Source: Stomoxys calcitrans
Taxonomy: Eukaryota; Arthropoda; Insecta; Diptera; Muscidae
Direction of reading: 5' to 3'
NCBI RefSeq assembly: GCF_963082655.1
Contig: NC_081554.1
Span: 128,966,962-129,030,961 of the forward strand
DNA: 64,000 nucleotides
Part shown: piece after piece, positions 1 to 64,000 of the stretch
Layout: each line of letters starts with the position of its first letter
How positions within the stretch are numbered: position 1 is the first letter of the stretch
Made by a program: the position numbers and the translations under genes
The notes under the pieces: generated by a model
What the model saw: the letters and a program-made list of their open reading frames with translations, nothing else
Told to the model about the DNA's origin: nothing
Database searches by the model: none

Positions 1-732
1 ATCTGAAGTATATGACATACGTAGGGAATTTGGTGTTGTCGAAACATCATTCGAAGCATTACCAGAAGGGGAGACTGCTGGAGGTAAATCCTCCCTGGAA
101 GGTGGTAAAGGAATAGAAGGAGAAAGGTTGTCTTGCACGACATCCTGTCTAGGTTGAGGAATGATATTGAGATTACCTAGTAATCTAGTGAGCGTTCGTT
201 CAATCATGTTATTGATGCGACCATAATCCACATTCACATTAGAAGAATGATTTCCTAAAGTCCGAAAATTAGGATTTCCCTTGCGTGGATCACGATTAGG
301 GGTACTATTCCCTTCCTCTTGGGTCATATTAAGAAGAGAATTCTGCAACTCTTGTTGCTGCGACTTGCTCCTAGTATTATAATATGCTTTCGCACCGCGA
401 CCCCTACCTCTCGGAGCTGGGTGTTCACCCTGAGCCTGGCTCGTAGACGCGCCGTTATCAAAACCGGCCGGTAAATCATCTGTCAGAAATACATATTTCC
501 TAAGATCCGATAGTTGACAGGATCGTCTACATGACGGACATTCCGATGAAGCCGCTAAAGAGCCTTCAATGCAATGACGATGATAAACGTGAGAGCACTC
601 ATTCAAAATCAAACAATTCTCAGAGGGTACCATGGGCCCGCCACATACTAAACAGACCATATCCACGCCACCCGCGTCTGTTGTGCCAGAAGGCAAATTA
701 TGGGGAGGAGGTGGAGTTCGGCTAAGCGACAT
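1..732 (-). CDS. Gag-like protein of an LTR retrotransposon, with RING-H2 zinc finger (partial)
   Basis: An uninterrupted frame of 244 codons starts at an ATG on the minus strand (positions 732-730) and runs off the left edge without a stop, so the protein is incomplete at its C-terminus. Residues 27-68 have RING-H2 spacing: C27-x2-C30, C46-x-H48-x2-H51-x2-C54, C65-x2-C68. A basic RGRGRG stretch near residue 110 and a polar, proline-rich linker follow, then a short helix-like segment near residues 175-190. It lies downstream of a leader and tRNA-Lys primer-binding site in the same orientation, which is why I call it gag. An Osvaldo/Ulysses-like Ty3/gypsy origin is inferred from the Lys primer and long LTR. 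What the RING does is unknown; a ubiquitin-ligase or nucleic-acid role would be a guess. Confidence 0.72.
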   Translation of the reverse strand, partial: MSLSRTPPPPHNLPSGTTDAGGVDMVCLVCGGPMVPSENCLILNECSHVYHRHCIEGSLAASSECPSCRRSCQLSDLRKYVFLTDDLPAGFDNGASTSQAQGEHPAPRGRGRGAKAYYNTRSKSQQQELQNSLLNMTQEEGNSTPNRDPRKGNPNFRTLGNHSSNVNVDYGRINNMIERTLTRLLGNLNIIPQPRQDVVQDNLSPSIPLPPSREDLPPAVSPSGNASNDVSTTPNSLRMSYTSD

Positions 733-1391
733 TCCGTTCCAATGAAAACTATCTGAGTGTCAAATAAAAGTGTACCTTATAACTTAATCTGATATCAGTC
801 CCTATTCCAGTGACCTTTATAAAATTAAATAAATTATTTTCGAGTGGTTAATAATCGTTTCTTATATTGGTTTTCCTATTAACGATGAGCTTATGAGAGT
901 AGTGGTTCATTTAACCATTGCCCTTTTCTGACGATACTGGTAAACAAAACAAGTCTATGGAGTTTTATTATGAAAAAGGTAAGATAAGGCCGCTAAACCC
1001 ATCAGCTAAATCAGGAATTGGTTTCCTCCTCTGATTGTACTAAAAATTCGGACATTGAATTACCATCGGTAAATTCAATGTAATCCAGTCATTTGATAGC
1101 CCTGAAAAGCGGTTACCATTTGGTCTTAAAAAACATAGTCCATACAAAACCTGCCCAAAAATTCCGACAAATAATCGGGAATGCTTTCCTGTCGGGAAAA
1201 GTAAATACATAAGTTAAACGGTTAGTCTCCTCGATTTCTAAACCCTCAAGAAGCTAATGAGATCCGGGAAAACCTGTACTTTATTTACAGCCAGTTCTAC
1301 CCTTCCTGAAAATCCGGGAACTTTAAGCCAAAATTTGAAATCTAGATTAATGAAAAATTAAAGAACCGAAAAGATAGATGTTCTCCTTTCG
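733..1391 (-). other. Untranslated leader of the LTR retrotransposon
   Basis: About 660 bp separate the gag start from the primer-binding site on the minus strand. No long frame is present. This is the expected place for a 5' leader and packaging region, but no specific signal can be read. Confidence 0.5.
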
Positions 1392-1409
1392 GCCCCACGT
1401 TGGGCGCCA
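1392..1409 (-). other. Primer-binding site complementary to tRNA-Lys 3' end
   Basis: On the minus strand the 18 bases read TGGCGCCCAACGTGGGGC, the complement of the 3' end of tRNA-Lys1,2 as used by several retroelements. It sits 5 nt from an LTR edge (TG...CA type, edge at 1415) and upstream of the gag frame in the same orientation, which fixes the element's polarity. Confidence 0.85.
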
Positions 1410-1414
1410 ATTAA

Positions 1415-3002
1415 TGTAACGAACACGTCTGTGTTTTATAATTATTTTCGTTGGAAAATATCTCTTTTATAAAAATTTAAGGAGAAAGATTGGGCTAGGA
1501 CTGCGGGAGCCATTAATATGCTAACTAATCAGCCGGTGGGGGGGTTCGTGTCCCACCCTATCAATTCCCAGTTACGACATTACACTAATAATTTATTTAG
1601 ACTCCCTATTTATATAAGAAATGAAGTTAACAGTTATAAGGACTAATTCTGCGGATTGCCATCGCAACCAAAAATGCCAGAAATTTGCCCCAAACAAAGA
1701 AAAAAAAAACACACAATCCGCCGAGCTATAAAAACTATAAAATAAACAAAAGGTATCGTCTTAAAAAGTTCTGATTAAGAAAGCATCTCCAGATGTCATT
1801 TGGAGTGCCCTGCCTCTAAACCCTCCCTACCTATGGTTCTATTGGCATACATTACTAGAACCCCTTTTTTAAAAATACTTACAAACCAACTACTCTAATT
1901 CACTCATCTAGGAAAACCGAAAAATCCAAATTCACCAAATCATCGTTAAACGACTTTTATTTATAAAAATATACTTCATGGCATTTCTTCTTAAGCGTAA
2001 AAAAAAAGAACTTAGCATAAAGAGGATATCTTACAAATTAATCAAATAAAAAAAATATAAAGCAAAAGTCTATGTATAAGAAAAAGTGCATAACCAAAAT
2101 CCCCTAGTTCTTAGATAATGCAATGTAAATTAGGGCTATCCTAAACTATTTTATTTTAAAAGGAAGAACCATAGATCAGTCCTCCTACCAATCAATTTTT
2201 AAATGAATCTTTAATTATCATTAATCTCTTGCTATCAAATTGAATTCAAAATAATTTTAAACTTCCAATGCAAGTAAACAATGAGACAGGCAGTCTGCCT
2301 TCTAATTCAAGTGTAGGGTTCACCCAACCAATTCAAACACTAACAATTATTAAAGCATAGCAACCAAAAGAAAAAAAAAAGTGCAAGATATCAAAAAAAA
2401 TATAGAAAAAAAACCCGTATGACAACTCTTTCATACACTTACATCGAACATGTCTGATGATGCACAACAAGCTGGGTATAACACTTTATAGAAAACGCTT
2501 ACTAGCCGTGATAACCAAAAACGATCTAAGCAATGTTGTTGGAACCACATCAGACAGGTTTGATATGATTCGGAAGTGTTTGCAAAGTTGGTTGGTGTAA
2601 ATATGTAAAATAATTATAAAACGTTCACTTACGTACTCACATATCGAACAATGATGATAGAGGCCTCCATTCTCAGTGGTCGCTGCGGGCTGGATACCAA
2701 ACGTTGTAACGCTAAAGGGTTATGAATTTGGCATTAAAAATAATTTTGTGCCAAATTTTTATAAATTATTTACACAACTTTGGGAATACTTCCATATGCA
2801 CTCTACTTACTTAGTGGCAGTAAATATTGAATTAGCTGGGTTTTTCCTTGTTTTTAATCTAAACGTGTACTTATCTCTAAAGGAGTAACTCTGCCGAAAG
2901 GTGGCTGATCATAATTTTATAATTCTTTAAGGCTTCATAATTCTACATATAACCAAGCTGTGTTCTTCTTCGTGGCTACGTATTTGATGGTATCAGGTTA
3001 CA
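1415..3002 (-). repeat. 5' LTR of the minus-strand LTR retrotransposon (outer end uncertain)
   Basis: The inner edge is well placed: plus-strand TGTAACG at 1415, that is CGTTACA as the minus-strand LTR end, next to the primer-binding site. A TATA-like stretch lies near 1465-1480. The outer edge is a guess: GGTTACA ending at 3002 would give short TGTAAC/GTTACA ends and an LTR of about 1.6 kb, in the range of long fly LTRs. The partner LTR is outside the window, so neither length nor target duplication can be tested. Confidence 0.45.
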
Positions 3003-4014
3003 TTACTGCGAGCGCTCGACTGCTGGGCCAATTATTACCATTTGGTGTTGAGTAGCGCCCTGCTATTTGTTGTTGGAGAATTCAGAAACTGCGTGGGTGG
3101 CTTGATACTGAGAGATGGGGCCGTTAGACACCAGCTCTTCGCAACAACAATTATTTCGTGGCTCGTAGAATTAAGCAAAAATTCTGGTTTTATTGATTTA
3201 TGACGATGAGGTGTCAGAAGATAATTTGTGGAAGCTTTTTAAAAGGCTTGCCTTAGCAACTCCCTCGAGGCTTAGGGCATCGGTGGCCCAATGGGCTGCT
3301 ATTAAAATGCGGCAATAAATGGAAAAAACTTCGCTGGTCACTACCCCTTAGATCTTGTTCGGCACTTCTAGGAAAATGTCTTTACCACGGAAATCAACCG
3401 GGGCTCCACCAAAACAGACCTGCTGGATGTCTCGATTTCTCTTAGGGTAGCAGGTAGTACTTGGAGAATGGAATCTTCTTAGAAGAATTTACAATCACGT
3501 GGATGAAGTGAATGCAGGGAGGGAGGGATTGTCCCAAGCCCTTCTTTTTCGCAAAAAAAACAAGTGTGAGTGTTGCAGATCTAAATAAGACACAAATTAA
3601 AATCCACACTAACTATTTAGGTTTGTTCACAAAATTCACCTTTCCAGACCGATCACTTTCATAAATTCTACTTCGTATGTCTTTGTACTAATAACACTGT
3701 ACGCTATAATGCAATGACTGGCTTTTGATATCTCTTACCGATGATGTGCTTAAGTCGACGATTGAAACAAGAAGGAAGTTCTTTTGACACCGTGCAATCA
3801 AGAGTTATTCGGACCGTATCAAAAGCGAGTAACATAGACTATCAATTATTCTAGTCGGGTGTTGCCAGACCGCACCGACCATAGTATAAGAAATAATGCT
3901 AGATATCACTTGATGTCGCTTTTCAAACAAGGCAGTCGAAAAAAGTAACCAATCTTAATGTCCGGTGTATGATGTTTAGAAAAATATAAAAACAAGATTG
4001 AAAGCGCAAAACGT
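3003..4014. other. No identifiable gene
   Basis: Frames in 3000-3560 are repeatedly interrupted. A short plus-strand translation around 3480-3560 looks protein-like but I do not recognise it. It may be the decayed target into which the LTR element jumped. No repeat family named here is present. Confidence 0.4.
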
Positions 4015-4433
4015 TCATTACACCATACATGGCACAGTTGTTGGATATCATAACAAAACATGTCGTGCAAAATTTCGGATAAGAATTGCGCACTCTAGAG
4101 GGTCAAGAAGTCAAGGCCCAAGATCGGTTTATATGGCAGCTATATCAAAACATGGACCGATATGGCCCTTTTACTATACCGACCGACCTGCACTAATAAG
4201 AAGTATTTGTGCAAAATTTCAAGCGGCTAGCTTTACTCTTTCGGAAGTTAGCGTGCTTTCGACAGACAGGCTGACGGACGGACAGACAGACGGACATCGC
4301 TAGATCGACATAAAATGTTGCGACGATCAAGAATATATATACTTTATGGGGTCTCAGACGAATATTTCGAGTAGTTACAAACAGAATGACGAAATTAGTG
4401 TACCCCCCATCCTATGGTGGAGGGTATAATTAT
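4015..4433 (-). mobile_element. INE-1/mini-me-like element, family A (truncated)
   Basis: Read on the minus strand it has the head hairpin TACCCTCCACC...GGTGG(A/G)GGGTA (here at 4408-4433), the (TA)n run before TTCTTGATCG, a short GTCY microsatellite (4262-4298), the conserved GCTAGCCGCTTGAAATTTTG block, then one 153-bp monomer. The opposite end is missing. The 101-codon frame across it is a by-product of the repeat. Confidence 0.8.
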
Positions 4434-4659
4434 GGTTGTTGACGTACGAACATTTAGAGTACGATTATGACTTGGAGTACGATTATGACACTAGGTGTTG
4501 CCTAGGCCAGAAACTTATATGGCAGCCTTCGTATTTTTTGTGTGGCTGAAATGTATTTTAAAAACCGTTCTTAAACGGCAGATGTTTTACTAGTTATTTC
4601 GATTCCATCCCAAAGTGCAACGGTATTTAATTGCTGCTGCTTCATTGGTAAAACACTTT

Positions 4660-4790
4660 TATTCCAAGCACCATAGGATGGGGCCTAAAGTAATATAGTC
4701 ATTTACTTTGTAACACCTTGCAATATTGATCTGCGCTCTAGCCACGTCCGTCGTTCCGTTCGTCTGTCAAAACCTCGAACGAATAAAGGT
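4660..4790 (+). mobile_element. Degenerate head of a family A element
   Basis: CACCATAGGATGGGG, a decayed fly-repeat head, then GATC and a CGTCCGTC-like stretch match the order of motifs in complete family A copies. Only the first 130 bp survive. Confidence 0.5.
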
Positions 4791-5336
4791 AAATCTCTTA
4801 AAATTAATACTAGCTGCAGTCGGTTGATTTAATTTTTAATGGTTGGCCAAACATCTTTACAATTCTGCTTTGGTGCAGAAATATCGCTGGATTTTAATTA
4901 TGTGAAATTCTGCCGGCTGGGCAGGCAATTCTCCAGAATTATTTTGAGTTCGCCCATAAAAAAATGTCAATGCTGACTAAGTGATAAGTTTTTCCTTTTG
5001 ATAGATATCTGCAGAACATGTGATGTTCCAGGTTATATAGCCGAGGAAATTTAAAACTCGTATAAATCTAACATCAACAAATTCAGAACATCGCTGGTGT
5101 CGGGTCTGTTCCCCAAATCTTCAAATCGGTCCCAAGAAAATTACACTTTTCGGCGAAGTCGGCCTAACCCAATCCAGGGAGATAATCTCAAAATGTTCAG
5201 GCGAAAGGGCCGGTGGGCAATTAACACACGTTCCATTTTGATCAAGACAATTTTCCGATTAAACTTCAGTGGATGGCCACGCCAAAGAGCCGGAGACTGA
5301 TCGACATGACTGTTGCTTATTACAATAAATGTGAAA
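4791..5336. other. No identifiable gene
   Basis: Short overlapping frames on both strands in 5097-5400 have no recognisable domain. It lies between two family A fragments that could be parts of one disrupted copy. Confidence 0.35.
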
Positions 5337-5790
5337 TTTGTATAAACCGACCTCCCGTTAAGATTTCTTGGGCCCTTACAAACCGGAATTTTTGTCATAT
5401 TTGGCTGAAATTTCGCATGTAGTGTTCTGTTATGACTTTCAATAACTGATGTTAATACGGTTCAAATCGGTCTATAACCTGATATAGCTCCCATATAAAC
5501 CGAACTCCCGATTTGATTTCTTGAGCCCTTACAGGATGCAATTTTTGCCCGATTTGGCTTAAATTTTGCATTTGGTGATCCGTAATGACTTACAACAACT
5601 GTGTTAAATACGGTCCGAATCGGTCTACAACGTGGTATAGCTACCATACAACCGATCTCCTTACAAACTGCAATTTTTGTCCCATTTGGGTGAAATTTGC
5701 ATGCAGTGTTCTGTTACGACTGTGCCAAATACGGTCAAAATCAGTCTATTACCTGATATACCTCCCATGTAAACCGATGTTACATTACAA
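5337..5790 (+). mobile_element. Family A monomer array (three decayed monomers)
   Basis: Three tandem monomers with the family A core (CCTGATATAGCTCCCATATAA, ACCGA(T/A)CTCCCGATTTGA, TGGCTGAAATTTTGCA). Spacing is irregular because of small deletions. Head and tail are not seen. Confidence 0.7.
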
Positions 5791-6143
5791 CTCATACAGC
5801 ACGTGGTGCATGAAGTTGCCGATATTCCCAGTTAAAATAGTTGGTGACTGTATTATATGAAGAACTTCCTCCTGAAATTTTCGGAGCATTGATTTGTTTG
5901 TTTTCACGTGTATTATGACTAATAAAGTAATAGTCCTAATTCACCATTTAATATTTCTTCAACTTGACTATCAGTGTTTGTTTGGGCTTTGACTAGGTTG
6001 GTATTATCCTCGTTTGCTACCAGACTTATTTTTCAATACTTCGAAGCTGCAGTTACAAATATATCAACTCAAGATTTGAATATTATCGGCGTGTGTTTGT
6101 TGTTTAATAAAGTACAATTTCTATTAATATCTGTTTTTTTAAA
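5791..6143. other. No identifiable gene
   Basis: AT-rich sequence between repeats with no frame longer than background and no family match. Confidence 0.35.
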
Positions 6144-7542
6144 CAAGTAAAAAGGCGTTATGTTTGGCCGGACCGAACTTTGGATACCCAACACCTCGGG
6201 TACCCAACCACCTTTCGTCAAAATCTGGTGAAAAATGCATACATTATGCCTCGTAGCAGCTATATCGAAATAAGTTCCGATTTGGACCAAATACTTATAA
6301 GTACAAGTCATTGTTCAATAGTGTATAACAAAATATTGATCTTTTTAGTAGCTATTTCTAAAAATAAACCGATCTGAACCATATACGATGCGGATGTCGA
6401 AAAGCCTAACACAACTCACATTCCCAATTTTCGCCGAAATCGGACAATAAATGCGCCTTTTATGGCCCCAAAACCTTAAATCGAGAGATCGGTCTATATG
6501 GCAGCTATATCCAAATATGCACCAATCTGAGCCAAATTGAAGAAGAATGTCGAAAGGCCCAACACAACTCACTTTCCCAAAATAACAGCGACATTGGACA
6601 ATAAATGCGCCTTTTATCGACCCAAAACCTTAAATCGGAGAATCGGTCTATATGGCATCTATATCCAAATCCGGATCGATCTATGACATATTGCAGAAGT
6701 ATATCGAGGGGCTTAACTTAACTCACTATTCCAAATTTCGGCGACATCGGACAAAAATGCGCCTTTTATTGGCCCAAAGCCTTTAACTGAGAGATCGGTC
6801 TATATGGCATCTATATCAAAATCAGGAGCGATGTGGGCCAAATTGAAGAAGGATTTCGGAGCTCCTAACACAACTCACTGTTCCAAATTTTGGCAAAATC
6901 GGATATTATTAAAGACGCATGTCTTTAATAAGAGCAAGACCTTAAATCGAGAGATCGGTCTACATGGCAGCTATATCCAAATTTGGACCGATCTAGGCCA
7001 AATTAAAGAAAGATGTCGAGTGGCCTACCACAACTCACTGTTCCAAATTTCAGAAAAAACAGATAATTAATGTGGCTTTTATGGGCCTTAGACCCTAAAT
7101 CGGCGGATCAGTCTATATGACAGCTATATCCAAATCTGGACCGATCTGAGCCAAATTGAAAAGGATGTCGAAGAGCCTAACACAACTCACTGTCCCAAAT
7201 TTCAATAAAATCGGATAATAAATTTGGCTTTTATGGGCCTAAGATCCTAAATCGGTGGATCGGTCTGTATGGGGGCTATATCAAGATATAGTCCGATTTA
7301 GCCCATCTTCGAACTTAACCTGATTATGGACAAAAAAATAGTCTGTGCAAAGTTTCAGCTCAATATCTCTATTTTTAAAAACTTCAGCGTGATTTCAGCA
7401 GACAGACGGACGGACATGGCTAGATGGTCTTAGATTTTTACGCTGATCAAGAATATACTTTGTAGGGTCGGAAATGGATATTTCGATGTGTTGCAAACGG
7501 AATGACAAAATGAATATACACCCATCCTTCGGTGGTGGGTAT
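6144..7542 (-). mobile_element. INE-1-like element, family B, near full length
   Basis: The tail at 6144 (CAAGTAAAAAGGCGTTA then the GGCCGGACCGAACTT palindrome) and the head at 7541 (TACCCACCACCGAAGG on the minus strand) bracket about seven tandem monomers with the core ATGGCAGCTATATCCAAATC and CCTAACACAACTCACTGTCC. A GTCY stretch sits at 7398-7415 and the (TA)n remnant near 7455. Non-autonomous: no transposase is encoded. Placement with mini-me/DINE-1 Helitron-like elements rests on the motif order. Confidence 0.85.
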
Positions 7543-8837
7543 GAAGAAATCACAAAAAGACAGCCTATCCGTCTTTTTGTCCCAAACTTCCTCGGATATG
7601 TTCTGGACAATTTTAAGGGATCCGCAAAGTCTTACCAGTTTTGCAGGGCTGCAAAGTCAGACAATCATTTTAACCCATATCTTTATTCCTATTCTAAATC
7701 TCTAATAAATTTCTATACAAATCATGTGTCATCATCTCATGCAGTGTGTCTTGTCATTTTTTTTCCTTGAAAATAGCTCATAATAAATTTTATAACACTT
7801 GATAATTGTCAACACCTAACATTGCTCATTCAAGTACATTTTTGTGTGAAATTAAAATAAACGGCAAAATAAAGAAACATTCATGAAAGCTGAAAGCCCG
7901 TCATGATTGCACTTAATTTTATTCAATGAAATTTTTCCGAATTTCTACAATACAATGAGCGGATAGGTGCGGTAGTTTTAGAAGAGTGTTCCTTAATAAA
8001 AGACATATGCACACAACATACATATGTGCGCGACTGCAATTAGGAGAACACTACAAGTGCGTTGTACATTCACATAAATTACACGCAAACATTTCCTTTT
8101 ACACAAAATCGCTAAACAAATGGAATAAAAGACTAATGTAAAAAAAAGAAAAGAAAACTACCTCATTCACGCTTTGCCAGCACACCCATGAAGAGATAAA
8201 TCATCGCACCGTGCCTGAGACACTTTTGCCTTCATTTTGTATGACAGTCAGAGAGCAAGGCAGCCTGGGATTTCAAAGGAAAATATGGAAATGTGTGTGA
8301 CAGTCTCATGTGCGCATTTGGCAATGCGTTAATTATAAATTATTTTGCAATTATAAATGAGACATAACATTACATATGCGATGGCATGAAGCGAAACTGT
8401 CGTCAGTAGGACACGTATATGCATATGGAAATAGGGGGGAGATAAAGTTTTGAATGCCTTCAGGAGAGGGAGGGTCAGCCTCTTTCAAGAAAATCAAAAA
8501 TAAGGAACTCAAACAAAGTGCGAGACATTCTGACTTTATGACTTTAATATGGACAGTGGTTAAATTTTAAGGGGAGTTGTGAAATGTGAACCACACCAAA
8601 ACATCCATTTTTTCGGCATTTTATTTGACATTTGAAAATATACTCAATCCTGTATCGCCTTAAAATTATTACAAAAAATCAACGGCCCTTAAAATTAAGC
8701 CACCCTTTGCAAAAAATATATCCCAACTTCCGATATGACTTTTTGAATACATGGAGGGCCCAACACTTTCTCGATTTGACGAAATAATAATAGACCAATA
8801 AACAACATTTACATATAAAAGTGAAAATGTGCTGAAA
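7543..8837. other. Unique AT-rich DNA, no gene seen
   Basis: No recognisable coding or repeat content. Codon-like structure is absent in all six frames. Possibly host intergenic or intronic DNA. Confidence 0.4.
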
Positions 8838-10187
8838 GTGCAGCCTGGCAGAATCTAATATACCCTCCACCATAAATCGCATTTGTCAAGATCTTTGCAC
8901 GGTTTTCATTATAGGAAGAAAGAAAGAAAGCCAATGAATAAATAGCACTTCTTCCTTTAGATGCTGGAGTAGACCATTCAAAAGATTGGTTTACATGAGA
9001 CATATATCAGATTATGTATCGGTCTTTACTTGGTAAGGATGTTGCAGGTCATAGAAGGAATAATCATGCAAAACTTTAGCCACATCGGATAAGAGTTGCG
9101 CATAATTTTGTTCTACATACCAAACTTCTGTCAAACCAGTAAAAAATTAAGCTCAAGGAACTGAACAAGGATGATCGAGAGATTGCTTTATCAGCTTATA
9201 GACTGATTTGAACCGTATTTGGCACAATTGTCACAATAGAACACTATGTGCAAAATTACAGCCAAATCGGACAAAATTTGCGACTTCCAGAGGCTCAAGA
9301 AGTCATATCGGGAGATCGGTTTATATCGGAGCTATATCAGGTTACTGACCGATTTAAACCGTACTTGGCACAGTTGTTGGAAGTCATAACAAAAACACCA
9401 TATGCAAAATTTCAGCCAAATCAGATGAAAACGGAGGCTTCCAGGGGCTCAAGAAGTCAAATCGGGTGATCGGGTTATATCGGAGCTATATCAGGTTACG
9501 GAGCGATTTAAACCGTACTTGGCACAGTTGTTGGAAGTCATAACAAAAACACTATATGCAAAATTTCAGCCAAATCAGATGAAAACTGAGGCTTCCAGGG
9601 GATCAGGAAGTCAAATCGGGAGTTCGGGTTATACAGGGTGGCTGATGAAAGCCGCTACCAAAAAAAAATGTAATAACTTTTTTTCTATTTAATAATAATA
9701 ATTTAATAATTAATTTAATTAATTAATTAATTAATTTAATTAATAATAATTTAATAATTAATTTAATAATTTAATTTAACATGAATAAAAGAAAAATGTA
9801 TTCCATACACCGAAAAAAAAATGTAGCAATATTCATCATTGTAGCAATATTCATCAGCCACCCTGTATGGGAGCTATATCCAAATCTGAATCGATATGGT
9901 GCATTTGCAATCCCCAACGACCTTCATAAATATTAAGCATCTGTGCAAAATTTCAAGCGGCTAGCTTTACGCGTTCGGCCGCTATCGTGATTTCGACAGA
10001 CAGACGGACAAGGCTAGATCGACTCAGAATGTCAATATGATCAAGAATATATATATACTTGAAAGGGACCTAGATCATTATTTCGAGGTGTTACAAACAG
10101 ATTGACTAGGTTAGTATACCCCCATCCTATGGTGGTTGGTATAAAAAATCGGCACGGTCGAACTTAACACGTTTTTACTTGTTTTTG
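8838..10187 (-). mobile_element. Family A element, near full length, split by a MITE
   Basis: One end at 8850 has TATACCCTCCACCATAAATC. The other at about 10110-10187 has the head hairpin (CCCCATCCTATGGTGGTTGG) followed by a CGGNCGAACTTAACACG-TTTTTACTTG tail, so tail-like motifs occur at both sides. Monomers near 9250-9600 repeat about every 153 bp. The sequence resumes after the insertion at 9634-9865 exactly at a duplicated TA. Confidence 0.8.
9634..9865. mobile_element. MITE with 16-bp TIRs and TA target duplication
   Basis: Terminal inverted repeats CAGGGTGGCTGATGAA at both ends flank 232 bp of AT-rich DNA, with TA on each side (9632-9633, 9866-9867). Removing the insert restores a family A monomer (TTATA-TGGGAGCTATATCC). 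The middle is an ATTAATTA-type simple repeat, and near the right end a 17-bp unit containing GTAGCAATATTCATC is tandemly doubled. TA duplication suggests mobilisation by a Tc1/mariner-superfamily transposase. Confidence 0.9.
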
Positions 10188-10416
10188 ATTTTCTGCTGTT
10201 TTCAGATGGTTGAAAGTTAAAATTAAACATTTTTACTGCATCTTTGGTATTTTTTGACGATGTTAAATATCAGCAGACAAAATAATTACTTAAATTCTCT
10301 TATTGCTTTCAACCACAAATTTTGGCCTTAATTGCCAAAAATGTTAATTAATACATAGTAAATGACTCTATTTTCGTGTAGAAGTCCAAAAAATGTTGAA
10401 TGGTTTCTTTCAATTG

Positions 10417-10580
10417 TTAGGTTAGGTTAGGTGCGGATATTAATACGCCCCATGCCACTATGGACATACACCTAAGCCAGAAATTGAAAAAGAAAATGTT
10501 AGTTAAGAATTCTGTGCTACTTACAAAATCCTTAATTGTTTTCCGCACCATGCCCCTAAGTTGGCTCATGTCTGGTGTTA
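10417..10580 (-). mobile_element. LINE 3' end fragment with (CCTAA)n tail
   Basis: On the minus strand this is a LINE 3' UTR (CATAGTGGCATGGGGCG, ATTAATATCCGC) ending in three CCTAA units, seen on the plus strand as TTAGG x3 at 10417-10431. The same 3' UTR occurs at 35831, 36604, 49099 and 52160-52286. The next segment (GAATTCTGTGCTACTTACAAA) belongs to the same family. Confidence 0.75.
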
Positions 10581-10644
10581 AATAAACTCAATTGAAAATC
10601 AGAAGACAGTGTTTTCTGATATCAGCAAACTCATTTTTCCTTTT

Positions 10645-10831
10645 TGTAACACGTCGAAATATAAATCTGCAACCTCATAAAGTATACGTATATTCTTAAT
10701 CGTCTTGTCATTCTAAATCGATCTAGCCATGCCTATCCGATTCTCCGTCTCACAGTGAGATGGGAAAAAAGTAAGTGGAGAAAGTCTGTCATTTTAAGAC
10801 CGATAAAGATATCTTCATGAAATTTTACATG
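10645..10831 (+). mobile_element. Degenerate INE-1-like head
   Basis: Contains CTCATAAAGTATACGTATATTCTTAATCG, GATCTAGCCATG, and a collapsed GTCY region, matching the head half of complete copies. It is the target into which the hAT-like element at 10840 inserted. Confidence 0.55.
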
Positions 10832-10839
10832 GTTATAGC

Positions 10840-11610
10840 CAGGGATTCGGAGCGGAATGGAGCGGAGCAGGCCTATTTTTGCTGGAGCTGGAGCAAAATT
10901 TTGTGAACCCGGAGCGGAGCGGGAGTGGAGCGGTTTCCTATCTCAATCCGATCCGCTCGGACAGAATAAAAATCTTCAAAAATCCAGTTTTTTTCGATTA
11001 CGAACTTGTTATTTTGGCGAATTAAAACAAACATATAAAATTATAAATTAACATGAGATTACTTGTACCAATTTTAAAACGTGTCGTCTTAAAGTCAAAA
11101 TAAGTAGAACAAGTTGAGTGGGGTGAGCCGAACTTAATGCGTTGTTACCTGTTTTTTTTTTTTTTTTAATTTGGTAAGGAACACCGATTCAGACCATACT
11201 TCATATGGATGTTGGGGGTTATAGGAGAAATCACTATGCAAAATTTCCATCAAACCAAATAATAATTGCGCCCTCTAGACGCTTAGGAAGTAAAACCGGA
11301 AGTCGGATTTTAGGGAGTTGTAGGTCGTAGGAGAAATTATGCAAAATGTCACCCAAATCGGATAAATTTTGCGCCCTCTAGGGGTTCAAGAAATACAATC
11401 GTGAGATCGGTTCATATCGGGGTTTTAAACGGTTATGGACCGTTTGAGACTATACTTTACAAAAGTGTTGGAGGTCATAAAAGAAACCGGTTTGCAAATT
11501 TTAGCCAATTTAAAAGCAAAGGAGAGGGAGCTGATCGAAAAAATAATTGCGGGTGTGGAGTGGAAAATTTTTTGCCGGAGCGGAAAACAGTTATCCGCTC
11601 CGGATCCCTG
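10840..11610. mobile_element. Non-autonomous hAT-like element with 8-bp target duplication
   Basis: The left end CAGGGATTCGGAGCGGA and the right end, reversed, CAGGGATCCGGAGCGGA, form 17-bp TIRs with one mismatch. They are flanked by 8-bp copies GTTATAGC (10832-10839) and GTTATAAC (11611-11618), also one mismatch. CAGGG ends plus an 8-bp duplication are the hallmark of hAT elements. Subterminal DNA carries repeated GGAGCGG motifs (10850-10930 and 11555-11610), which could be transposase-binding sites. The interior holds family A fragments and no transposase. Confidence 0.82.
11110..11545 (-). mobile_element. Family A fragments nested inside the hAT-like element
   Basis: A tail-like CCGAACTTAATGCGTTGTTACC at 11130 is followed by two or three monomers (GCGCCCTCTAGACGCTTAGGAAG, ATTGCGCCCTCTAGG). 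Orientation of the monomers is minus, while the tail piece reads plus, so two fragments are joined. Confidence 0.6.
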
Positions 11611-11684
11611 GTTATAACTGAGGTGTTAACCTGCTTATGTGAAAAAATGAGAGGCCTTCAAAGTTGAACACCTCGGCCCTACAA

Positions 11685-12672
11685 AATTTGAATATTGAGT
11701 TGAAATTTTACAAAGATTATTTCTTGTCCATAAGCAGGTTAATTTCGAAAATGGGCTATATCAGACTGTATCTTGATATAGCCCCTATATGGACCGATCC
11801 GTCGTTTTAGAGTCTTAGACTCATAAAAACCACATTTGGTGAAATTTGGGACAGTGAGTTGTGTTAGGCCAATAAACATCATTGTTCAATTAAAACCCGA
11901 TCAGTTTAGGTTTGGATATAGCTGCCATATATACCCATCTCTCTATTTAAGGTCTAGGTGCCATAAAAGGCGTATTTATTGTCCGACGTCTCCGAAATTT
12001 GGTAAAGTGAGTTGCGTTAGGCTTTTCGACAAATTTCCGCAATTTAGTCCAGATCGCTCCAGATTTGGATATAGCTGCCATATAGACCCATCTCTCGAAT
12101 TAAGGTCCTGGTCCCATAAAAGGCGCATTTATTGTCCGATTTTGCCCAAATTTGGGACAGTGAGTTGTGTTACTTTAATTTGGCCCAGATCGGTCCAGAT
12201 TTGGATATAGCTACCGATCTCTCTATTTAAGGTCTTGGTTCCATAAAAGGCGTATTTATTGTCCGACGTCCCCGAAATTTGGTACAGTGAGTTGCGTTAG
12301 GCTTTTCGAAATCTTTCCACAATTTAGTCCAGATTTGGATATAGCTGCCATATAGACCCATCTCTCGATTTAAGGTCTTGGGCCCATAAAAGGCGCGTTT
12401 ATAATCCGATTTCACTGAAATTTACCACAGTGACTTAGGGTAGGCTTTTCAACATCCGTGTAGTATATGGTTCAGATCGGTCTTTATTTGGATATAGCTA
12501 CCAAAAAGACCAACATTTTTTTTTTTACAAAATTGGACAATGACTTGCATTTATTATGTTACTGGGCATAAATTATGAATTTTTCACCGAACCATGACGA
12601 AAGGTGGTTTACATTTATACCCGTGGTGGTGGGAATCCAAAGTTCGGCCCGGCCGAACTTAACGCCTTTTTT
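11685..12672 (+). mobile_element. Family B element, head-truncated
   Basis: Begins within the conserved block AATATTGAGTTGAAATTTTAC, passes GGGCTATATCAGACT, then carries about five monomers (CGATTTGGCC..., TTTGGATATAGCTGCCATAT) and ends with AAAGGTGGTTTAC and AAGTTCGGCCCGGCCGAACT. The 124-codon frame at 11836-12210 is a read-through of 51-codon repeats. Confidence 0.82.
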
Positions 12673-13170
12673 CTTCTTTTAGCTGATTTGAAAACTAATA
12701 AAACAAACTATATTTGAGTCGTGATATATGCTGAGATCCGATTCTTTTGTCAAGAGTTATGCGAGTTACAAATCAAAGAATGTGAAAAAGTACATTTTTG
12801 GCATTTCTTGCCAAAAGGGGAATTTCATTGTTTCGTCACTACCAAGAAAATTTTACCTAATTCTTTCAATTTTACTTATTGAACTGAAAAGAGGACTTAA
12901 TGTAGATGCCTTTGAAAATGTAATTTGTATAAATTGTATTGACTCTAGTAGGAGCTATGTGAAGAACAACAGAAGCACTTTTTTCACAAAAAAAAAAACT
13001 GGGAAACCTTTCGAGTTCCCAAAAACGCAAAGATGAGGCCCCCAACTATATGACTTATTTTTGTTGCCCTAAGTGGTCCCTAATCTTATGGATATGTCCG
13101 TCAAGAAAGGTGGGTAAAATATATGCTAATTTTTTTGAGGAGATATTTATCTACAAAGTAAATAAAAACT
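12673..13170. other. No identifiable gene
   Basis: A 102-codon plus-strand frame at 12728-13036 is AT-driven, rich in Lys, Ile and Ser, has no recognised domain and lies between repeats. I do not call it a gene. Confidence 0.35.
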
Positions 13171-13556
13171 AGTAAGGACGGGCTAAAGTCGGGCGAAGCC
13201 TAAGTTTTGATACTTTACACCTCATTCGATATGCAGGCTAAGTTGTCGAATTTTTGCTTAAGAGAGAAGATCGATTGTTAAGTGGGTAAGCAAAGGCCTT
13301 AAAAGCGAATTTTGGGAGATGCATATGTATGGGAGTTATATCTAAAACTGAACAAATCTATGGAATTCATTAGTCGTCAGAAGAGTTGTAAGAGAAACCT
13401 ACGTGCCAAATTTTGTGAAGATCTGCTAACAAATTACTAAATTATTGAATGTTATTCAAACTCGGATGAAATATATATGGGAGCTATATCTAAATTTGAT
13501 CCGATTTCTATTAACTTTCTTTTAGTCCTAATTTGGATTCGTTGTATAGTATTATT
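13171..13556 (-). mobile_element. Family C element, truncated
   Basis: The tail AGTAAGGACGGGCTAAAGTC-GGGCGAAGCC is the family C counterpart of the A/B palindrome, followed by ACTTTACACCTCATTC and monomer cores ATGGGAGTTATATCTAAAAC and ATGGGAGCTATATCTAAATT about 150 bp apart. It abuts the next family B copy directly. Confidence 0.7.
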
Positions 13557-13560
13557 TTTA

Positions 13561-14688
13561 TACCCACCACCGAAGGATCGAAATATCCATTTCCGACCCT
13601 ATAAAGTATATATATTCTTGATCAGCGTAAAAATCTAAGACCATCTAGACATGTCCGTCCGTCTGTCTGTTGAAATCACGCTACAGTCTTTAAAAATAGA
13701 GATATTGAGCTGAAATTTTGCACAGACTCTTTTTTGTGGGCTATATCGGACTATATCTTGATATAGCCCCCATATAGACCGATCCGCCGATTTAGGGTCT
13801 TAGGTCCATAAAAGCCACATTTATTATCCGATTTTGATGAAATTTGGGACAGTGAGTTGCGTTAGGCACCTGGACATCCTTCGTCAATTTGGACTAGATC
13901 GGTCCAGATTTGGATATAGCTGCCATATAGACCGATCCTCCGATTTAGGGTCTTAGGCCCATAAAAGCCACATTTATTATCCGATTTTGCTGAAATTTGG
14001 GACAGTGAGGTGTGTTAGGGCCATATAGACCGATCTCTCGATTTCAGGTTTTGGGCCCATTAAATGCTCATGTATTGTCCGATGTCGCCGAAATTTGGGA
14101 CAGTGAGTTAAGTTAAGCCCCTCGACGTAATCCTGCAATATGGCACAGATCGGTTAAAATTTGGATATAGCTGCCATATAGACCGATCTCTCGATATGAG
14201 GTTTTGGGTCCATAAAAGGCGCATTTATTGTCCAATTTCGCCGAAATTTGGGACAGTGCGTTGAGTTAGGCCCTTCGAAATTTTTCTGAAACTTGAGCTA
14301 AACCGGTTTAGATTTGGATATAGCTCCCATATAGACCGATATCTCGATTTAAAGTTTTGGCCCCATAAAAGGCGCATTTCTAATCCGATTTAACTGAAAT
14401 TTGACACAGTGACTTATGTTAAGCTTTTCGAAATCCGTGTCGTATGTAGGTCAAATCGGTTTTTTTTAGATAAAGCTACTAAAAAACCAATATTTTGTTA
14501 TACACAATTGAACAATGACTTGTACTTATAAGTATTTTGTCAAAATTGGAACATATTTTGATATAACTGCTATGGGACAAAAGGTATACAATTATCACCG
14601 GATTTTGATGAAAGGTGGTTTACGTATATTCCCGAGGTGGCAGGTATCCAAAGTTCGGCCCGGCCGAACTTAACGCCTTTTTACTTGA
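13561..14688 (+). mobile_element. Family B element, near full length
   Basis: Head TACCCACCACCGAAGGATCG (with a small deletion of the second hairpin arm), (TA)n-TTCTTGATCAGC, GTCCGTCCGTCTGTCTG, then about five monomers and the palindromic tail ending TTTTTACTTG at 14688. No coding capacity. Confidence 0.88.
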
Positions 14689-15992
14689 TGACTTTCCATT
14701 TGCATACAGTGCTTTGCAACAATTTTTCATGATACAAATTATTTGGCATTCTTCTCTGTCAAATCCAAATGTTATAACATTTTTGACAACTTTTGATTGA
14801 TTCAACTTTGTATATTTTCGCTTAAGTATTTTGACAAAGAACAAGGCAGACGACATGGTAGAGTAGGCCTCCAATTTCCGTTGCCACATTTGATTCATTC
14901 CAAATGCCAACCAACACTTATAATGGGTGGGAAGAAATGAGCAATGCTGTCATGCATGAATGCATGGATAGTAGACAAGGGAACTCTTCCTACCGTCAAT
15001 CGTTCTTCCAAAGCGCAATCATAAAAAACACAATCCAAATCTGTTGACATATAATAAATTATCCAAGAGCTGTTAAAGAATGAACAACAAGCAAAAACGC
15101 CAAGAACTGCAACAAAAATGTATAAAAAAAAATGAAAACGAGAACGCTTGTAAAAACCATTCATTACATTTTCAGCAAACAGATTGGTTGCGACGACCCA
15201 CGTTCGTTGCTACGTCTCACCGTCTGTCAATGTTTTTTTTTTTTGATGGTGTTGCATGAATGCAACGACCCATTGCATTTCTCCCCCCGAGTAAAGCGAG
15301 TGCAATGCATGATGCATGCATAGGCCTCACATTCAGTGTTAAACTGTTGTAAGGTCTGGCTCACTTGGTATTTAAGTTTGTCCGTCTACTCATATCTGTA
15401 TCTGTGTGTGAGAGGGATTTTGCATGAGTATGACATTAATGCTAATTGATGTGAATTCATGAAATTTTTCACATCTTCTGCAATGTTGTTGAAATAAAAA
15501 TTAATTAAAAATATTGTAAATGTTGTCGAGATTATCACATGTGTATGGACGGATTTTCTTTCTGTTTTTTGCTATTTTTGCCATCTTGTGGCCTGTGTTA
15601 CTGCCGCGTTTTTGGGTTGTCTGATTTTTGTTGCTTATTCGTTCAGTTTCGTTTTCAATGACTCGGTTAGTGTCATGGCTCTGCTGTTCGAACGTTTTTG
15701 GTTTATTTATCTCTCAGTCGATGCATGCAGAGCGCATTCATTTGCTTCGATATGACTGCGTCAGCTGTAATTTCTGCAATGATGCATGGGACTCTGCCAC
15801 TTAGAGATTTTGAGTTTTTTTTTTTGTTTGTGTAGACAAATGGGCTTGGGTGGTGATGCGTTTGTTAATTAATGTATATAACCCAGCAAAATTTTTCATT
15901 ATTCATTATGATTCTTCCTGCTGGTGAATTATATGCATCAAAAAGTTGTTGATGTAATTCGAGTATTGACATTGTAAATAATGCCCTTCAAT
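14689..15992. other. Unique DNA rich in TGCATG/ATGCAT motifs
   Basis: No repeat family or gene is seen. The motif TGCATG (self-complementary ATGCAT overlaps) recurs at about 14951, 14961, 15254, 15310, 15420, 15721 and 15784. This may be host regulatory or intronic DNA; a GCAUG-binding RNA factor is one possible reader if it is transcribed. Confidence 0.35.
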
Positions 15993-16395
15993 TTAGAGGC
16001 TGAGCATATGTCTTTCAAAAAGGTTCATAAAGACGTGTACATTTAATTTAATAAAATAATCAAATCCACTGCAAGCCTTTTTCGAGCTAGGTCTCAATAA
16101 GAGTGGACTCAAATATTCAACACTACTGTAAACGTTCTCAGACCACGAACTTTCGATAGCATCAAACAATTCATTCATAAACAAGTAATGGACCATGGAC
16201 TGAACTCTGCGGTAATCCACTTTTCATCGCTAACAAATTCGAACTCACATATTAAAACCTACCTGATAGATAAGATTTCAACAAAAAACACGCAAACCTA
16301 GAAAACCCTAAGGAATAGTGCAATTTGCTTACTAATATTCCATGATCAAGTCTGTCAAACGCCTTTTCTATATCAAGGGACACAGTTCTCATGAC
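15993..16395 (-). pseudogene. LINE reverse-transcriptase fragment (inactive)
   Basis: Minus-strand translation from 16380 gives LDIEKAFDRLDHGIL, the RT palm motif with the first catalytic aspartate, then after a stop SGLPQSSVHGPLL, matching the conserved (V/L)PQGSVLGPLL block. Stops and frameshifts follow (frames at 15993-16220). Looks like the CR1/Jockey side of LINEs. The upstream part lies in the foldback that follows. Confidence 0.75.
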
Positions 16396-16595
16396 TACTG
16401 ATAGCCCTTTAAATATTATCAGAAAGGTCTATAAGGGTAGATGTCGTGGAGCGGCCACTTTAGTTAACATTGATTTTCAAATTTACCCGGCTTTACAGGG
16501 TACATTTGAAAATCAATGTTAACTAAAGTGGCCGCTCCACGACATCTACCCTTATAGACCTTTCTGATAATATTAAAAGGGCTATTAGTAGTCAT
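16391..16595. repeat. 92-bp foldback (inverted duplication) of a LINE RT segment
   Basis: The arm 16391-16482 is repeated in inverse at 16504-16595 with few differences, separated by a 21-bp loop. Both arms translate as GRSTTSTLIDLSDNI, left arm on minus and right arm on plus. The left arm continues into the RT palm fragment; the right arm ends at TTGATCATGG, a sequence also present inverted near 16340, so a further bit of the inverted copy survives with about 40 bp deleted. Confidence 0.88.
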
Positions 16596-17096
16596 TGATC
16601 ATGGAAAGTTTCTCTGAATCCCGGAAAATTTTCAAGAAGTTATTGCTTTCAGTATCTCTATATTAATGGAATGGTCACTGAAGGATAGCTACAATAGTGT
16701 TATCCATTAGGCGGTTCATGATCTGCGGCTGTTTCCATTGGGGCGCCAGATCTAGAGCACAAGAATATGTTTAGAACGGACTCCAAATAACCAACAGCTG
16801 TATAGTGGAACTGTTGCTCTAGGTTCCTGGTCATCATTGACTTGTGACGAAGACACCTGGTTCCAGTCTTAAGGACATAGGCGAACCTATTCTATCTTCG
16901 CATGTCTACGCCATCAGCCTTCTCTAGCAAACCAATACGCTCTTTAAGAGGTTGGAACAATGAAAGAGCATCGCTTTCAGGTTTATTGAGGTTTGGTTGG
17001 AATGATCATAAGACTCTCATCGATAAGAAGAGAGGCTCCCTTAATTAGACTCGGAAATTCGCTGCACAGGCTACCCTAAACGCTACACATCAAGGT

Positions 17097-17850
17097 TTGG
17101 AAACGGCAACGCAGTCAGCCAAAAGGCTGCGGTTCCATGCTCAAGAGACAAAGGCGAACGATTGTAAGATGGGTCCAAGAACCTTTGCCAATGTCGCTAG
17201 GAACAGTTTGGTTATGGTAGTTGACGAAAAGGGAGAAGAGCAGGGCTGCATACCTAGAAACAATTGTAGTGGGATAGTCAATGGACTGTCATCTGTATAC
17301 TCCGATGTTCTTGCGGAAATGGTTGAAATGTATCGTTGCGCCCTAAGAATGATTGGCGGGATCTGGCCAGGCGATATTTATTTTTGATCAATGGCTCCTG
17401 CTTATATACCAAAGATTCCTCCAGATCCGTGGAAGCAGTGGGGTTGGGGAATCAGGAAACGACTCAGCACTTGTTGCTGAACACTGAACACACACTGGTG
17501 AACTATCGACCACATCTCTGAAGTTTGGCAGATTGCAGGAAATTGGAAATCCCCCTGCCACGATCGAATAGGGAAAGGAAGGCGTCGAGACTGAACCCGA
17601 CAAGTGCTGTGTAAATGGGTCATCCAGTTGGATTGGGCTCAAGGTGTGCACCAGCCGGGAAGGACAGAACTCAAAAAGTTAGCTAGCGAAGCATCTAAGT
17701 AGGAATTGTCCACGCCAAGTGTCCAGTGACCAGTACCTCAAGGAAGATGCGTAAAGAAGCTCATCATGACAAGATCGAATCAATCTGGGATGAGCTCCTG
17801 GTGTACTCGGAAGACGAGGCTAACGCAACGGTGGTGGAAGTTCTGAATCC
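17097..17850 (+). pseudogene. ORF1 (gag-like) remnant of the LOA-like LINE
   Basis: Starts with a basic segment and SFANVAR-like motif (here TFANVARNSLVMVV), then GCIPRNN, matching the GxIPRxxW block of LINE ORF1 proteins in flies. Frame is open to 17387, then broken by stops before the endonuclease start. Zinc knuckles are not seen. Confidence 0.6.
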
Positions 17851-17855
17851 TGACC

Positions 17856-18194
17856 ATGGTTCAGTATATGCGTATAAATCTCCACAGTTGTAAGGTCGCT
17901 TTGCCGGCACTGGAGGTCCTTCTGATGGCAGGAGGATTTGACATGGTTCTTATTCAGGAACCATGGAAACATGGGACAATGGTTCGTGGACTAAGTATTA
18001 CTGGACTTCAATTACTCAATGGTACGGGAATTGGGAGACACAGAGCATGTATTCTTGCAAGCAGTAGTATCATAGTTTTTTATCTTCCGTCGCTAATCAC
18101 TGAAGATTCAGTAGTAACCAGCCTTAAAACTAATAGGTCTCACTACTGCCTAGCTTCCCTATACATAGCATACGATTCAGAGGTGCCACCTTAA
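17856..18194 (+). pseudogene. LINE endonuclease (EEP/APE-like) N-terminal part
   Basis: A 112-codon open frame: start MVQYMRINLHSCKVA (N-terminal strand with INL), then DMVLIQEPW with the catalytic glutamate of the EEP fold, then RACILA and the SLYIAYDS block. The rest of the domain (second half with the DFN and SDH motifs) is missing; sequence jumps to the linker before RT. Confidence 0.72.
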
Positions 18195-18203
18195 AGCCTT
18201 AAG

Positions 18204-18676
18204 TTGCTCGTTGAAGCTGCTTCTGCAGGGATAAAGAACCTTATTGTAAGAAAGTTCGGACATCAACGAAAGGGGAGAGCTACAAAAATACAAGGCGAGC
18301 TGAGAAAGGCTCAGAATAAATCCTGGGTGGAATTCTGCTGCTCCGTGGAGGATACATCGCCTGCAAAGAAGGTTCCCTCGCTGTTAAAGAACACACAATG
18401 GTAGCATTTCTCGACATTGAGGGCGCATTCCATTATGTCGAATCGAAGTCAATCATGGGAGAGCGGGAGATTCGAGGTAAGAATATTTGTAAATAACTTA
18501 CTTACTTAATGGAAGGTGCATTATAGCAGGCTTGGGATCTGTGATCTGGGATCTTTAAAATACCGCCGTTAATAAAATATTATAGTCTGTGAAAAAAACG
18601 TTTAAAAGTGATCGCATATACTGATGACATAGCTATTGCGGTAAGGGAAAAGTTTACAAGCACTCTTAGAGATATA
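18204..18676 (+). pseudogene. LINE RT, first part, YTDD in place of YADD
   Basis: Linker RKAQNKSWVEFCCSVED (18204-18404), then FLDIEGAFHYV near 18410 with the first palm aspartate, a deletion, and VIAYTDDIAIAV near 18618 where the canonical YADD box has Ala changed to Thr. The frame TLRDI then meets the Tc1-like insertion and resumes at 19286. Confidence 0.75.
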
Positions 18677-19283
18677 AAGGGTGATTTTTTTGAGGTTAGG
18701 ATTTTCATGCATTAGTATTTGACAGATCACGTGGGATTTCAGACATGGTGTCAAAGAGAAAGATGCTCAGTATGCTTTGACATTTCATCATGAATAAACT
18801 TACTAACGAGCAACGCTTGCAAATCATTGAATTTTATTACCAAAATCAGTGTTCGGTTCGAAATGTGTTCAAATTTTGACAAATTTTGTTCAGCGATGAG
18901 GCTCATTTCTGGTTGAATGGCTACGTAAATAAGCAAAATTGCCGCATTTGGAGTGAAGAGCAACCAGAAGCCGTTCAAGAACTGCCCATGCATCCCGAAA
19001 AATGCACTGTTTGGTGTGGTTTGTACGCTGGTGGAATCATTGGACCGTATTTTTTCAAAGATGCTGTTGGACGCAACGTTACGGTGAATGAACACATTTC
19101 GAACCGAACACTGATTTTGGTAATAAAATTCAATGATTTGCAAGCGTTGCTCGTTAGTAAGTCTATTCATGATGAAATGTCAAAGCATACTGAGCATCTT
19201 TCTCTTTGACACCATGTCTGAAATCCCACGTGATCTGTCAAATACTAATGCATGAAAATCCTAACCTCAAAAAAATCACCCTT
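18677..19283 (+). mobile_element. Deleted Tc1/mariner-like element with ~190-bp TIRs, TA target
   Basis: Ends AAGGGTGATTTTTTTGAGG on both sides with TA at 18675-18676 and 19284-19285. The inverted repeats are about 195 bp long and include the start of the transposase frame (LTNEQRLQIIEFYYQNQCSV), present forwards near 18790 and backwards near 19160. The middle keeps an open piece of the catalytic region, FSDEAHFWLNGYVNKQN to FFKDAVGRNVTV (18888-19085), which holds one of the DDE/D acidic residues. Interrupts the LINE RT between TLRDI and EALRT. Non-autonomous. Confidence 0.92.
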
Positions 19284-19285
19284 TA

Positions 19286-19960
19286 CTTTAGGAAGCTCTA
19301 CGTACGAGAGCAAAGTGGGCTATCAAAAGTGGTCTAGGCGCAAATCACTTCAAGACAGAAGTAGTTCTTGTCAGCTGGATATACAAGTTTCCAACAGTGG
19401 CACCTATCTCCTCGTGAGGAGATGATGTTCCACTTACTGAATGTGCAAAGTACCTGGGCATTTGCTGGACAGGAAATTGAACTTAAAATCCAACATTTTG
19501 CAAAAGGCCAGAAAAGCAACTCTTGCCCTGTGCACCTGCAAGAGAGCCATTGGCAAAAGTTTTAGGTTTAAACCGCGTGTCATCCATTGGGTATATACAG
19601 CAGTTGTCAGACCTATAATGCTATATGGTGTTGTGATCTGGTGGACGCCGCTTAAAACTCCACATACTGTTCAATACTCAACTGGATCCAAAAGATGGCT
19701 TGTTTGTGTATTAAAGGACGCCACCATCTGATGCCTCTGGACATTGTGGCTAGACAAATTACTGCAACCACTGCTGTAAGACTAAGGGAACTTTGTATTT
19801 GGTCAAGTAGCGGCTATGTACAATGTGTTATCCTTGATAGAATGTCCAATGTTCCAGGCTGTGTGGAATACACATTGTCTGAACCGCTTTTTACTAAAAA
19901 GTACTGTACCACAATATCTCTGGTTATAGAAGAGGTTCAGAGGTTCCAATCTGGACGACC
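19286..19960 (+). pseudogene. LINE RT, thumb/C-terminal part
   Basis: Resumes directly after the insertion: EALRTRAKWAIKSGLGANHF, then ATLALCTCKRAIGKSF and IHWVYTAVVRPIMLYGVVIWW, then MPLDIVARQITATTAVRLRE. These are the conserved C-terminal RT blocks of LOA/Jockey-type LINEs. Several frameshifts divide it (frames at 19441-19731 and 19695-20060). Confidence 0.78.
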
Positions 19961-20195
19961 TGGTAAGTTTTGGTGTGTACTCTGGAGAACTAGAACTGGT
20001 CATATCGAGAAAGTTATCCGACCACTGCAATGTGTGTCAAGCGATGATCCTTGCAATTAAAGAATTGTTTGAATAGCTAAGATGTAATGTCAAAACGACG
20101 GTTGGCAGCTAGGCAGTCATTAAATCGCTGAAGAACATATTTCTGAATTCAGAAACCGCACTCGACTGTCGCAGATCTCTCAACGAAATGGCTAA
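19961..20195 (+). pseudogene. RNase H remnant of the LOA-like LINE
   Basis: In the frame from 19972 the translation GVYSGELELVISRKLSDHC then QAMILAIKE, and later IKSLKNIFLNSETALDCRRS and LNEMA, matches the RNase H domain (SDHCSVFQAE block with the acidic residue here replaced by Met). The C-terminal VPGH motif is missing; homology stops at 20195. Confidence 0.7.
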
Positions 20196-20979
20196 CTTTT
20201 TACATTTTTAATCGATAATGCTCATATGGCTATATGTTGTCATTTCGACAAAATAATCCTCCTCTTCGGATTAAGAGCTTTCTAGCAATGCATCTAATAT
20301 GCCGTTAGCTAAATAAAACGCGCCGTTGGCTAAAGAAAACGAGCATATGAAAAATGTTCTTAATCCAAAACTCCAATTTCAATGCTATGGTTCGAAACTT
20401 ACTAATATTTTATATATGTTTTAAAACATTTTCAAAATATTACAATGGTAGTCCGAGTATTACCTGTGTAAAGAGATTTAAATACATCATAAACGCCGGA
20501 TTGAAGCTTACCTGAAAAAGGAACAAAAGGAAAAAAAATTAAGTATAAATTACAGAATGGTATGATTTTTGAGAACTTTGTGGTTTAAGTCAAATTATAA
20601 CATAATGTTACTCAATAAATATTATCCAATAAAGCATGTTGTTAATTTTAAATAGAGTAGATTCAGTTCATTGAAGGACAAATTCTGATTTTAATCTACA
20701 TTTTAAATATTATATTAAAGTGGTAACATCGCACTCGTAAGTTTAAGGGTGTGATATAAAATGGTTTGATTTTTCATCCAAGAACCAAGCTACTTCTATA
20801 ATTTTTTAAAGATTTTAGAAGTAACTTGGCGTTTTCGACAATATCTATCTAGTAGTTTCTATATGTATTCGTTTAGAGCATAATTAAAATGTCATGCTAT
20901 CCGGTAAGTACAGTGTTCTTTAGAAGCTGAATAAATCAAAGTTATATATATAAGGAGGAGCTATACTAGGGTCAACTTG
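20196..20979. other. No identifiable gene
   Basis: AT-rich. A sequence CGTTGGCTAAAGAAAACGAG and a relative CGTTAGCTAAATAAAACGCG lie close together at 20300-20340, a local imperfect duplication. Nothing else recognised. Confidence 0.35.
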
Positions 20980-21097
20980 TCCTATTACGATTTCAACCGA
21001 TCTATGTCACAAAGAATTTTTTTGTTCAACATTTTGGCAGTTAGTCTTACTCTTTCGAAAGTTAGTGTGCGTTCCAGTTGAAATTTCATGCTGGTAT
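20980..21097 (-). mobile_element. Family A remnant
   Basis: Contains CAGTTAGTCTTACTCTTTCG, AAAGTTAGTGTGCG, the decayed form of the GGCTAGCTTTACTCCTTCG block. It is the target of the SINE that follows. Confidence 0.5.
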
Positions 21098-21109
21098 AGG
21101 TCAATTTTT

Positions 21110-21253
21110 GGGCGCCCCGGTAGCCGAGTTGGTAGTGTGCTTGGATTACCAGTGCAGGGGTCGTGGGTTCGATTCCCACAATGGACAATGTACTTAAAAT
21201 TGTCTAAGTGAGTCTGTAAAGGACTGCCACTCTTACCTAACCCAACCTAACCT
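21110..21253 (+). mobile_element. tRNA-derived SINE with target-site duplication and CCTAA tail
   Basis: A pol III A box TAGCCGAGTTGG (21121-21132) and B box GGTTCGATTCC (21166-21176), 33 bp apart, lie in a tRNA-like head of about 70 bp. A 3' body and a tail of CCTAA-type pentamers follow (21236-21253). The flanks AGGTCAATTTTT (21098-21109) and AGGTCAATATTTT (21254-21266) are a near-perfect target-site duplication, proving retroposition. Not a functional tRNA: acceptor pairing is poor. Confidence 0.9.
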
Positions 21254-21266
21254 AGGTCAATATTTT

Positions 21267-22194
21267 GAAATGTTGGGTATGAGGAATTTTCCCCAGCATT
21301 GCAAGTCACGCATTCTGCATCAACAAGAATTTGTACGAAATTTTCTTTTCCATTCTTTCAGCAAGCCAATATTCCATTTATTCACACCACATCTTAAAAT
21401 GTTGATCGAAAACTTTAAACCCCCATCCGACAGGCTTGAGAAAACCCACAGACCATTTAGTCAAATGCCATGGCGCTGATTTTCATGTCGATGCAAATTC
21501 CCCACCCATCAAATATCGCAAGTATTTCGTTCGATTACCACAAAATTAATTGGAAAAGCCTTTTAAACGGACACCTCATGTATTTTGTCTTCATATCGTT
21601 GCCGTAAAAATGCAATCATAAATGCATGCGAATCAATTTCTTAATGCATGACATGCATTAACGCATTCGTGTATGTCCTTAATGCCACATAAAATATTAC
21701 CCAGTCAGCAGTGGTCGCTTTGAGTAGCCACTGAGAGTGCGTTATAATTAAATCATGAAAAATATGAATAATGCAATTTTTGACTTTTTGAATTGTTTTT
21801 AATTAATTTTCATTGAAATTAATGAACTTCCTCCATTTCAAAGACCCAAACGCAGGCAGACAGACGGATACAGGCAGGCAGACAAATGCCATATATGCTA
21901 TGCAAAACACTCATGTCACATAAATTTCAATGATATTTTCAACAACACTTGTATTCCGACAGGTTTTTAATAATTTTCATATACGAGAATGAAAATAAGT
22001 GTGAGTGCTTATATTCTGCGGATAACAAACAACTTATACAGTAGCACTATGCAAAAAATGTGGGGAGGCCAGTTACCAAGTTAGATGTGTTAGGCCTATT
22101 AGATTTTGGGCACAAAAGAACAGTTTTCAAGAATGCAACGGGTTTTATAGTAAGTTTTTCAAAATTTAATCTATTATCTCCAGACCAGGGACGT
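21267..22194. other. Unique AT-rich DNA, no gene seen
   Basis: Contains another small cluster of ATGCAT-type motifs (21620-21665) and a short GACAGACGG stretch (21850-21890). A 69-codon frame at 21270-21479 has no recognisable domain. Confidence 0.35.
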
Positions 22195-23110
22195 AGCCCC
22201 GAAATATTTCTTCCATAGGCAAAATTTCAATAAATATCCTGTAAAGCGAAAATTTTAATAAAATATTCCCTAGAGATAAAACATGGCTCAGGCCCGGGAC
22301 CCTTGAAATTATTTTTCTCTTAGTTTGGTCTTTAATTTAACCATGAATCATCTTACAAACGAACTACGCCTGAAAATTATCGAATTTTATTATCATAATG
22401 CGTGCTCTGTTAAGAAAGTTCATCGCGCGATTCACTGTGTTCAGCGACGAAGCTCATTTCTGGCTCAATGGGTACGTAAATAAGCAGAATTGTCGATTTT
22501 GGAGTGAAGATCAGCCAGAAGCTATGCATGAGCTACCAATGCATCCAGTAAAAGTCACAGTTTGATGCGGTTTATGATGCCACATGGGATCGTTCTTCTT
22601 CAAAGATGATGTGAATCGTAACGTAACTGTGAATGGTGAGCGCTATCGTGAGATGATATTCAACTTTTTTTTAACCCAAAATGCAAGAGCTTGACTTCCA
22701 TGACATGTGGTATCAATATGACGGTGCCACATACCACACAGCACGCGTAACAATGGACCTATTGAGAGGCGAGTTCGGTGAACATTCAATTGGCCGCCTA
22801 GATCGTGTCATTTAACGCCTTTAGACTATTTTTTGTGCGGCTATGTTAAAGCTCATGTTTACACAGACAAGCCCGATTCAATTGACGCATTGCAAGACAA
22901 CAGTGAAGCATTTATTCGTGAGATATAAGCCGCATAGTTGGAAAGAGTATGCCAAAATTGGAATAACCCGATGGACCCTTTTAAGGCGTCGTCAGGGTCA
23001 AGATTTACATGAAATAATCTTCAAATATGAAATTATATGGACCGTACTATCGATTGCAATAAAGATTTCATGAATTTTTCTGAATTTTATGTGTTGGTTT
23101 TTTGAGAAAC
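22195..23110 (+). pseudogene. Tc1/mariner-like transposase pseudogene (second subfamily copy)
   Basis: Start MNHLTNELRLKIIEFYYHNA at 22343, a deletion after KKVHRAI, then FSDEAHFWLNGYVNKQNCRF, RYREMIFNFF, LTPLDYFLCGYVKAHVYTDK and NSEAFIREI in shifting frames up to about 23060. It spans most of the transposase, including the third catalytic region around LTPLDYFL, but has many stops and at least four frameshifts. TIRs are not clear. Same transposase type as at 18677 and 58534. Confidence 0.85.
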
Positions 23111-23538
23111 TTTCCTATAGCTTTAAAAGATTACGCTTTATAATTCGGAGAACCAGATAACCTTTCCATTGGTTAAGAGAAGTCCTTCAATTTCAAAAAT
23201 ACCAACGATACCAAAGACATTCCACTCATGTAGATATGTTTTTGAATTTTTGAAGGCTTTTACGAACTCTATATTTTCCAATAAAAAGAAGACAATCAAC
23301 CTATAAATGCTTATTTGACATTACTTCAACTGCTCTAGGTGACCAACATTCATGTGCCATATCAGCCCCTGGACCAACTAGGGTCTCAAAATTTTGCATA
23401 TTTATTGGGAACCATCTCCACATTTACTATGCGAAGTTTCTTGTAAATGTATTTTTTCCTTTAAGTGTTACAGAATTCTTCCAAAAGTTTGTTGGCTGTG
23501 GGACATGTCCTTCATACAATTCTTGAACCATGCTTTTT
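23111..23538. other. No identifiable gene
   Basis: AT-rich sequence leading into a family B head. No recognisable content. Confidence 0.35.
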
Positions 23539-24481
23539 ATACCCACCACCGAAGGCAACACATCGAAAAATCCATTTCCGACCCTATAAAATATATATAT
23601 TCTTGATCAGCGTAAAAATCTAAGACGATCTAGACATGTCCGTCCGTCTGTCCGTCTGTCTGTTACACGCTACAGTCTTGAAAAATAGAGATATTGAGCT
23701 GAAACTTTGCACAGATTCTTTTTTTGTTCATAAGCAGGTTAAGTTCGAATATGGGCTATATCGGACTATATCTTCATATAGCCCCCATATAGACCGATCC
23801 TCCGATATGGGGTCTTAGGCCCAAAAAAGCCATATTTATTATCCGATTTTGCTGAAATTTGGGACTGTGAGTTGTGTTAGGTCCTTCGACATCCTCCGTC
23901 AATTTGGTCCAGATCGGTCCAGATTTGGATATAGCTGCCATATTGACTGATCCGCCGATTTAGGGTCTTAGGCCCATAAAAGCCACATTTATTATCCGAT
24001 TTTGCTGAAATTTGGGACAGTGAGTTAAGTTAAGCCCCTTGACATACTTCTGCATTATGGCACAGATCGGTCCAGATTTGGATATAACCGCCATATCCGA
24101 TCTTTCAGTTTTAGGTTTTGGGGCCATAAAAAGCGCATTTATTGTCCGATGTCGCCGCAATTTAGGACAATGAGTTGTGTTAGGCCCTTCGACATCCTTC
24201 TTCAATTTCACTCAGCTCGGTCCAGATTTGGATATAGCTGCCATATGGACCAGTTAATTTTTAGATATAGCTACTAAAAGACCAATATTTTGTTATACAT
24301 AATTGAACAATGACTTGTACTTATTAGTATTTGGTTCAAATCGGATCATATTTCGATAAAACTTCTATGGGACATAAGGTATGCAATTTTTACCGGATTT
24401 TGATGAAAGGTGGTTTACTTATATACCCGAGGTGGTGGGTATCCGAAGTTCGGCCCGGCCGAACTTAACGCCTTTTTACTT
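23539..24481 (+). mobile_element. Family B element, internally deleted
   Basis: Head ATACCCACCACCGAAGG, (TA)n before TTCTTGATCAGC (23590-23612), GTCCGTCCGTCTGTCC microsatellite (23637-23662), three to four monomers, and the complete tail GGTGGTGGGTATCC then AGTTCGGCCCGGCCGAACT. Shorter than the 33549 copy by several monomers. Confidence 0.88.
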
Positions 24482-24879
24482 ATTTTACGTTTTTTTCTTC
24501 AAAAATAATGGGACAAGTACGTGCATCTAATTTTTTTTTTTAATTATGCTAAAGGGCAATCAAGGAGCGTATTTTGAAAATAGCAAAGGTAAACTTTTGT
24601 TATTTTCCATCAAATTTGAAAAGATTTATAATTCTCTATTAGTTAAATATGTCCATAAAAAATGGACATCCCTTATCGAGTTTACGAGATATTGCACTGA
24701 ATCGGACCAAATTAGCTAAAAATTTTGTTTTTTTGAAAATCGAAAATAGGTAAAATTTTAACGGTGGAATCTTTTAAACTAAAAATCTAACATTTATGTG
24801 GGTGGTATTTTTGAAATCTTTGGATATTTCTACTTGTGATAAGTTTATTTCAAATTTTCTAAGCACACATGGAAATTTA

Positions 24880-25720
24880 GATTCTTGCCACTTGTTTTCT
24901 CTGTCCATGCCACTGTGCATCGAAAAATTCTAAGACGATTTAGACGATGTTCGTCTGTTGTGATCTTAAAAAATTTAAATATTGAGTTGAAATTTGGCAC
25001 AGACCCGTATTTTGTTCATTCGCAGGTTATGTTCTTGAATGTGCCAAATCGGGCTATATTTGGATGTAGCTGTCATTTAGACCGATCTGCCAATTTAAGA
25101 TCTTTAACCTATTAAAGCCACATTTGAAATGGACTGGGAGTTCCACCAAGTCCCCATATCTGATTCGAATATGGTTCATATCGGGCTATATTTACACATA
25201 AGCTGTCATATTGACCTATCTGCTGATTCAGAGTCTTAAGCCAATAATTATAACCCGAATTCGACGAAATTCAGTACATCCGAACCGAATATAGTACTGA
25301 TACGGCCATCTTTGCATATAGTTGGTCGTTTGCCAATTTCGCTGAAAATATGAACTGTGAGTTGTATCAGATCCCCCGATATCCGAACTGAATATGGTTC
25401 ATATCGGCTGATATTTACATATAGCTGCCGTATACACCGAACTGTCGCTTAAAAGTTTTTTAAAGTTCAAATTTAAAACTGTAAGTTTTGGTATTATAGA
25501 CCTATATGCCGATTAAGGCATTAAGCCCATAAAAGGCGCATTTATTAACCGATTTCGCTGAAAGAGAGTATGATGTGGAAAAGCGGCCATATGACTAATC
25601 TGCCAAAATAAGCCTACAATATCAGGCTCATGGGCATCTGCATCAAATATAATCCAGATCGACCTTTCATTGGATAATATATAGATAAAGTAGAGTCCGA
25701 ATGTTCTCTTATCGGTCCTA
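24880..25720 (+). mobile_element. Old, degenerate family B copy
   Basis: Recognisable pieces AAAATTCTAAGACGATTTAGAC, TTAAATATTGAGTTGAAATTT, ATAGCTGTCATTTAGACCGA, CCGATTTCGCTGAAA, in the order of family B, but with far more differences than neighbouring copies. Probably an older insertion. No tail seen. Confidence 0.65.
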
Positions 25721-26849
25721 AAAAGTTTACGGGTATGTATTCAATTTTACGAATCAATCAAGTATTTAGCCTCTCACTAGCTCCCTCCGTTGACCGGGAC
25801 AAATGCAAATGCAAACTTTTTAGAATCCTTGTCATTTGTGCAACATTGGGTGATTTAGAGCAATCAAATATATTTTCTATGAAGAGTTTTAAATCTGCGT
25901 TCCATATGTAATAACCCATTTCCCCCCACCCCTTGAAAGATATACGTACATGTGTATGCGTGTGTACATACATAATCACATAGCCAGTTAGTTGCCTAAT
26001 TATTTCAACAATTTTATGTGTGGCATTATTTGATCAAATTTACAACCACAGCAATTTGTGCCATTTATAAATACTGCTGTGTCTGATATTATTTTTTCAT
26101 GCAACAGCAGATTTTTTTCCTCTCCACACTGGCTAGGTTTTTTCCAGCAGTAACAACTGCCGTTTGTTGTTGTTTTTTTATTAAGTGGTCACATTAAATT
26201 ATTTAACATTTTTATAAGGCACTTCTGTCCAATTGACACCGGCTCGTCGAGACTTTTAATGGTTTTCTGTTTTCGCTTGCTTAGTGATTTTTGCAGTTCT
26301 TACTTTTCTGCTGCTGCGGTTTTTGTTGATGTTGTCGATGTCGTTCCAATGTCCCATATATCGTTGTGGCGAATAAAGAAGTTGTTCTCAAGTGATCAGA
26401 ATGAGTTTCAAAATAAGGCTAATTGAAGACCAACACAAGTCAAGCTAAAGCCCAATTTAATTTGTAATTTTACGAGACAATGATGATCGTTATACTTCCG
26501 ATTTTATTAGCGACTGTCATTGTGAGAACTTGGTTTTAATAAATTGAGACCAAATGGCATCTGTGTGGAGGATTAAATGCAAGAAATTTTAAATTATAGG
26601 GCGACATTATCGAAAAAGTCCAATTTTTAGTCTACATGTGATAAGGCTTGCAAGAAAATATTTTATACGTATACCAATGGAGGAATGTCAGGAGAAAATG
26701 GGAAAATAGGACATGACTTTTAGCTAGTCGAGCGGAAAAGGATAAAGATAAAGTTCGACAATTTCATGATCAGTGGAGACAGAGGATATGGAAATAATAC
26801 CAGGGAAAAAAATTAAAGGAAAGGAAGCCTAAGTTTATTCAGTTATCTC
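25721..26849. other. Unique DNA, no gene seen
   Basis: Poly-T and TTGTTGTTG tracts (26160-26180), a TACATGTGTATGCGTGTG stretch (25948-25970), and no coding signal. Possibly host intronic or intergenic sequence. Confidence 0.35.
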
Positions 26850-27260
26850 CGATGGGGTAGGCATAGGCCTTAACGCTAACCCATAAAAATTGAAATCTGT
26901 CTGATTACATTGCAGACGAAGGTGGGCCAATTCAAAGCGCCACATTCTTTCAACAGAACGATTTGGATATCTGACAAGATCAAATATTTGCAAGTGATGT
27001 TGAAATTGTATTGGAAATATTACATTCAGAAGCTTTCAGAGAGGGCTGACATATGTTGGACACTATGTAGGCTCGAAATGGGGCCCCAATTATGGGTTAC
27101 TACACTGGCTTTAGAAAAGCTTAAGTATAATAATACTAAGTTATACCTAGGTTATTTGATGGACAGTCATACAAAAGCGGGTTAATCGAGGCGACGATAG
27201 CAAACCTGATAGATTGGAAGGTTTCTGATCGGATATCTCAGACGTAACTTGAGGTCTAGA
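26850..27260 (+). pseudogene. LINE RT C-terminal fragment
   Basis: Plus-strand translation gives GIGLNANP, then FKAPHSFNRTIWISDKIKY, LQVMLKLYWKYYIQ and CRLEMG-like blocks. These parallel the GLxxNPxKTE, SDxVKYLGVxLDxxLxW and CKRxxGKxWGL motifs of LINE RT thumb regions, with the catalytic palm absent. The open piece is 91 codons (26910-27185). Clade cannot be fixed. Confidence 0.55.
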
Positions 27261-27754
27261 CTTTCCAATAATTTTTTCATTTCTTAACCAATCCTCATGA
27301 AATTTGGCAATACGATTTAAAGACTGTAAAGAGTATGAATCCTACTCTAACATTATTTTAATACTATCGCCCTTATCAAAATGTCTAAGATAAGTAAGTT
27401 ACAGAATACTACGAAATGCTAAATTTGCCATCATCAGTTAAAGTTCCTACATAAGCCGATGTTATGATTTGATATCTTAAGTACAACAGTCTGTATACAT
27501 CATCGAAAGTATTTCTCAAATGGAATACAATACATCTACCACCCACTACATGTGGTGGTAGTTATCATTATTTCAAATTTGGCTCTTGAAAAAAAGGAAA
27601 TAAAATTATATTTGTTTTTTACACAACACTGTCGTCTGAAATTTACAATCATATGTTAGTAACATCCTCTTGGCAATGCTTTTGCCTCTCTTTCCTCAAG
27701 AGGGCTTTCATAACTTTTGCGTAAATGACACATATAAAGTTTAAATTTGTCTAC

Positions 27755-27940
27755 CCTCCACCATTGGATGGGAGCATACTAATTTCGTAATTCCGTTTGC
27801 AATTCGTCGAAGTATTGATCTGAGACCCAGAAAAGTATATATGATTGATCTTCTTGATATTTCAAGTGGATTTAGCATCTCCGTCCGTCAGTCCGCCCGT
27901 CTGTCGAAAGCATGCCAATTTTCGGTTGAGTAAAGCTTAC
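27755..27940 (+). mobile_element. Family A head
   Basis: TACCCTCCACCATTGGATGG hairpin, CCGTTTGCAATTCGTCG, a (TA)n remnant and CGTCCGTCAGTCCGCCCGTC, then the element stops where the RTE LINE 3' end begins. Confidence 0.75.
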
Positions 27941-28078
27941 TTTACTTTAATTGGCTATGACAGAACATTTGTCCCATTAGCCGAGCGGAGAATAGCGCCA
28001 TGATATTCTGCGACCCTTTCAGTCTTCAATGGACTTCTTCGCTGGAGCTTCTTAATTCATTCTGACAACATGACCTAG

Positions 28079-28690
28079 TCAAGGCAACCGTTGTATTTTG
28101 ATAACTATGCTATCATCGTCATACAGCTCATAAAGTTCGTGCCTATATTCTACATTTACGAAAATTGGTCTATATATTTTAGGAAGAATCTTTCTCTTAA
28201 ATACTCCAAGCACTGCCTCATCTGCTTTCAAAAGTACCCATGCCTCAGAACCATATAACAACACGGGTAGTATCAGTGTCTTGTATAGTGTAATCTTCGT
28301 CTGTCGACGGGTGGCCTTATTTCTAAACTGCTCGCTGATTCCAAAGTAGCATATGTTTGCCAGTATTATTCATCGCTTTATTTCACAACTGGTGTCATTA
28401 GTTGCTGACTATCTCAAAGTACAAGGCGTTTTGGGAGTTGAAACCATCCATTTCGTCTTATCTCCATTTACTGCCATACCCATTTTCACTGACTCTCTTT
28501 TGATTCTTTCAAAGGCTGTAGTTACTACTTCCGGTGACCGATCCATGATGTCGATATCGTCGGCATAGGCGAGTAGCATGCGTTCTCTTGTGAGTAGTGT
28601 CCCAAATCTATTCAGATCTGCTTCTCGTATAATCTTCTCCAGCGGAATGTTAAAGAGATCACACGATTTGCTGCCATCGTACAGTGTCTT
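28079..28690 (-). pseudogene. RTE RT second half with intact YADD box
   Basis: Minus-strand translation from 28690 shows SCDLFNIPLEKIIREADLN, LLAYADDIDIMDRSPEVV with the intact YADD catalytic box (near 28565), VNGDKTKWMVST and LYKTLILPVLLYGSEAWVL. Frame breaks separate these blocks. The last, 28079-28264, is a 61-codon frame ending near the conserved RLxWLGHVxRM block. Confidence 0.82.
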
Positions 28691-28691
28691 A

Positions 28692-29492
28692 TTAATTTTG
28701 CAGGGATTCCAACTGAAACATGGCTTGAAATACCTTTGGACGCATGGGGTTGTCGAAAGCGGCTTTGTAGTCTACAAAGAGATTCTGTCTTGTCTCCTTT
28801 GTTGTGTACCGGACATAGTATGCCGAGGTTCCAATCATCGGGTATGCGTTCTTCCAGCCAATTCGTGTAGACAAACTATGCATACGCCTTATCAGCGTGT
28901 CGCCTCCGCTTTTAAATAGTTCAGTGGGCATCACATCGGCTTCTGCTGCCATGTTGTTCTTAAGTCGAGTCACTCCTACTTGAATCTCAATCTGATTAGG
29001 AGGTAAACATTCTATACCATCATCAGGGAATGGTTCGGCGGCATACTCTTCAACGCCATCGTCGGATACTAGCAGCTGGGTAAAATATTCTTTCCATATC
29101 CTCAGCATACTATGTGTATCAATTATCAGATTTCCTTCATTGTCTCTGCATGAGGATGTGCCTGTACCAAATCCATCGTGTTGATGTTTGATTTTTTGGT
29201 AGAATTTCCGGATTTCATTCTGACTACTGCACATCTTAAAATCGATCACACTCACGTTTTTCCATTTCCTTTTTCTTCCGGCAGAATGGACGTTTCTCAT
29301 CTCTTCTTTTCTTTGATATCTTTTCTTCATCTGGAGCGTTGCTACAGAATGCAGGGTCGCTCTGTATGCATCATTCTTGGCTTCAGCAAAAACTCGATAC
29401 TTTTGGTCGCACCATGGGTTTCTTGGGGAGGCTTCCAGTACCCAGGTACCGATTTCGGGGCATTTTTCATGGAGTGGGCAATAGTTTGCCAC
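28692..29492 (-). pseudogene. RTE interdomain and start of RT, 266-codon open frame
   Basis: The longest frame in the window. It contains AKNDAYRATLHSVAT, FYQKIKHQHDGF, SSCRDNEGNLI, RLKNNMAAEADVMPTELFKS and LFVDYKAAFDNP, the last being the RT palm motif with a catalytic aspartate. Between SLSTRIGWKNAY and LFVDYKAAFD roughly 100 residues expected in the family are lost, and another deletion follows, so it is not a working enzyme despite its length. Confidence 0.82.
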
Positions 29493-30013
29493 TGCTCCGT
29501 TATATCATCCGGACAAGGAGAGCTTTCATCAAGCAGTTGGGTCAGTCGAGTGGAGTATGCCGTTGCCATCTGTTGTGTTTGCAGCTTTTCAATGTCCAGC
29601 TTCCTTGCACTGTCAGATCCTACTTTTATCGCTATGCACAAACGGGTGCGAACCTTTGATACAACAAGGTAATGAGTTGAATCTATATTCGCTCCACGGA
29701 ACTATCGTTCATCTAACACGCTGGATGAATGCCTTCCATCTATCACAACATGAGCAATTTGGTTCCATGTGTTTTGATCGGGTGACAGCCAGCCATGTGT
29801 CTTTGTGAATTTTTTGTTGAAATCTGGTGCGGATAACTGCCATGTTTTTTGCCTCGGTGAAATCTACTAGCCTCAACCCATTATCAAACGTTATCTCGTG
29901 GAGGTTAACTTTTACGACTGTTGGACCAAAGACGTCATCTTCGCCTATCTTCGCATTAAAATCACCCAGAACGATTTCAATATCATGGGCGGGGCAGCGG
30001 TCGTATTCTCTTT

Positions 30014-30396
30014 CTAGGCGCTCGTAGAAAATATCCTTGGTCTGCTCGTCCTTGTCTTCCGCCAGGGCATGGATACAAATAATCTGATGTTGAAAACTTT
30101 GGCTTTTATGCGGATTGTGGCTAGCCTCTCATTCAGCGGAGTAAAGCTGAACACAGGGTGTTTGAATCTCCGACTAACCACAAATCCACAGTCAAACTCA
30201 TCCCTCGTGTCGTGACAGTTATAGTATAGTTCGTCGCCATTTGGAGTTGTTGTGACGCCATTCCCGGTCCATCGCACTTCCTGTAGGGCGGTAATATCTG
30301 CCTTCTACTTCTCCAATACAGCCGCCAATGTGTATAGTGCACCTTTTCTATAAAGAGTCCGGACATTTCATTTGCAGATCAGCAAATCATGGTCGT
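30014..30396 (-). pseudogene. RTE endonuclease domain
   Basis: Minus-strand translation around 30290-30250 gives KADITALQEVRWTGNG, with the catalytic glutamate of the EEP fold, then ELYYNCHDTRDEFDCGFVVS and NERLATIRIKAKVFNI (87-codon frame 30014-30277). The next block IEIVLGDFNAKIGEDD follows near 29970 in another frame and includes the DFN motif. Confidence 0.8.
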
Positions 30397-30929
30397 TTTT
30401 TCGGTTTCCTTGTTCGTCAACGTTAGAGGAGTCCATTTTTGCTATCCTTTTGTTTCCGAAAGTAATTCTTACAATTTTCCGGGGGTGGATTATTGGCCCA
30501 AAGCCCCAAACTCATGGGTTTTGTGTCGCACGTGTATCCCCCGATGTCGCGAGTCTCTTGCTCTAAAATCCGGCGCTCGCACCCAGCAGCCCTAGCCTGG
30601 GAACAGACGCTGATGTTGGCAATTGGTTATTCGAAGGCGCCAATAACTCGTCTTGCTATATCGAGTATTTAAATAAGGGCCAGTGCCACCTGATCCTTCG
30701 AAAATCATGATCGAAATCAATGACGCATATGCAGCTACTCCTGCGGGCGCGCCAGGTAGCTTTCAGCTAAGTTTCCCTTGAAAGCGATGAATACCACACA
30801 AGTCGGAGCCAAAAGTTCCCGCCCGTGTGATGCTCACCGTTATCCCATGTCGGCCTGGAGTAAAAACTAGGCACTTAAAATTTAGCATTAATACTTCTTA
30901 TTAGTGTAGGTCGGTTGGGATTATAAATG

Positions 30930-31100
30930 GGCCAAATCGGTCCATTTGCTAATCAAAACAGCAAAAATGTTTGCTAAAACAGCAGTTTTTGTCTGCTGAA
31001 AATGGAAAAGCAGACATTACTGCTATTTTAGCAAGCATAGGGCTGTCGTATTAGCAAACATCTTACTGCTATTTCAAGGAACAAAATCTGCTGCTTTGAG
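30930..31100. repeat. Short element dense in AGCAG/CTGCT inverted words
   Basis: CAGCAAAAATGTTTGCTAA, ACAGCAG-TTTTT-GTCTGCTG, AAGCAGACATTACTGC and TTAGCAAACATC-TTACTGCT form several short overlapping hairpins. A related stretch lies at 10190-10290 (TTTCTGCTGTTTTCAG, ATCAGCAGACAAA). I do not recognise a family. Confidence 0.5.
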
Positions 31101-31304
31101 TACACAAATCTGTTGTATGCTACTTTTATGGTTGCCTGTTAATTGTTTTGAATACTTTAGGCATTTTTTAGATTTTTTTTTTTAGAAATTTTGTTGGAAG
31201 AGATGATTTTAATTTGTGTAATATTACTGTAAGTAAGCTATCTGAACCATCCTTTGGCATACATTTCGAAATATGGCTGAGCTAATTTGCATATTTTTGT
31301 TATT

Positions 31305-31552
31305 GCTCTACCAAGGGGCTAACTTCGCTCATATCAATGAGTGCAGTTAATGTAACTATATATAACAAGTTTTAGCTCAAAGATATTAGGGCCTCCCTTT
31401 TTACGCCGAGTCTGAACGGTGTGCCAATTAGCGTTAGGCATTAATTAGGAAATAATAACCGCTGAATTTTTTTTCGCCATGTACACATCGTGATTTGAAT
31501 CCATGCGTTCGGCGTCATAGGCGAACATGGTAACCTCTACGCCACGGAGGCA
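31305..31552 (-). mobile_element. tRNA-derived SINE, minus strand
   Basis: On the minus strand: head CCTCCGTGGCGTAGAGG with A box TGGCGTAGAGG (31534-31544), decayed B box GGATTCAAATC (31492-31502), then TTCAGCGGTTATTATTTCC, a body ending in the GGGAGGCCCTAATATC block and a 3' part (TGCACTCATTGATATGAGCG). This head and body are of a SINE type I associate with muscid flies. Different family from the SINE at 21110. Confidence 0.82.
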
Positions 31553-31559
31553 TCCTTAC

Positions 31560-32145
31560 AAGTTATTATAAAAAACACCGTGCAAAATGTAATGGAAATC
31601 AAACAAAAATTGAGGTTTCTAGGGGCTCATGCTGTCAAATCTAAGGATCGGTTAATATGGGGGTTATATCCAAATCTGAACCGATCTGGCCCATTTCCAA
31701 TCCCCAATCTTCAACGTTTTGTTATGACTCCCAACAACTGTGCCAGGTATGGCCCAAGTAGCCCTATAACCTGATGTAGCTCCCATATACACCGATCTCC
31801 GGATTTGACTTTTTGAGCCAGTGAAGGGAGCACATTTTTTATCCGATTTGGACGAAATTCACCAAAACATCTTCTGCTATTAACCCCAACATCCGTGCCA
31901 AGTATGGCCCTAATCGACCTATAAACTGATATTGCTCTAATAAAACCTATATCTCGATTTGACGCCTTGAGTTTTAAAGGAGGCTATTCTTAACAAAATA
32001 TATAAGTAATTAACGGGATTAATTGATTGACATCTCTTCATCACTTTTTAGTTTTTGCCTTTTAAAAGAAACCTTTCAAAGAACTTTACACATTCGATAC
32101 ATGGTGGAGGGTATATTATATGCGGTCGGTCGAACTTATAACCTT
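31560..32145 (+). mobile_element. Family A fragments, one reversed
   Basis: 31560-31710 holds a minus-strand monomer (GGGGCTCATGCTGTCAAAT, ATATGGGGGTTATATCC). 31715-31975 holds two plus-strand monomers (ACTCCCAACAACTGTGCC, CTGATGTAGCTCCCATATA). 32090-32145 is a tail piece (ATGGTGGAGGGTATATTATA then CGGTCGGTCGAACTTATAACC). At least two insertions are joined here. Confidence 0.65.
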
Positions 32146-32820
32146 TTCATACCCAACATCATTGGATGGACATACACTAATCAAGTCGTTCCATTTATAA
32201 CATCTTCAAATATTCATCTAAGAATGGGGTTTTAGAGTATATATAATATTGATCGTCTCGATGGTCTGAGTCAATCTAGCCATGTCCGTCACTCCGTCCT
32301 TTTGTCGAAAACACGATAGCGGTTAAACGCGTAAAGCTAGCCGCTTGAAATTTTGCACAGATACTTATTATTGCTGTAGGTCATTGGGGATTGCAATTGA
32401 GCCATATCGATTCAGATTTAGTTATAACTCCCATATAAACCGATATCGCGATTTGACTTCTTGAGCCCCTGGAGGCAGCAATTTTTATCCGATTTGGCTG
32501 AAATTTTGCACGTAGTGTTCTGTTATAACTTCCAACAATTGTGCCGAGTACGGTTCACATCGAGCTAAAACCTGATATAGCTCCCATATAAACCCATCTC
32601 CCGATTTAAATTCTTGAGCTCTTACAAGCCAAAATTTTACATGTAGTGTTCTAATAGGACTTCCAACAACTGTGCCACGTACGGTCCGAATCGGTCTATA
32701 ACCTGATACAGCTCCCATATCAACCGATTTCCCGATTTGACTTCTTGAGTCATTACAAGCCGCAATTTTTGTCCGATTTAACTGATTCGCCCTGGCCGAA
32801 CTTAGCACCCTTTTATTATT
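32146..32820 (+). mobile_element. Family A element, complete head to tail
   Basis: Head CATACCCAACATCATTGGATGG, (TA)n-ATATTGATCG, a short GTCCGTCACTCCGTCC, the GCTAGCCGCTTGAAATTTTGC block, three monomers (32400-32790) and a tail CCTGGCCGAACTTAGCACCC-TTTTATT. About 675 bp in total. Confidence 0.82.
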
Positions 32821-33394
32821 ATTTAGTTCACTCGTCTATTTCTTTTATTGTCCACAAACAGCACTAGCAGCAAGCGTTTTTATCTGGCTATGAACAGATT
32901 AAAGTGGGTGCGCATCCATTTCCTTTGGGCAACTAATTTGTTGGTTACTGACTAAAGGAGTCTGGAGGACGCCTTAATGTTTCATCTTCCAACGTCAGAA
33001 AACGATTTTTTTCGCTTGTTCGCCTGTCAGCAACTATGACAGGCCTTGTGTCATTATTTTTAATTTTTCACAGCTCGGTTCATAGGCATACGAGCTGTAC
33101 ATTCGTTTCCCTGTTGTCTTACGTCTTTCCGTGGCCCGTTGCTCTTGCTGTGGTCTTCTTCACTGAATGTGAAATAAAGTTGGCATTCATTAAATTGCAC
33201 TTCTCACTTCTTATTACAAGTCGGGTGTATATATTAATATTATTATGAGGCTATATGGATTTGAATTGCTCAACGTTGCAGTCGCTTAAGAAGGATGATG
33301 GTAAAGTACATTGGCTTTGTGCGTATTCAAAGTTCTTCAAGTTGATATTACGAAATATTTATTTCAGCAGAAAGAGTTAAGCATCAAATATTTC
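32821..33394. other. No identifiable gene
   Basis: Unique sequence with short frames only (for example 33036-33248, hydrophobic by composition). No repeat family seen. Confidence 0.35.
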
Positions 33395-33510
33395 CATATC
33401 CACCACAGGATGGAGATATACTTATCTCGTCATTCTATCTGTCATACTATAATGTATATGTCATCTTAATATTCACAACCAATATAGCCATGTTCGGTCT
33501 CCCATCCGTT
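33395..33510 (+). mobile_element. Family A head remnant
   Basis: TATCCACCACAGGATGGAGATA, TCTCGTCATTCTATCTGTC and a collapsed (TA)n/GTCY region, then replaced by a family B head at 33549. Confidence 0.55.
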
Positions 33511-33548
33511 GCGGATGGAAGAAACATCATATCGGTCGAAATATTTTT

Positions 33549-35316
33549 ATACCCACCACCGAAGGATGGGGGTATATTCATTTTGTCATTCCGTTTGCAA
33601 CACATCGAAATATCCATTTCCGACCCTATAAAGTATATATATTCTTGATCAGCGTAAAAATCTAAGACGATCTAGGCATGTCCGTCCGTCTGTCCGTCTG
33701 TCTGTTGAAATCACGCTACAGTCTTTAAAAATAGAGATATTGAGCTGAAATCTTGCACAGATTATTTTTTTGTCCATAAGCAGGTTAAGTTCGAAGATGG
33801 GCTATATCGGACTATATCTTCATATAGCCCCCATATAGACCGATCCGCCGATTTAGGGTCTTAGGCCCATAAAAGCCACATTTATTATCCGATTTTGCTG
33901 AAAATTGGGACAGTGAGTTTTGTTAGGCCCTTCGACATCCTTCGTCAATTTGGCTCAGATCGGTCCAGATTTGGATATAGCTGCCATATAGACCGACCCT
34001 CCGATTTAGGGTCTAAGGGCCATAAAAGCCACATCTTTTATCCGATTCCACTGAAATTCGGGACAGTGAGTTGTGTTAGGCCCTTCGACATCATTTGTCA
34101 ATTTGGCCCAGATCGGTTCAGATTTGGATATAGCTGCCATATAGACCGATCCTCCGATTTATGGTGTTAGGCCCATAAAAGCCACATTTATTACCCGATT
34201 TTGCTGAAATTTGGGACAGTGAGTTGCGTTAGGCCCCTCGTCATCTTTCTTCAATTTGGCCCAGATCGGTTCAGGTTTGGATTTATTACCCGATTTTGCT
34301 GAAATTTGGGGCAGTGAGTTTTGTTAGGCCCTTCGACATCCTTCATTAATTTGGCTCAGATCGGTTCAGATTTGGATATAGCTGCCATATAGACCGACCC
34401 TACGATTTAGGGTCTAAGGGCCATAAAAGCCACATCTTTTATCCGATTCCACTGAAATTCGGGACAGTGAGTTGTGTTAGGCCCTTCGACATCCTTTGTC
34501 AATTTGGCCCAGATCGGTTCAGATTTGGATATAGCTGCCATATAGACCGATCCTCCGATTTATGCTGTTAGGCCCATAAAAGCCACATTTATTACCCGAT
34601 TTTGCTGAAATTTGGGACAGTGAGTTGCGTTAGGCCCCTCGACATCTTTCTTCAATTTGGCCCAGATCGGTTCAGGTTTGGATATAGCTGCTATATAGAC
34701 CGATTTCTTGATTTAAGGTTTTGGGCCCATAAAATGCTCATTTATTGTCCGATGTCGCCGAAATTTGTGACAGTGAGTTAAGTTAAGCCCCTTAACATAC
34801 ATCTGCAATATCGCACAGATCGGTCCAAATTTAGATATAGCTGCCAAATAGACCGATATCTAGGTTTTAGGTTTTGGGGCCATAAAGACGCATTTATTGT
34901 CCGATGTCGCTGAAATTTGAGACAGTGAGTTTAGTTAGGCTCTTCGACGTCCTTCTTCAATTTTGCCCAGATCGATCCAGATTTGAATATAGCTGCCATG
35001 TAGACCGATCTCTCGATTTAAAGTCTTTGCCCCATAAAAAGCGCATTTATAATCCAATTTCACTGAAATTTTACATAGTAACTTATGTTAGGCTTTTCAA
35101 CATCCGTGTCGTATATGGTTCAGATCGGTTAATTTTTAGATATAGCTACTGTACTTATTAGTATTTGGTCCAAATCGGAACATGTTTTGATATAACTGAT
35201 ATGGGTCATAAGGTATGAAATTTTCACCGAATTTTGATGAAAGGTGGTTTACATATATACCCGAGGTGGTGGGTATCCAAAGTTCGGCCCGGCCGAACTT
35301 AACGCCTTTTTACTTG
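33549..35316 (+). mobile_element. Family B element, longest complete copy (1.77 kb)
   Basis: Complete from TATACCCACCACCGAAGG-ATGGGGGTATA head to TTTTTACTTG tail. (TA)n at 33635-33650, GTCY microsatellite at 33681-33703, then a monomer array with phases 33838, 33991, 34144 (exactly 153 bp apart), and 34392, 34545 (again 153). A 401-bp block is duplicated inside the array. Tail palindrome AGTTCGGCCCGGCCGAACT at 35280-35298. Best reference copy for the family in this window. Confidence 0.92.
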
Positions 35317-35439
35317 TTATAGCTCTCATATTATATGCAAATGAAAATTTTCTCCTTGAAGATTCAATCAAGGAATCGGGGAAAACTTCTCACATGCCAA
35401 TGAGTGCTGTCCGATTTAAAGCTCTGTGATAGGGGCCTC

Positions 35440-35829
35440 CGTTTTACCATAAAACCACGTTCAAAATTTCAGCCAAATCGGCGTTTGTTTGTAAGGGAGC
35501 TGTATCAAGTTATGAATTAATTTTTATCATACTAAGCGTGTATTTTGAAAGTCGAAACTAAATATTTTGTCAAGTCGTAAAAGAATTGCGTTCTCTAGAG
35601 GATCACGAAGTCAAACCGTGCAATCGGTTCATATGGAAGCTATATCAAAACATGGACCGATTTGATCCCAACCAACCTACACTAAGTATTTGCAATTGTG
35701 AAAAATTTCAAGCGCATAGCTTTACTTCTTTTAAAGTTAGCGTGCTTTTGACATTGCTAAATCGACATAGAATTTCTAGAGATCAATATTATACATACTT
35801 AATTGGATCTTATATAAATATTTTGATGA
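35440..35829 (-). mobile_element. Family A fragment
   Basis: Monomer and head blocks on the minus strand (TTGCGTTCTCTAGAGGATC, ATGGAAGCTATATCAAAACA, TCAAGCGCATAGCTTTACTTC), with the GTCY region lost. Ends at the LINE 3' end. Confidence 0.7.
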
Positions 35830-35830
35830 G

Positions 35831-35925
35831 TTAGGTTAGGTTGAAAAGAGGGTGCGGATATTAATCCGCCCCATGCCACTATGGCATCGGCTTGTTGTGC
35901 GTTCTAAAAACTTAAATGTAACATC
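35831..35925 (-). mobile_element. LINE 3' UTR fragment with CCTAA tail
   Basis: TTAGGTTAGG on the plus strand marks the (CCTAA)n tail; then GAGGGTGCGGATATTAATCC, GCCCCATGCCACTATGG, CGGCTTGTTGTGCG, aligned over its length with 52160-52286 reversed. Only about 95 bp inserted, a typical 5'-truncated LINE copy. Confidence 0.78.
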
Positions 35926-35928
35926 AAA

Positions 35929-36603
35929 CAAGTAAGAGCGTGCTAAGTTCGGCCGGGCCGAATCTTATATACCCTCCACCATGGATCGCATTTGTCGAGT
36001 TCTTTTCCCGGCATCTCTTCTTAGACAAAAAAGGATATAAGAAAAGATTTGCTGTGGTATTAGAGCGACATCAAGATATAGTCCGGTTTGGACCACAATT
36101 AAATTATATGTTGGAGACCTGTGTAAAATGTCAGCCAATTCGAATAAGAATTGCGCCCTTTGTGGGCTCAAGAAGTAAAATAGAGAGTTGGATTTATATG
36201 GGAGCTGTATCGGGCTATAGACCGATTCAGACCATATTAATCACGTATGTTGATGGTCATGAGAGGATCTGTCGTACAAAATTTCAGGCAAATCGGATAA
36301 TAATTGCAACCTCTAGAGGCTTAAGATGTCAAGATCCCAGATCTGTTAATATGGCACCTATATCAGGTTATGAATCGATTTGAACCTTATTCGACACAAT
36401 TTTTGAAATTAAGAATAAAATACGACATGGCTAGTATGTCTGTGCTTTCGACAGACAGACGGACGGACATGGCTAGATCGACATAAAATGTCGCGACGAT
36501 CAAGAATATATATACTTTATGGGGTCTCAGACGAATATTTCGAGTAGTTACAAACAGAATGACGAAATTAGTATACCCCCATCCTATGGTGGAGCGTATA
36601 AAA
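35929..36603 (-). mobile_element. Family A element, complete
   Basis: Tail CAAGTAAGAGCGTGCTAAG-TTCGGCCGGGCCGAA at 35929-35965, TACCCTCCACCATGG, two to three monomers, GACAGACGGACGGACATGG microsatellite (36452-36472), (TA)n near 36508, and head CCATCCTATGGTGGAGCG at 36586-36603. About 675 bp. The 147-codon frame over it is a repeat artefact. Confidence 0.88.
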
Positions 36604-37515
36604 AGAAAATTTTAAGTTAAGAATTCTGTGCTATTTACAAAATCTTTAATTGTTTTTCATACCACTCCCCTAGGCTGCTTCATGTCGGGTACTGTGTCCC
36701 CACCAAGGTACCGGTGTCTTTTAGCCGCGAAAGTCGGGCAATAACATAGGAAATGCTCCAACGTCTCCTCATCATCCCCACATGCCATTACTTGCGGCAC
36801 CAATTTTGCACAAGTAGTTCTATGTGTCCCGTTATGATACCAAAAGCTATACTGACCTCCTTCTTACTTCCTTTCAGTAATAGCCTCGTCCTCTCACGAT
36901 CCGAATCACCCCCTAGAATTTTCGCCGAATGTTTCGCTGTTCTACAGTGTTACACGCGCGCTCGTCGCCCGAATGTCTGCGGGTTAACCAAGTTAATTGA
37001 CGGCAGTCCTTTGGCCGTCACTGCCAAATCGTCTGCCCGTTTATTCCTCCTTACTTCGTTATGCCCCGGCACCCAAACGATGCGGATTGTGTCATCCTTA
37101 GAGAAGGCGCTAATCTCCTTCTGACACTCCAAGACTGTTCGTGATCTTATCGTCCTGGTTGTTATTGACCATAGGGTCATTTTACTGTCCGTAAAGATGC
37201 TCACACTCGACGTCCTCCCGTTAGCACCAGGACCGTATTATGGTCAGGCAGTCTATAACAGATCTCAGTCCCTGGGTTCTCAATGTAGACCTCCAGGCCC
37301 ACTCTGTCCTCTAGCTTTGATCCATTCGTGATGATCTTCCAGATGGCAATACAAGGGTTGCGTCAGTCCAAGACTGTGCCACTGTATCGTCTCAGCTATC
37401 CGATCGGTAACCTCTTCCCTTCCTTCCTGGTTTCCTTTCGTCCCCTCGACTATACCGCGATAGTATGAGCTGCTCCCATCCTCAATACATTCTCCCAATG
37501 CCTTAAGTCACTCCA
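36604..37515 (-). pseudogene. LINE RNase H and C-terminal region
   Basis: Minus-strand frame 37204-36950 reads SIFTDSKMTLWSITTRTIRS, with the TDS catalytic aspartate, then VWVPGHNEVRRNKRADDLA, the C-terminal RNase H motif (usual GxRGNExAD, with Gly to Arg and Glu to Lys changes). Further down, LLLKGSKKEVSIAFGIITGHI belongs to the terminal domain. Upstream 37498-37280 is a linker with a TIQWHSLGLTQPLYCHLED-like block. 3' UTR (GAATTCTGTGCTATTTACAAA) at 36617. Same family as 51598-52286. Confidence 0.82.
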
Positions 37516-37559
37516 GACTCCAGTGCCCTAGTGGACGTAGTCCTAATCGCTCCGCCCAT

Positions 37560-38286
37560 ACCAAGGTTTTGATGAGTTCCAAACGGAATGATGTAAGTAA
37601 TTGTACCCCCATTCTAAGGTAAAAGGTATAACAAATAAAAAGTGCTAAGTAGGGCGAGGCAGAATCTTGGAAACCCATTACCATATATTCTGCAAACAAT
37701 TCCTACATTTCCAATTTCAACCAAATTAAGCAAAAATTTAAAATTTACCGACTAAGATCATTCTTTGCACGATTGTTGGGAGTCTTAACAGAATACTACG
37801 TGCATTTTAGCTCAATCGAACAACAATTGCCACTTCTAGGAGCACAAGGGATCGAATCGGGAGATCGGTTTATAGTGGAGCTATTGTAGGTTATTGGCTG
37901 GTTTGGACCGTAATCGGCACGGATGTTGGATGTCATAAAAAAATAATTCATACCAAATTTCAGCCAAATCGAAGAACAATTTGGCCTTCCAGGGTTTCAA
38001 GATATCAAATCAGGAAATCGGATTATATGGGAGCAATATCCAAATCTGAACCGATGTAGCCCATTAACAATTTCCAACGACCTACATCAAATAGAAGTAT
38101 CTGTACATCAAATAGAAGTATCATTCGGCTTGTTTTATGCGTTCAACTGTAGTCGTATTTTCCACAGACTGGCGGACGGAAATGGCTTGATCGACTTAGA
38201 TTGTCATGCAGACGAATATTTAGAGGTTTTATAAACGGAGTGACTAGATTAGTGTACCGCCCAACCCCATACACTGGTGGGTTTAA
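37560..38286 (-). mobile_element. Family A pieces ending in a head
   Basis: A head end at 37565-37625 (ACGGAATGATGTAAGTAATTG, CCCCATTCTAAGG) adjoins a tail GTGCTAAGTAGGGCGAGGC (37651-37672). Monomers follow (GATCGGTTTATAGTGGAGC, ATCGGATTATATGGGAGC) and then a head at 38190-38286. Near 38090 a 21-bp unit (ACATCAAATAGAAGTATC) is tandemly doubled. Confidence 0.72.
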
Positions 38287-38289
38287 AGT

Positions 38290-39328
38290 ACATCAAATGC
38301 TTCAAGAAACTAAAATGGTTTCCCGAAATCGCACTCACTTTATACTTGAACTATTTGTAATCAATTCTGTTTGGGCGCCAATTCTGTTCTTATTCACTGT
38401 GCACCAGCATCACCTTTGCTGGTGTGGCTGGTGATGCTGACGTTTCGAATGTTGGCGTTGCCGCTGTTCTGCAGCTTTGAATATCTTTTAAAGCTGACAC
38501 TCAACTAAATTAATTTGACAATAATTAGCATTTCAACTTGTCATCGTTAATGAATATTTCGACGTGTACAGAGACAGACAGCGGACAGACGGATAGACTG
38601 ACGAAAAAACATACACACGTTTTTTATGAGTAATATACACACAAAGATATATTGTAATTCGATTGCATAGATGTACATGCCATATGTAAACAAATATGTA
38701 TATACCTCATACATAATGTGTACATACAGCAAGCGCATAACTATGTGACTATAGTTATGTTCACATTTTATTTATAATTGTATATAGGCGCTGTTGAAAG
38801 CTGCTAACATGTGCATTAATGCTGGTCGGTGGGGTTTTTTTTTCTTGTTGAAATTTCATTAAAATTGCTTTTTTTGTGTGTTCGTTTGGTTCTGGCTGTG
38901 CTGAAATCATACATTCTTAATGAATATTTTCGTATAATTTTTCATTTCTTGGTAGAGTTATCGGCGGTTGGCTTGTACTGGCAACAACTGCCTTATTGGC
39001 TGGTCTGTCGAGTGGTCGTTTTGAGAGATCTTGTCATCGATGTTGTCGGTGTTGCATTTCAATGTGTCGTCGGCAGACAAGCATGGGTGATGATAAATTT
39101 ATACGATAACACAGAAAAACGAATTAAAAATGCTGCATTGACAGGTTTTCATATTCATGAAAGTGGGTCATTTGAGTGAGAATTTCGAGATTGTGATCTA
39201 CAGTCAAAATTTAAATATGACTTGATGGGGTGGTGGGGGTAGCAATACAGTAATTCCACGATTAACATTTGATAGGTTCCAAAAAATTGCGAAGTGAAGT
39301 GAAAGTCAAATAAGTCTTATGTAAAACC
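38290..39328. other. Unique DNA, no gene seen
   Basis: Contains a GACAGACAGCGGACAGACGG stretch (38571-38592) and ATGTACATG/TATACATA-rich DNA (38660-38730). A 116-codon frame (38829-39179) is Val/Leu-rich by composition and has no recognisable motif. Confidence 0.35.
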
Positions 39329-40984
39329 AGCAAGGAAGGGCAAAAGTCGGGCGGTGCCAACTGTATAATACCCTACACCTACCCTATAAGTAGAATGTGG
39401 GACCTATAACCAATTCTGAATCAATTTTGATGGACCTCGACGAGCAAAAATGTTCAAACTGTAAAAACTACGATTGACAAATGGCAACACTATGGCACAT
39501 TACCCAAAATCTAACGAACGTATATATGGGAGCTTTATCTAATTTTGAACCGTTTTCGAGCAAATTCTCAAATGGTAGTCGTTGAGGAAAACGCTGTGCA
39601 AAATTTTGGCAAGATTGGTCAAACAATGCGCTTGCAGTGGCTCTTGGGGTGAAAATCTGGCGATATATATACATATAACAGCTATATCTGAATCTGGGCC
39701 GATGTCTTTGAAATGCACCAGTAGTATCGAGAGTCATAAGGAAATCCTTCCTGCAAAATTTCGACAGAATCGGAACACAAATGATCACTTTTTTGCAATA
39801 TTTCTCAAAATTGGACAAACATATATATGAGAGCTATGTCTAATCTGAACCGATTTCGACCAAACTACTCAGATACTGTGGCAGTCGTCGAGGAAAGCGT
39901 TTTGCAAAATTTTGGAAAGATGTATCAATAAATGCGCTTGCAGTGACTCTAGAAGTTAAAATCGGGTAATATATTGGGTTGCCCAAAAAGTAATTGCGGA
40001 TTTTTTAAAATATAGTAAATGCATTTTTAATAAAGCTTAGAATGAACTTTAATCAAATACACTTTTTTTCTAAAGCAAGCTAAAAGTAACAGCTGATAAC
40101 TGACAGAAGAAAGAATGCAATTACAGAGTCACAAGCTGTGAAAAAATTTGTCAACGCCGACTATATGAAAAATCCGCAATTACTTTTTGGGCAACCCAAT
40201 AAATATATATATATGAGAGCTATATCTAAATCTGAACCGATTTCCATGAAATTCACCAGTTATATTGAGAATCAAGGGAAAATCCTCCTGCCGAATTTCG
40301 AGAAAATACGTAAACAAAAGAAAATTTTATCGCAATATTACTGCAAATAGGGCGAACATATATATGGGAGCTATATCTAAAGCTGAACCGATATTGACCA
40401 AACTCTATGTATATTGTGGTAGTCACTGAGGAAAGCGTTGTGCATTATTTTGGCAAGATTGATCAATAAATGTGCTTGCAGTGGCTCTAGGAGTAAAAAT
40501 CGGGCGATATATGTATATGAGAGCTATATTTTAATCTGAACCGATTTCCATGAAATTCACCAGTAATGTCGAGAGTCGTAAAAAAATCCATCCTGGCACA
40601 TTTCGAGAGAATCGGTTAACAAATAACCATTTTACTGCATCATTACTGCAAATCGGACGTACATATATATTGGAGCTATATTCAGATCTGAACCGATTTT
40701 TCAATAGGCTTCGTCTCTAGGCCGAAAAACATGCCTGTAACAAATTTGAAGACGATCGGATGAAAACTGCGACCTGTAATTTGTACACAAATTAACACGG
40801 GCAGACGGACAGACAGACGGACGGACAGACAGGCAGACAGACGGACATAGCTAAATCGAATCAGAAAGTGATTCTGAGTCGATTGGTATACTTATCAATG
40901 GGTCTATCTCCCTTCCTTTTGCGTGTTACAAACTAATTCACTAACTTATAATACCCTGTACCACAGTAGTGGTGTAGGGTATAA
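39329..40984 (-). mobile_element. INE-1-like element, family C, near full length
   Basis: Tail CAAGGAAGGGCAAAAGTCG-GGCGGTGCC at 39331, then TATAATACCCTACACC, about eight monomers with ATGGGAGCTATATCTAAA-TCTGAACCGAT cores. Phases are 39533, 39682, 39834, then after the 226-bp insertion 40220, 40371, 40524, 40676 (steps 149-153). A GACGGACAGACAGACGG array lies at 40802-40852 and the head AATACCCTGTACCACAGTAG-TGGTGTAGGGTATAAA at 40950-40984. Confidence 0.85.
39974..40199. mobile_element. Mariner-type MITE with 32-bp perfect TIRs
   Basis: Both ends begin TTGGGTTGCCCAAAAAGTAA and continue TTGCGGATTTTT, 32 bp identical, with TA duplicated at 39972-39973 and 40200-40201. The 226-bp element sits inside a family C monomer and has no transposase. 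The perfect TIRs suggest a fairly recent insertion. Confidence 0.93.
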
Positions 40985-41427
40985 ACACCAATTCTATATC
41001 ACCTTGTCATAAACTTCATCTTGAGAAGATTTTCCCTGAGGTAGTTGAACAAGCTTCAATAACAATAACAATAATGCTCATATTGTTATTTGCCCAATGT
41101 ATTGGCAATATTTAAATCCTTCTCACCAGGGCCATATCGGTGTAGAATTTTCAACTTGGTTTTTATTCACATTTTTTTTTTACTCCTTGAACGATATTTT
41201 TAATACGGAATCACAAAACAAAAGATCTAAAAGTTATCGTCGACCAAAATTGGAATTTGCCAATTTCGCAAAACAAATGATGAATGTTAACAAACAGACA
41301 CGAATATTGACTTAAATTGGGATTCCCTCAAAAAATCACATAGACCGGCTTTTGCTTTGAAACTATAGAGACGACGTAAAACGAACAACGATGTAAATCG
41401 AAGTTTGTAGGAATAATTTTCTTGACG
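40985..41427. other. No identifiable gene
   Basis: A 72-codon frame at 41097-41315 has no recognisable domain. The missing left part of the Tc1-like element that ends at 41617 is not found here. Confidence 0.35.
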
Positions 41428-41617
41428 ACATTTCGAACCGAACACTGATTTTGGTAATAAAATTCAATGACTTGCAAGCGTTGCTCGTTAGTAAGTCTAT
41501 TCATGATGAAATGTCAAAGCATACTGAGCATCTTTCTCTTTGACACCATGTCTGAAATCCCACGTGATCTGTCAAATACTAATGCATGAAAATCCTAACC
41601 TCAAAAAAATCACCCTT
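41428..41617 (-). mobile_element. Solitary end of the 18677-type Tc1-like element
   Basis: 190 bp nearly identical to the right arm at 19094-19283 (ACATTTCGAACCGAACACTG to AAAAAATCACCCTT), with TA at 41618-41619 and a family A monomer resuming beyond. The minus strand again encodes the transposase start LTNEQRLQ. The other end is missing. Confidence 0.88.
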
Positions 41618-42065
41618 TAGAAGTCATAGTGTCGTATTTCAGTTCATTCGGATAAGAATTGCGCCTTGTAGGGGCTTAAGAAGCAACATCTGGAGATCGG
41701 TTTATATGGGAGCTGTATCAAGCTACTGATCGATTCAGATCATAATAAACACGAACGTTGACGGTCATGAGAGAAGCCATTGTACAAATTTTCAGCCAAA
41801 TCGGATAAGAATTGCGCCCTCTAGAAGCCCAGGAAGTCAAGACCCAAGATCGGTTTGTATGGCAGCTATATTTACAATCCCAACCGACCTACACTAATAA
41901 AAAGTATTTGTGCAAAATTTCAAGCGGCTAGCTTTACTCCTTTGAAAGTTAGACAGACGGACGGACATGGCTTGATCGACTTAAACTGACATGACGAACA
42001 AGAATATATATACTTTATGGGGTCTCAGACGCATATTTCCGAGGTGTTACAAACAGGATGACGAG
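41618..42065 (-). mobile_element. Family A element (minus), head to head with the next
   Basis: Monomers (GGTTTATATGGGAGCTGTAT, AATTGCGCCCTCTAGAAGC), TAGACAGACGGACGGACATGG (41950-41971), (TA)n-CTTTATGGGG, and head block GTTACAAACAGGATGACG, which stops at the junction with a plus-strand head. Confidence 0.82.
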
Positions 42066-43078
42066 ATTAGGATGGGGGTATACTAAATTCGTCATTCTGT
42101 TTGTAACTCCTCGAAATGTTCGTCTAAAACCACATAAAGTATATATATTCTTGATCGCCATGACATTTAATGTCGATCAAGCCATGTCTGTCCGTCTGTC
42201 TTTCGAAAGATTGCTAAATTTCGAAGGAGTTAAGCCATATAAGCCGATTTGAGTCTTGACTTTTTGAGCTTATATCCGATATGGCTGAAATTTTGCGTGA
42301 AGTGTTTTGTTATGACTTCCAACCACTTTGTTGCCATAAAAATGGATCTCCCGATAAGACTTTTTGAGCTTCTAGAGACCGCACGATTTTGTACCCGAAT
42401 TGACTGAAATAAAGCTCATATCATTTTGGTATGACTTCCAACAACTGTGCCAACTATGGTCTAAATCGGTTGATGACCTGATATAGCTACCATATAAACC
42501 GATCTCCCGTTTAGACTTCTGGAGCCTCTAGAGGGCGCAACTGTTACCCAATTTGATTGAAATTTGGCATAAGTTGTTTTGGTATGACTTCCAACTTTTG
42601 TACCAAGATTGAACTAAATCTATCTATAACCTGAGAGATGCTTATAGATGATGATCAGAGAGCACAATTCTTATCTGATTTGGCTGAAATTTTGCAAGTA
42701 TCATTTTGCTATGATTTTCAACAACTGTGTTAAGTATGGTCTAAATAAGTCTATATCCTGATATAGCTGCCATATAAACAGATCTCCTGATTTCACTTCT
42801 TTACTCCTAGACAGCGCAATTCCTATTCAATTTGGCTGAAATTTTGCATATGTTGTTTTGGTATGACTTCCAACAAATGTGCCAAGTATGATCTAAATCG
42901 GTTTATAACCTAATATATCTGCTATTTAAACCGATATCCCAATTTGATTTTCTGAGCCTCTTGAGAGCGAAAGTATTATTCAATTTGCCTGAAATTTTCG
43001 AGGTGATATTTTTCTATGACTTGCACGGCATGACAAGTACGGTCCATATCCGTCAATAACTTCATATAGTTCATATAT
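42066..43078 (+). mobile_element. Family A element (plus), tail-less
   Basis: Head GGATGGGGGTATACTAAATTC, GTATATATATTCTTGATCGCC, a GTCTGTCCGTCTGTC microsatellite, then about five monomers with TTTTGGTATGACTTCCAAC variants and cores CTGATATAGCTACCATATAA. Ends where a family C piece begins. Confidence 0.82.
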
Positions 43079-43902
43079 TTTTGAAAAAGGAATATAGCTT
43101 CACTTTATGTATATCTTTTATCGTATATGGACTTTTAACTCTGCATTAATCACAATTTTGGTCCGATCTTTACAAAATATTTGTGCAAAATTTAATGAAA
43201 TCTGTCCAGGTTTATACATAGCTCCCATGTGTCTTTTAGCCGATATACTCGATCGTGGGATCGTGGGTTGAGTTTGAAAGTGCAAAAGGTATACAACTTT
43301 AAGTCTGACCACAGTAAAACATAGCTGCCATGTATTAAAAGTAGTCTACCTTTCCTTATTTCTTTTTATAACCTACACCACCACTCTGGTACAGGGTATT
43401 GTAACTTTGGACATTTGTTTGCAACGCTAAGAAGGAGACGAGGTAGTATACCGATCGGCTTAAAATCACTTCCAGATTCGATTTAGCTATGTCTGTCTGT
43501 CCATGTATTCTTGTTATCTAGGTACAGGTAGCATTTGTTCCGATTGTCATGAAATTTAGCGCAAGTCTCTTCTTGGTAAAATGACGAACGACATCGATTT
43601 AAAAGAAATCTGATTTAGATATAGCTCTCGTATATGTATATATTACATCGCATATGGCCTTGGAGGCCACCTTTTATTTGAAGTCCCTGTATACATCTTT
43701 CATCCGATATGAACTTTTAAGTCTGTTATTGCCACAATTTAGGTCATATCGTAAGAAAATCTTGCAAGGTTCTATTCAAAATTTTATTAGGTATGCAAAA
43801 CTACAGTTCAGCATAGGTTCCATGTATTAAAAGTAGTACGTAGATTCGGTAGTGTAGGCTATTATATAGTGGGCTCCGCCCGAATTTTGCCTTTCCTTAC
43901 TG
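43079..43902 (+). mobile_element. Two family C copies in direct tandem
   Basis: 43081-43360 is a head-truncated copy ending CTACCTTTCCTTATTT. 43369-43902 is a second copy with head TAACCTACACCACCACTCTGG, TGTCTGTCTGTCC and a tail GGGCTCCGCCCGAATTTTGC then CTTTCCTTACTG. Both share the block CATGTATTAAAAGTAGT just before the tail. Confidence 0.72.
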
Positions 43903-44501
43903 TTTTTTTCTTGCTTCCAACTTACGAAGTTTTTAAAAATTGCTTTGCAATGGTTATTTCTTTTATTTGCTAGACAAAATCCATGACTCTTTCCCAGTAG
44001 GTTTTTGCAAAAACAACTTACTTTGAGTTTCTTACCGCTCCCTCTTTACAGAATTAATTTCCATGGTACGATAATTCGCTTTCCTCCAATTGTGTGACAC
44101 ACACTTCAGTTGAAATCGTTATTACCACAGTCGTTATAATAAAATAAACAAACAATGTATGGGCCGCACCTCCTACCTACTTATAAACAACATTGCAGTT
44201 GTTAAAATAATATAAACAATATTGTGCACATAAATGTTTCGCCCGTTCGTTCGCTTTTTTGTTAAATGAATTTTGTTTACACGGCTCTAAAGAGGATTAT
44301 AATAATGTGCGAAATTTATGTTGGCCATACAGAATGAACAATAAACGAATTTGTGGTACATTTCTTTTGGCTTTGTGTTGAAAAAGTTTCTTCTCCTCCA
44401 AAGAGGTAATAAATATTGGCAGGTTCTCCATAATTGGAAGCATTTCCGTATGCCATTGTTTATGAGCATCAAATTTTCTCCAGACTAAGAAACACAAGTA
44501 A
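43903..44501. other. No identifiable gene
   Basis: AT-rich unique sequence. Overlapping minus-strand frames at 44287-44497 are not recognised. Confidence 0.35.
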
Positions 44502-44760
44502 AAACGTGTTAAGTTCAGCCGGGATGAATCTTATAAATTCTTCACTATGGATGATCACATTTGTCAAGTTTTTTGCACGATTTAACTCAATAGGTAGATA
44601 GATAGACAATAAATAGATAAGAAATACATTTCATAGTTGCTCAAGAATTCAAATCGAGAAATAGGTTGTATGGGAGCTATATCAGTTTATGGATCGTTTT
44701 AAAAGAAAAATGTTCGTACTATGGACCGATTCAGACCATACACTAAAAGAAAAATGTTCG
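44502..44760 (-). mobile_element. Family A tail fragment
   Basis: CAAGTAAAAACGTGTTAAG-TTCAGCCGGGATGAATC, then a decayed TTCTTCACTATGG-ATGATCACATTTGTC and a partial monomer (ATGGGAGCTATATCAGTTTA). A unit AAAAGAAAAATGTTCGTA is doubled at 44700 and 44743. Confidence 0.65.
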
Positions 44761-45079
44761 TATTATGAATGATTTTGATTGTTGTATAAATGAAATCTGA
44801 CGCTAATATTGAGCCAACGAACAATTCCGTTAATGCAATGAAACCCGTTACGTTGTATTTACAACCAGATCCATGTTCAGTTGTTAATATGATGAATTCA
44901 ATCGTTGTATTAATGACGACTGATCATCGTGTCAACGACCATAATTGGTTAAAAATTTGATTTTTTATTGTATTTATGAAAAGTTATTCGTTATATTAAT
45001 AAAGTAATTTGTACAATTTACGCAGCAGACCATATTTTATAAATTTGTTTTCAGGGTAATTTTTACATTTACACATTTT

Positions 45080-46030
45080 CAGGGGGGCGGGGGTGATGGG
45101 GATATCGGCACCGGGCGGACACTCCCCTTTACCCCAAAAGTACCACCCAAAAAGAAAAGTGGACCGATCGGGACAGTTTTGGACTTAAATGAAAGGTATT
45201 CAAGTCAGTTGAGTACGAATTTCGTATTCAAAATTGAGTCCAAGTAATTGGGGGGCCCCCCCGACCCCAAAACTCCCCAAAATAGGTTTATTGAACGAAA
45301 ATGACAATATGGGGTCGAATGAAAGGTATTCGGGAGTAGATTAAGAATATGGTCACGAAGGAGGTATAGGCTTTATAATTTGTTGATATTGGAAAGGGGC
45401 GGTTCCTCCCCCGTTAATCCAAATACGCCGCCCAAATTCAAAAGCGGACCGATAAGGTCAAATGAAAGAAACTGGAGAGTAGAATACGAATATGTTATAA
45501 AAACTTGGCTTCAAGTATCCAAGGGGTCAGCCAACCCAAAAATGCTCCAAACAGACATAAGGGACGCATATACCAGCAGCAGGCTACGAATATGACATAA
45601 AAAGTGAGGTCTAAATAATTGATGGTCGCCCTATCTCCGATAAACCCCCCAAATGGGAATATTACTCGATCATAGCTTGATGAAACTCAAATGAAAGGCA
45701 TTTTGAGTTCAGATTACGAATGTGAAATTAAACTTTGTTTCCAAGAATCTAGGTGGTGCTTTACCTCCTAAAATTGCCTCCAATAGATTATTGGACCCAT
45801 TAAAACAATGGGAAATCAAGTGATAGATTTTTTTGAGTAGAGTGCGTCATTCAAATTTGTGTTCAAGTGGTAGTGTAGATGAGGTGTGGTGTACAACTCT
45901 CATATAGACGCCCTCCAAAAAACGACTGTATACACAAATTATGACAATATGTGGTAAAATTGAAGGTATAAGTTAGAGGACTGCGAATCTGATATATATG
46001 AGCACCCACAGTCCATCAATCACAACGACC
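45080..46030 (+). repeat. Family D tandem array, G/C-rich monomers
   Basis: Five or more decayed units each with AAATGAAAGGTATT, GAGTAGATTACGAATATG, a CCAAGTAATTGGGGGGCCC-type block, and ACCCCAAAACTCCCCAAA. Unit starts (ATGAAAGG) at 45189, 45319, 45462, 45691 with spacing near 115-145 bp. Distinct from the A/B/C monomers. I have an impression of similar tandem sequence in muscid and blowfly DNA but cannot name the family. Confidence 0.7.
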
Positions 46031-46904
46031 TTACAGAACACTGTGTGATTTAGTTAATGTGTGGAGACCGCCATACCCCCAAAATTATGACGTTCAGCGT
46101 GATAGCGTGAGTTGCAAACCTTAACAGTAAGGTTGTAACCATTTTTAGCTCATCGATAGACAAGACCAAACGACGTGCTGCTGGGCAACAGAACTATCGC
46201 CACCGCACCAAATATATAGACTAGCAAATTAGTTCTTTACCACACAAAATCGTTTAATATGGCAATTTGATTTGATTTAAACAAAGACTTAATGATGACT
46301 ATTTAATAGGTAGTTATGTAGTAATTTATAGACAATCACCATATGATGATCCACTCCAAGCGAGTTGCACTGACATTTAAATTAGCGCCATCTACTGGTT
46401 GTTTCATTTAGATTTAGTTGAGCCAATTGAAAACAGCTATTAGAAGGCGTTAATTTGGAGAAGCCAACATGAACAGAAAGTGGGCAGAGTGATCATAATT
46501 ATGCATACAGCATTTATCTTTGTTATGACAACCAATCGGTCCTCTGAATAAAGAAAAATAAAATATAGGAATTTCGTTGCGGTTGTTAACTGTATTATTT
46601 TTTAACTTTCCCACCCAAGACGGTGTTTAAGGTCGTTTAAGTGCCAATCTTAGAAATTGATATAGATGCCAGATAAAATAGATATAAACACTAAACATTT
46701 CTATAGAAAAAAGAATTTTTGAGAAAAATCTTTTTAGTTGAAATGTTTTTAAAATGTTAGAGTAAGAATAAGAAACACATTTTTCGCGTGGCGAAAGTGT
46801 CTAATTATGTTTTTGCAAGTCCTACACTAAAATCAACTCTTATGCTATCAAAAAGGGGGTAGCGAAGCGTACCACAGGGTTGCCTGTATACATAAACAAT
46901 AAAA
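46031..46904. other. No identifiable gene
   Basis: AT-rich DNA without recognisable frames or repeat families. Confidence 0.35.
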
Positions 46905-47440
46905 AATGACCAATAGCAAACTGTTCATTGTGAAAAAAGGGCATCAACAAGTTTTCTCCACCTAGCTCTATCGTTGGCCAAAGCCTTAACCTGATTCCAA
47001 GATATATGGGTTGATTTCAACTCTGTCTTCGTGCAGCGGATCCATATGTTTTTCGGGCGTCCCCTCCCTCGCTGTCCTTGCGGGTTGCAGTCTAGGACAT
47101 TTCTCGCTATATCATCTCACGGTCGGTGTAGCATATGACCCAACCAAGTCTATTTTTTCTTCCGGATTTTTACTTCTACAGGAGAAGTGTTTGTTCTTAT
47201 TTGAAATTCCTCATTTGAAATACGATTTGTCCAGAAAATTCTAAGTATTTGTCGTAGGCAGTGATTTATAAAAACTTGGATTTTGCGGGAAGTAGTTTGT
47301 GTCAAGCTCCATGTTGTACTGGCATATTATATAATAGATTTCACACTACAGTTATAGATTCTGACTTTTGCATTATGTGAGATGTACCTGCATCTCAAAA
47401 CTTTGTTGAGTTTAAGAAATGCACTCCTTGTTGACATACA
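46905..47440 (-). pseudogene. LINE RT C-terminal region (different family from RTE and LOA copies)
   Basis: Minus-strand translation across frameshifts gives LNKVLRCRYISHNAKVRIYN, INHCLRQILRIFWTNRISN, WLGHMLHR, NPQGQRGRGRPKNIW and RARWRKLVDAL. These match the end of a LINE pol: ...FINKCLRRIL, WxGHxLR, WNPQGxRxRGRP, DRxxWRxxVxALC. The palm motifs are absent, so this is a 5'-truncated copy. Confidence 0.78.
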
Positions 47441-47996
47441 TACGTGCGAATTTTGGTAAAAATTCTCCATATCAAATTTAAGCAAATTTTGTCATACGCA
47501 ATGTCCCTACTTATTTTAATCATAAAAACCAATATCAATTTTCGAGGAACTTTATTGATACATAATGCATGCATACGGAGCTACATGTAAATTATTATCA
47601 GCATGTCCGCGATTGGTCACCTGATAACGTCCAGCTTTTGTTGCCTGTTGTTTCCATTGATTACCACATGCCACAAAAGAGGGGACAAAATCCAGTCTTC
47701 TGTAGTTCCTCTAAGCTACTAGTTTAGCCCGTCTCTAGGGATGACTTTATAATCCCGAGTTTCAACACAGAGCTTTCCAAAAAATTTGTTAAAGTATTGA
47801 ACCAACCTTGAAATGCAGTTGGCCCCATAGAATTTCTGTCAGTGCATGTAAATAAGAAAAGTGTGAAATGTCTGTCAGTAATCGTCATGTGTCGCGTTGT
47901 ATAAATATTTGTATAATTTGTACAACATTCCAGGCGGTTGTTTTAAAAATAATTTGTTAAGGCCTTTTTATTGTACGTAAATATTTGGCAAGTAAA

Positions 47997-48036
<40 letters not shown>

Positions 48037-48841
48037 TGGTTGGATGGCTGGTTGACGCGTTGTGTTTTGTTTAAATTATCGTTAATATTATCATTTATTG
48101 TCGTCTCCACCCACTTGGAAATACTTTTTCGCTTTCGCGGTTAACAATGCGTGTGACAAATGGCATGTCTCACATTCTGGGGTTGGAAGTGATGTGACAG
48201 ATTTTTTTATTGTTTCTGTGGCTGTTATTCACTCGACTGTTGACAAAAAAATAATAATAATAATTCTTTTGTCTTGTTTCACGAAAATTGTTTTCTGTAC
48301 AATTGTGGGTTATTGCTTCTGGCTCTGCTGCTATTATTGTTATTATCTGGTTTTTGTATATTTTCCACATTATACAGTACATTCATTTAAAATTTATTAT
48401 ACAAATATTTGTGTTAAAACAGCAACAGCAACAGCCCAAAAAATGATGTTTTTGTTATGGATGAATGTAAATTTTTTTTCGCACCAATGTGTGCGTTTTT
48501 TTAAGAGAAATATGTAAAGTTTTAATGCTCATCATGAAATATGTGTTAATTTGGTGATAATTTATGGCTGCAGTTGCTAAATGATTTTGAAATAAATAAT
48601 AGCTAAACGACACAGCGATGGATGGTGAATCGAATTAAAGGAAAGATGATGATAAACTTATTTCATAAAGATAAATGCCTATGAGGATTTCCAAACAATA
48701 TGTTATATCATGAATAACTGCCAAACTATGAAGGATAAATCTATCCAATGTGCCTCTACACCCAAAGCGATTAAAAAGGTAACAAATCTAGTATCTATTG
48801 CACTTTTATATAACCTGGAAAAAATTGAAAAAAAAAAAAAA
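47441..48841. other. Unique DNA with a GT microsatellite, no gene seen
   Basis: Rich in TTGTTATTATTG-type tracts. A 139-codon frame (48098-48517) has cysteine/tyrosine-rich low-complexity content without a domain; I treat it as chance. Confidence 0.35.
48000..48033. repeat. (GT)n microsatellite
   Basis: About 17 uninterrupted GT units. Confidence 0.97.
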
Positions 48842-49098
48842 ATACAAGTAAGAGCGTGCTAAGTTCGGCCAATGATTCACTTATGATGTTAAATTTTATA
48901 GAAATCGGTTCAGATTTAGATGTAGCTCAAATATATTAGTATCTCCCGTTATTCATTTTTTGGACCTTTGCAAGTACATTTATCAACCCATTTTCTCAAA
49001 ATGTTACTCTATGACTAACAAAATGTGTAGGGATTTTGGTCCAAGCCAGTAATCGGTTTGTTGTGAGCTTAAACTGCTAAAACGAAACCTCGAAAAAG
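48842..49098 (-). mobile_element. Family A tail fragment joined to other INE-like sequence
   Basis: CAAGTAAGAGCGTGCTAAG then TTCGGCCAATG: the palindrome is cut in its middle. Sequence after it (ATCGGTTCAGATTTAGATG) resembles a family C-like monomer. Confidence 0.55.
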
Positions 49099-49260
49099 TC
49101 AAGAATTCTGTGCTACTAACAAAGTCCCTAATTGCTTACCCTACCACGCCGGGTCTGTTAACCGCGAAAGCCGGGCAAAAGCATAGGAAATGCTACATTT
49201 TCCCAGCATGCCGTACACATGCTATCACTTGCCGCTATTTTTTTGCATAAGTAAGCTCGT
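49099..49260 (-). mobile_element. LINE 3' region fragment
   Basis: CAAGAATTCTGTGCTACTAAC, AACCGCGAAAGCCGGGCAA and AGCATAGGAAATGCTAC match 36610-36770 in order, so it is the same LINE family; the CCTAA tail is not included. Confidence 0.72.
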
Positions 49261-49261
49261 A

Positions 49262-49640
49262 GTTCCATGTGTAAATTGTAGTGTAGTGCCATGTGTAAAT
49301 TTCAGCCAAATCGGATAACAATTGCGCCTTCCAGGGGTTCAAGAAGTCAAATCAGGAAATCTGTTTAAATGGGAGCTTTATCCAAATCTGAGCCGATATG
49401 GTCCATTTGCAATCCCCAACGACCTACATCAAAAGTAAGTATTTGTGCAACATTTCAAGCGGTTAGCTTTACGTGTTCGACCACTATCGTGATTTCGACA
49501 GACGGCGGACATAGCTACATCGAATCAGAATGTCGAGATGATCCAGAATATATATGCTTAATGGGTCCCAGACTAATATTTCATGGTGTTAGAAACGGAA
49601 TGACTAGATTAGTATTCCCCATATCCTTTGGTGTTGGGTA
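49262..49640 (-). mobile_element. Family A element, head part and one monomer
   Basis: GCCAAATCGGATAACAATTG, GGGAGCTTTATCCAAATCTG, the GCGGTTAGCTTTACGTG block, GACAGACGGCGGACATAGC, (TA)n-GCTTAATGGG, and head CCATATCCTTTGGTGTTGGG. Confidence 0.78.
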
Positions 49641-49674
49641 TAAAAATTTGACTTCTTGCATATATTTAGTAAAA

Positions 49675-51303
49675 CAAATAAGAAGGCGTTAATGTCGGCC
49701 AAACTTTGGATACCCACCACCTCGGGTATATATATAAACCACCTTTCATCAAAATCCGGTAAAAATTGCATACCTTATGTCCCATAGCAATATATATCGA
49801 AATATGATCCGATTTGGACCAAATACTAATAAGTACAAGTTATTGTTCAATTATGTATAACAAAATATTGGTCTTTTTAGTAGCTATATCTAAAAGTAAA
49901 CCGATCTGACTCATATACAATATGGATGCCTAACATACGCCAATGTGTCAAATTTCAGTTAAATCGGATTATAAATGCGCCTTTTTTGGGGCCAAGACTT
50001 TAATCGAGATATCGGTCTATAAGGCTATATGCAAATCTTGATCTCGATCTAGACCAAATTGCTCTGTCCCAAATTTCGGCAACATCGGACAATAAATGCT
50101 CCTTTTATGGGCCCAAAAAATTAAATCGAGAGATCGGTCAATATGGCAGCTATATCCAAATCTGGACCGATTTGAGTGAAATTGAAGAAGGATGTCGAAG
50201 GGCCTAACAGAACTCACTGTCCCAAATTGCGGCGACATCGGACAATAAATGCGCTTTTTATGGCCCCAAAACCTAAAACCGAGGGATCGGTCCATATGGC
50301 AGCTATATCAAAATCTGTATCGATCTGTGCCATAATGCCGAAGTATGTCAAGAGGTTTAACTTAACTCACTGTTCCAAATTTCGGCGACATCGGACAATC
50401 AAGACCCTAAATCGGGGGATCGGTCTATATGGCAGCTATATCCAACTCTGGACCGATCTGAGCCAAATTGACGAATAATATCGAAGGGCCTAACACAACT
50501 CCAGGTCCTAAATTTCAGCAAAATTGGATAATAAATGTTGCTTTTATGGTCCTTAGACCCTACATCGGAGGATCGGTCTATATGGCAGCTAAATCCAAAT
50601 CTGAACCGATCTGGGCAAAATTGATGGAGGATGTCGAAGGGCCTAACACAACTCACTGTCCCAAATTTCAGCAAAATCGGATAATAAATGTGGCTTTTAT
50701 GGGCTTAAGACCCTAAATTGGGGGATCGGTCTATATGGAAGCTATATCCAAATTTGGACGGATTTGAGCAAAATTGACGATGGATGTCGAGGGACCTAAC
50801 ACAACTCACTGTCCCAAATTTCTGCAAACTCGGATAATAAATGTGTCTTTTATGGGTTTAAGACCCTAAATTGGAGGATCGGTCTATATGGCAGCTATAT
50901 CCAAATTTAGACCGATCTGATCTTTATTGACGGAGAATGTCGAGGGCAATTCACTGTCCCAAATTTTAGCAAAATCGGATAATAAATGTGGCTTTTATTA
51001 GGGTCTTACCTAAATCGGCGGATCGGTCTATATGGGGGCTATATCAAGATATAGTCCAATATCTTTGAACTTAACCTGCTTATGGACAAAAAAAGAATCT
51101 GTGCAAAGTTTCAGCTCAATATCTTTATTTTTGAAGACTGTAGCGAGATTTCAATAGACAGACGGACGGACATGTCTAGATCGTCTTAGATTTTTACGCT
51201 GATTAAGAATATATATACTTTATAGGGTCGGAAATGGATATTTCGATGTGTTGCAAACGGAATGACAAAATGAATATACCCCCATCCTTCGGTGGTGGGT
51301 ATA
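49675..51303 (-). mobile_element. Family B element, complete (1.63 kb)
   Basis: Tail CAAATAAGAAGGCGTTAATG-TCGGCC at 49675, then AAACCACCTTTCATCAAAATC. About eight monomers follow, with GATCGGTCTATATGG at 50419, 50571, 50724 and 50877 (steps 152, 153, 153). GACAGACGGACGGACATG lies at 51159, the (TA)n at 51210 and the head CCATCCTTCGGTGGTGGG at 51283. Frames such as 50399-50674 are 51-codon artefacts. Confidence 0.9.
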
Positions 51304-51354
51304 AAAATCATTTTTGTTGATTAGCATTTAATGAAAACAAATTTAATTCTTATT

Positions 51355-52436
51355 ACCCCTACCATAGGATGGCGGTAAACACTTCGTCATTCCGTTAGTT
51401 TCACATCGAAATATTGGTCCGTCCGTCCGTCTGTCTGTCGAAACTACGCTAACTTTGGAAGGAGTAAAGCTAGGCGGTTGAAATTTTGCACAAATATTTC
51501 CCTATAGTGTAGGTCGGTTGGGATTGTAAATGGGATATAACGGTTTATGTTTTGATATAGCCGATTTCCCGATTATATTTCCGATTTCCCGATTATATTA
51601 AGAAAGAGACTAATGCCTTCTCTGAGGATGGAATGAACCGCATTATTTGGATGCCCGGCCATAAGGGAGTAAGGGGAAATGAAAGAGCATACAATTCGAA
51701 TGATAGAGGACTGCCGTCAATAACCTGGGTTAACCTGAAGCCTTTGAGTCGATGCAGTCCGAGTTAAGAGCAAACCCGACGAACGCGTATCCGACACTGT
51801 GGAACGGCGAAATGGTAGGTAGGACTACGAAAATCCCATGGGGAGATCGTGAGAAGACGAGGCTTTTACTGAAAGAAAGTAAGAAGGAGGTCAGTACAGC
51901 TTGCGGTATCATAACGGGACACATAGGACTACGAGCTCAAAATCGAGCTCAATTATGCAAAATCGTTGCCGTAAGTGATAGCTGGTGTAGGGTATGTGGG
52001 GAGGACGATGGCATTTCCAATGTCATTGTCCGGCTTTCGCGGCTAAAAGACACTGGTACTTCGGTGAGGACCAAATATCAGATATGAACCAAATTAGGAG
52101 GGTGGTATGGAAAACAATTAGGGATTTTGTAAGTACTACGGAATTGCTAATTTAAAATTTTCTTTTTCGATGTTACTTCTGAGTTTCTGTAGGGCACAAC
52201 AAGCCGACTACTGGCTTATGTGCATGCTCATAGTGGCATGGGGCGAATTAATATCCGCGCCCTCTTCTCGGCCTAACCTAACCTAATCTGATATAGCTCC
52301 AATAGCATAGCAATTCTTATCCGTTATCACTTGTTTGCCTAAAAAGGGAAACCGTGCAAAGAACATGACAAATGCGACCCATGGTGGGGCATACATAAGA
52401 TTCAGCCCGAAGAACTTAGCATACTTTTACTTGTTT
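51355..52436 (+). mobile_element. Family A element split by a LINE fragment
   Basis: 51355-51597 carries the head (ACCATAGGATGGCGG), GTCCGTCCGTCCGTCTGTC and the start of a monomer, with CGATTTCCCGATTATATT doubled at the junction. 52287-52436 resumes (CTGATATAGCTCCAATAGC) and ends in a tail CCGAAGAACTTAGCATAC-TTTTACTTG. Confidence 0.78.
51598..52286 (+). pseudogene. LINE RNase H end, C-terminal domain, 3' UTR and CCTAA tail
   Basis: Translation gives FSEDGMNRIIWMPGHKGVRG, NERA, GLPSITWVNLKP, then in another frame PTLWNGEMVGRTTKIPWGD, LLLKESKKEVSTACGIITGH and CRVCGEDDG (51752-52087). The 3' UTR (GTGGCATGGGGCGAATTAAT) ends in GCCTAACCTAACCTAA. Same family as 36604-37515, and the best 3' reference in the window. 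Confidence 0.83.
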
Positions 52437-54067
52437 TCTATCCCACTGAGTGTTTGTGTGCTGCTTTAAATGTGTAGGATTCTAGTGCGTTAGAAACTGG
52501 CCCATGGGTGGTGAGTGTTCGTCACCCATGCTCAGTTCAAAATTTTGGACTGTGTGCCAAAGCCACATGTTGACCTCAGCTTGGCATTTCGATAATGAAA
52601 ACTGCACTGTTGCACTGTTAAAGTTAATGTTGTTTTTGACATGGATCTTGAAGTCACTTGTAGACATGATAAATACTTTAAAGCCTTTCCAATTAACCTT
52701 TAGACTAGCTTCAAGGCTATTTTCATATTTGTGCTGGCATACTCCTCCAAATATTTTATTCGCATCTTAAAAAAAAATCAAATAATAATAATAATTTTGA
52801 AAAATAATGTATAAAACAGAAGGTATCTCTCTGCCTGTAGTGAATGCAATCTGAGCTTCTTCATAACATTCTTGATGTATCGGACGTAAAGACTCTCTTC
52901 GTCATCATCACTAATCACATCAATTTCACAGCATCATAACAGTTTGTTTAGAGCTATTTAATTAAACCGTAAATAACTTGCAAATGGCTAATAAGCCTGA
53001 AATGAAGCGGAATAAAAGCTGATTGTTTTATGCAAACTTGTCTCTAGAGAGACGGAAAAGCTCACATCAAACCAGGGCAAATGTACCGGTGTTGCAGTCG
53101 GTCATTCGTTTTCGTTTAATGCTCACATTAAAATTAACTGACACCTCATGACACCTGTAACGAATGCCATGAATTAACGTCATTGCTAATGTGAAAATTA
53201 TGCACTGGAAATTCACAGACATGTGTAAAACAGTCATTTGAGGTTATTTGAAACAATGCGTCTATGCTGATCGAAGCTGAACCTTAGTTTAGTTCAGCCA
53301 TTTGTAGAACACCACAAATTGACATAGCCAACTTTCATTAAACAAAAACAGCAGCTACTAATAAAAACTTAGCACAGAAAAAAAAGACAAACAACAACAA
53401 CAGACAAAACTAACCCCAATGGAGGCAAATGAAAATCGAGAAAAAAAGTACGTACAGAAAACCGGCTATAAGCATTAAACTATACACAATTATGTGCCAT
53501 AAAAAATATGTAAACACAGCTCATACGAATTTATACTGTTTTGTAGTGCTGCCGTTTGTATGGCCATTTTCTAAATGGGAAAAGCTGTTAACGTCATTTT
53601 TTTGTGAATTTTGCTTAGTGGTTTTTCTGCTTGCATACATTTAATTGAGTTGCTTAAAATCAGCAGCATAACATCATCAACAAGCTGAACACAAATCGAC
53701 CAGCAAAAACAAAAGACTTGTCAATTACAGCCGTCAACAGTCATTCACGGGTCTCTGCTGTGTCAGAGTCATTTCAGTCATTCCAGTCATTTGCTTAAAT
53801 CAAATTTAACATAACAAATGTTAAACATGGCAATCAGCACCGAATGAAAAACCAGAGGCTTGTCAACGATGTGAGTTCATTAATGTTGTTCCACCATTAC
53901 ATCGTAAGTCTAATATTGTTTTCTTAGAATTGAAAGTGGCAGATTCATGTGGAATTGGATGAAAAGTCCTAAGAGGTGGGGGATTATTCTAAAACCGACA
54001 CTAATGAAATTTGGTAGACATAAAACGGATATGAAATTGCACACATGAGAAGTTACACTCGCTGCTA
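52437..54067. other. Unique DNA, no gene seen
   Basis: No repeat family recognised. CAACAACAACAG and AACAAAAACAGCAG tracts occur at 53340-53410. Frames (for example 53429-53644) look like chance. Confidence 0.35.
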
Positions 54068-55110
54068 ATCTTGTTATACCCTCCACCATACGATGGGAGT
54101 GTACTAATTTCGTCATGCCGTTTGTAACACATCGACAATTTGATCTGAGTATATGTATTCTTGATCGTCTGTCCGTCCTTCTGTCAATCACGCTCACTTT
54201 CGAGGGAGTAAATTTAGGCACTCGAAATTTTTTCACAAATACTTCCCATTAGTGGAGGTCAGTTGGGATTATAAATGGGTCGGTCCATATTCTTGTTTAG
54301 CTGCCATATAAACCGATCTTGGATCTTGACTTCTTAAGCCTCTAGACGGCACAATTTTTAACCGATTTGGCTGAAATTTTGCACTTTTTTGACTTCCTAC
54401 AACTGTGCCAAGGCTCAAAGGTTCATAACCTGATATAGCTGCTATATAAACCGATCTCCTGATTATACTTCTTGAGCTTCTGGAGAGCACAATTATTATA
54501 CGATTGGGCTGAAATTGTGCATAATGTATATTGTTTTGACTTCGAACAACTATGGCGTGTATGGGCTCAATCTGTTTATAACCTGATATAGCTCCCATGT
54601 ATACCGATCTCCCAATTAAAGCTCCCATGTATACCGATCTCCCAATATAAACTGACCTCTCAATTTGACTTCTTGAGCCCCTGGAAGACACAATTGTTGT
54701 CCAATTTGGCTAACATTTTGGACGGAGTATTTTTTTGTGACTTCCAACTGCCATCTACATACGCCCTAAATCAGTCTATAACTTGTAATAACTCCTATAT
54801 AAACCGACCTCCCGATTTGACTTTTTGGGCCTCTGAAAGCTTAAAATTTTGTTCGATTTGGTTGAAATTTTGTACGCAGTGTTCTTTCTGGCTTCCAATA
54901 ATCATGACAAGTACGGTCTACATCTGTCTATGACTTGATCCCCCTCCCATATAAACCGATCTCCCGATTTGACATATTTAGTCGCTGGGAGCCGCAATTG
55001 TAATCCGATTTAACTGATGTCATAACTAAAATACGGAGTGTTGTGTTATGACTTTCAACAACCGTGCCGAAAAAGGTTCAAATCTATCTATAGCTACCAT
55101 TTAAGCCAAA
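54068..55110 (+). mobile_element. Family A element with about six monomers
   Basis: Head TATACCCTCCACCATACGATGG, GTATTCTTGATCG, GTCTGTCCGTCC-TTCTGTC, then monomers (CTGATATAGCTGCTATATAA, CTCCCGATTTGACTTTTTGG). A 30-bp piece (GCTCCCATGTATACCGATCT) is tandemly doubled at 54591-54650. The tail is missing. Confidence 0.82.
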
Positions 55111-55904
55111 GTAACGATAAGTCTTCTAATGCCCCTAGAAGTTTTGAATTTTCGACTGATAATACAGAAATTTGGCACAGAAAGTTCACATGTGCCCACG
55201 AAATATGTGAACAAGAATGGGGTTTCCCAGTTAAACATGGAGTGGGGATTGAGAGATCGATTCTAGTTATGGAGGTGAGAGGCGATGATATCACGAATGG
55301 AATTCCCTGTGAATGCTGAGTGGACTTTACTTTAGCGGGTGGTTTAACTTATAATTCCTTGCTATGGTTGTAGGAGAAGTAAAGTTTTATACTTTATAGA
55401 AAAGGCAAGTGACATACAAGTGAAGTTTTATACTTTCTAGAAAAGGCAAGTGACATGTCGTACTAAAATGCTTATAACTAACAATTCATAATGGTCTTAC
55501 AGTCTTTTGCAGATTAGAACGGATGGCAAAAAAGGAGATATCTTATACAGTATACAATTCATAGTAATTCACAATATAATTCAATGACAAACAACTTATT
55601 CTACGATATATTCTTAATACTTTTCTGCTTTTTTTCTGAATTTAAAGTTACAAATTCAAATTTCTCCAATATGTTAGTAAGTATTAATAAGTATTAAGTA
55701 TCCAATATGTTAGTAAGTATTTGTTTTTCTTTCGTTTAACAAAGCATTTTATACTGAAAACGAACATTTGGGTTTATTTTTCACGTAATAGACCCAGACG
55801 ACACAATTGAAGTTGCTTAGGGTTTAACTATAAACGAAGTGCCTTTAAGTTCATAGAGTTGCACATGCACAACTAACATTGTGGAGGGCTTCTCCCATTA
55901 CGTG
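55111..55904. other. No identifiable gene; small tandem duplication
   Basis: Frames at 55038-55319 are unrecognised. At 55375-55460 a unit of about 50 bp (GAAGTTTTATACTTTCTAG, AAAAGGCAAGTGACAT) occurs twice. Otherwise AT-rich. Confidence 0.45.
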
Positions 55905-56045
55905 TCGAATATAGTCAAAATCGGTCTATAGCCTGATAGTGCTCACATATGAACCGATCTACCTATTTTACTTCTTGAGCCCCTAAAGGGCGCAATTTTT
56001 ATTCGAATTGGCTGAAATATTCCATAAGGATTTCCACTATGCAAT
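55905..56045 (+). mobile_element. Family A monomer fragment
   Basis: ATCGGTCTATAGCCTGATAG, TTCTTGAGCCCCTAAAGGGC and AATTGGCTGAAATATTCC match one family A monomer. Confidence 0.65.
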
Positions 56046-56409
56046 CATTTGAACAATCGGCAGTCACTATTTTTGTAATTTACCCGTATATTTTTATGGG
56101 AATTTTTTTATTGGTTTTTGTAACTCGCCATTCTTTGGAACAGCGTTTTCTAAGTCACACTATTACAGAAATTGTTGATATTATTAATTACAATAGCAAC
56201 AGCGTTATTGTCACTTAATTAATTAAATTTTATAATATATCATTAATGCCCGAATTTTTTGAACAAGGCGATTCAAAGATACACAATATCTAATAAACAT
56301 AATATTTATTATGTTCTAATATTTGTAATTGTAGCACTTAATTTGGATGTTGGTATACCAACAAATTTGACTTGCGAAAATATGAGGTGGTAGCACTGCT
56401 ATTATTACG

Positions 56410-56540
56410 ACACAGCTGTATATGTGGGAGCTATATCTAAATCTTAACCGATTTTCACACAAACTATTATATCGTTTGTCCCTGGGCTAAAAAAGTGATA
56501 TGTGTACAATTTCGTGATAATTGGATAACAAATGCGACTT
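56410..56540 (-). mobile_element. Family C-like monomer fragment
   Basis: TATGTGGGAGCTATATCTAA and ATCTTAACCGATTTTCAC match the family C core; a GATAATTGGATAACAAATGC block follows. One monomer only. Confidence 0.55.
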
Positions 56541-57783
56541 GCACCTTGATTGCAACATATAAATGGTAGAATTAATGGTTTTTTTTCAAGTTGAAAGGTG
56601 CGGACTAGGATTTTAGTCTACATACATACATAATATCTTTGGAGAATTTTTTTACAATTTAATGTAGATTATTTATTTCGATACAATTTACCAGCCCTTA
56701 TGTATACACTTCATCCTAAGATAGTAATGGCCATGTTAAAAATTTTTCTTGTTGGATTATTAATGAATTTGTTCGTGGACACAAATTGTTACTGGAAGTC
56801 GTTCTCGTACTTTATTTGTCAGTAAAAGAGAGCGTAAGAGCGAGCAAAATGTTAAGAGTTTGGCAATTGAGAGCTTACAAATTTTGAGTATCGAACAGCT
56901 GTTTAATTCAAACAAATAGCAAAAAAGAGTAAAGACTGTTCTTACTCTACTGCAAATTTTTACTATCAAAGTACGCGAACAGACCTAATGTCGCACTGTA
57001 GCGTTTTGTGTAAACGTTCATTACGCCCCATATAATATCATTTGGTTATCAATCGAAATCCCTGTCATCGCAACAGATTGTTTTGACTTTTTTTAATCTA
57101 TGTGGCCTCGAAATTGATTTGACAATGCAATTAGCTTTCGTGCACCCAAATTCAAAATAAAAACACAAAAATCGCTGCCCTGCGCAGCAAGTTACGTGCT
57201 TCGTAGCCGTTGGAAGCCGTTTGCAGCTCATTTCATTGTTCAATACAACAAAATTAATTCGTTGAGAATGTCTTATAAATTGACGTAAATTATTTGCTTT
57301 TAATTGTACAAATTAGTGTCAGTCATATATTTTGTTTTCACAGACATGTCAAATGCACAGAAATGAGAATGTGACAACCACAACGACCGCAAATGTCACA
57401 TACGGGGAATATTAAAAGCCTGATTGTCAGCCTCGTTCAATTCTTGCTGAGAGAATAATCACAGCGACGGGGCCAGGCGAAGCAGTCAAACACGTTGTGT
57501 GAAGATGAAAATAAATTAACAAACGACAATGAATGCAAAAAATAATATAAACATCAACTCGACGTTTTTAAGAATTACGTCTGGTAATAAATGAATGAGG
57601 CGATGGACGGACTAATAAAACGGACGAGCGGATGATTTGCAGACAATATGGTCTGTATGACAAAAACAAAATGTTACTGAGTTGTATGCTTCACCAGGCA
57701 TACTTGAAATTAAAACGAATATAAACAAATAAAAGCCAAATTGAAACGATTGTGACTTTTTAATACCCTACACCATAAAAATC
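56541..57783. other. Unique DNA, no gene seen
   Basis: No repeat or coding signal recognised. Contains an imperfect hexamer-poor AT-rich block and, at the right edge, a short ATACCCTACACCATAAAAA head-like piece next to an element tail. Confidence 0.35.
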
Positions 57784-58389
57784 AAGTAAGAACATGTTAG
57801 ATTCGCGTTAAGTTCAGTTTCAGCGAAATCGGGCAACAAATTCGCTTTCTATGGGATTAAGACACTAAATTGGATGATCGGTTCATATGGCAGCTATATC
57901 TAAATTTAGTCTGACCTAGACCATATGCTGGACGTAAGATGGGAGGCAAAATAAAAGTCATTCTGTCAAATTTCAGCGAAATCGGGTAATAAATGCAGTT
58001 TTTATGGGCTTAAGACCCTCAATGAGTAGATCGGTCTGTATGACAGCTACATCTGAATATGGACCGATCTAAATTATATTTGAATAGGATATCGGGAGGC
58101 TTTAATCAACTCACTGTTACCAATATCAGCGAAATCGGATAATAATTGCTGCTTTTATGAGCTTAGGACCTTAAATCGGTCTATATCACAGCTATATCTA
58201 CATATGTTCCGATCTGGATCATATTTAAGTCGGATGTCAGGAGGGATAAAACCACTATGAGCCGATTCGGATGAATATCGGGCTCTATATAGCACAACTT
58301 CCTGTTTCAAATTTTAGCGAAATCGGATTTTACGGGCTTAAGACCCTAAATCGCCAGATCGGTCTATATGGCAGCTATATCCAAATGTA

Positions 58390-58419
58390 GTCCCATTGGG
58401 TCCCATTGGGTCCCATTGG
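58390..58419. repeat. 10-bp unit tandemly tripled
   Basis: GTCCCATTGG occurs three times head to tail inside the family B-like element, a local replication-slippage event. Confidence 0.9.
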
Positions 58420-58533
58420 GTATGTGAACATTTTCAACTCAATATCTCAATTTTTGAAGACTGTAGCGTGATTACAACCGACGAACATGTTAAATCGTTA
58501 AATCGTCTTAGAATTTTACGACGATCAGAAATA

Positions 58534-59262
58534 AAGGGTAATTTTTTAAGAGCTATAGACAAGTTTTTAAAAATAAAAACACACGGAATTCATAAAAATG
58601 CTTGAAATCTTTATTTGAATCGATGGTACGGCCCATATAATTTAATATTTGAAGATTATTTCATGCAAATGTTGACCCTGACTGCGCCTCAAATGGTCCA
58701 TCCGCTTATTTTAATTTTGGCATACTCTTTCCAACTATGCGGCTTGTATCTCATGAATAAATGCTTCAATGTTGTGTGGCATTTTTGAAACCACATGTCA
58801 TGCAAGTCAAACTCTCACATTTTGGGCAAAAAAAAGTTAGATATCATCTTACGATAGCGCTCACCATTCACAGTAACGTTACGATTCGCATCATCTTTGA
58901 AGAAGTACGATGGAATGATGCCACCAGCCCATAAACCGCATTAAACTATTACTTTATCTGTACGTATTGGTGGCTCTTGCAATGCTTCTGGCTGATCTTC
59001 ACTCTAAAATCTGCTTATTTACATACCCATTAAGCCAAAAATGAGCTTCGTCGTAAAATGGAAGAAGCGCGCGATCAACTTTCTTAACAGAGCAAGCATT
59101 TTGATATTAAAATTCAATAATTTGTAAGGGTTGTTCGCAAGCGTCGTTCGTGGTATAATTATAGACCAAACTGAAGATGTTTGATAGAGAAACAAAACAC
59201 GAAATGTCCGTGAGCTGTTTAAACCAGTGTTGCCAAAAAATAAAAGCTAAAAAATCACCCTT
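58534..59262 (-). mobile_element. Tc1/mariner-like element with dead transposase, both ends present
   Basis: Ends AAGGGTAATTTTTTA-GAGC-like and, reversed, AAGGGTGATTTTTTAGC. TA precedes the left end (58532-58533); the right flank reads TG, possibly a mutated TA. Minus-strand translation shows LQIIEF, DEAHFWLNGYVNKQ, SEDQPEALQEPP, NRNVTVNGERYRKMISNFF and DMWFQ with stops and two large deletions. Closest to the 22195 copy. Confidence 0.85.
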
Positions 59263-59578
59263 TGTATACTTTGTATGGTCGGAAATGGATATTTCGATGT
59301 GTTGCAAAGTCCTATGGTGGTGGGTATAAAAATATCGTTTAAATTAAGAAATACTATAAGATCTTAAATCGGAGTTCATCACGAAAAGAAAGCTGAAGAG
59401 ACCCACCGCTTAACACACCAAGAAAATTTTGTTAGATAGAGCAGCAAATATGTTTTGGGCGATTTCGGTTCAAATTTCGAAATAGCTCCCATATAAATGT
59501 TCGTCCGATTTAAAGTAACATTACAATAATGTGGCAATTAGTTAATCTATTTTCGAAAAATATGACACGAAGTACTCA

Positions 59579-59932
59579 TGATACACTGAGAAAATCTGTC
59601 CTAATTTGAAAAATTCGAGCCAAAGATTAGCAAATTTACTTTAAAATTTATTCAATTGTCCAAGCTTTGAAGGGAACAATCTTTTGGTGAAAAATATTTT
59701 TCTCATATAAAGGATTTAATTTAATGGTATGTTAATAAGTCCTTAACTTTGCGTCTTGCGGTATTAAAGACAAAAACCTAAAATGAAGGTCAAAATAACG
59801 TTGCAGGTAAGGTTATTTACCTTGGGAGAAGACAACAGTAAACCGTATTTAATGACACAAAATAGCCTTACAAATAGGAGCGTATTTTAATGGCAAATTA
59901 GTTTAGGTTAAGATGCTAAGCTTAGAAAAGTT
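59579..59932 (+). mobile_element. Left member of an inverted element pair
   Basis: Starts ACACTGAGAAAATCTG. Contains AAGTCCTTAACTTTGCGTC, AAAATGAAGGTCAAAATAAC, ACACAAAATAGCCTTAC and AGGAGCGTATTTTAATGG, each found inverted in 60970-61120. The right end is cut by the family A copy at 59935. Confidence 0.72.
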
Positions 59933-59934
59933 AA

Positions 59935-60664
59935 ACAAGTAAGAGCGTGCTAAGTTCGGCCGGGCCGAATATTATATACCCTCCACCATAGATCGCATTT
60001 GTCGAGTTCTATGCGCGGTATCTCTTTTTAGCCAAACAAAGAATATTGAATAACAACTGTTATGGTATTGGAGCTATATCAAGTTATAGTCCGATTCGGA
60101 CCATAAATGACTGCCAAACATTGTAGAAGTCATTGTATATTGTTTCAGTTCATTCGGATATGAAATGCGCCTTGTAGGGGCTCAAGAAGCAAAATCGTGT
60201 GATAGGTTTATATGGGAGCTGTATCAAGCTATTGATCGATTCAGTCCATATTAGACACGTATGTTGAAAGTCACGAGAGAAGCCGTTGTACAAAATCTCT
60301 GCCAAATCGGATGAGAATTGCGCACTCTAGAGGCTCAAAAAGTCAAGATCTCAGATCGGTTCATATGGCAGCTATATCAGATTATGTACCGATTTGTGCC
60401 ATACTTAACACATTTATTGGAAGTCAAAACAAAACACCACGTGCACAATTTCAGTCAAATCGGACGAGAATCGCGCCTTCTAGAGGCTCAAGAAGTCAAG
60501 ACCCAAGATCAGTTTATATGGCAGCTATATCAAAACATCGACCGCTTTGGCCCATTTACAATCCCAACTGACCTATACTAATAAAAAGTATTTATGTGAA
60601 ATTTCAAGCGGCTAGCTTTACTCCTTCGAAATTTAGCGTGCTTTCGACAGACAGACTGACGAAC
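59935..60664 (-). mobile_element. Family A element lying between the inverted pair
   Basis: Tail CAAGTAAGAGCGTGCTAAG-TTCGGCCGGGCCGAA at 59937, TACCCTCCACCATAG, three monomers (steps close to 153), the GCTAGCTTTACTCCTTCG block and a short GACAGACAGACTGACG. The head beyond the microsatellite is replaced by the right member of the pair. Confidence 0.85.
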
Positions 60665-61259
60665 AGTGAAAAGAAATGCAGCGGAACTTCAGTACTAATT
60701 GTACTTGGATTAGGAATTCACAATAGATTTACAAATTTGTTCTAATACATAATAAATGACATATTTTCTTACATGCTATAAATTCATCTCATAATCCACA
60801 ATTTTACTTCAAAATAGTTCAACTTATTCTACAATACAATAAATACTTAAACTATAGGGACAAAATCAAATTTGTTCACTAATTTTACTTCATAGATAAC
60901 TATCCAATTATTATTTTATGAAAAATTCGTTTTAACTTAGCATCTAAAACTACAAAATTTAACATTTAAAGACGCTCCTGTTTATAAGGCTATTTTGTGT
61001 CTTTAACTAAGGTGCACTGTTGTTTTGTCTCAAGGTTAATTTCCAAACTTTCAATGATATTTTGACATTCATTTTGGATATTTGTCTTTAATAAAAAGAC
61101 GCAAAGTTAAGGATTTATTAACCCACCATTTTAAAACGAAAAATTCGTTATTGTTAATGTTTCTTTAAGGAGTTGGAAAATTGATCATCTTTAAATTATG
61201 TTTTCTAATCCTTGGTTCAAATATTTAAAAATAACACAACAGTTTTTTTTTTGAGTGTA
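60665..61259 (-). mobile_element. Right member of the inverted element pair, possibly full length
   Basis: Ends CAGTGAAAAGAAATG and, at the right, TTTTTTTTTTGAGTGTA, forming weak CASTGA(A/G)AA-type inverted ends. Carries the inverse of the 59579 sequence. AT-rich and without a frame, so non-autonomous if mobile. Superfamily not recognised. Confidence 0.6.
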
Positions 61260-61989
61260 TGATTCTGCAAAACTTCAACGTATTGCAAATGGGACGCTGT
61301 TTGTCGGATTATATTTATGAACTCAAAGCAAAAAAAGTTCGTTGTTGTTGTACAATAGAAGGCACATTTGTGTGTGGGGTAGCGATCATCGTCAAGCTCC
61401 ATAGCTGAGCAAGCGCATCCATAGGATAGAGCGCCGCCTTCTCATATCGGGTATCATAGGCTATCAGTATTTAAGACTCGAGATTCTCCACTCGTTATCG
61501 CTGATCGTCCGCGACCACAATTTCAGCTACTCCGTTTACGAAGCACTCCACTGGACGCTCCCGGTAGCTCCCAACTAAGTCACTCGTAGTCCCGTGGTGG
61601 AAACGTCTTAATTAAGATCGTATGTGTTGTAATCCTTTATTATCTCCAGCTTTACATGGGAAGATGTATCCGTTTAGCAAATACATACACAATTTTTTTT
61701 TTTCAAACCAAGTAAACGCAAAATGTTATATTTAACACTTGGTCGGGAGTAACAATAGAATTACTCGCTTGAAACAATAACTTGCAACAAATTAGCATCA
61801 GCCATTGTGACAACGATCAGCAACATCATGACAGCGAGTGACAGCAACAAGAATGTCTACATCATGCGCTTGATTATTATCGTTGATCGTTTGATCAAAT
61901 TTAGCTTTTCGCGATTCATTCAAGCGATTATTATTGCCGTCGCTTCTGCCATCGCCATTGCCATCATCGACGTCGTCATCATAATAAAG
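61260..61989. other. Unique DNA, possible unrecognised LTR or element piece
   Basis: 61400-61640 is notably more G/C-rich than the surroundings (CTGATCGTCCGCGACCAC, CTGGACGCTCCCGGTAGC) and could be part of an unknown element. No frame or terminal repeat supports this. The rest is AT-rich, including GAT/CAT-rich frames at 61798-62049. Confidence 0.35.
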
Positions 61990-63484
61990 CGTTTTTATAC
62001 CCTCCACCATAAGATGGGGGGTATACTAATTTCGTCATTCTGTTTGTAACTACTCGAAATATTCGTCTGAGACCCCATAAAGTATATATATTCTTGATCG
62101 TCGTGACATTTTATGTCGATCTAGCCATGTCCGTCCGTCTGTCCGTCCGTCCGTCCGTCCGTCCGTCCGTCCGTCCGTCCGTCCGTCCGTCCGTCCGTCC
62201 GTCCGTCCGTCCGTCCGTCCGTCCGTCCGTCCGTCCGTCCGTCCGTCCGTCCGTCCGTCCGTCCGTCTGTCTGTCGAAAGCACGCTAACTTCCGAAGGAG
62301 TAAAGCTAGCCGCTTGAAATTTTGCACAAATACTTCTTATTAGTGTAGGTCGGTTGGTATTGTAAATGGGCCATATCGGTCCATGTTTTGATATAGCTGC
62401 CATATAAACCGATCTTGGGTCTTGACTTCTTGAGCCTCTAGAGTGCGCAATTCTTATCCGATTGGAATGAAATTTTGCACGACGTGTTTTGTTACGATAT
62501 CCAACAACTGTGCCAAGTATGGATCACATCGGTCCATAACCTGATATAGCTGCCATATAAACCGATCTTGGGTCTTGACTTCTTGAGCCTCTAGCGTGCG
62601 CAATTCTTATCCGATTGGAATGAAATTTTGCACGACGTGTTTTGTTATGATATCCAACAACTGTGCCAAGTATGGATCAAATCGGTCCATAACCTGATAT
62701 AGCTGTCATATAAACAGATCTTGGGTCTTGACTTCTTGAGCCTCTAGAGTGCGCAATTCTTATCCGATTGGAATGAAATTTTGCACGACGTGTTTTGTTA
62801 TAATATCCAACAACTGTGCCAAGTAAGGCTCAAATCGGTCCATAACCTGATATAGCTGCCATATAAACCGATCGTGGGTCTTGACTTCTTGAGCCTCTAG
62901 AGGGCGCAATTCTTATCCGATTGGAACGGAATTTCGCACGACGTGTTTTTTTATGATACCCAACAACTATGCCAAGTATGGTTGAAATCGGTCCATAACC
63001 TGATATAGCTGCCATATAAACCGATCTTGGGTCTTGACTTCTTGAGCCTCTAGAGGGCACAATTCTTATCCGATTTGAATGAATTTTTGCAGGAAGTATT
63101 TCGTTATAATATCCAATAACCTTGCCAAGTATGGTTGAAATCGGTCCATAACCTGATATAGCTGTCATATAAACAGATCTGGGGATTTGACTTCTTGAGC
63201 TTCTAGAGCAATTCCTATCCGATTTGGCTGAAATTTTGCATGACGTATTTTATTTTTACTTTCAACAACTGTCAAATAAGGTTCAAATCGGTTCATAACC
63301 TGATATAGCTGCCATATAAACCGATCTGGGATCTTGACTTCTTGACCCCTAGAGGTCGCAATGATTATCCGATATGCCTGAAATTTTGTACGACGGATCC
63401 TCTCATGACCATCAACAAACGTGTTTATTATGGTCTGAATCGGTCTATAGCCCGAGACAGATCCCATATAAATCGTTCTCTCTA
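61990..63484 (+). mobile_element. Family A element with seven near-regular monomers
   Basis: Head TTATACCCTCCACCATAAG-ATGGGGGGTATA, (TA)n-TTCTTGATCG at 62086, and an expanded GTCC array. Monomer phases (GATC of CCGATCTTGGG) lie at 62411, 62564, 62717, 62870, 63023 and 63176, all exactly 153 bp apart, then 63323 after a small deletion. Monomers are very similar to each other, indicating recent amplification. The right end is cut by a LINE insertion at 63484. Confidence 0.93.
62129..62275 (+). repeat. (GTCY)n microsatellite with 31 perfect GTCC units
   Basis: 62141-62264 is an uninterrupted run of 31 GTCC units, flanked by GTCT variants. It sits at the fixed GTCY site of the element, where other copies have only 4-8 units. 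The minus-strand translation is a DGRT repeat, which is not a gene. Confidence 0.97.
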
Positions 63485-64000
63485 TTTTATTTTTTTTATT
63501 TTTTTTTTATTTTATTTATTATTACCAATACTAAAGATAGAATCTTATATAATAGTATTGGTGTACAATGTGGTAAATATATAATTGGTTAACAATACGA
63601 TTTGAAATGAAGGTAAAATATAATAATAATAACAAAGTATAAAAGAAATGATGAGGTAAATTTTGAGTAAAAGAGATTAAACAAATAAGTGATATTAATT
63701 TACAATCTATTTTTCAGACATACAACTATAATTTTAATTTGGTTTGCATTATGTTAATAAAATTTAGTTTGAATTTAAATGAGTATGTAATAATGACTTA
63801 AACTGCCGTATGTTGCTGATAGTTTGAATTGTTGGTGGTAGTTGGTTCCAAATGCGGATCGAATTGATAAAAAAGTGATTCTCAGATAGTTGTCTATTAT
63901 GCCGTATCTGTATGATTCGGTTTCCCCGGTTAGAACTGAAAAAAGTTAATCGAGCAAGAAGATAACTAGGAGCTTGCTTGGTAATTATCTTATGTAGCAT
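63484..64000 (-). mobile_element. LINE 3' end (RT C-terminus, 3' UTR, A-rich tail), runs off window
   Basis: A minus-strand frame 64000-63764 is open to the edge and includes IITKQAPSYLLARL, NHFFINSIRIWNQLPPTI and FKSLLHTHL, the C-terminal block of CR1/Jockey-type RTs (APSYL, SIRLWNSLP, FKxxL). About 280 bp of AT-rich 3' UTR follow, then an AAAATAAAATAAAA-like tail at 63484-63520, at the junction with the family A copy. The open frame may be a fairly young copy. Confidence 0.8.

Follow-up and report, generated by a model that had tools for sequence, protein, structure and literature searches.

Central tandem repeats of about 153 bp in non-autonomous Helentrons of Stomoxys calcitrans, with a possible constraint on unit length

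Elements and their organization

The analyzed region of the Stomoxys calcitrans genome (64 kb, hereafter the window) contains elements with central tandem arrays, which were assigned to families A, B, C, E and F, with two types of unit distinguished in A (Table 1). The three families distinguished in the earlier note are therefore an undercount, as E, F and the second unit type of A had been missed.

Table 1. Elements, arrays and a nested insertion distinguished in the window
Feature	Position	Strand	Components
Family A element, 3' end truncated in T-rich run	61992..63484	+	5' repeat 61996; GTCC run 62129-62275; core 62314-62413; array 62414-63474
Family B element with 401-bp duplication	33544..35315	+	GTCY 33680-33703; core 33739-33844; array to 35152; box in 3' block 35163-35198; palindrome 35282-35301; common 3' limit 35315
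Family B element with damaged palindrome and approximate 3' limit	49650..51307	-	5' end 51307; core 51022-51120; array 49867-50999
Family C element, 3' limit approximate	39340..40983	-	5' repeat 40968-40983; GTCY 40802-40847; arrays 40209-40778 and 39520-39960
Nested insertion splitting family C arrays (226 bp)	39974-40199		
Family B element	13555..14686	+	core 13704-13783; array to 14483; palindrome 14653-14672
Family B element	23534..24481	+	core 23693-23798; array to 24251; palindrome 24448-24467
Family B element with approximate limits	6159..7545	-	core 7259-7364; array 6336-7252; damaged palindrome 6159-6178
Family B element without 5' part	11694..12675	+	core 11694-11798; array to 12512; palindrome 12642-12661
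Family A element without visible 5' part	59937..60656	-	palindrome 59951-59970; array 60066-60499; core 60508-60606
Family A element	35930..36604	-	palindrome 35944-35963; array 36058-36431; 5' block to 36604
Family E element	32144..32804	+	5' block 32144-32444 (core 32345-32444); units 32451-32785; palindrome-like 32785-32804
Family E array, 154 steps	9185..9616	-	
E-like element	54071..55205	+	5' block 54071-54318; degenerate array 54279-55205
Family F array	42272..43077	+	

All five families sit in elements laid out as non-autonomous Helentrons (HINE/DINE-1 type), which bears out the INE-1/DINE-like identity proposed earlier. The following components were distinguished: (i) a 5' subterminal inverted repeat, whose motif TATACCCTCCACCATA has 19 matches at up to 3 mismatches (0.53 expected), with the common 5' end ATACCC(T/A)CCACC in families A and B; (ii) its 3' partner, GGTGG(A/T)GGGTAT, located before the palindrome in copies of A, B and E, and represented by GGTGTAGGGTAT in C; (iii) block A GTCY microsatellite runs beside the cores of A, B and C elements; and (iv) a 3'-terminal palindrome, (G/A)TTCGGCCCGGCCGAACTTA, common to A and B, with 12 matches at 8 places (0 expected). 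In the A element at 36 kb and the B element at 33 kb the palindrome lies ~14-16 bp short of the common 3' limit, within the distance from the 3' terminus typical of HINE/DINE-1 elements (about 8-35 bp); it is degenerate in family C. The ends, previously described as differing between families, are thus largely common to A and B, and C has the same layout in a diverged form. At seven exact 5' ends TTTTT precedes ATACCC, a T-rich context as read from the occupied sites.

The repeat unit is homologous to the core of the 5' block of its own element, over ~105 bp. When 46 array units (152-154 bp) were used to build a profile, it matched 14 of 14 cores, which had been picked by their profile limits; 12 of them were matched over at least 112 model columns, with about a dozen of these columns lying in the neighboring unit. 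Core homology rests on this array-unit-only profile, because core copies may have entered the general profile in its later rounds. The distance from core to first unit is modally 153 bp in 7 of the 14 cases, and is so over all shared columns in only four.

Among nine ORFs of the window compared with Pfam, a single reverse transcriptase fragment was found just below the cut-off, and Rfam gave no match at gathering scores. A 23-base box had no exact match in prokaryotic genome contigs or viral contigs, as expected.

The repeat units and their relationships

A single profile search detected 135 homologous units, whole or partial, which fall into 39 groups and occupy 26% of the window. The box TCGGTNTATATGGSAGCTATATC was found 71 times at up to 3 mismatches and never in shuffled sequences; weak opposite-strand matches of the profile were attributed, by eye, to short ATCGG/CCGAT half-sites. 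Of 92 measurable steps between units, 51 fall within 152-154 bp, so that the comparison with the ~150-bp DINE-TR1 repeats is apt. The claim that length has been held while sequence drifted is correct, with 41 steps of exactly 153 bp, but constancy is not absolute, since 51 of the 92 deviate (43 shorter and 8 longer). Autocorrelation within the window, which uses no profile, peaked at a lag of 152-154 in 10 of 11 arrays, the exception being the family C part at 39.5 kb (peak at 196).

The 153-bp steps reported in the earlier note are real. Measured from box to box, the family A array has five steps of exactly 153 bp (boxes at 62390, 62543, 62696, 62849, 63002 and 63155) followed by one of 147, and by profile its final two steps are 149 and 150 bp. 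The family B steps at 33838/33991/34144 and 50571/50724/50877 were confirmed; the 33.8-kb array additionally carries a 401-bp segment (97% repeat identity) that contains a 95-bp step. In family C, stepping by about 153 bp is seen between anchors (151, 153 and 152), with the profile placing the last step modally at 144 bp.

Monomers described as differing in most of their sequence align over their whole length, at 57-84% identity between family consensuses. The consensuses of A1, A2, B and E are 153 bp long and that of C is 152 bp, and their joint alignment has 0-1 gap columns. Since the units align end to end at this level of identity, their common length is a matter of inherited homology. For family F a consensus of 121 bp was obtained in one analysis and of 152 bp in another, a discrepancy due to truncation of two of its four units. 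Conserved boxes comprise 38 invariant columns and 32 more kept in 10 of 11 consensuses. The common core claimed for all families exists in family-specific versions: the literal GAGCTATATC...AAATCTGAACCGAT is that of C only, B having GCAGCTATATCCAAATCTGGACCGAT and A having GCAGCTATATCAGGTTATGGACCGAT. In a tree of 78 units, families (66 units) and lineage groups (48 units, leaving 30 outside) were chosen by eye.

Repeated re-homogenization of arrays, which would keep units alike and equal in length, is an improbable main cause, although local duplication does occur. Family A units are mutually close and mostly cluster together in the tree, the B array at 33 kb contains its 401-bp duplication, and 7 of 33 family B units have their best or equal match within their own array; against this, the best match of the other 26 is a unit of another array, and alternating family C units are only 53-60% identical to adjacent ones. 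Terminal units are 0.835 identical across arrays and 0.715 identical to their own array. The units thus descend by position, as is expected if arrays move whole along with the element, and their length is inherited. Short arrays inside elements, with B matches lying mostly elsewhere, also differ from a classical satellite, in which long uniform arrays evolve in concert.

Constraint on unit length

Within lineage groups (48 units), 29 indels were counted per 658 substitutions, and on this basis 14.8 indels are expected on the tree of 11 lineage consensuses. These consensuses measure 153 (seven), 152 (three) and 155 bp (one), i.e., 10 of 11 lie within 1 bp of 153. When drift was simulated at the rate of the inserted copies, this was reached in 0.26% of 5000 runs (P = 0.0026). 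A conservative variant, combining half the tree length with the lower rate limit (5.2 indels expected), was not significant, with P values of 0.035, 0.11 and 0.41 for 1, 2 or 4 indels. Without four small groups, which are included in the tree test, the within-group ratio drops to 0.034 indels per substitution, from 0.044. The consensus alignment was made with a high gap cost; under two of three gap costs, 3-8 small events separate the members of a family C pair, a number at or above expectation, and with gap-tolerant costs these indels compensate each other to a net change of 0-1 bp. Inserted idle copies and active ones may also differ in mutation spectrum, which would weaken the comparison. 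The proposal that length itself is selected therefore has moderate support: the consensus lengths speak for it, and the conservative variant does not reach significance.

Plain descent from one 153-bp ancestor, with few indels by chance and a length devoid of function, is a possible though less probable account. It is consistent with the end-to-end homology of the units, the outcome of the conservative variant, and P0 values of 0.05-0.38 for single family pairs without indels; it is opposed by the simulation, in which drift at the within-group rate seldom leaves as many as 10 of 11 lineages so close to 153 bp, by the comparable unit lengths published for Drosophila, and by the 3' block between array and palindrome of the same elements, which varies from ~95 bp in two A copies to ~130-195 bp in five B copies.

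The earlier note had also suggested nucleosome phasing. The usual nucleosome spacing in flies exceeds what a linker of ~6 bp per unit would give, and one nucleosome per unit is unlikely because 153 bp, close as it is to the 147-bp core particle, leaves just such a linker. A ~10-bp AT rhythm does exist and is suggestive only: WW power at 9.6-10.9 bp is elevated in 9 of 11 consensuses (empirical p<0.05), in a band set after inspection of an earlier result and holding no single period (9.5-10.9 bp). Five of the nine are B lineages, the signal is weak in family A (p 0.05 and 0.10), and the 10.2-bp harmonic of 153 ranks only fourth of 76 in strength. A unit length set by chromatin is quite unlikely, though the rhythm leaves it some probability.

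Least probable of all is an array encoding a 51-residue repeat, its length kept a multiple of three (153 = 3 x 51). Two frames contain 1.17 and 1.57 stops per unit, compared with ~3.3 in shuffles, with 8 and 7 of 35 units stop-free, and family A has open frames of 139 and 157 codons; however, in most units every frame is interrupted by a stop, the frame is kept in 14 of 51 deviating steps (chance level), and there is no codon-phase signal (p=0.12). A single-strand hairpin was likewise rejected: of two pieces of 147 nt, one covering most of an A unit and the other including the B 33-kb core, neither folded better than its shuffles (z 0.11 and -0.79); self-complementarity of four consensuses was at chance level.

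We consider it somewhat more probable than all other accounts together that these are related non-autonomous Helentrons whose central repeats, in all families, descend from one ancestral ~153-bp unit homologous to the 5' core, with length held in transposing lineages and boxes read by a protein. The array stands in 153-bp register with the 5' core in some copies. In transposing lineages, changes of length seem to have been purged more than substitutions, and inserted idle copies are free to lose length. The likeliest reason, we infer, is a DNA-binding protein that reads the spacing and helical phase of two conserved boxes per unit, as a protein-binding ladder; candidate readers are the Rep protein of a partner element or a host factor.

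Relation to known repeats and implications

DINE-TR1 was reportedly described by Dias et al. in 2015. It is reported as a non-autonomous Helentron of several Acalyptratae (PMC6922343), with ~150-bp central tandem repeats that are homologous between species and best conserved over a short stretch (PMC9957191, PMC6922343), and repeats of 150-154 bp occur in several Drosophila and Bactrocera (PMC9957191, PMC3833285). The autonomous Helitron-2 of D. virilis (9141 bp) carries four units of 153-154 bp; this repeat, stated as not part of D. virilis DINE-1, is cut by AluI to 154 bp and has GATC sites 36 and 118 bp apart (PMC3833285). On these descriptions, DINE-TR1 and the D. virilis repeat are the closest known systems. 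The likeness to DINE-TR1 is one of description (~150-bp central repeats in a non-autonomous Helentron), and that to the D. virilis repeat one of unit length and restriction layout, the B consensus having a single AGCT and GATC sites at spacings of 37 and 116 bp. The window differs in holding several families side by side, in the lack of that GATC pair from the A, C and E consensuses, and in elements laid out as non-autonomous, unlike the 9.1-kb Helitron-2.

With DINE-1/INE-1/mini-me elements, the elements share the 5' subterminal repeat, the block A GTCY microsatellite, central repeats, a 3' repeat with stem-loop and probably T-rich sites; the central repeats of the former are described as non-homologous between species and range from ~50 to 500 bp (PMC2374699, PMC4067079), so a dipteran-wide property, as suggested previously, is too broad (PMC2374699). 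The oyster Cg_HINE and Pearl elements, compared here by description, are HINE elements with satellite-like central arrays of ~160 bp, and have units of 138 to 181 bp (PMC7492417). In the literature searched, which excluded most subscription journals, nothing was found on these repeats in calyptrate flies, nor any paper with these sequence letters.

What is new is that divergent families of a single window have units of nearly constant length, the homology of the unit to the 5' core, and the internal indel test. As a tentative and rather doubtful generalization, in Helentrons of higher flies the box-to-box distance may be selected more than the intervening sequence, a helically phased 153-bp ladder in core register being needed for copying and older than the split between Drosophila and the present host. 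Central tandem repeats are frequent in Helentrons, and a length mostly kept amid sequence drift hints at a role for internal spacing in the spread of the element. The ratio of indels to substitutions in jumping lineages and idle copies is a simple test in any sequenced fly. If length is selected in jumping lineages, the repeats would be working parts of transposition rather than passengers, and a selected length would help to explain why Helentrons seed satellite DNAs of ~150 bp.

Unit length and element plan

The array-bearing elements of the window belong to families A (unit types A1 and A2), B, C, E and F of related non-autonomous Helentrons, and in their central arrays periods of 150-154 bp were detected at many places by Tandem Repeats Finder. 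An iterated unit profile gave 135 matches at E<1e-3, whose 39 groups (clusters of matches) amount to 16.5 kb, i.e., 26% of the window. The step between successive units is exactly 153 bp in 41 and 152-154 bp in 51 of the 92 measurable cases; 30 steps are below 150 bp and three above 156 bp, and relative to 153 bp 43 are shorter and eight longer. An exact 153-bp step is present in 16 of the 25 groups with a measurable step, and the autocorrelation peak lies at 152-154 bp in 10 of 11 arrays. Deviating steps include 95 bp in B33 and 98 bp in B13 (B elements near 33 and 13 kb), 131 bp in E32 (an E element near 32 kb) and 201 bp in the 54-kb array. Profile and anchor measurements bore out the coordinates listed in the earlier note.

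The consensus unit is 153 bp long in A (both types), B and E and 152 bp in C, also when each family is aligned alone; that of F is 152 bp in the lineage-group consensus and 121 bp when aligned alone, because two of the four F units are truncated. The view of three separate families with mostly different sequence has to be modified: the units align as one unit, and in the joint alignment the divergence between pairs of family consensuses (F left out) is 16-43% and gap columns number 0-1. A profile built from 46 array units, with the cores (the part of the 5' block preceding the array) left out, matched every one of the 14 cores, in 12 cases across at least 112 model columns; the core is thus a partial unit. 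In seven of 14 elements the first array unit modally lies 153 bp from the core, over all shared columns in four of these and over 0.84, 0.60 and 0.35 of the columns in the other three. Since the units are homologous across families and the core is a partial unit, the common length reflects ancestry, whether or not this alone suffices to explain it.

The elements are composed of a T-rich flank, ATACCC(T/A)CCACC, its partial inverted copy, a stretch resembling CCCTATAAAGTATATATATTCTTGATC, a GTCY microsatellite, the core, several units, a 3' block (between array and palindrome), and a 3' end with a subterminal repeat, the palindrome GTTCGGCCCGGCCGAACTTA and the common 3' limit ACTT. Because this plan is common, the ends of A and B differ less than had been claimed. 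Family C has the same plan, but with TATACCCTACACC and a degenerate palindrome. Such a layout has been described for DINE-1 and HINE elements (PMC2374699, PMC4067079), and the array-bearing elements match it.

Net length and local homogenisation

The indel test covered 48 units in 11 groups (30 of 78 units were not placed). Within groups, 29 indels (25 deletions) accompany 658 substitutions, and at this rate a tree joining the 11 group consensuses, with a length of 2.4 substitutions per site, would be expected to carry 14.8 indels. Consensus lengths are 153 bp in seven, 152 bp in three and 155 bp in one, the last stemming from a two-unit group (units of 153 and 149 bp). If 1, 2 or 4 length changes are taken as visible, P is 6e-6, 5e-5 or 0.001; this count misses compensating indels, and a net-length simulation is therefore the fairer test. 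In it, the mean number of lineages that drift leaves no more than 1 bp from the median is 3.3 of 11; a count of at least 10 was reached in 0.26% of the 5000 runs. Halving the tree and taking the lower rate limit lowers the expectation to 5.2 indels (P 0.035, 0.11 or 0.41 for 1, 2 or 4 changes). With two of the three gap costs, 3-8 small events are seen in C pairs (2.6-2.9 expected), and the pairs A2-B and A2-E each have a single insertion and a single deletion; despite such events, the net change in family pairs is 0-1 bp. Together, these results moderately support the proposal that length was held while sequence drifted, as far as net length is concerned, and weakly support that indels were rare. 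The array-palindrome stretch served as a rough control: by its coordinates, two A copies have ~95 bp there and five B copies ~130-195 bp.

Repeated re-homogenisation, also proposed earlier, would keep the units of an array alike. Best matches lie in another array for 26 of 33 B units (six arrays), and the terminal units of five B arrays show 0.835 mutual identity (10 pairs); against the other units of the same array the value is 0.715 (25 pairs). The C array is a two-unit higher-order repeat with alternating types (C_odd and C_even) 53-60% identical; same-type units inside the 39-40-kb element are 76-81% identical, and a distant C unit (13.3 kb) shares 65-68% identity with units of its type. 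Local homogenisation is not supported as the main cause of the shared unit length. Local duplication does take place: the tandem repeat in B33 is a recent case, which includes a shortened unit. Once the MITE-like insertion splitting the C array is removed with its TA, the spacing of 538 bp becomes 310 bp, near two units.

Features of the window by position
Position	Feature	Remarks
18751-19209	Overlapping ORFs	Presumably mariner-type transposase-like; no Pfam match for the one ORF tested
28409-30128	LINE-like frames, degenerate	28409-28771 vs. Pfam RVT_1: 29.4 bits, just below cut-off (29.6)
33880-34683	401-bp segment (153+153+95), tandemly repeated	97% identity; B33
39520-40778	C array	
39974-40199	226-bp insertion nested in C array	Inverted repeat ends TTGGGTTGCCCAAAAAGTAATTGCGGATTTTT, matching over the first 32 bases; flanked on both sides by TA
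48846-48870	Family A 3' end, exact copy	Beside weak profile matches 48887-49050; remnant of another element
55377-55456	41-bp tandem repeat, two copies	Outside profile matches
62050-62523	Open frame in A units, minus strand	157 codons
62129-62275	Nearly pure GTCC microsatellite, 36.8 copies	Block A of element A; GTCY runs of other copies much shorter
62830-63249	Open frame in A units, minus strand	139 codons

Related repeats and a possible basis of unit length

DINE-TR1 repeats (~150 bp) are homologous between Drosophila species and occur also in Bactrocera; in a DINE-TR1-derived satellite, only the first 30 bp show high identity, and a role has been suggested for this stretch (PMC9957191). 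The 153-154-bp units found in 2219 clusters of D. virilis derive from Helitron-2, which itself carries four (PMC3833285); the AluI and GATC layout reported for that repeat matches the B consensus, but the match to A, C and E is incomplete. DINE-1 central repeats in general span ~50 to 500 bp (PMC2374699), and oyster HINE units, among those listed, 138 to 181 bp (PMC7492417). The arrays of the window belong to these known Helentron-type repeats, with a length constancy sharper than in the reports compared.

Two conserved boxes recur in each unit; of the consensus columns, 38 are invariant and another 32 are kept in 10 of 11. Excess power of WW dinucleotides at 9.6-10.9 bp was found in nine of 11 consensuses (empirical p<0.05, with 556 segments outside arrays as reference), in a band set after inspecting the spectrum, where the 10.2-bp harmonic is fourth; B lineages make up five of the nine, and the units share descent. 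The best period ranges from 9.5 to 10.9 bp, and the rhythm is weak in A (p 0.05, 0.10). Random mutation of the B consensus to 66% identity gave a 95% limit of 0.195, exceeded by E (0.252), C_even (0.237) and F (0.213), with A and C_odd below. A ladder of protein sites at fixed spacing would fit both the boxes and the rhythm. Protein coding by the array is disfavoured by stop and step-frame counts, and two pieces folded as single strands gave chance-level results. Because A units read open on the minus strand, these repeats may lead to spurious protein calls in gene prediction.
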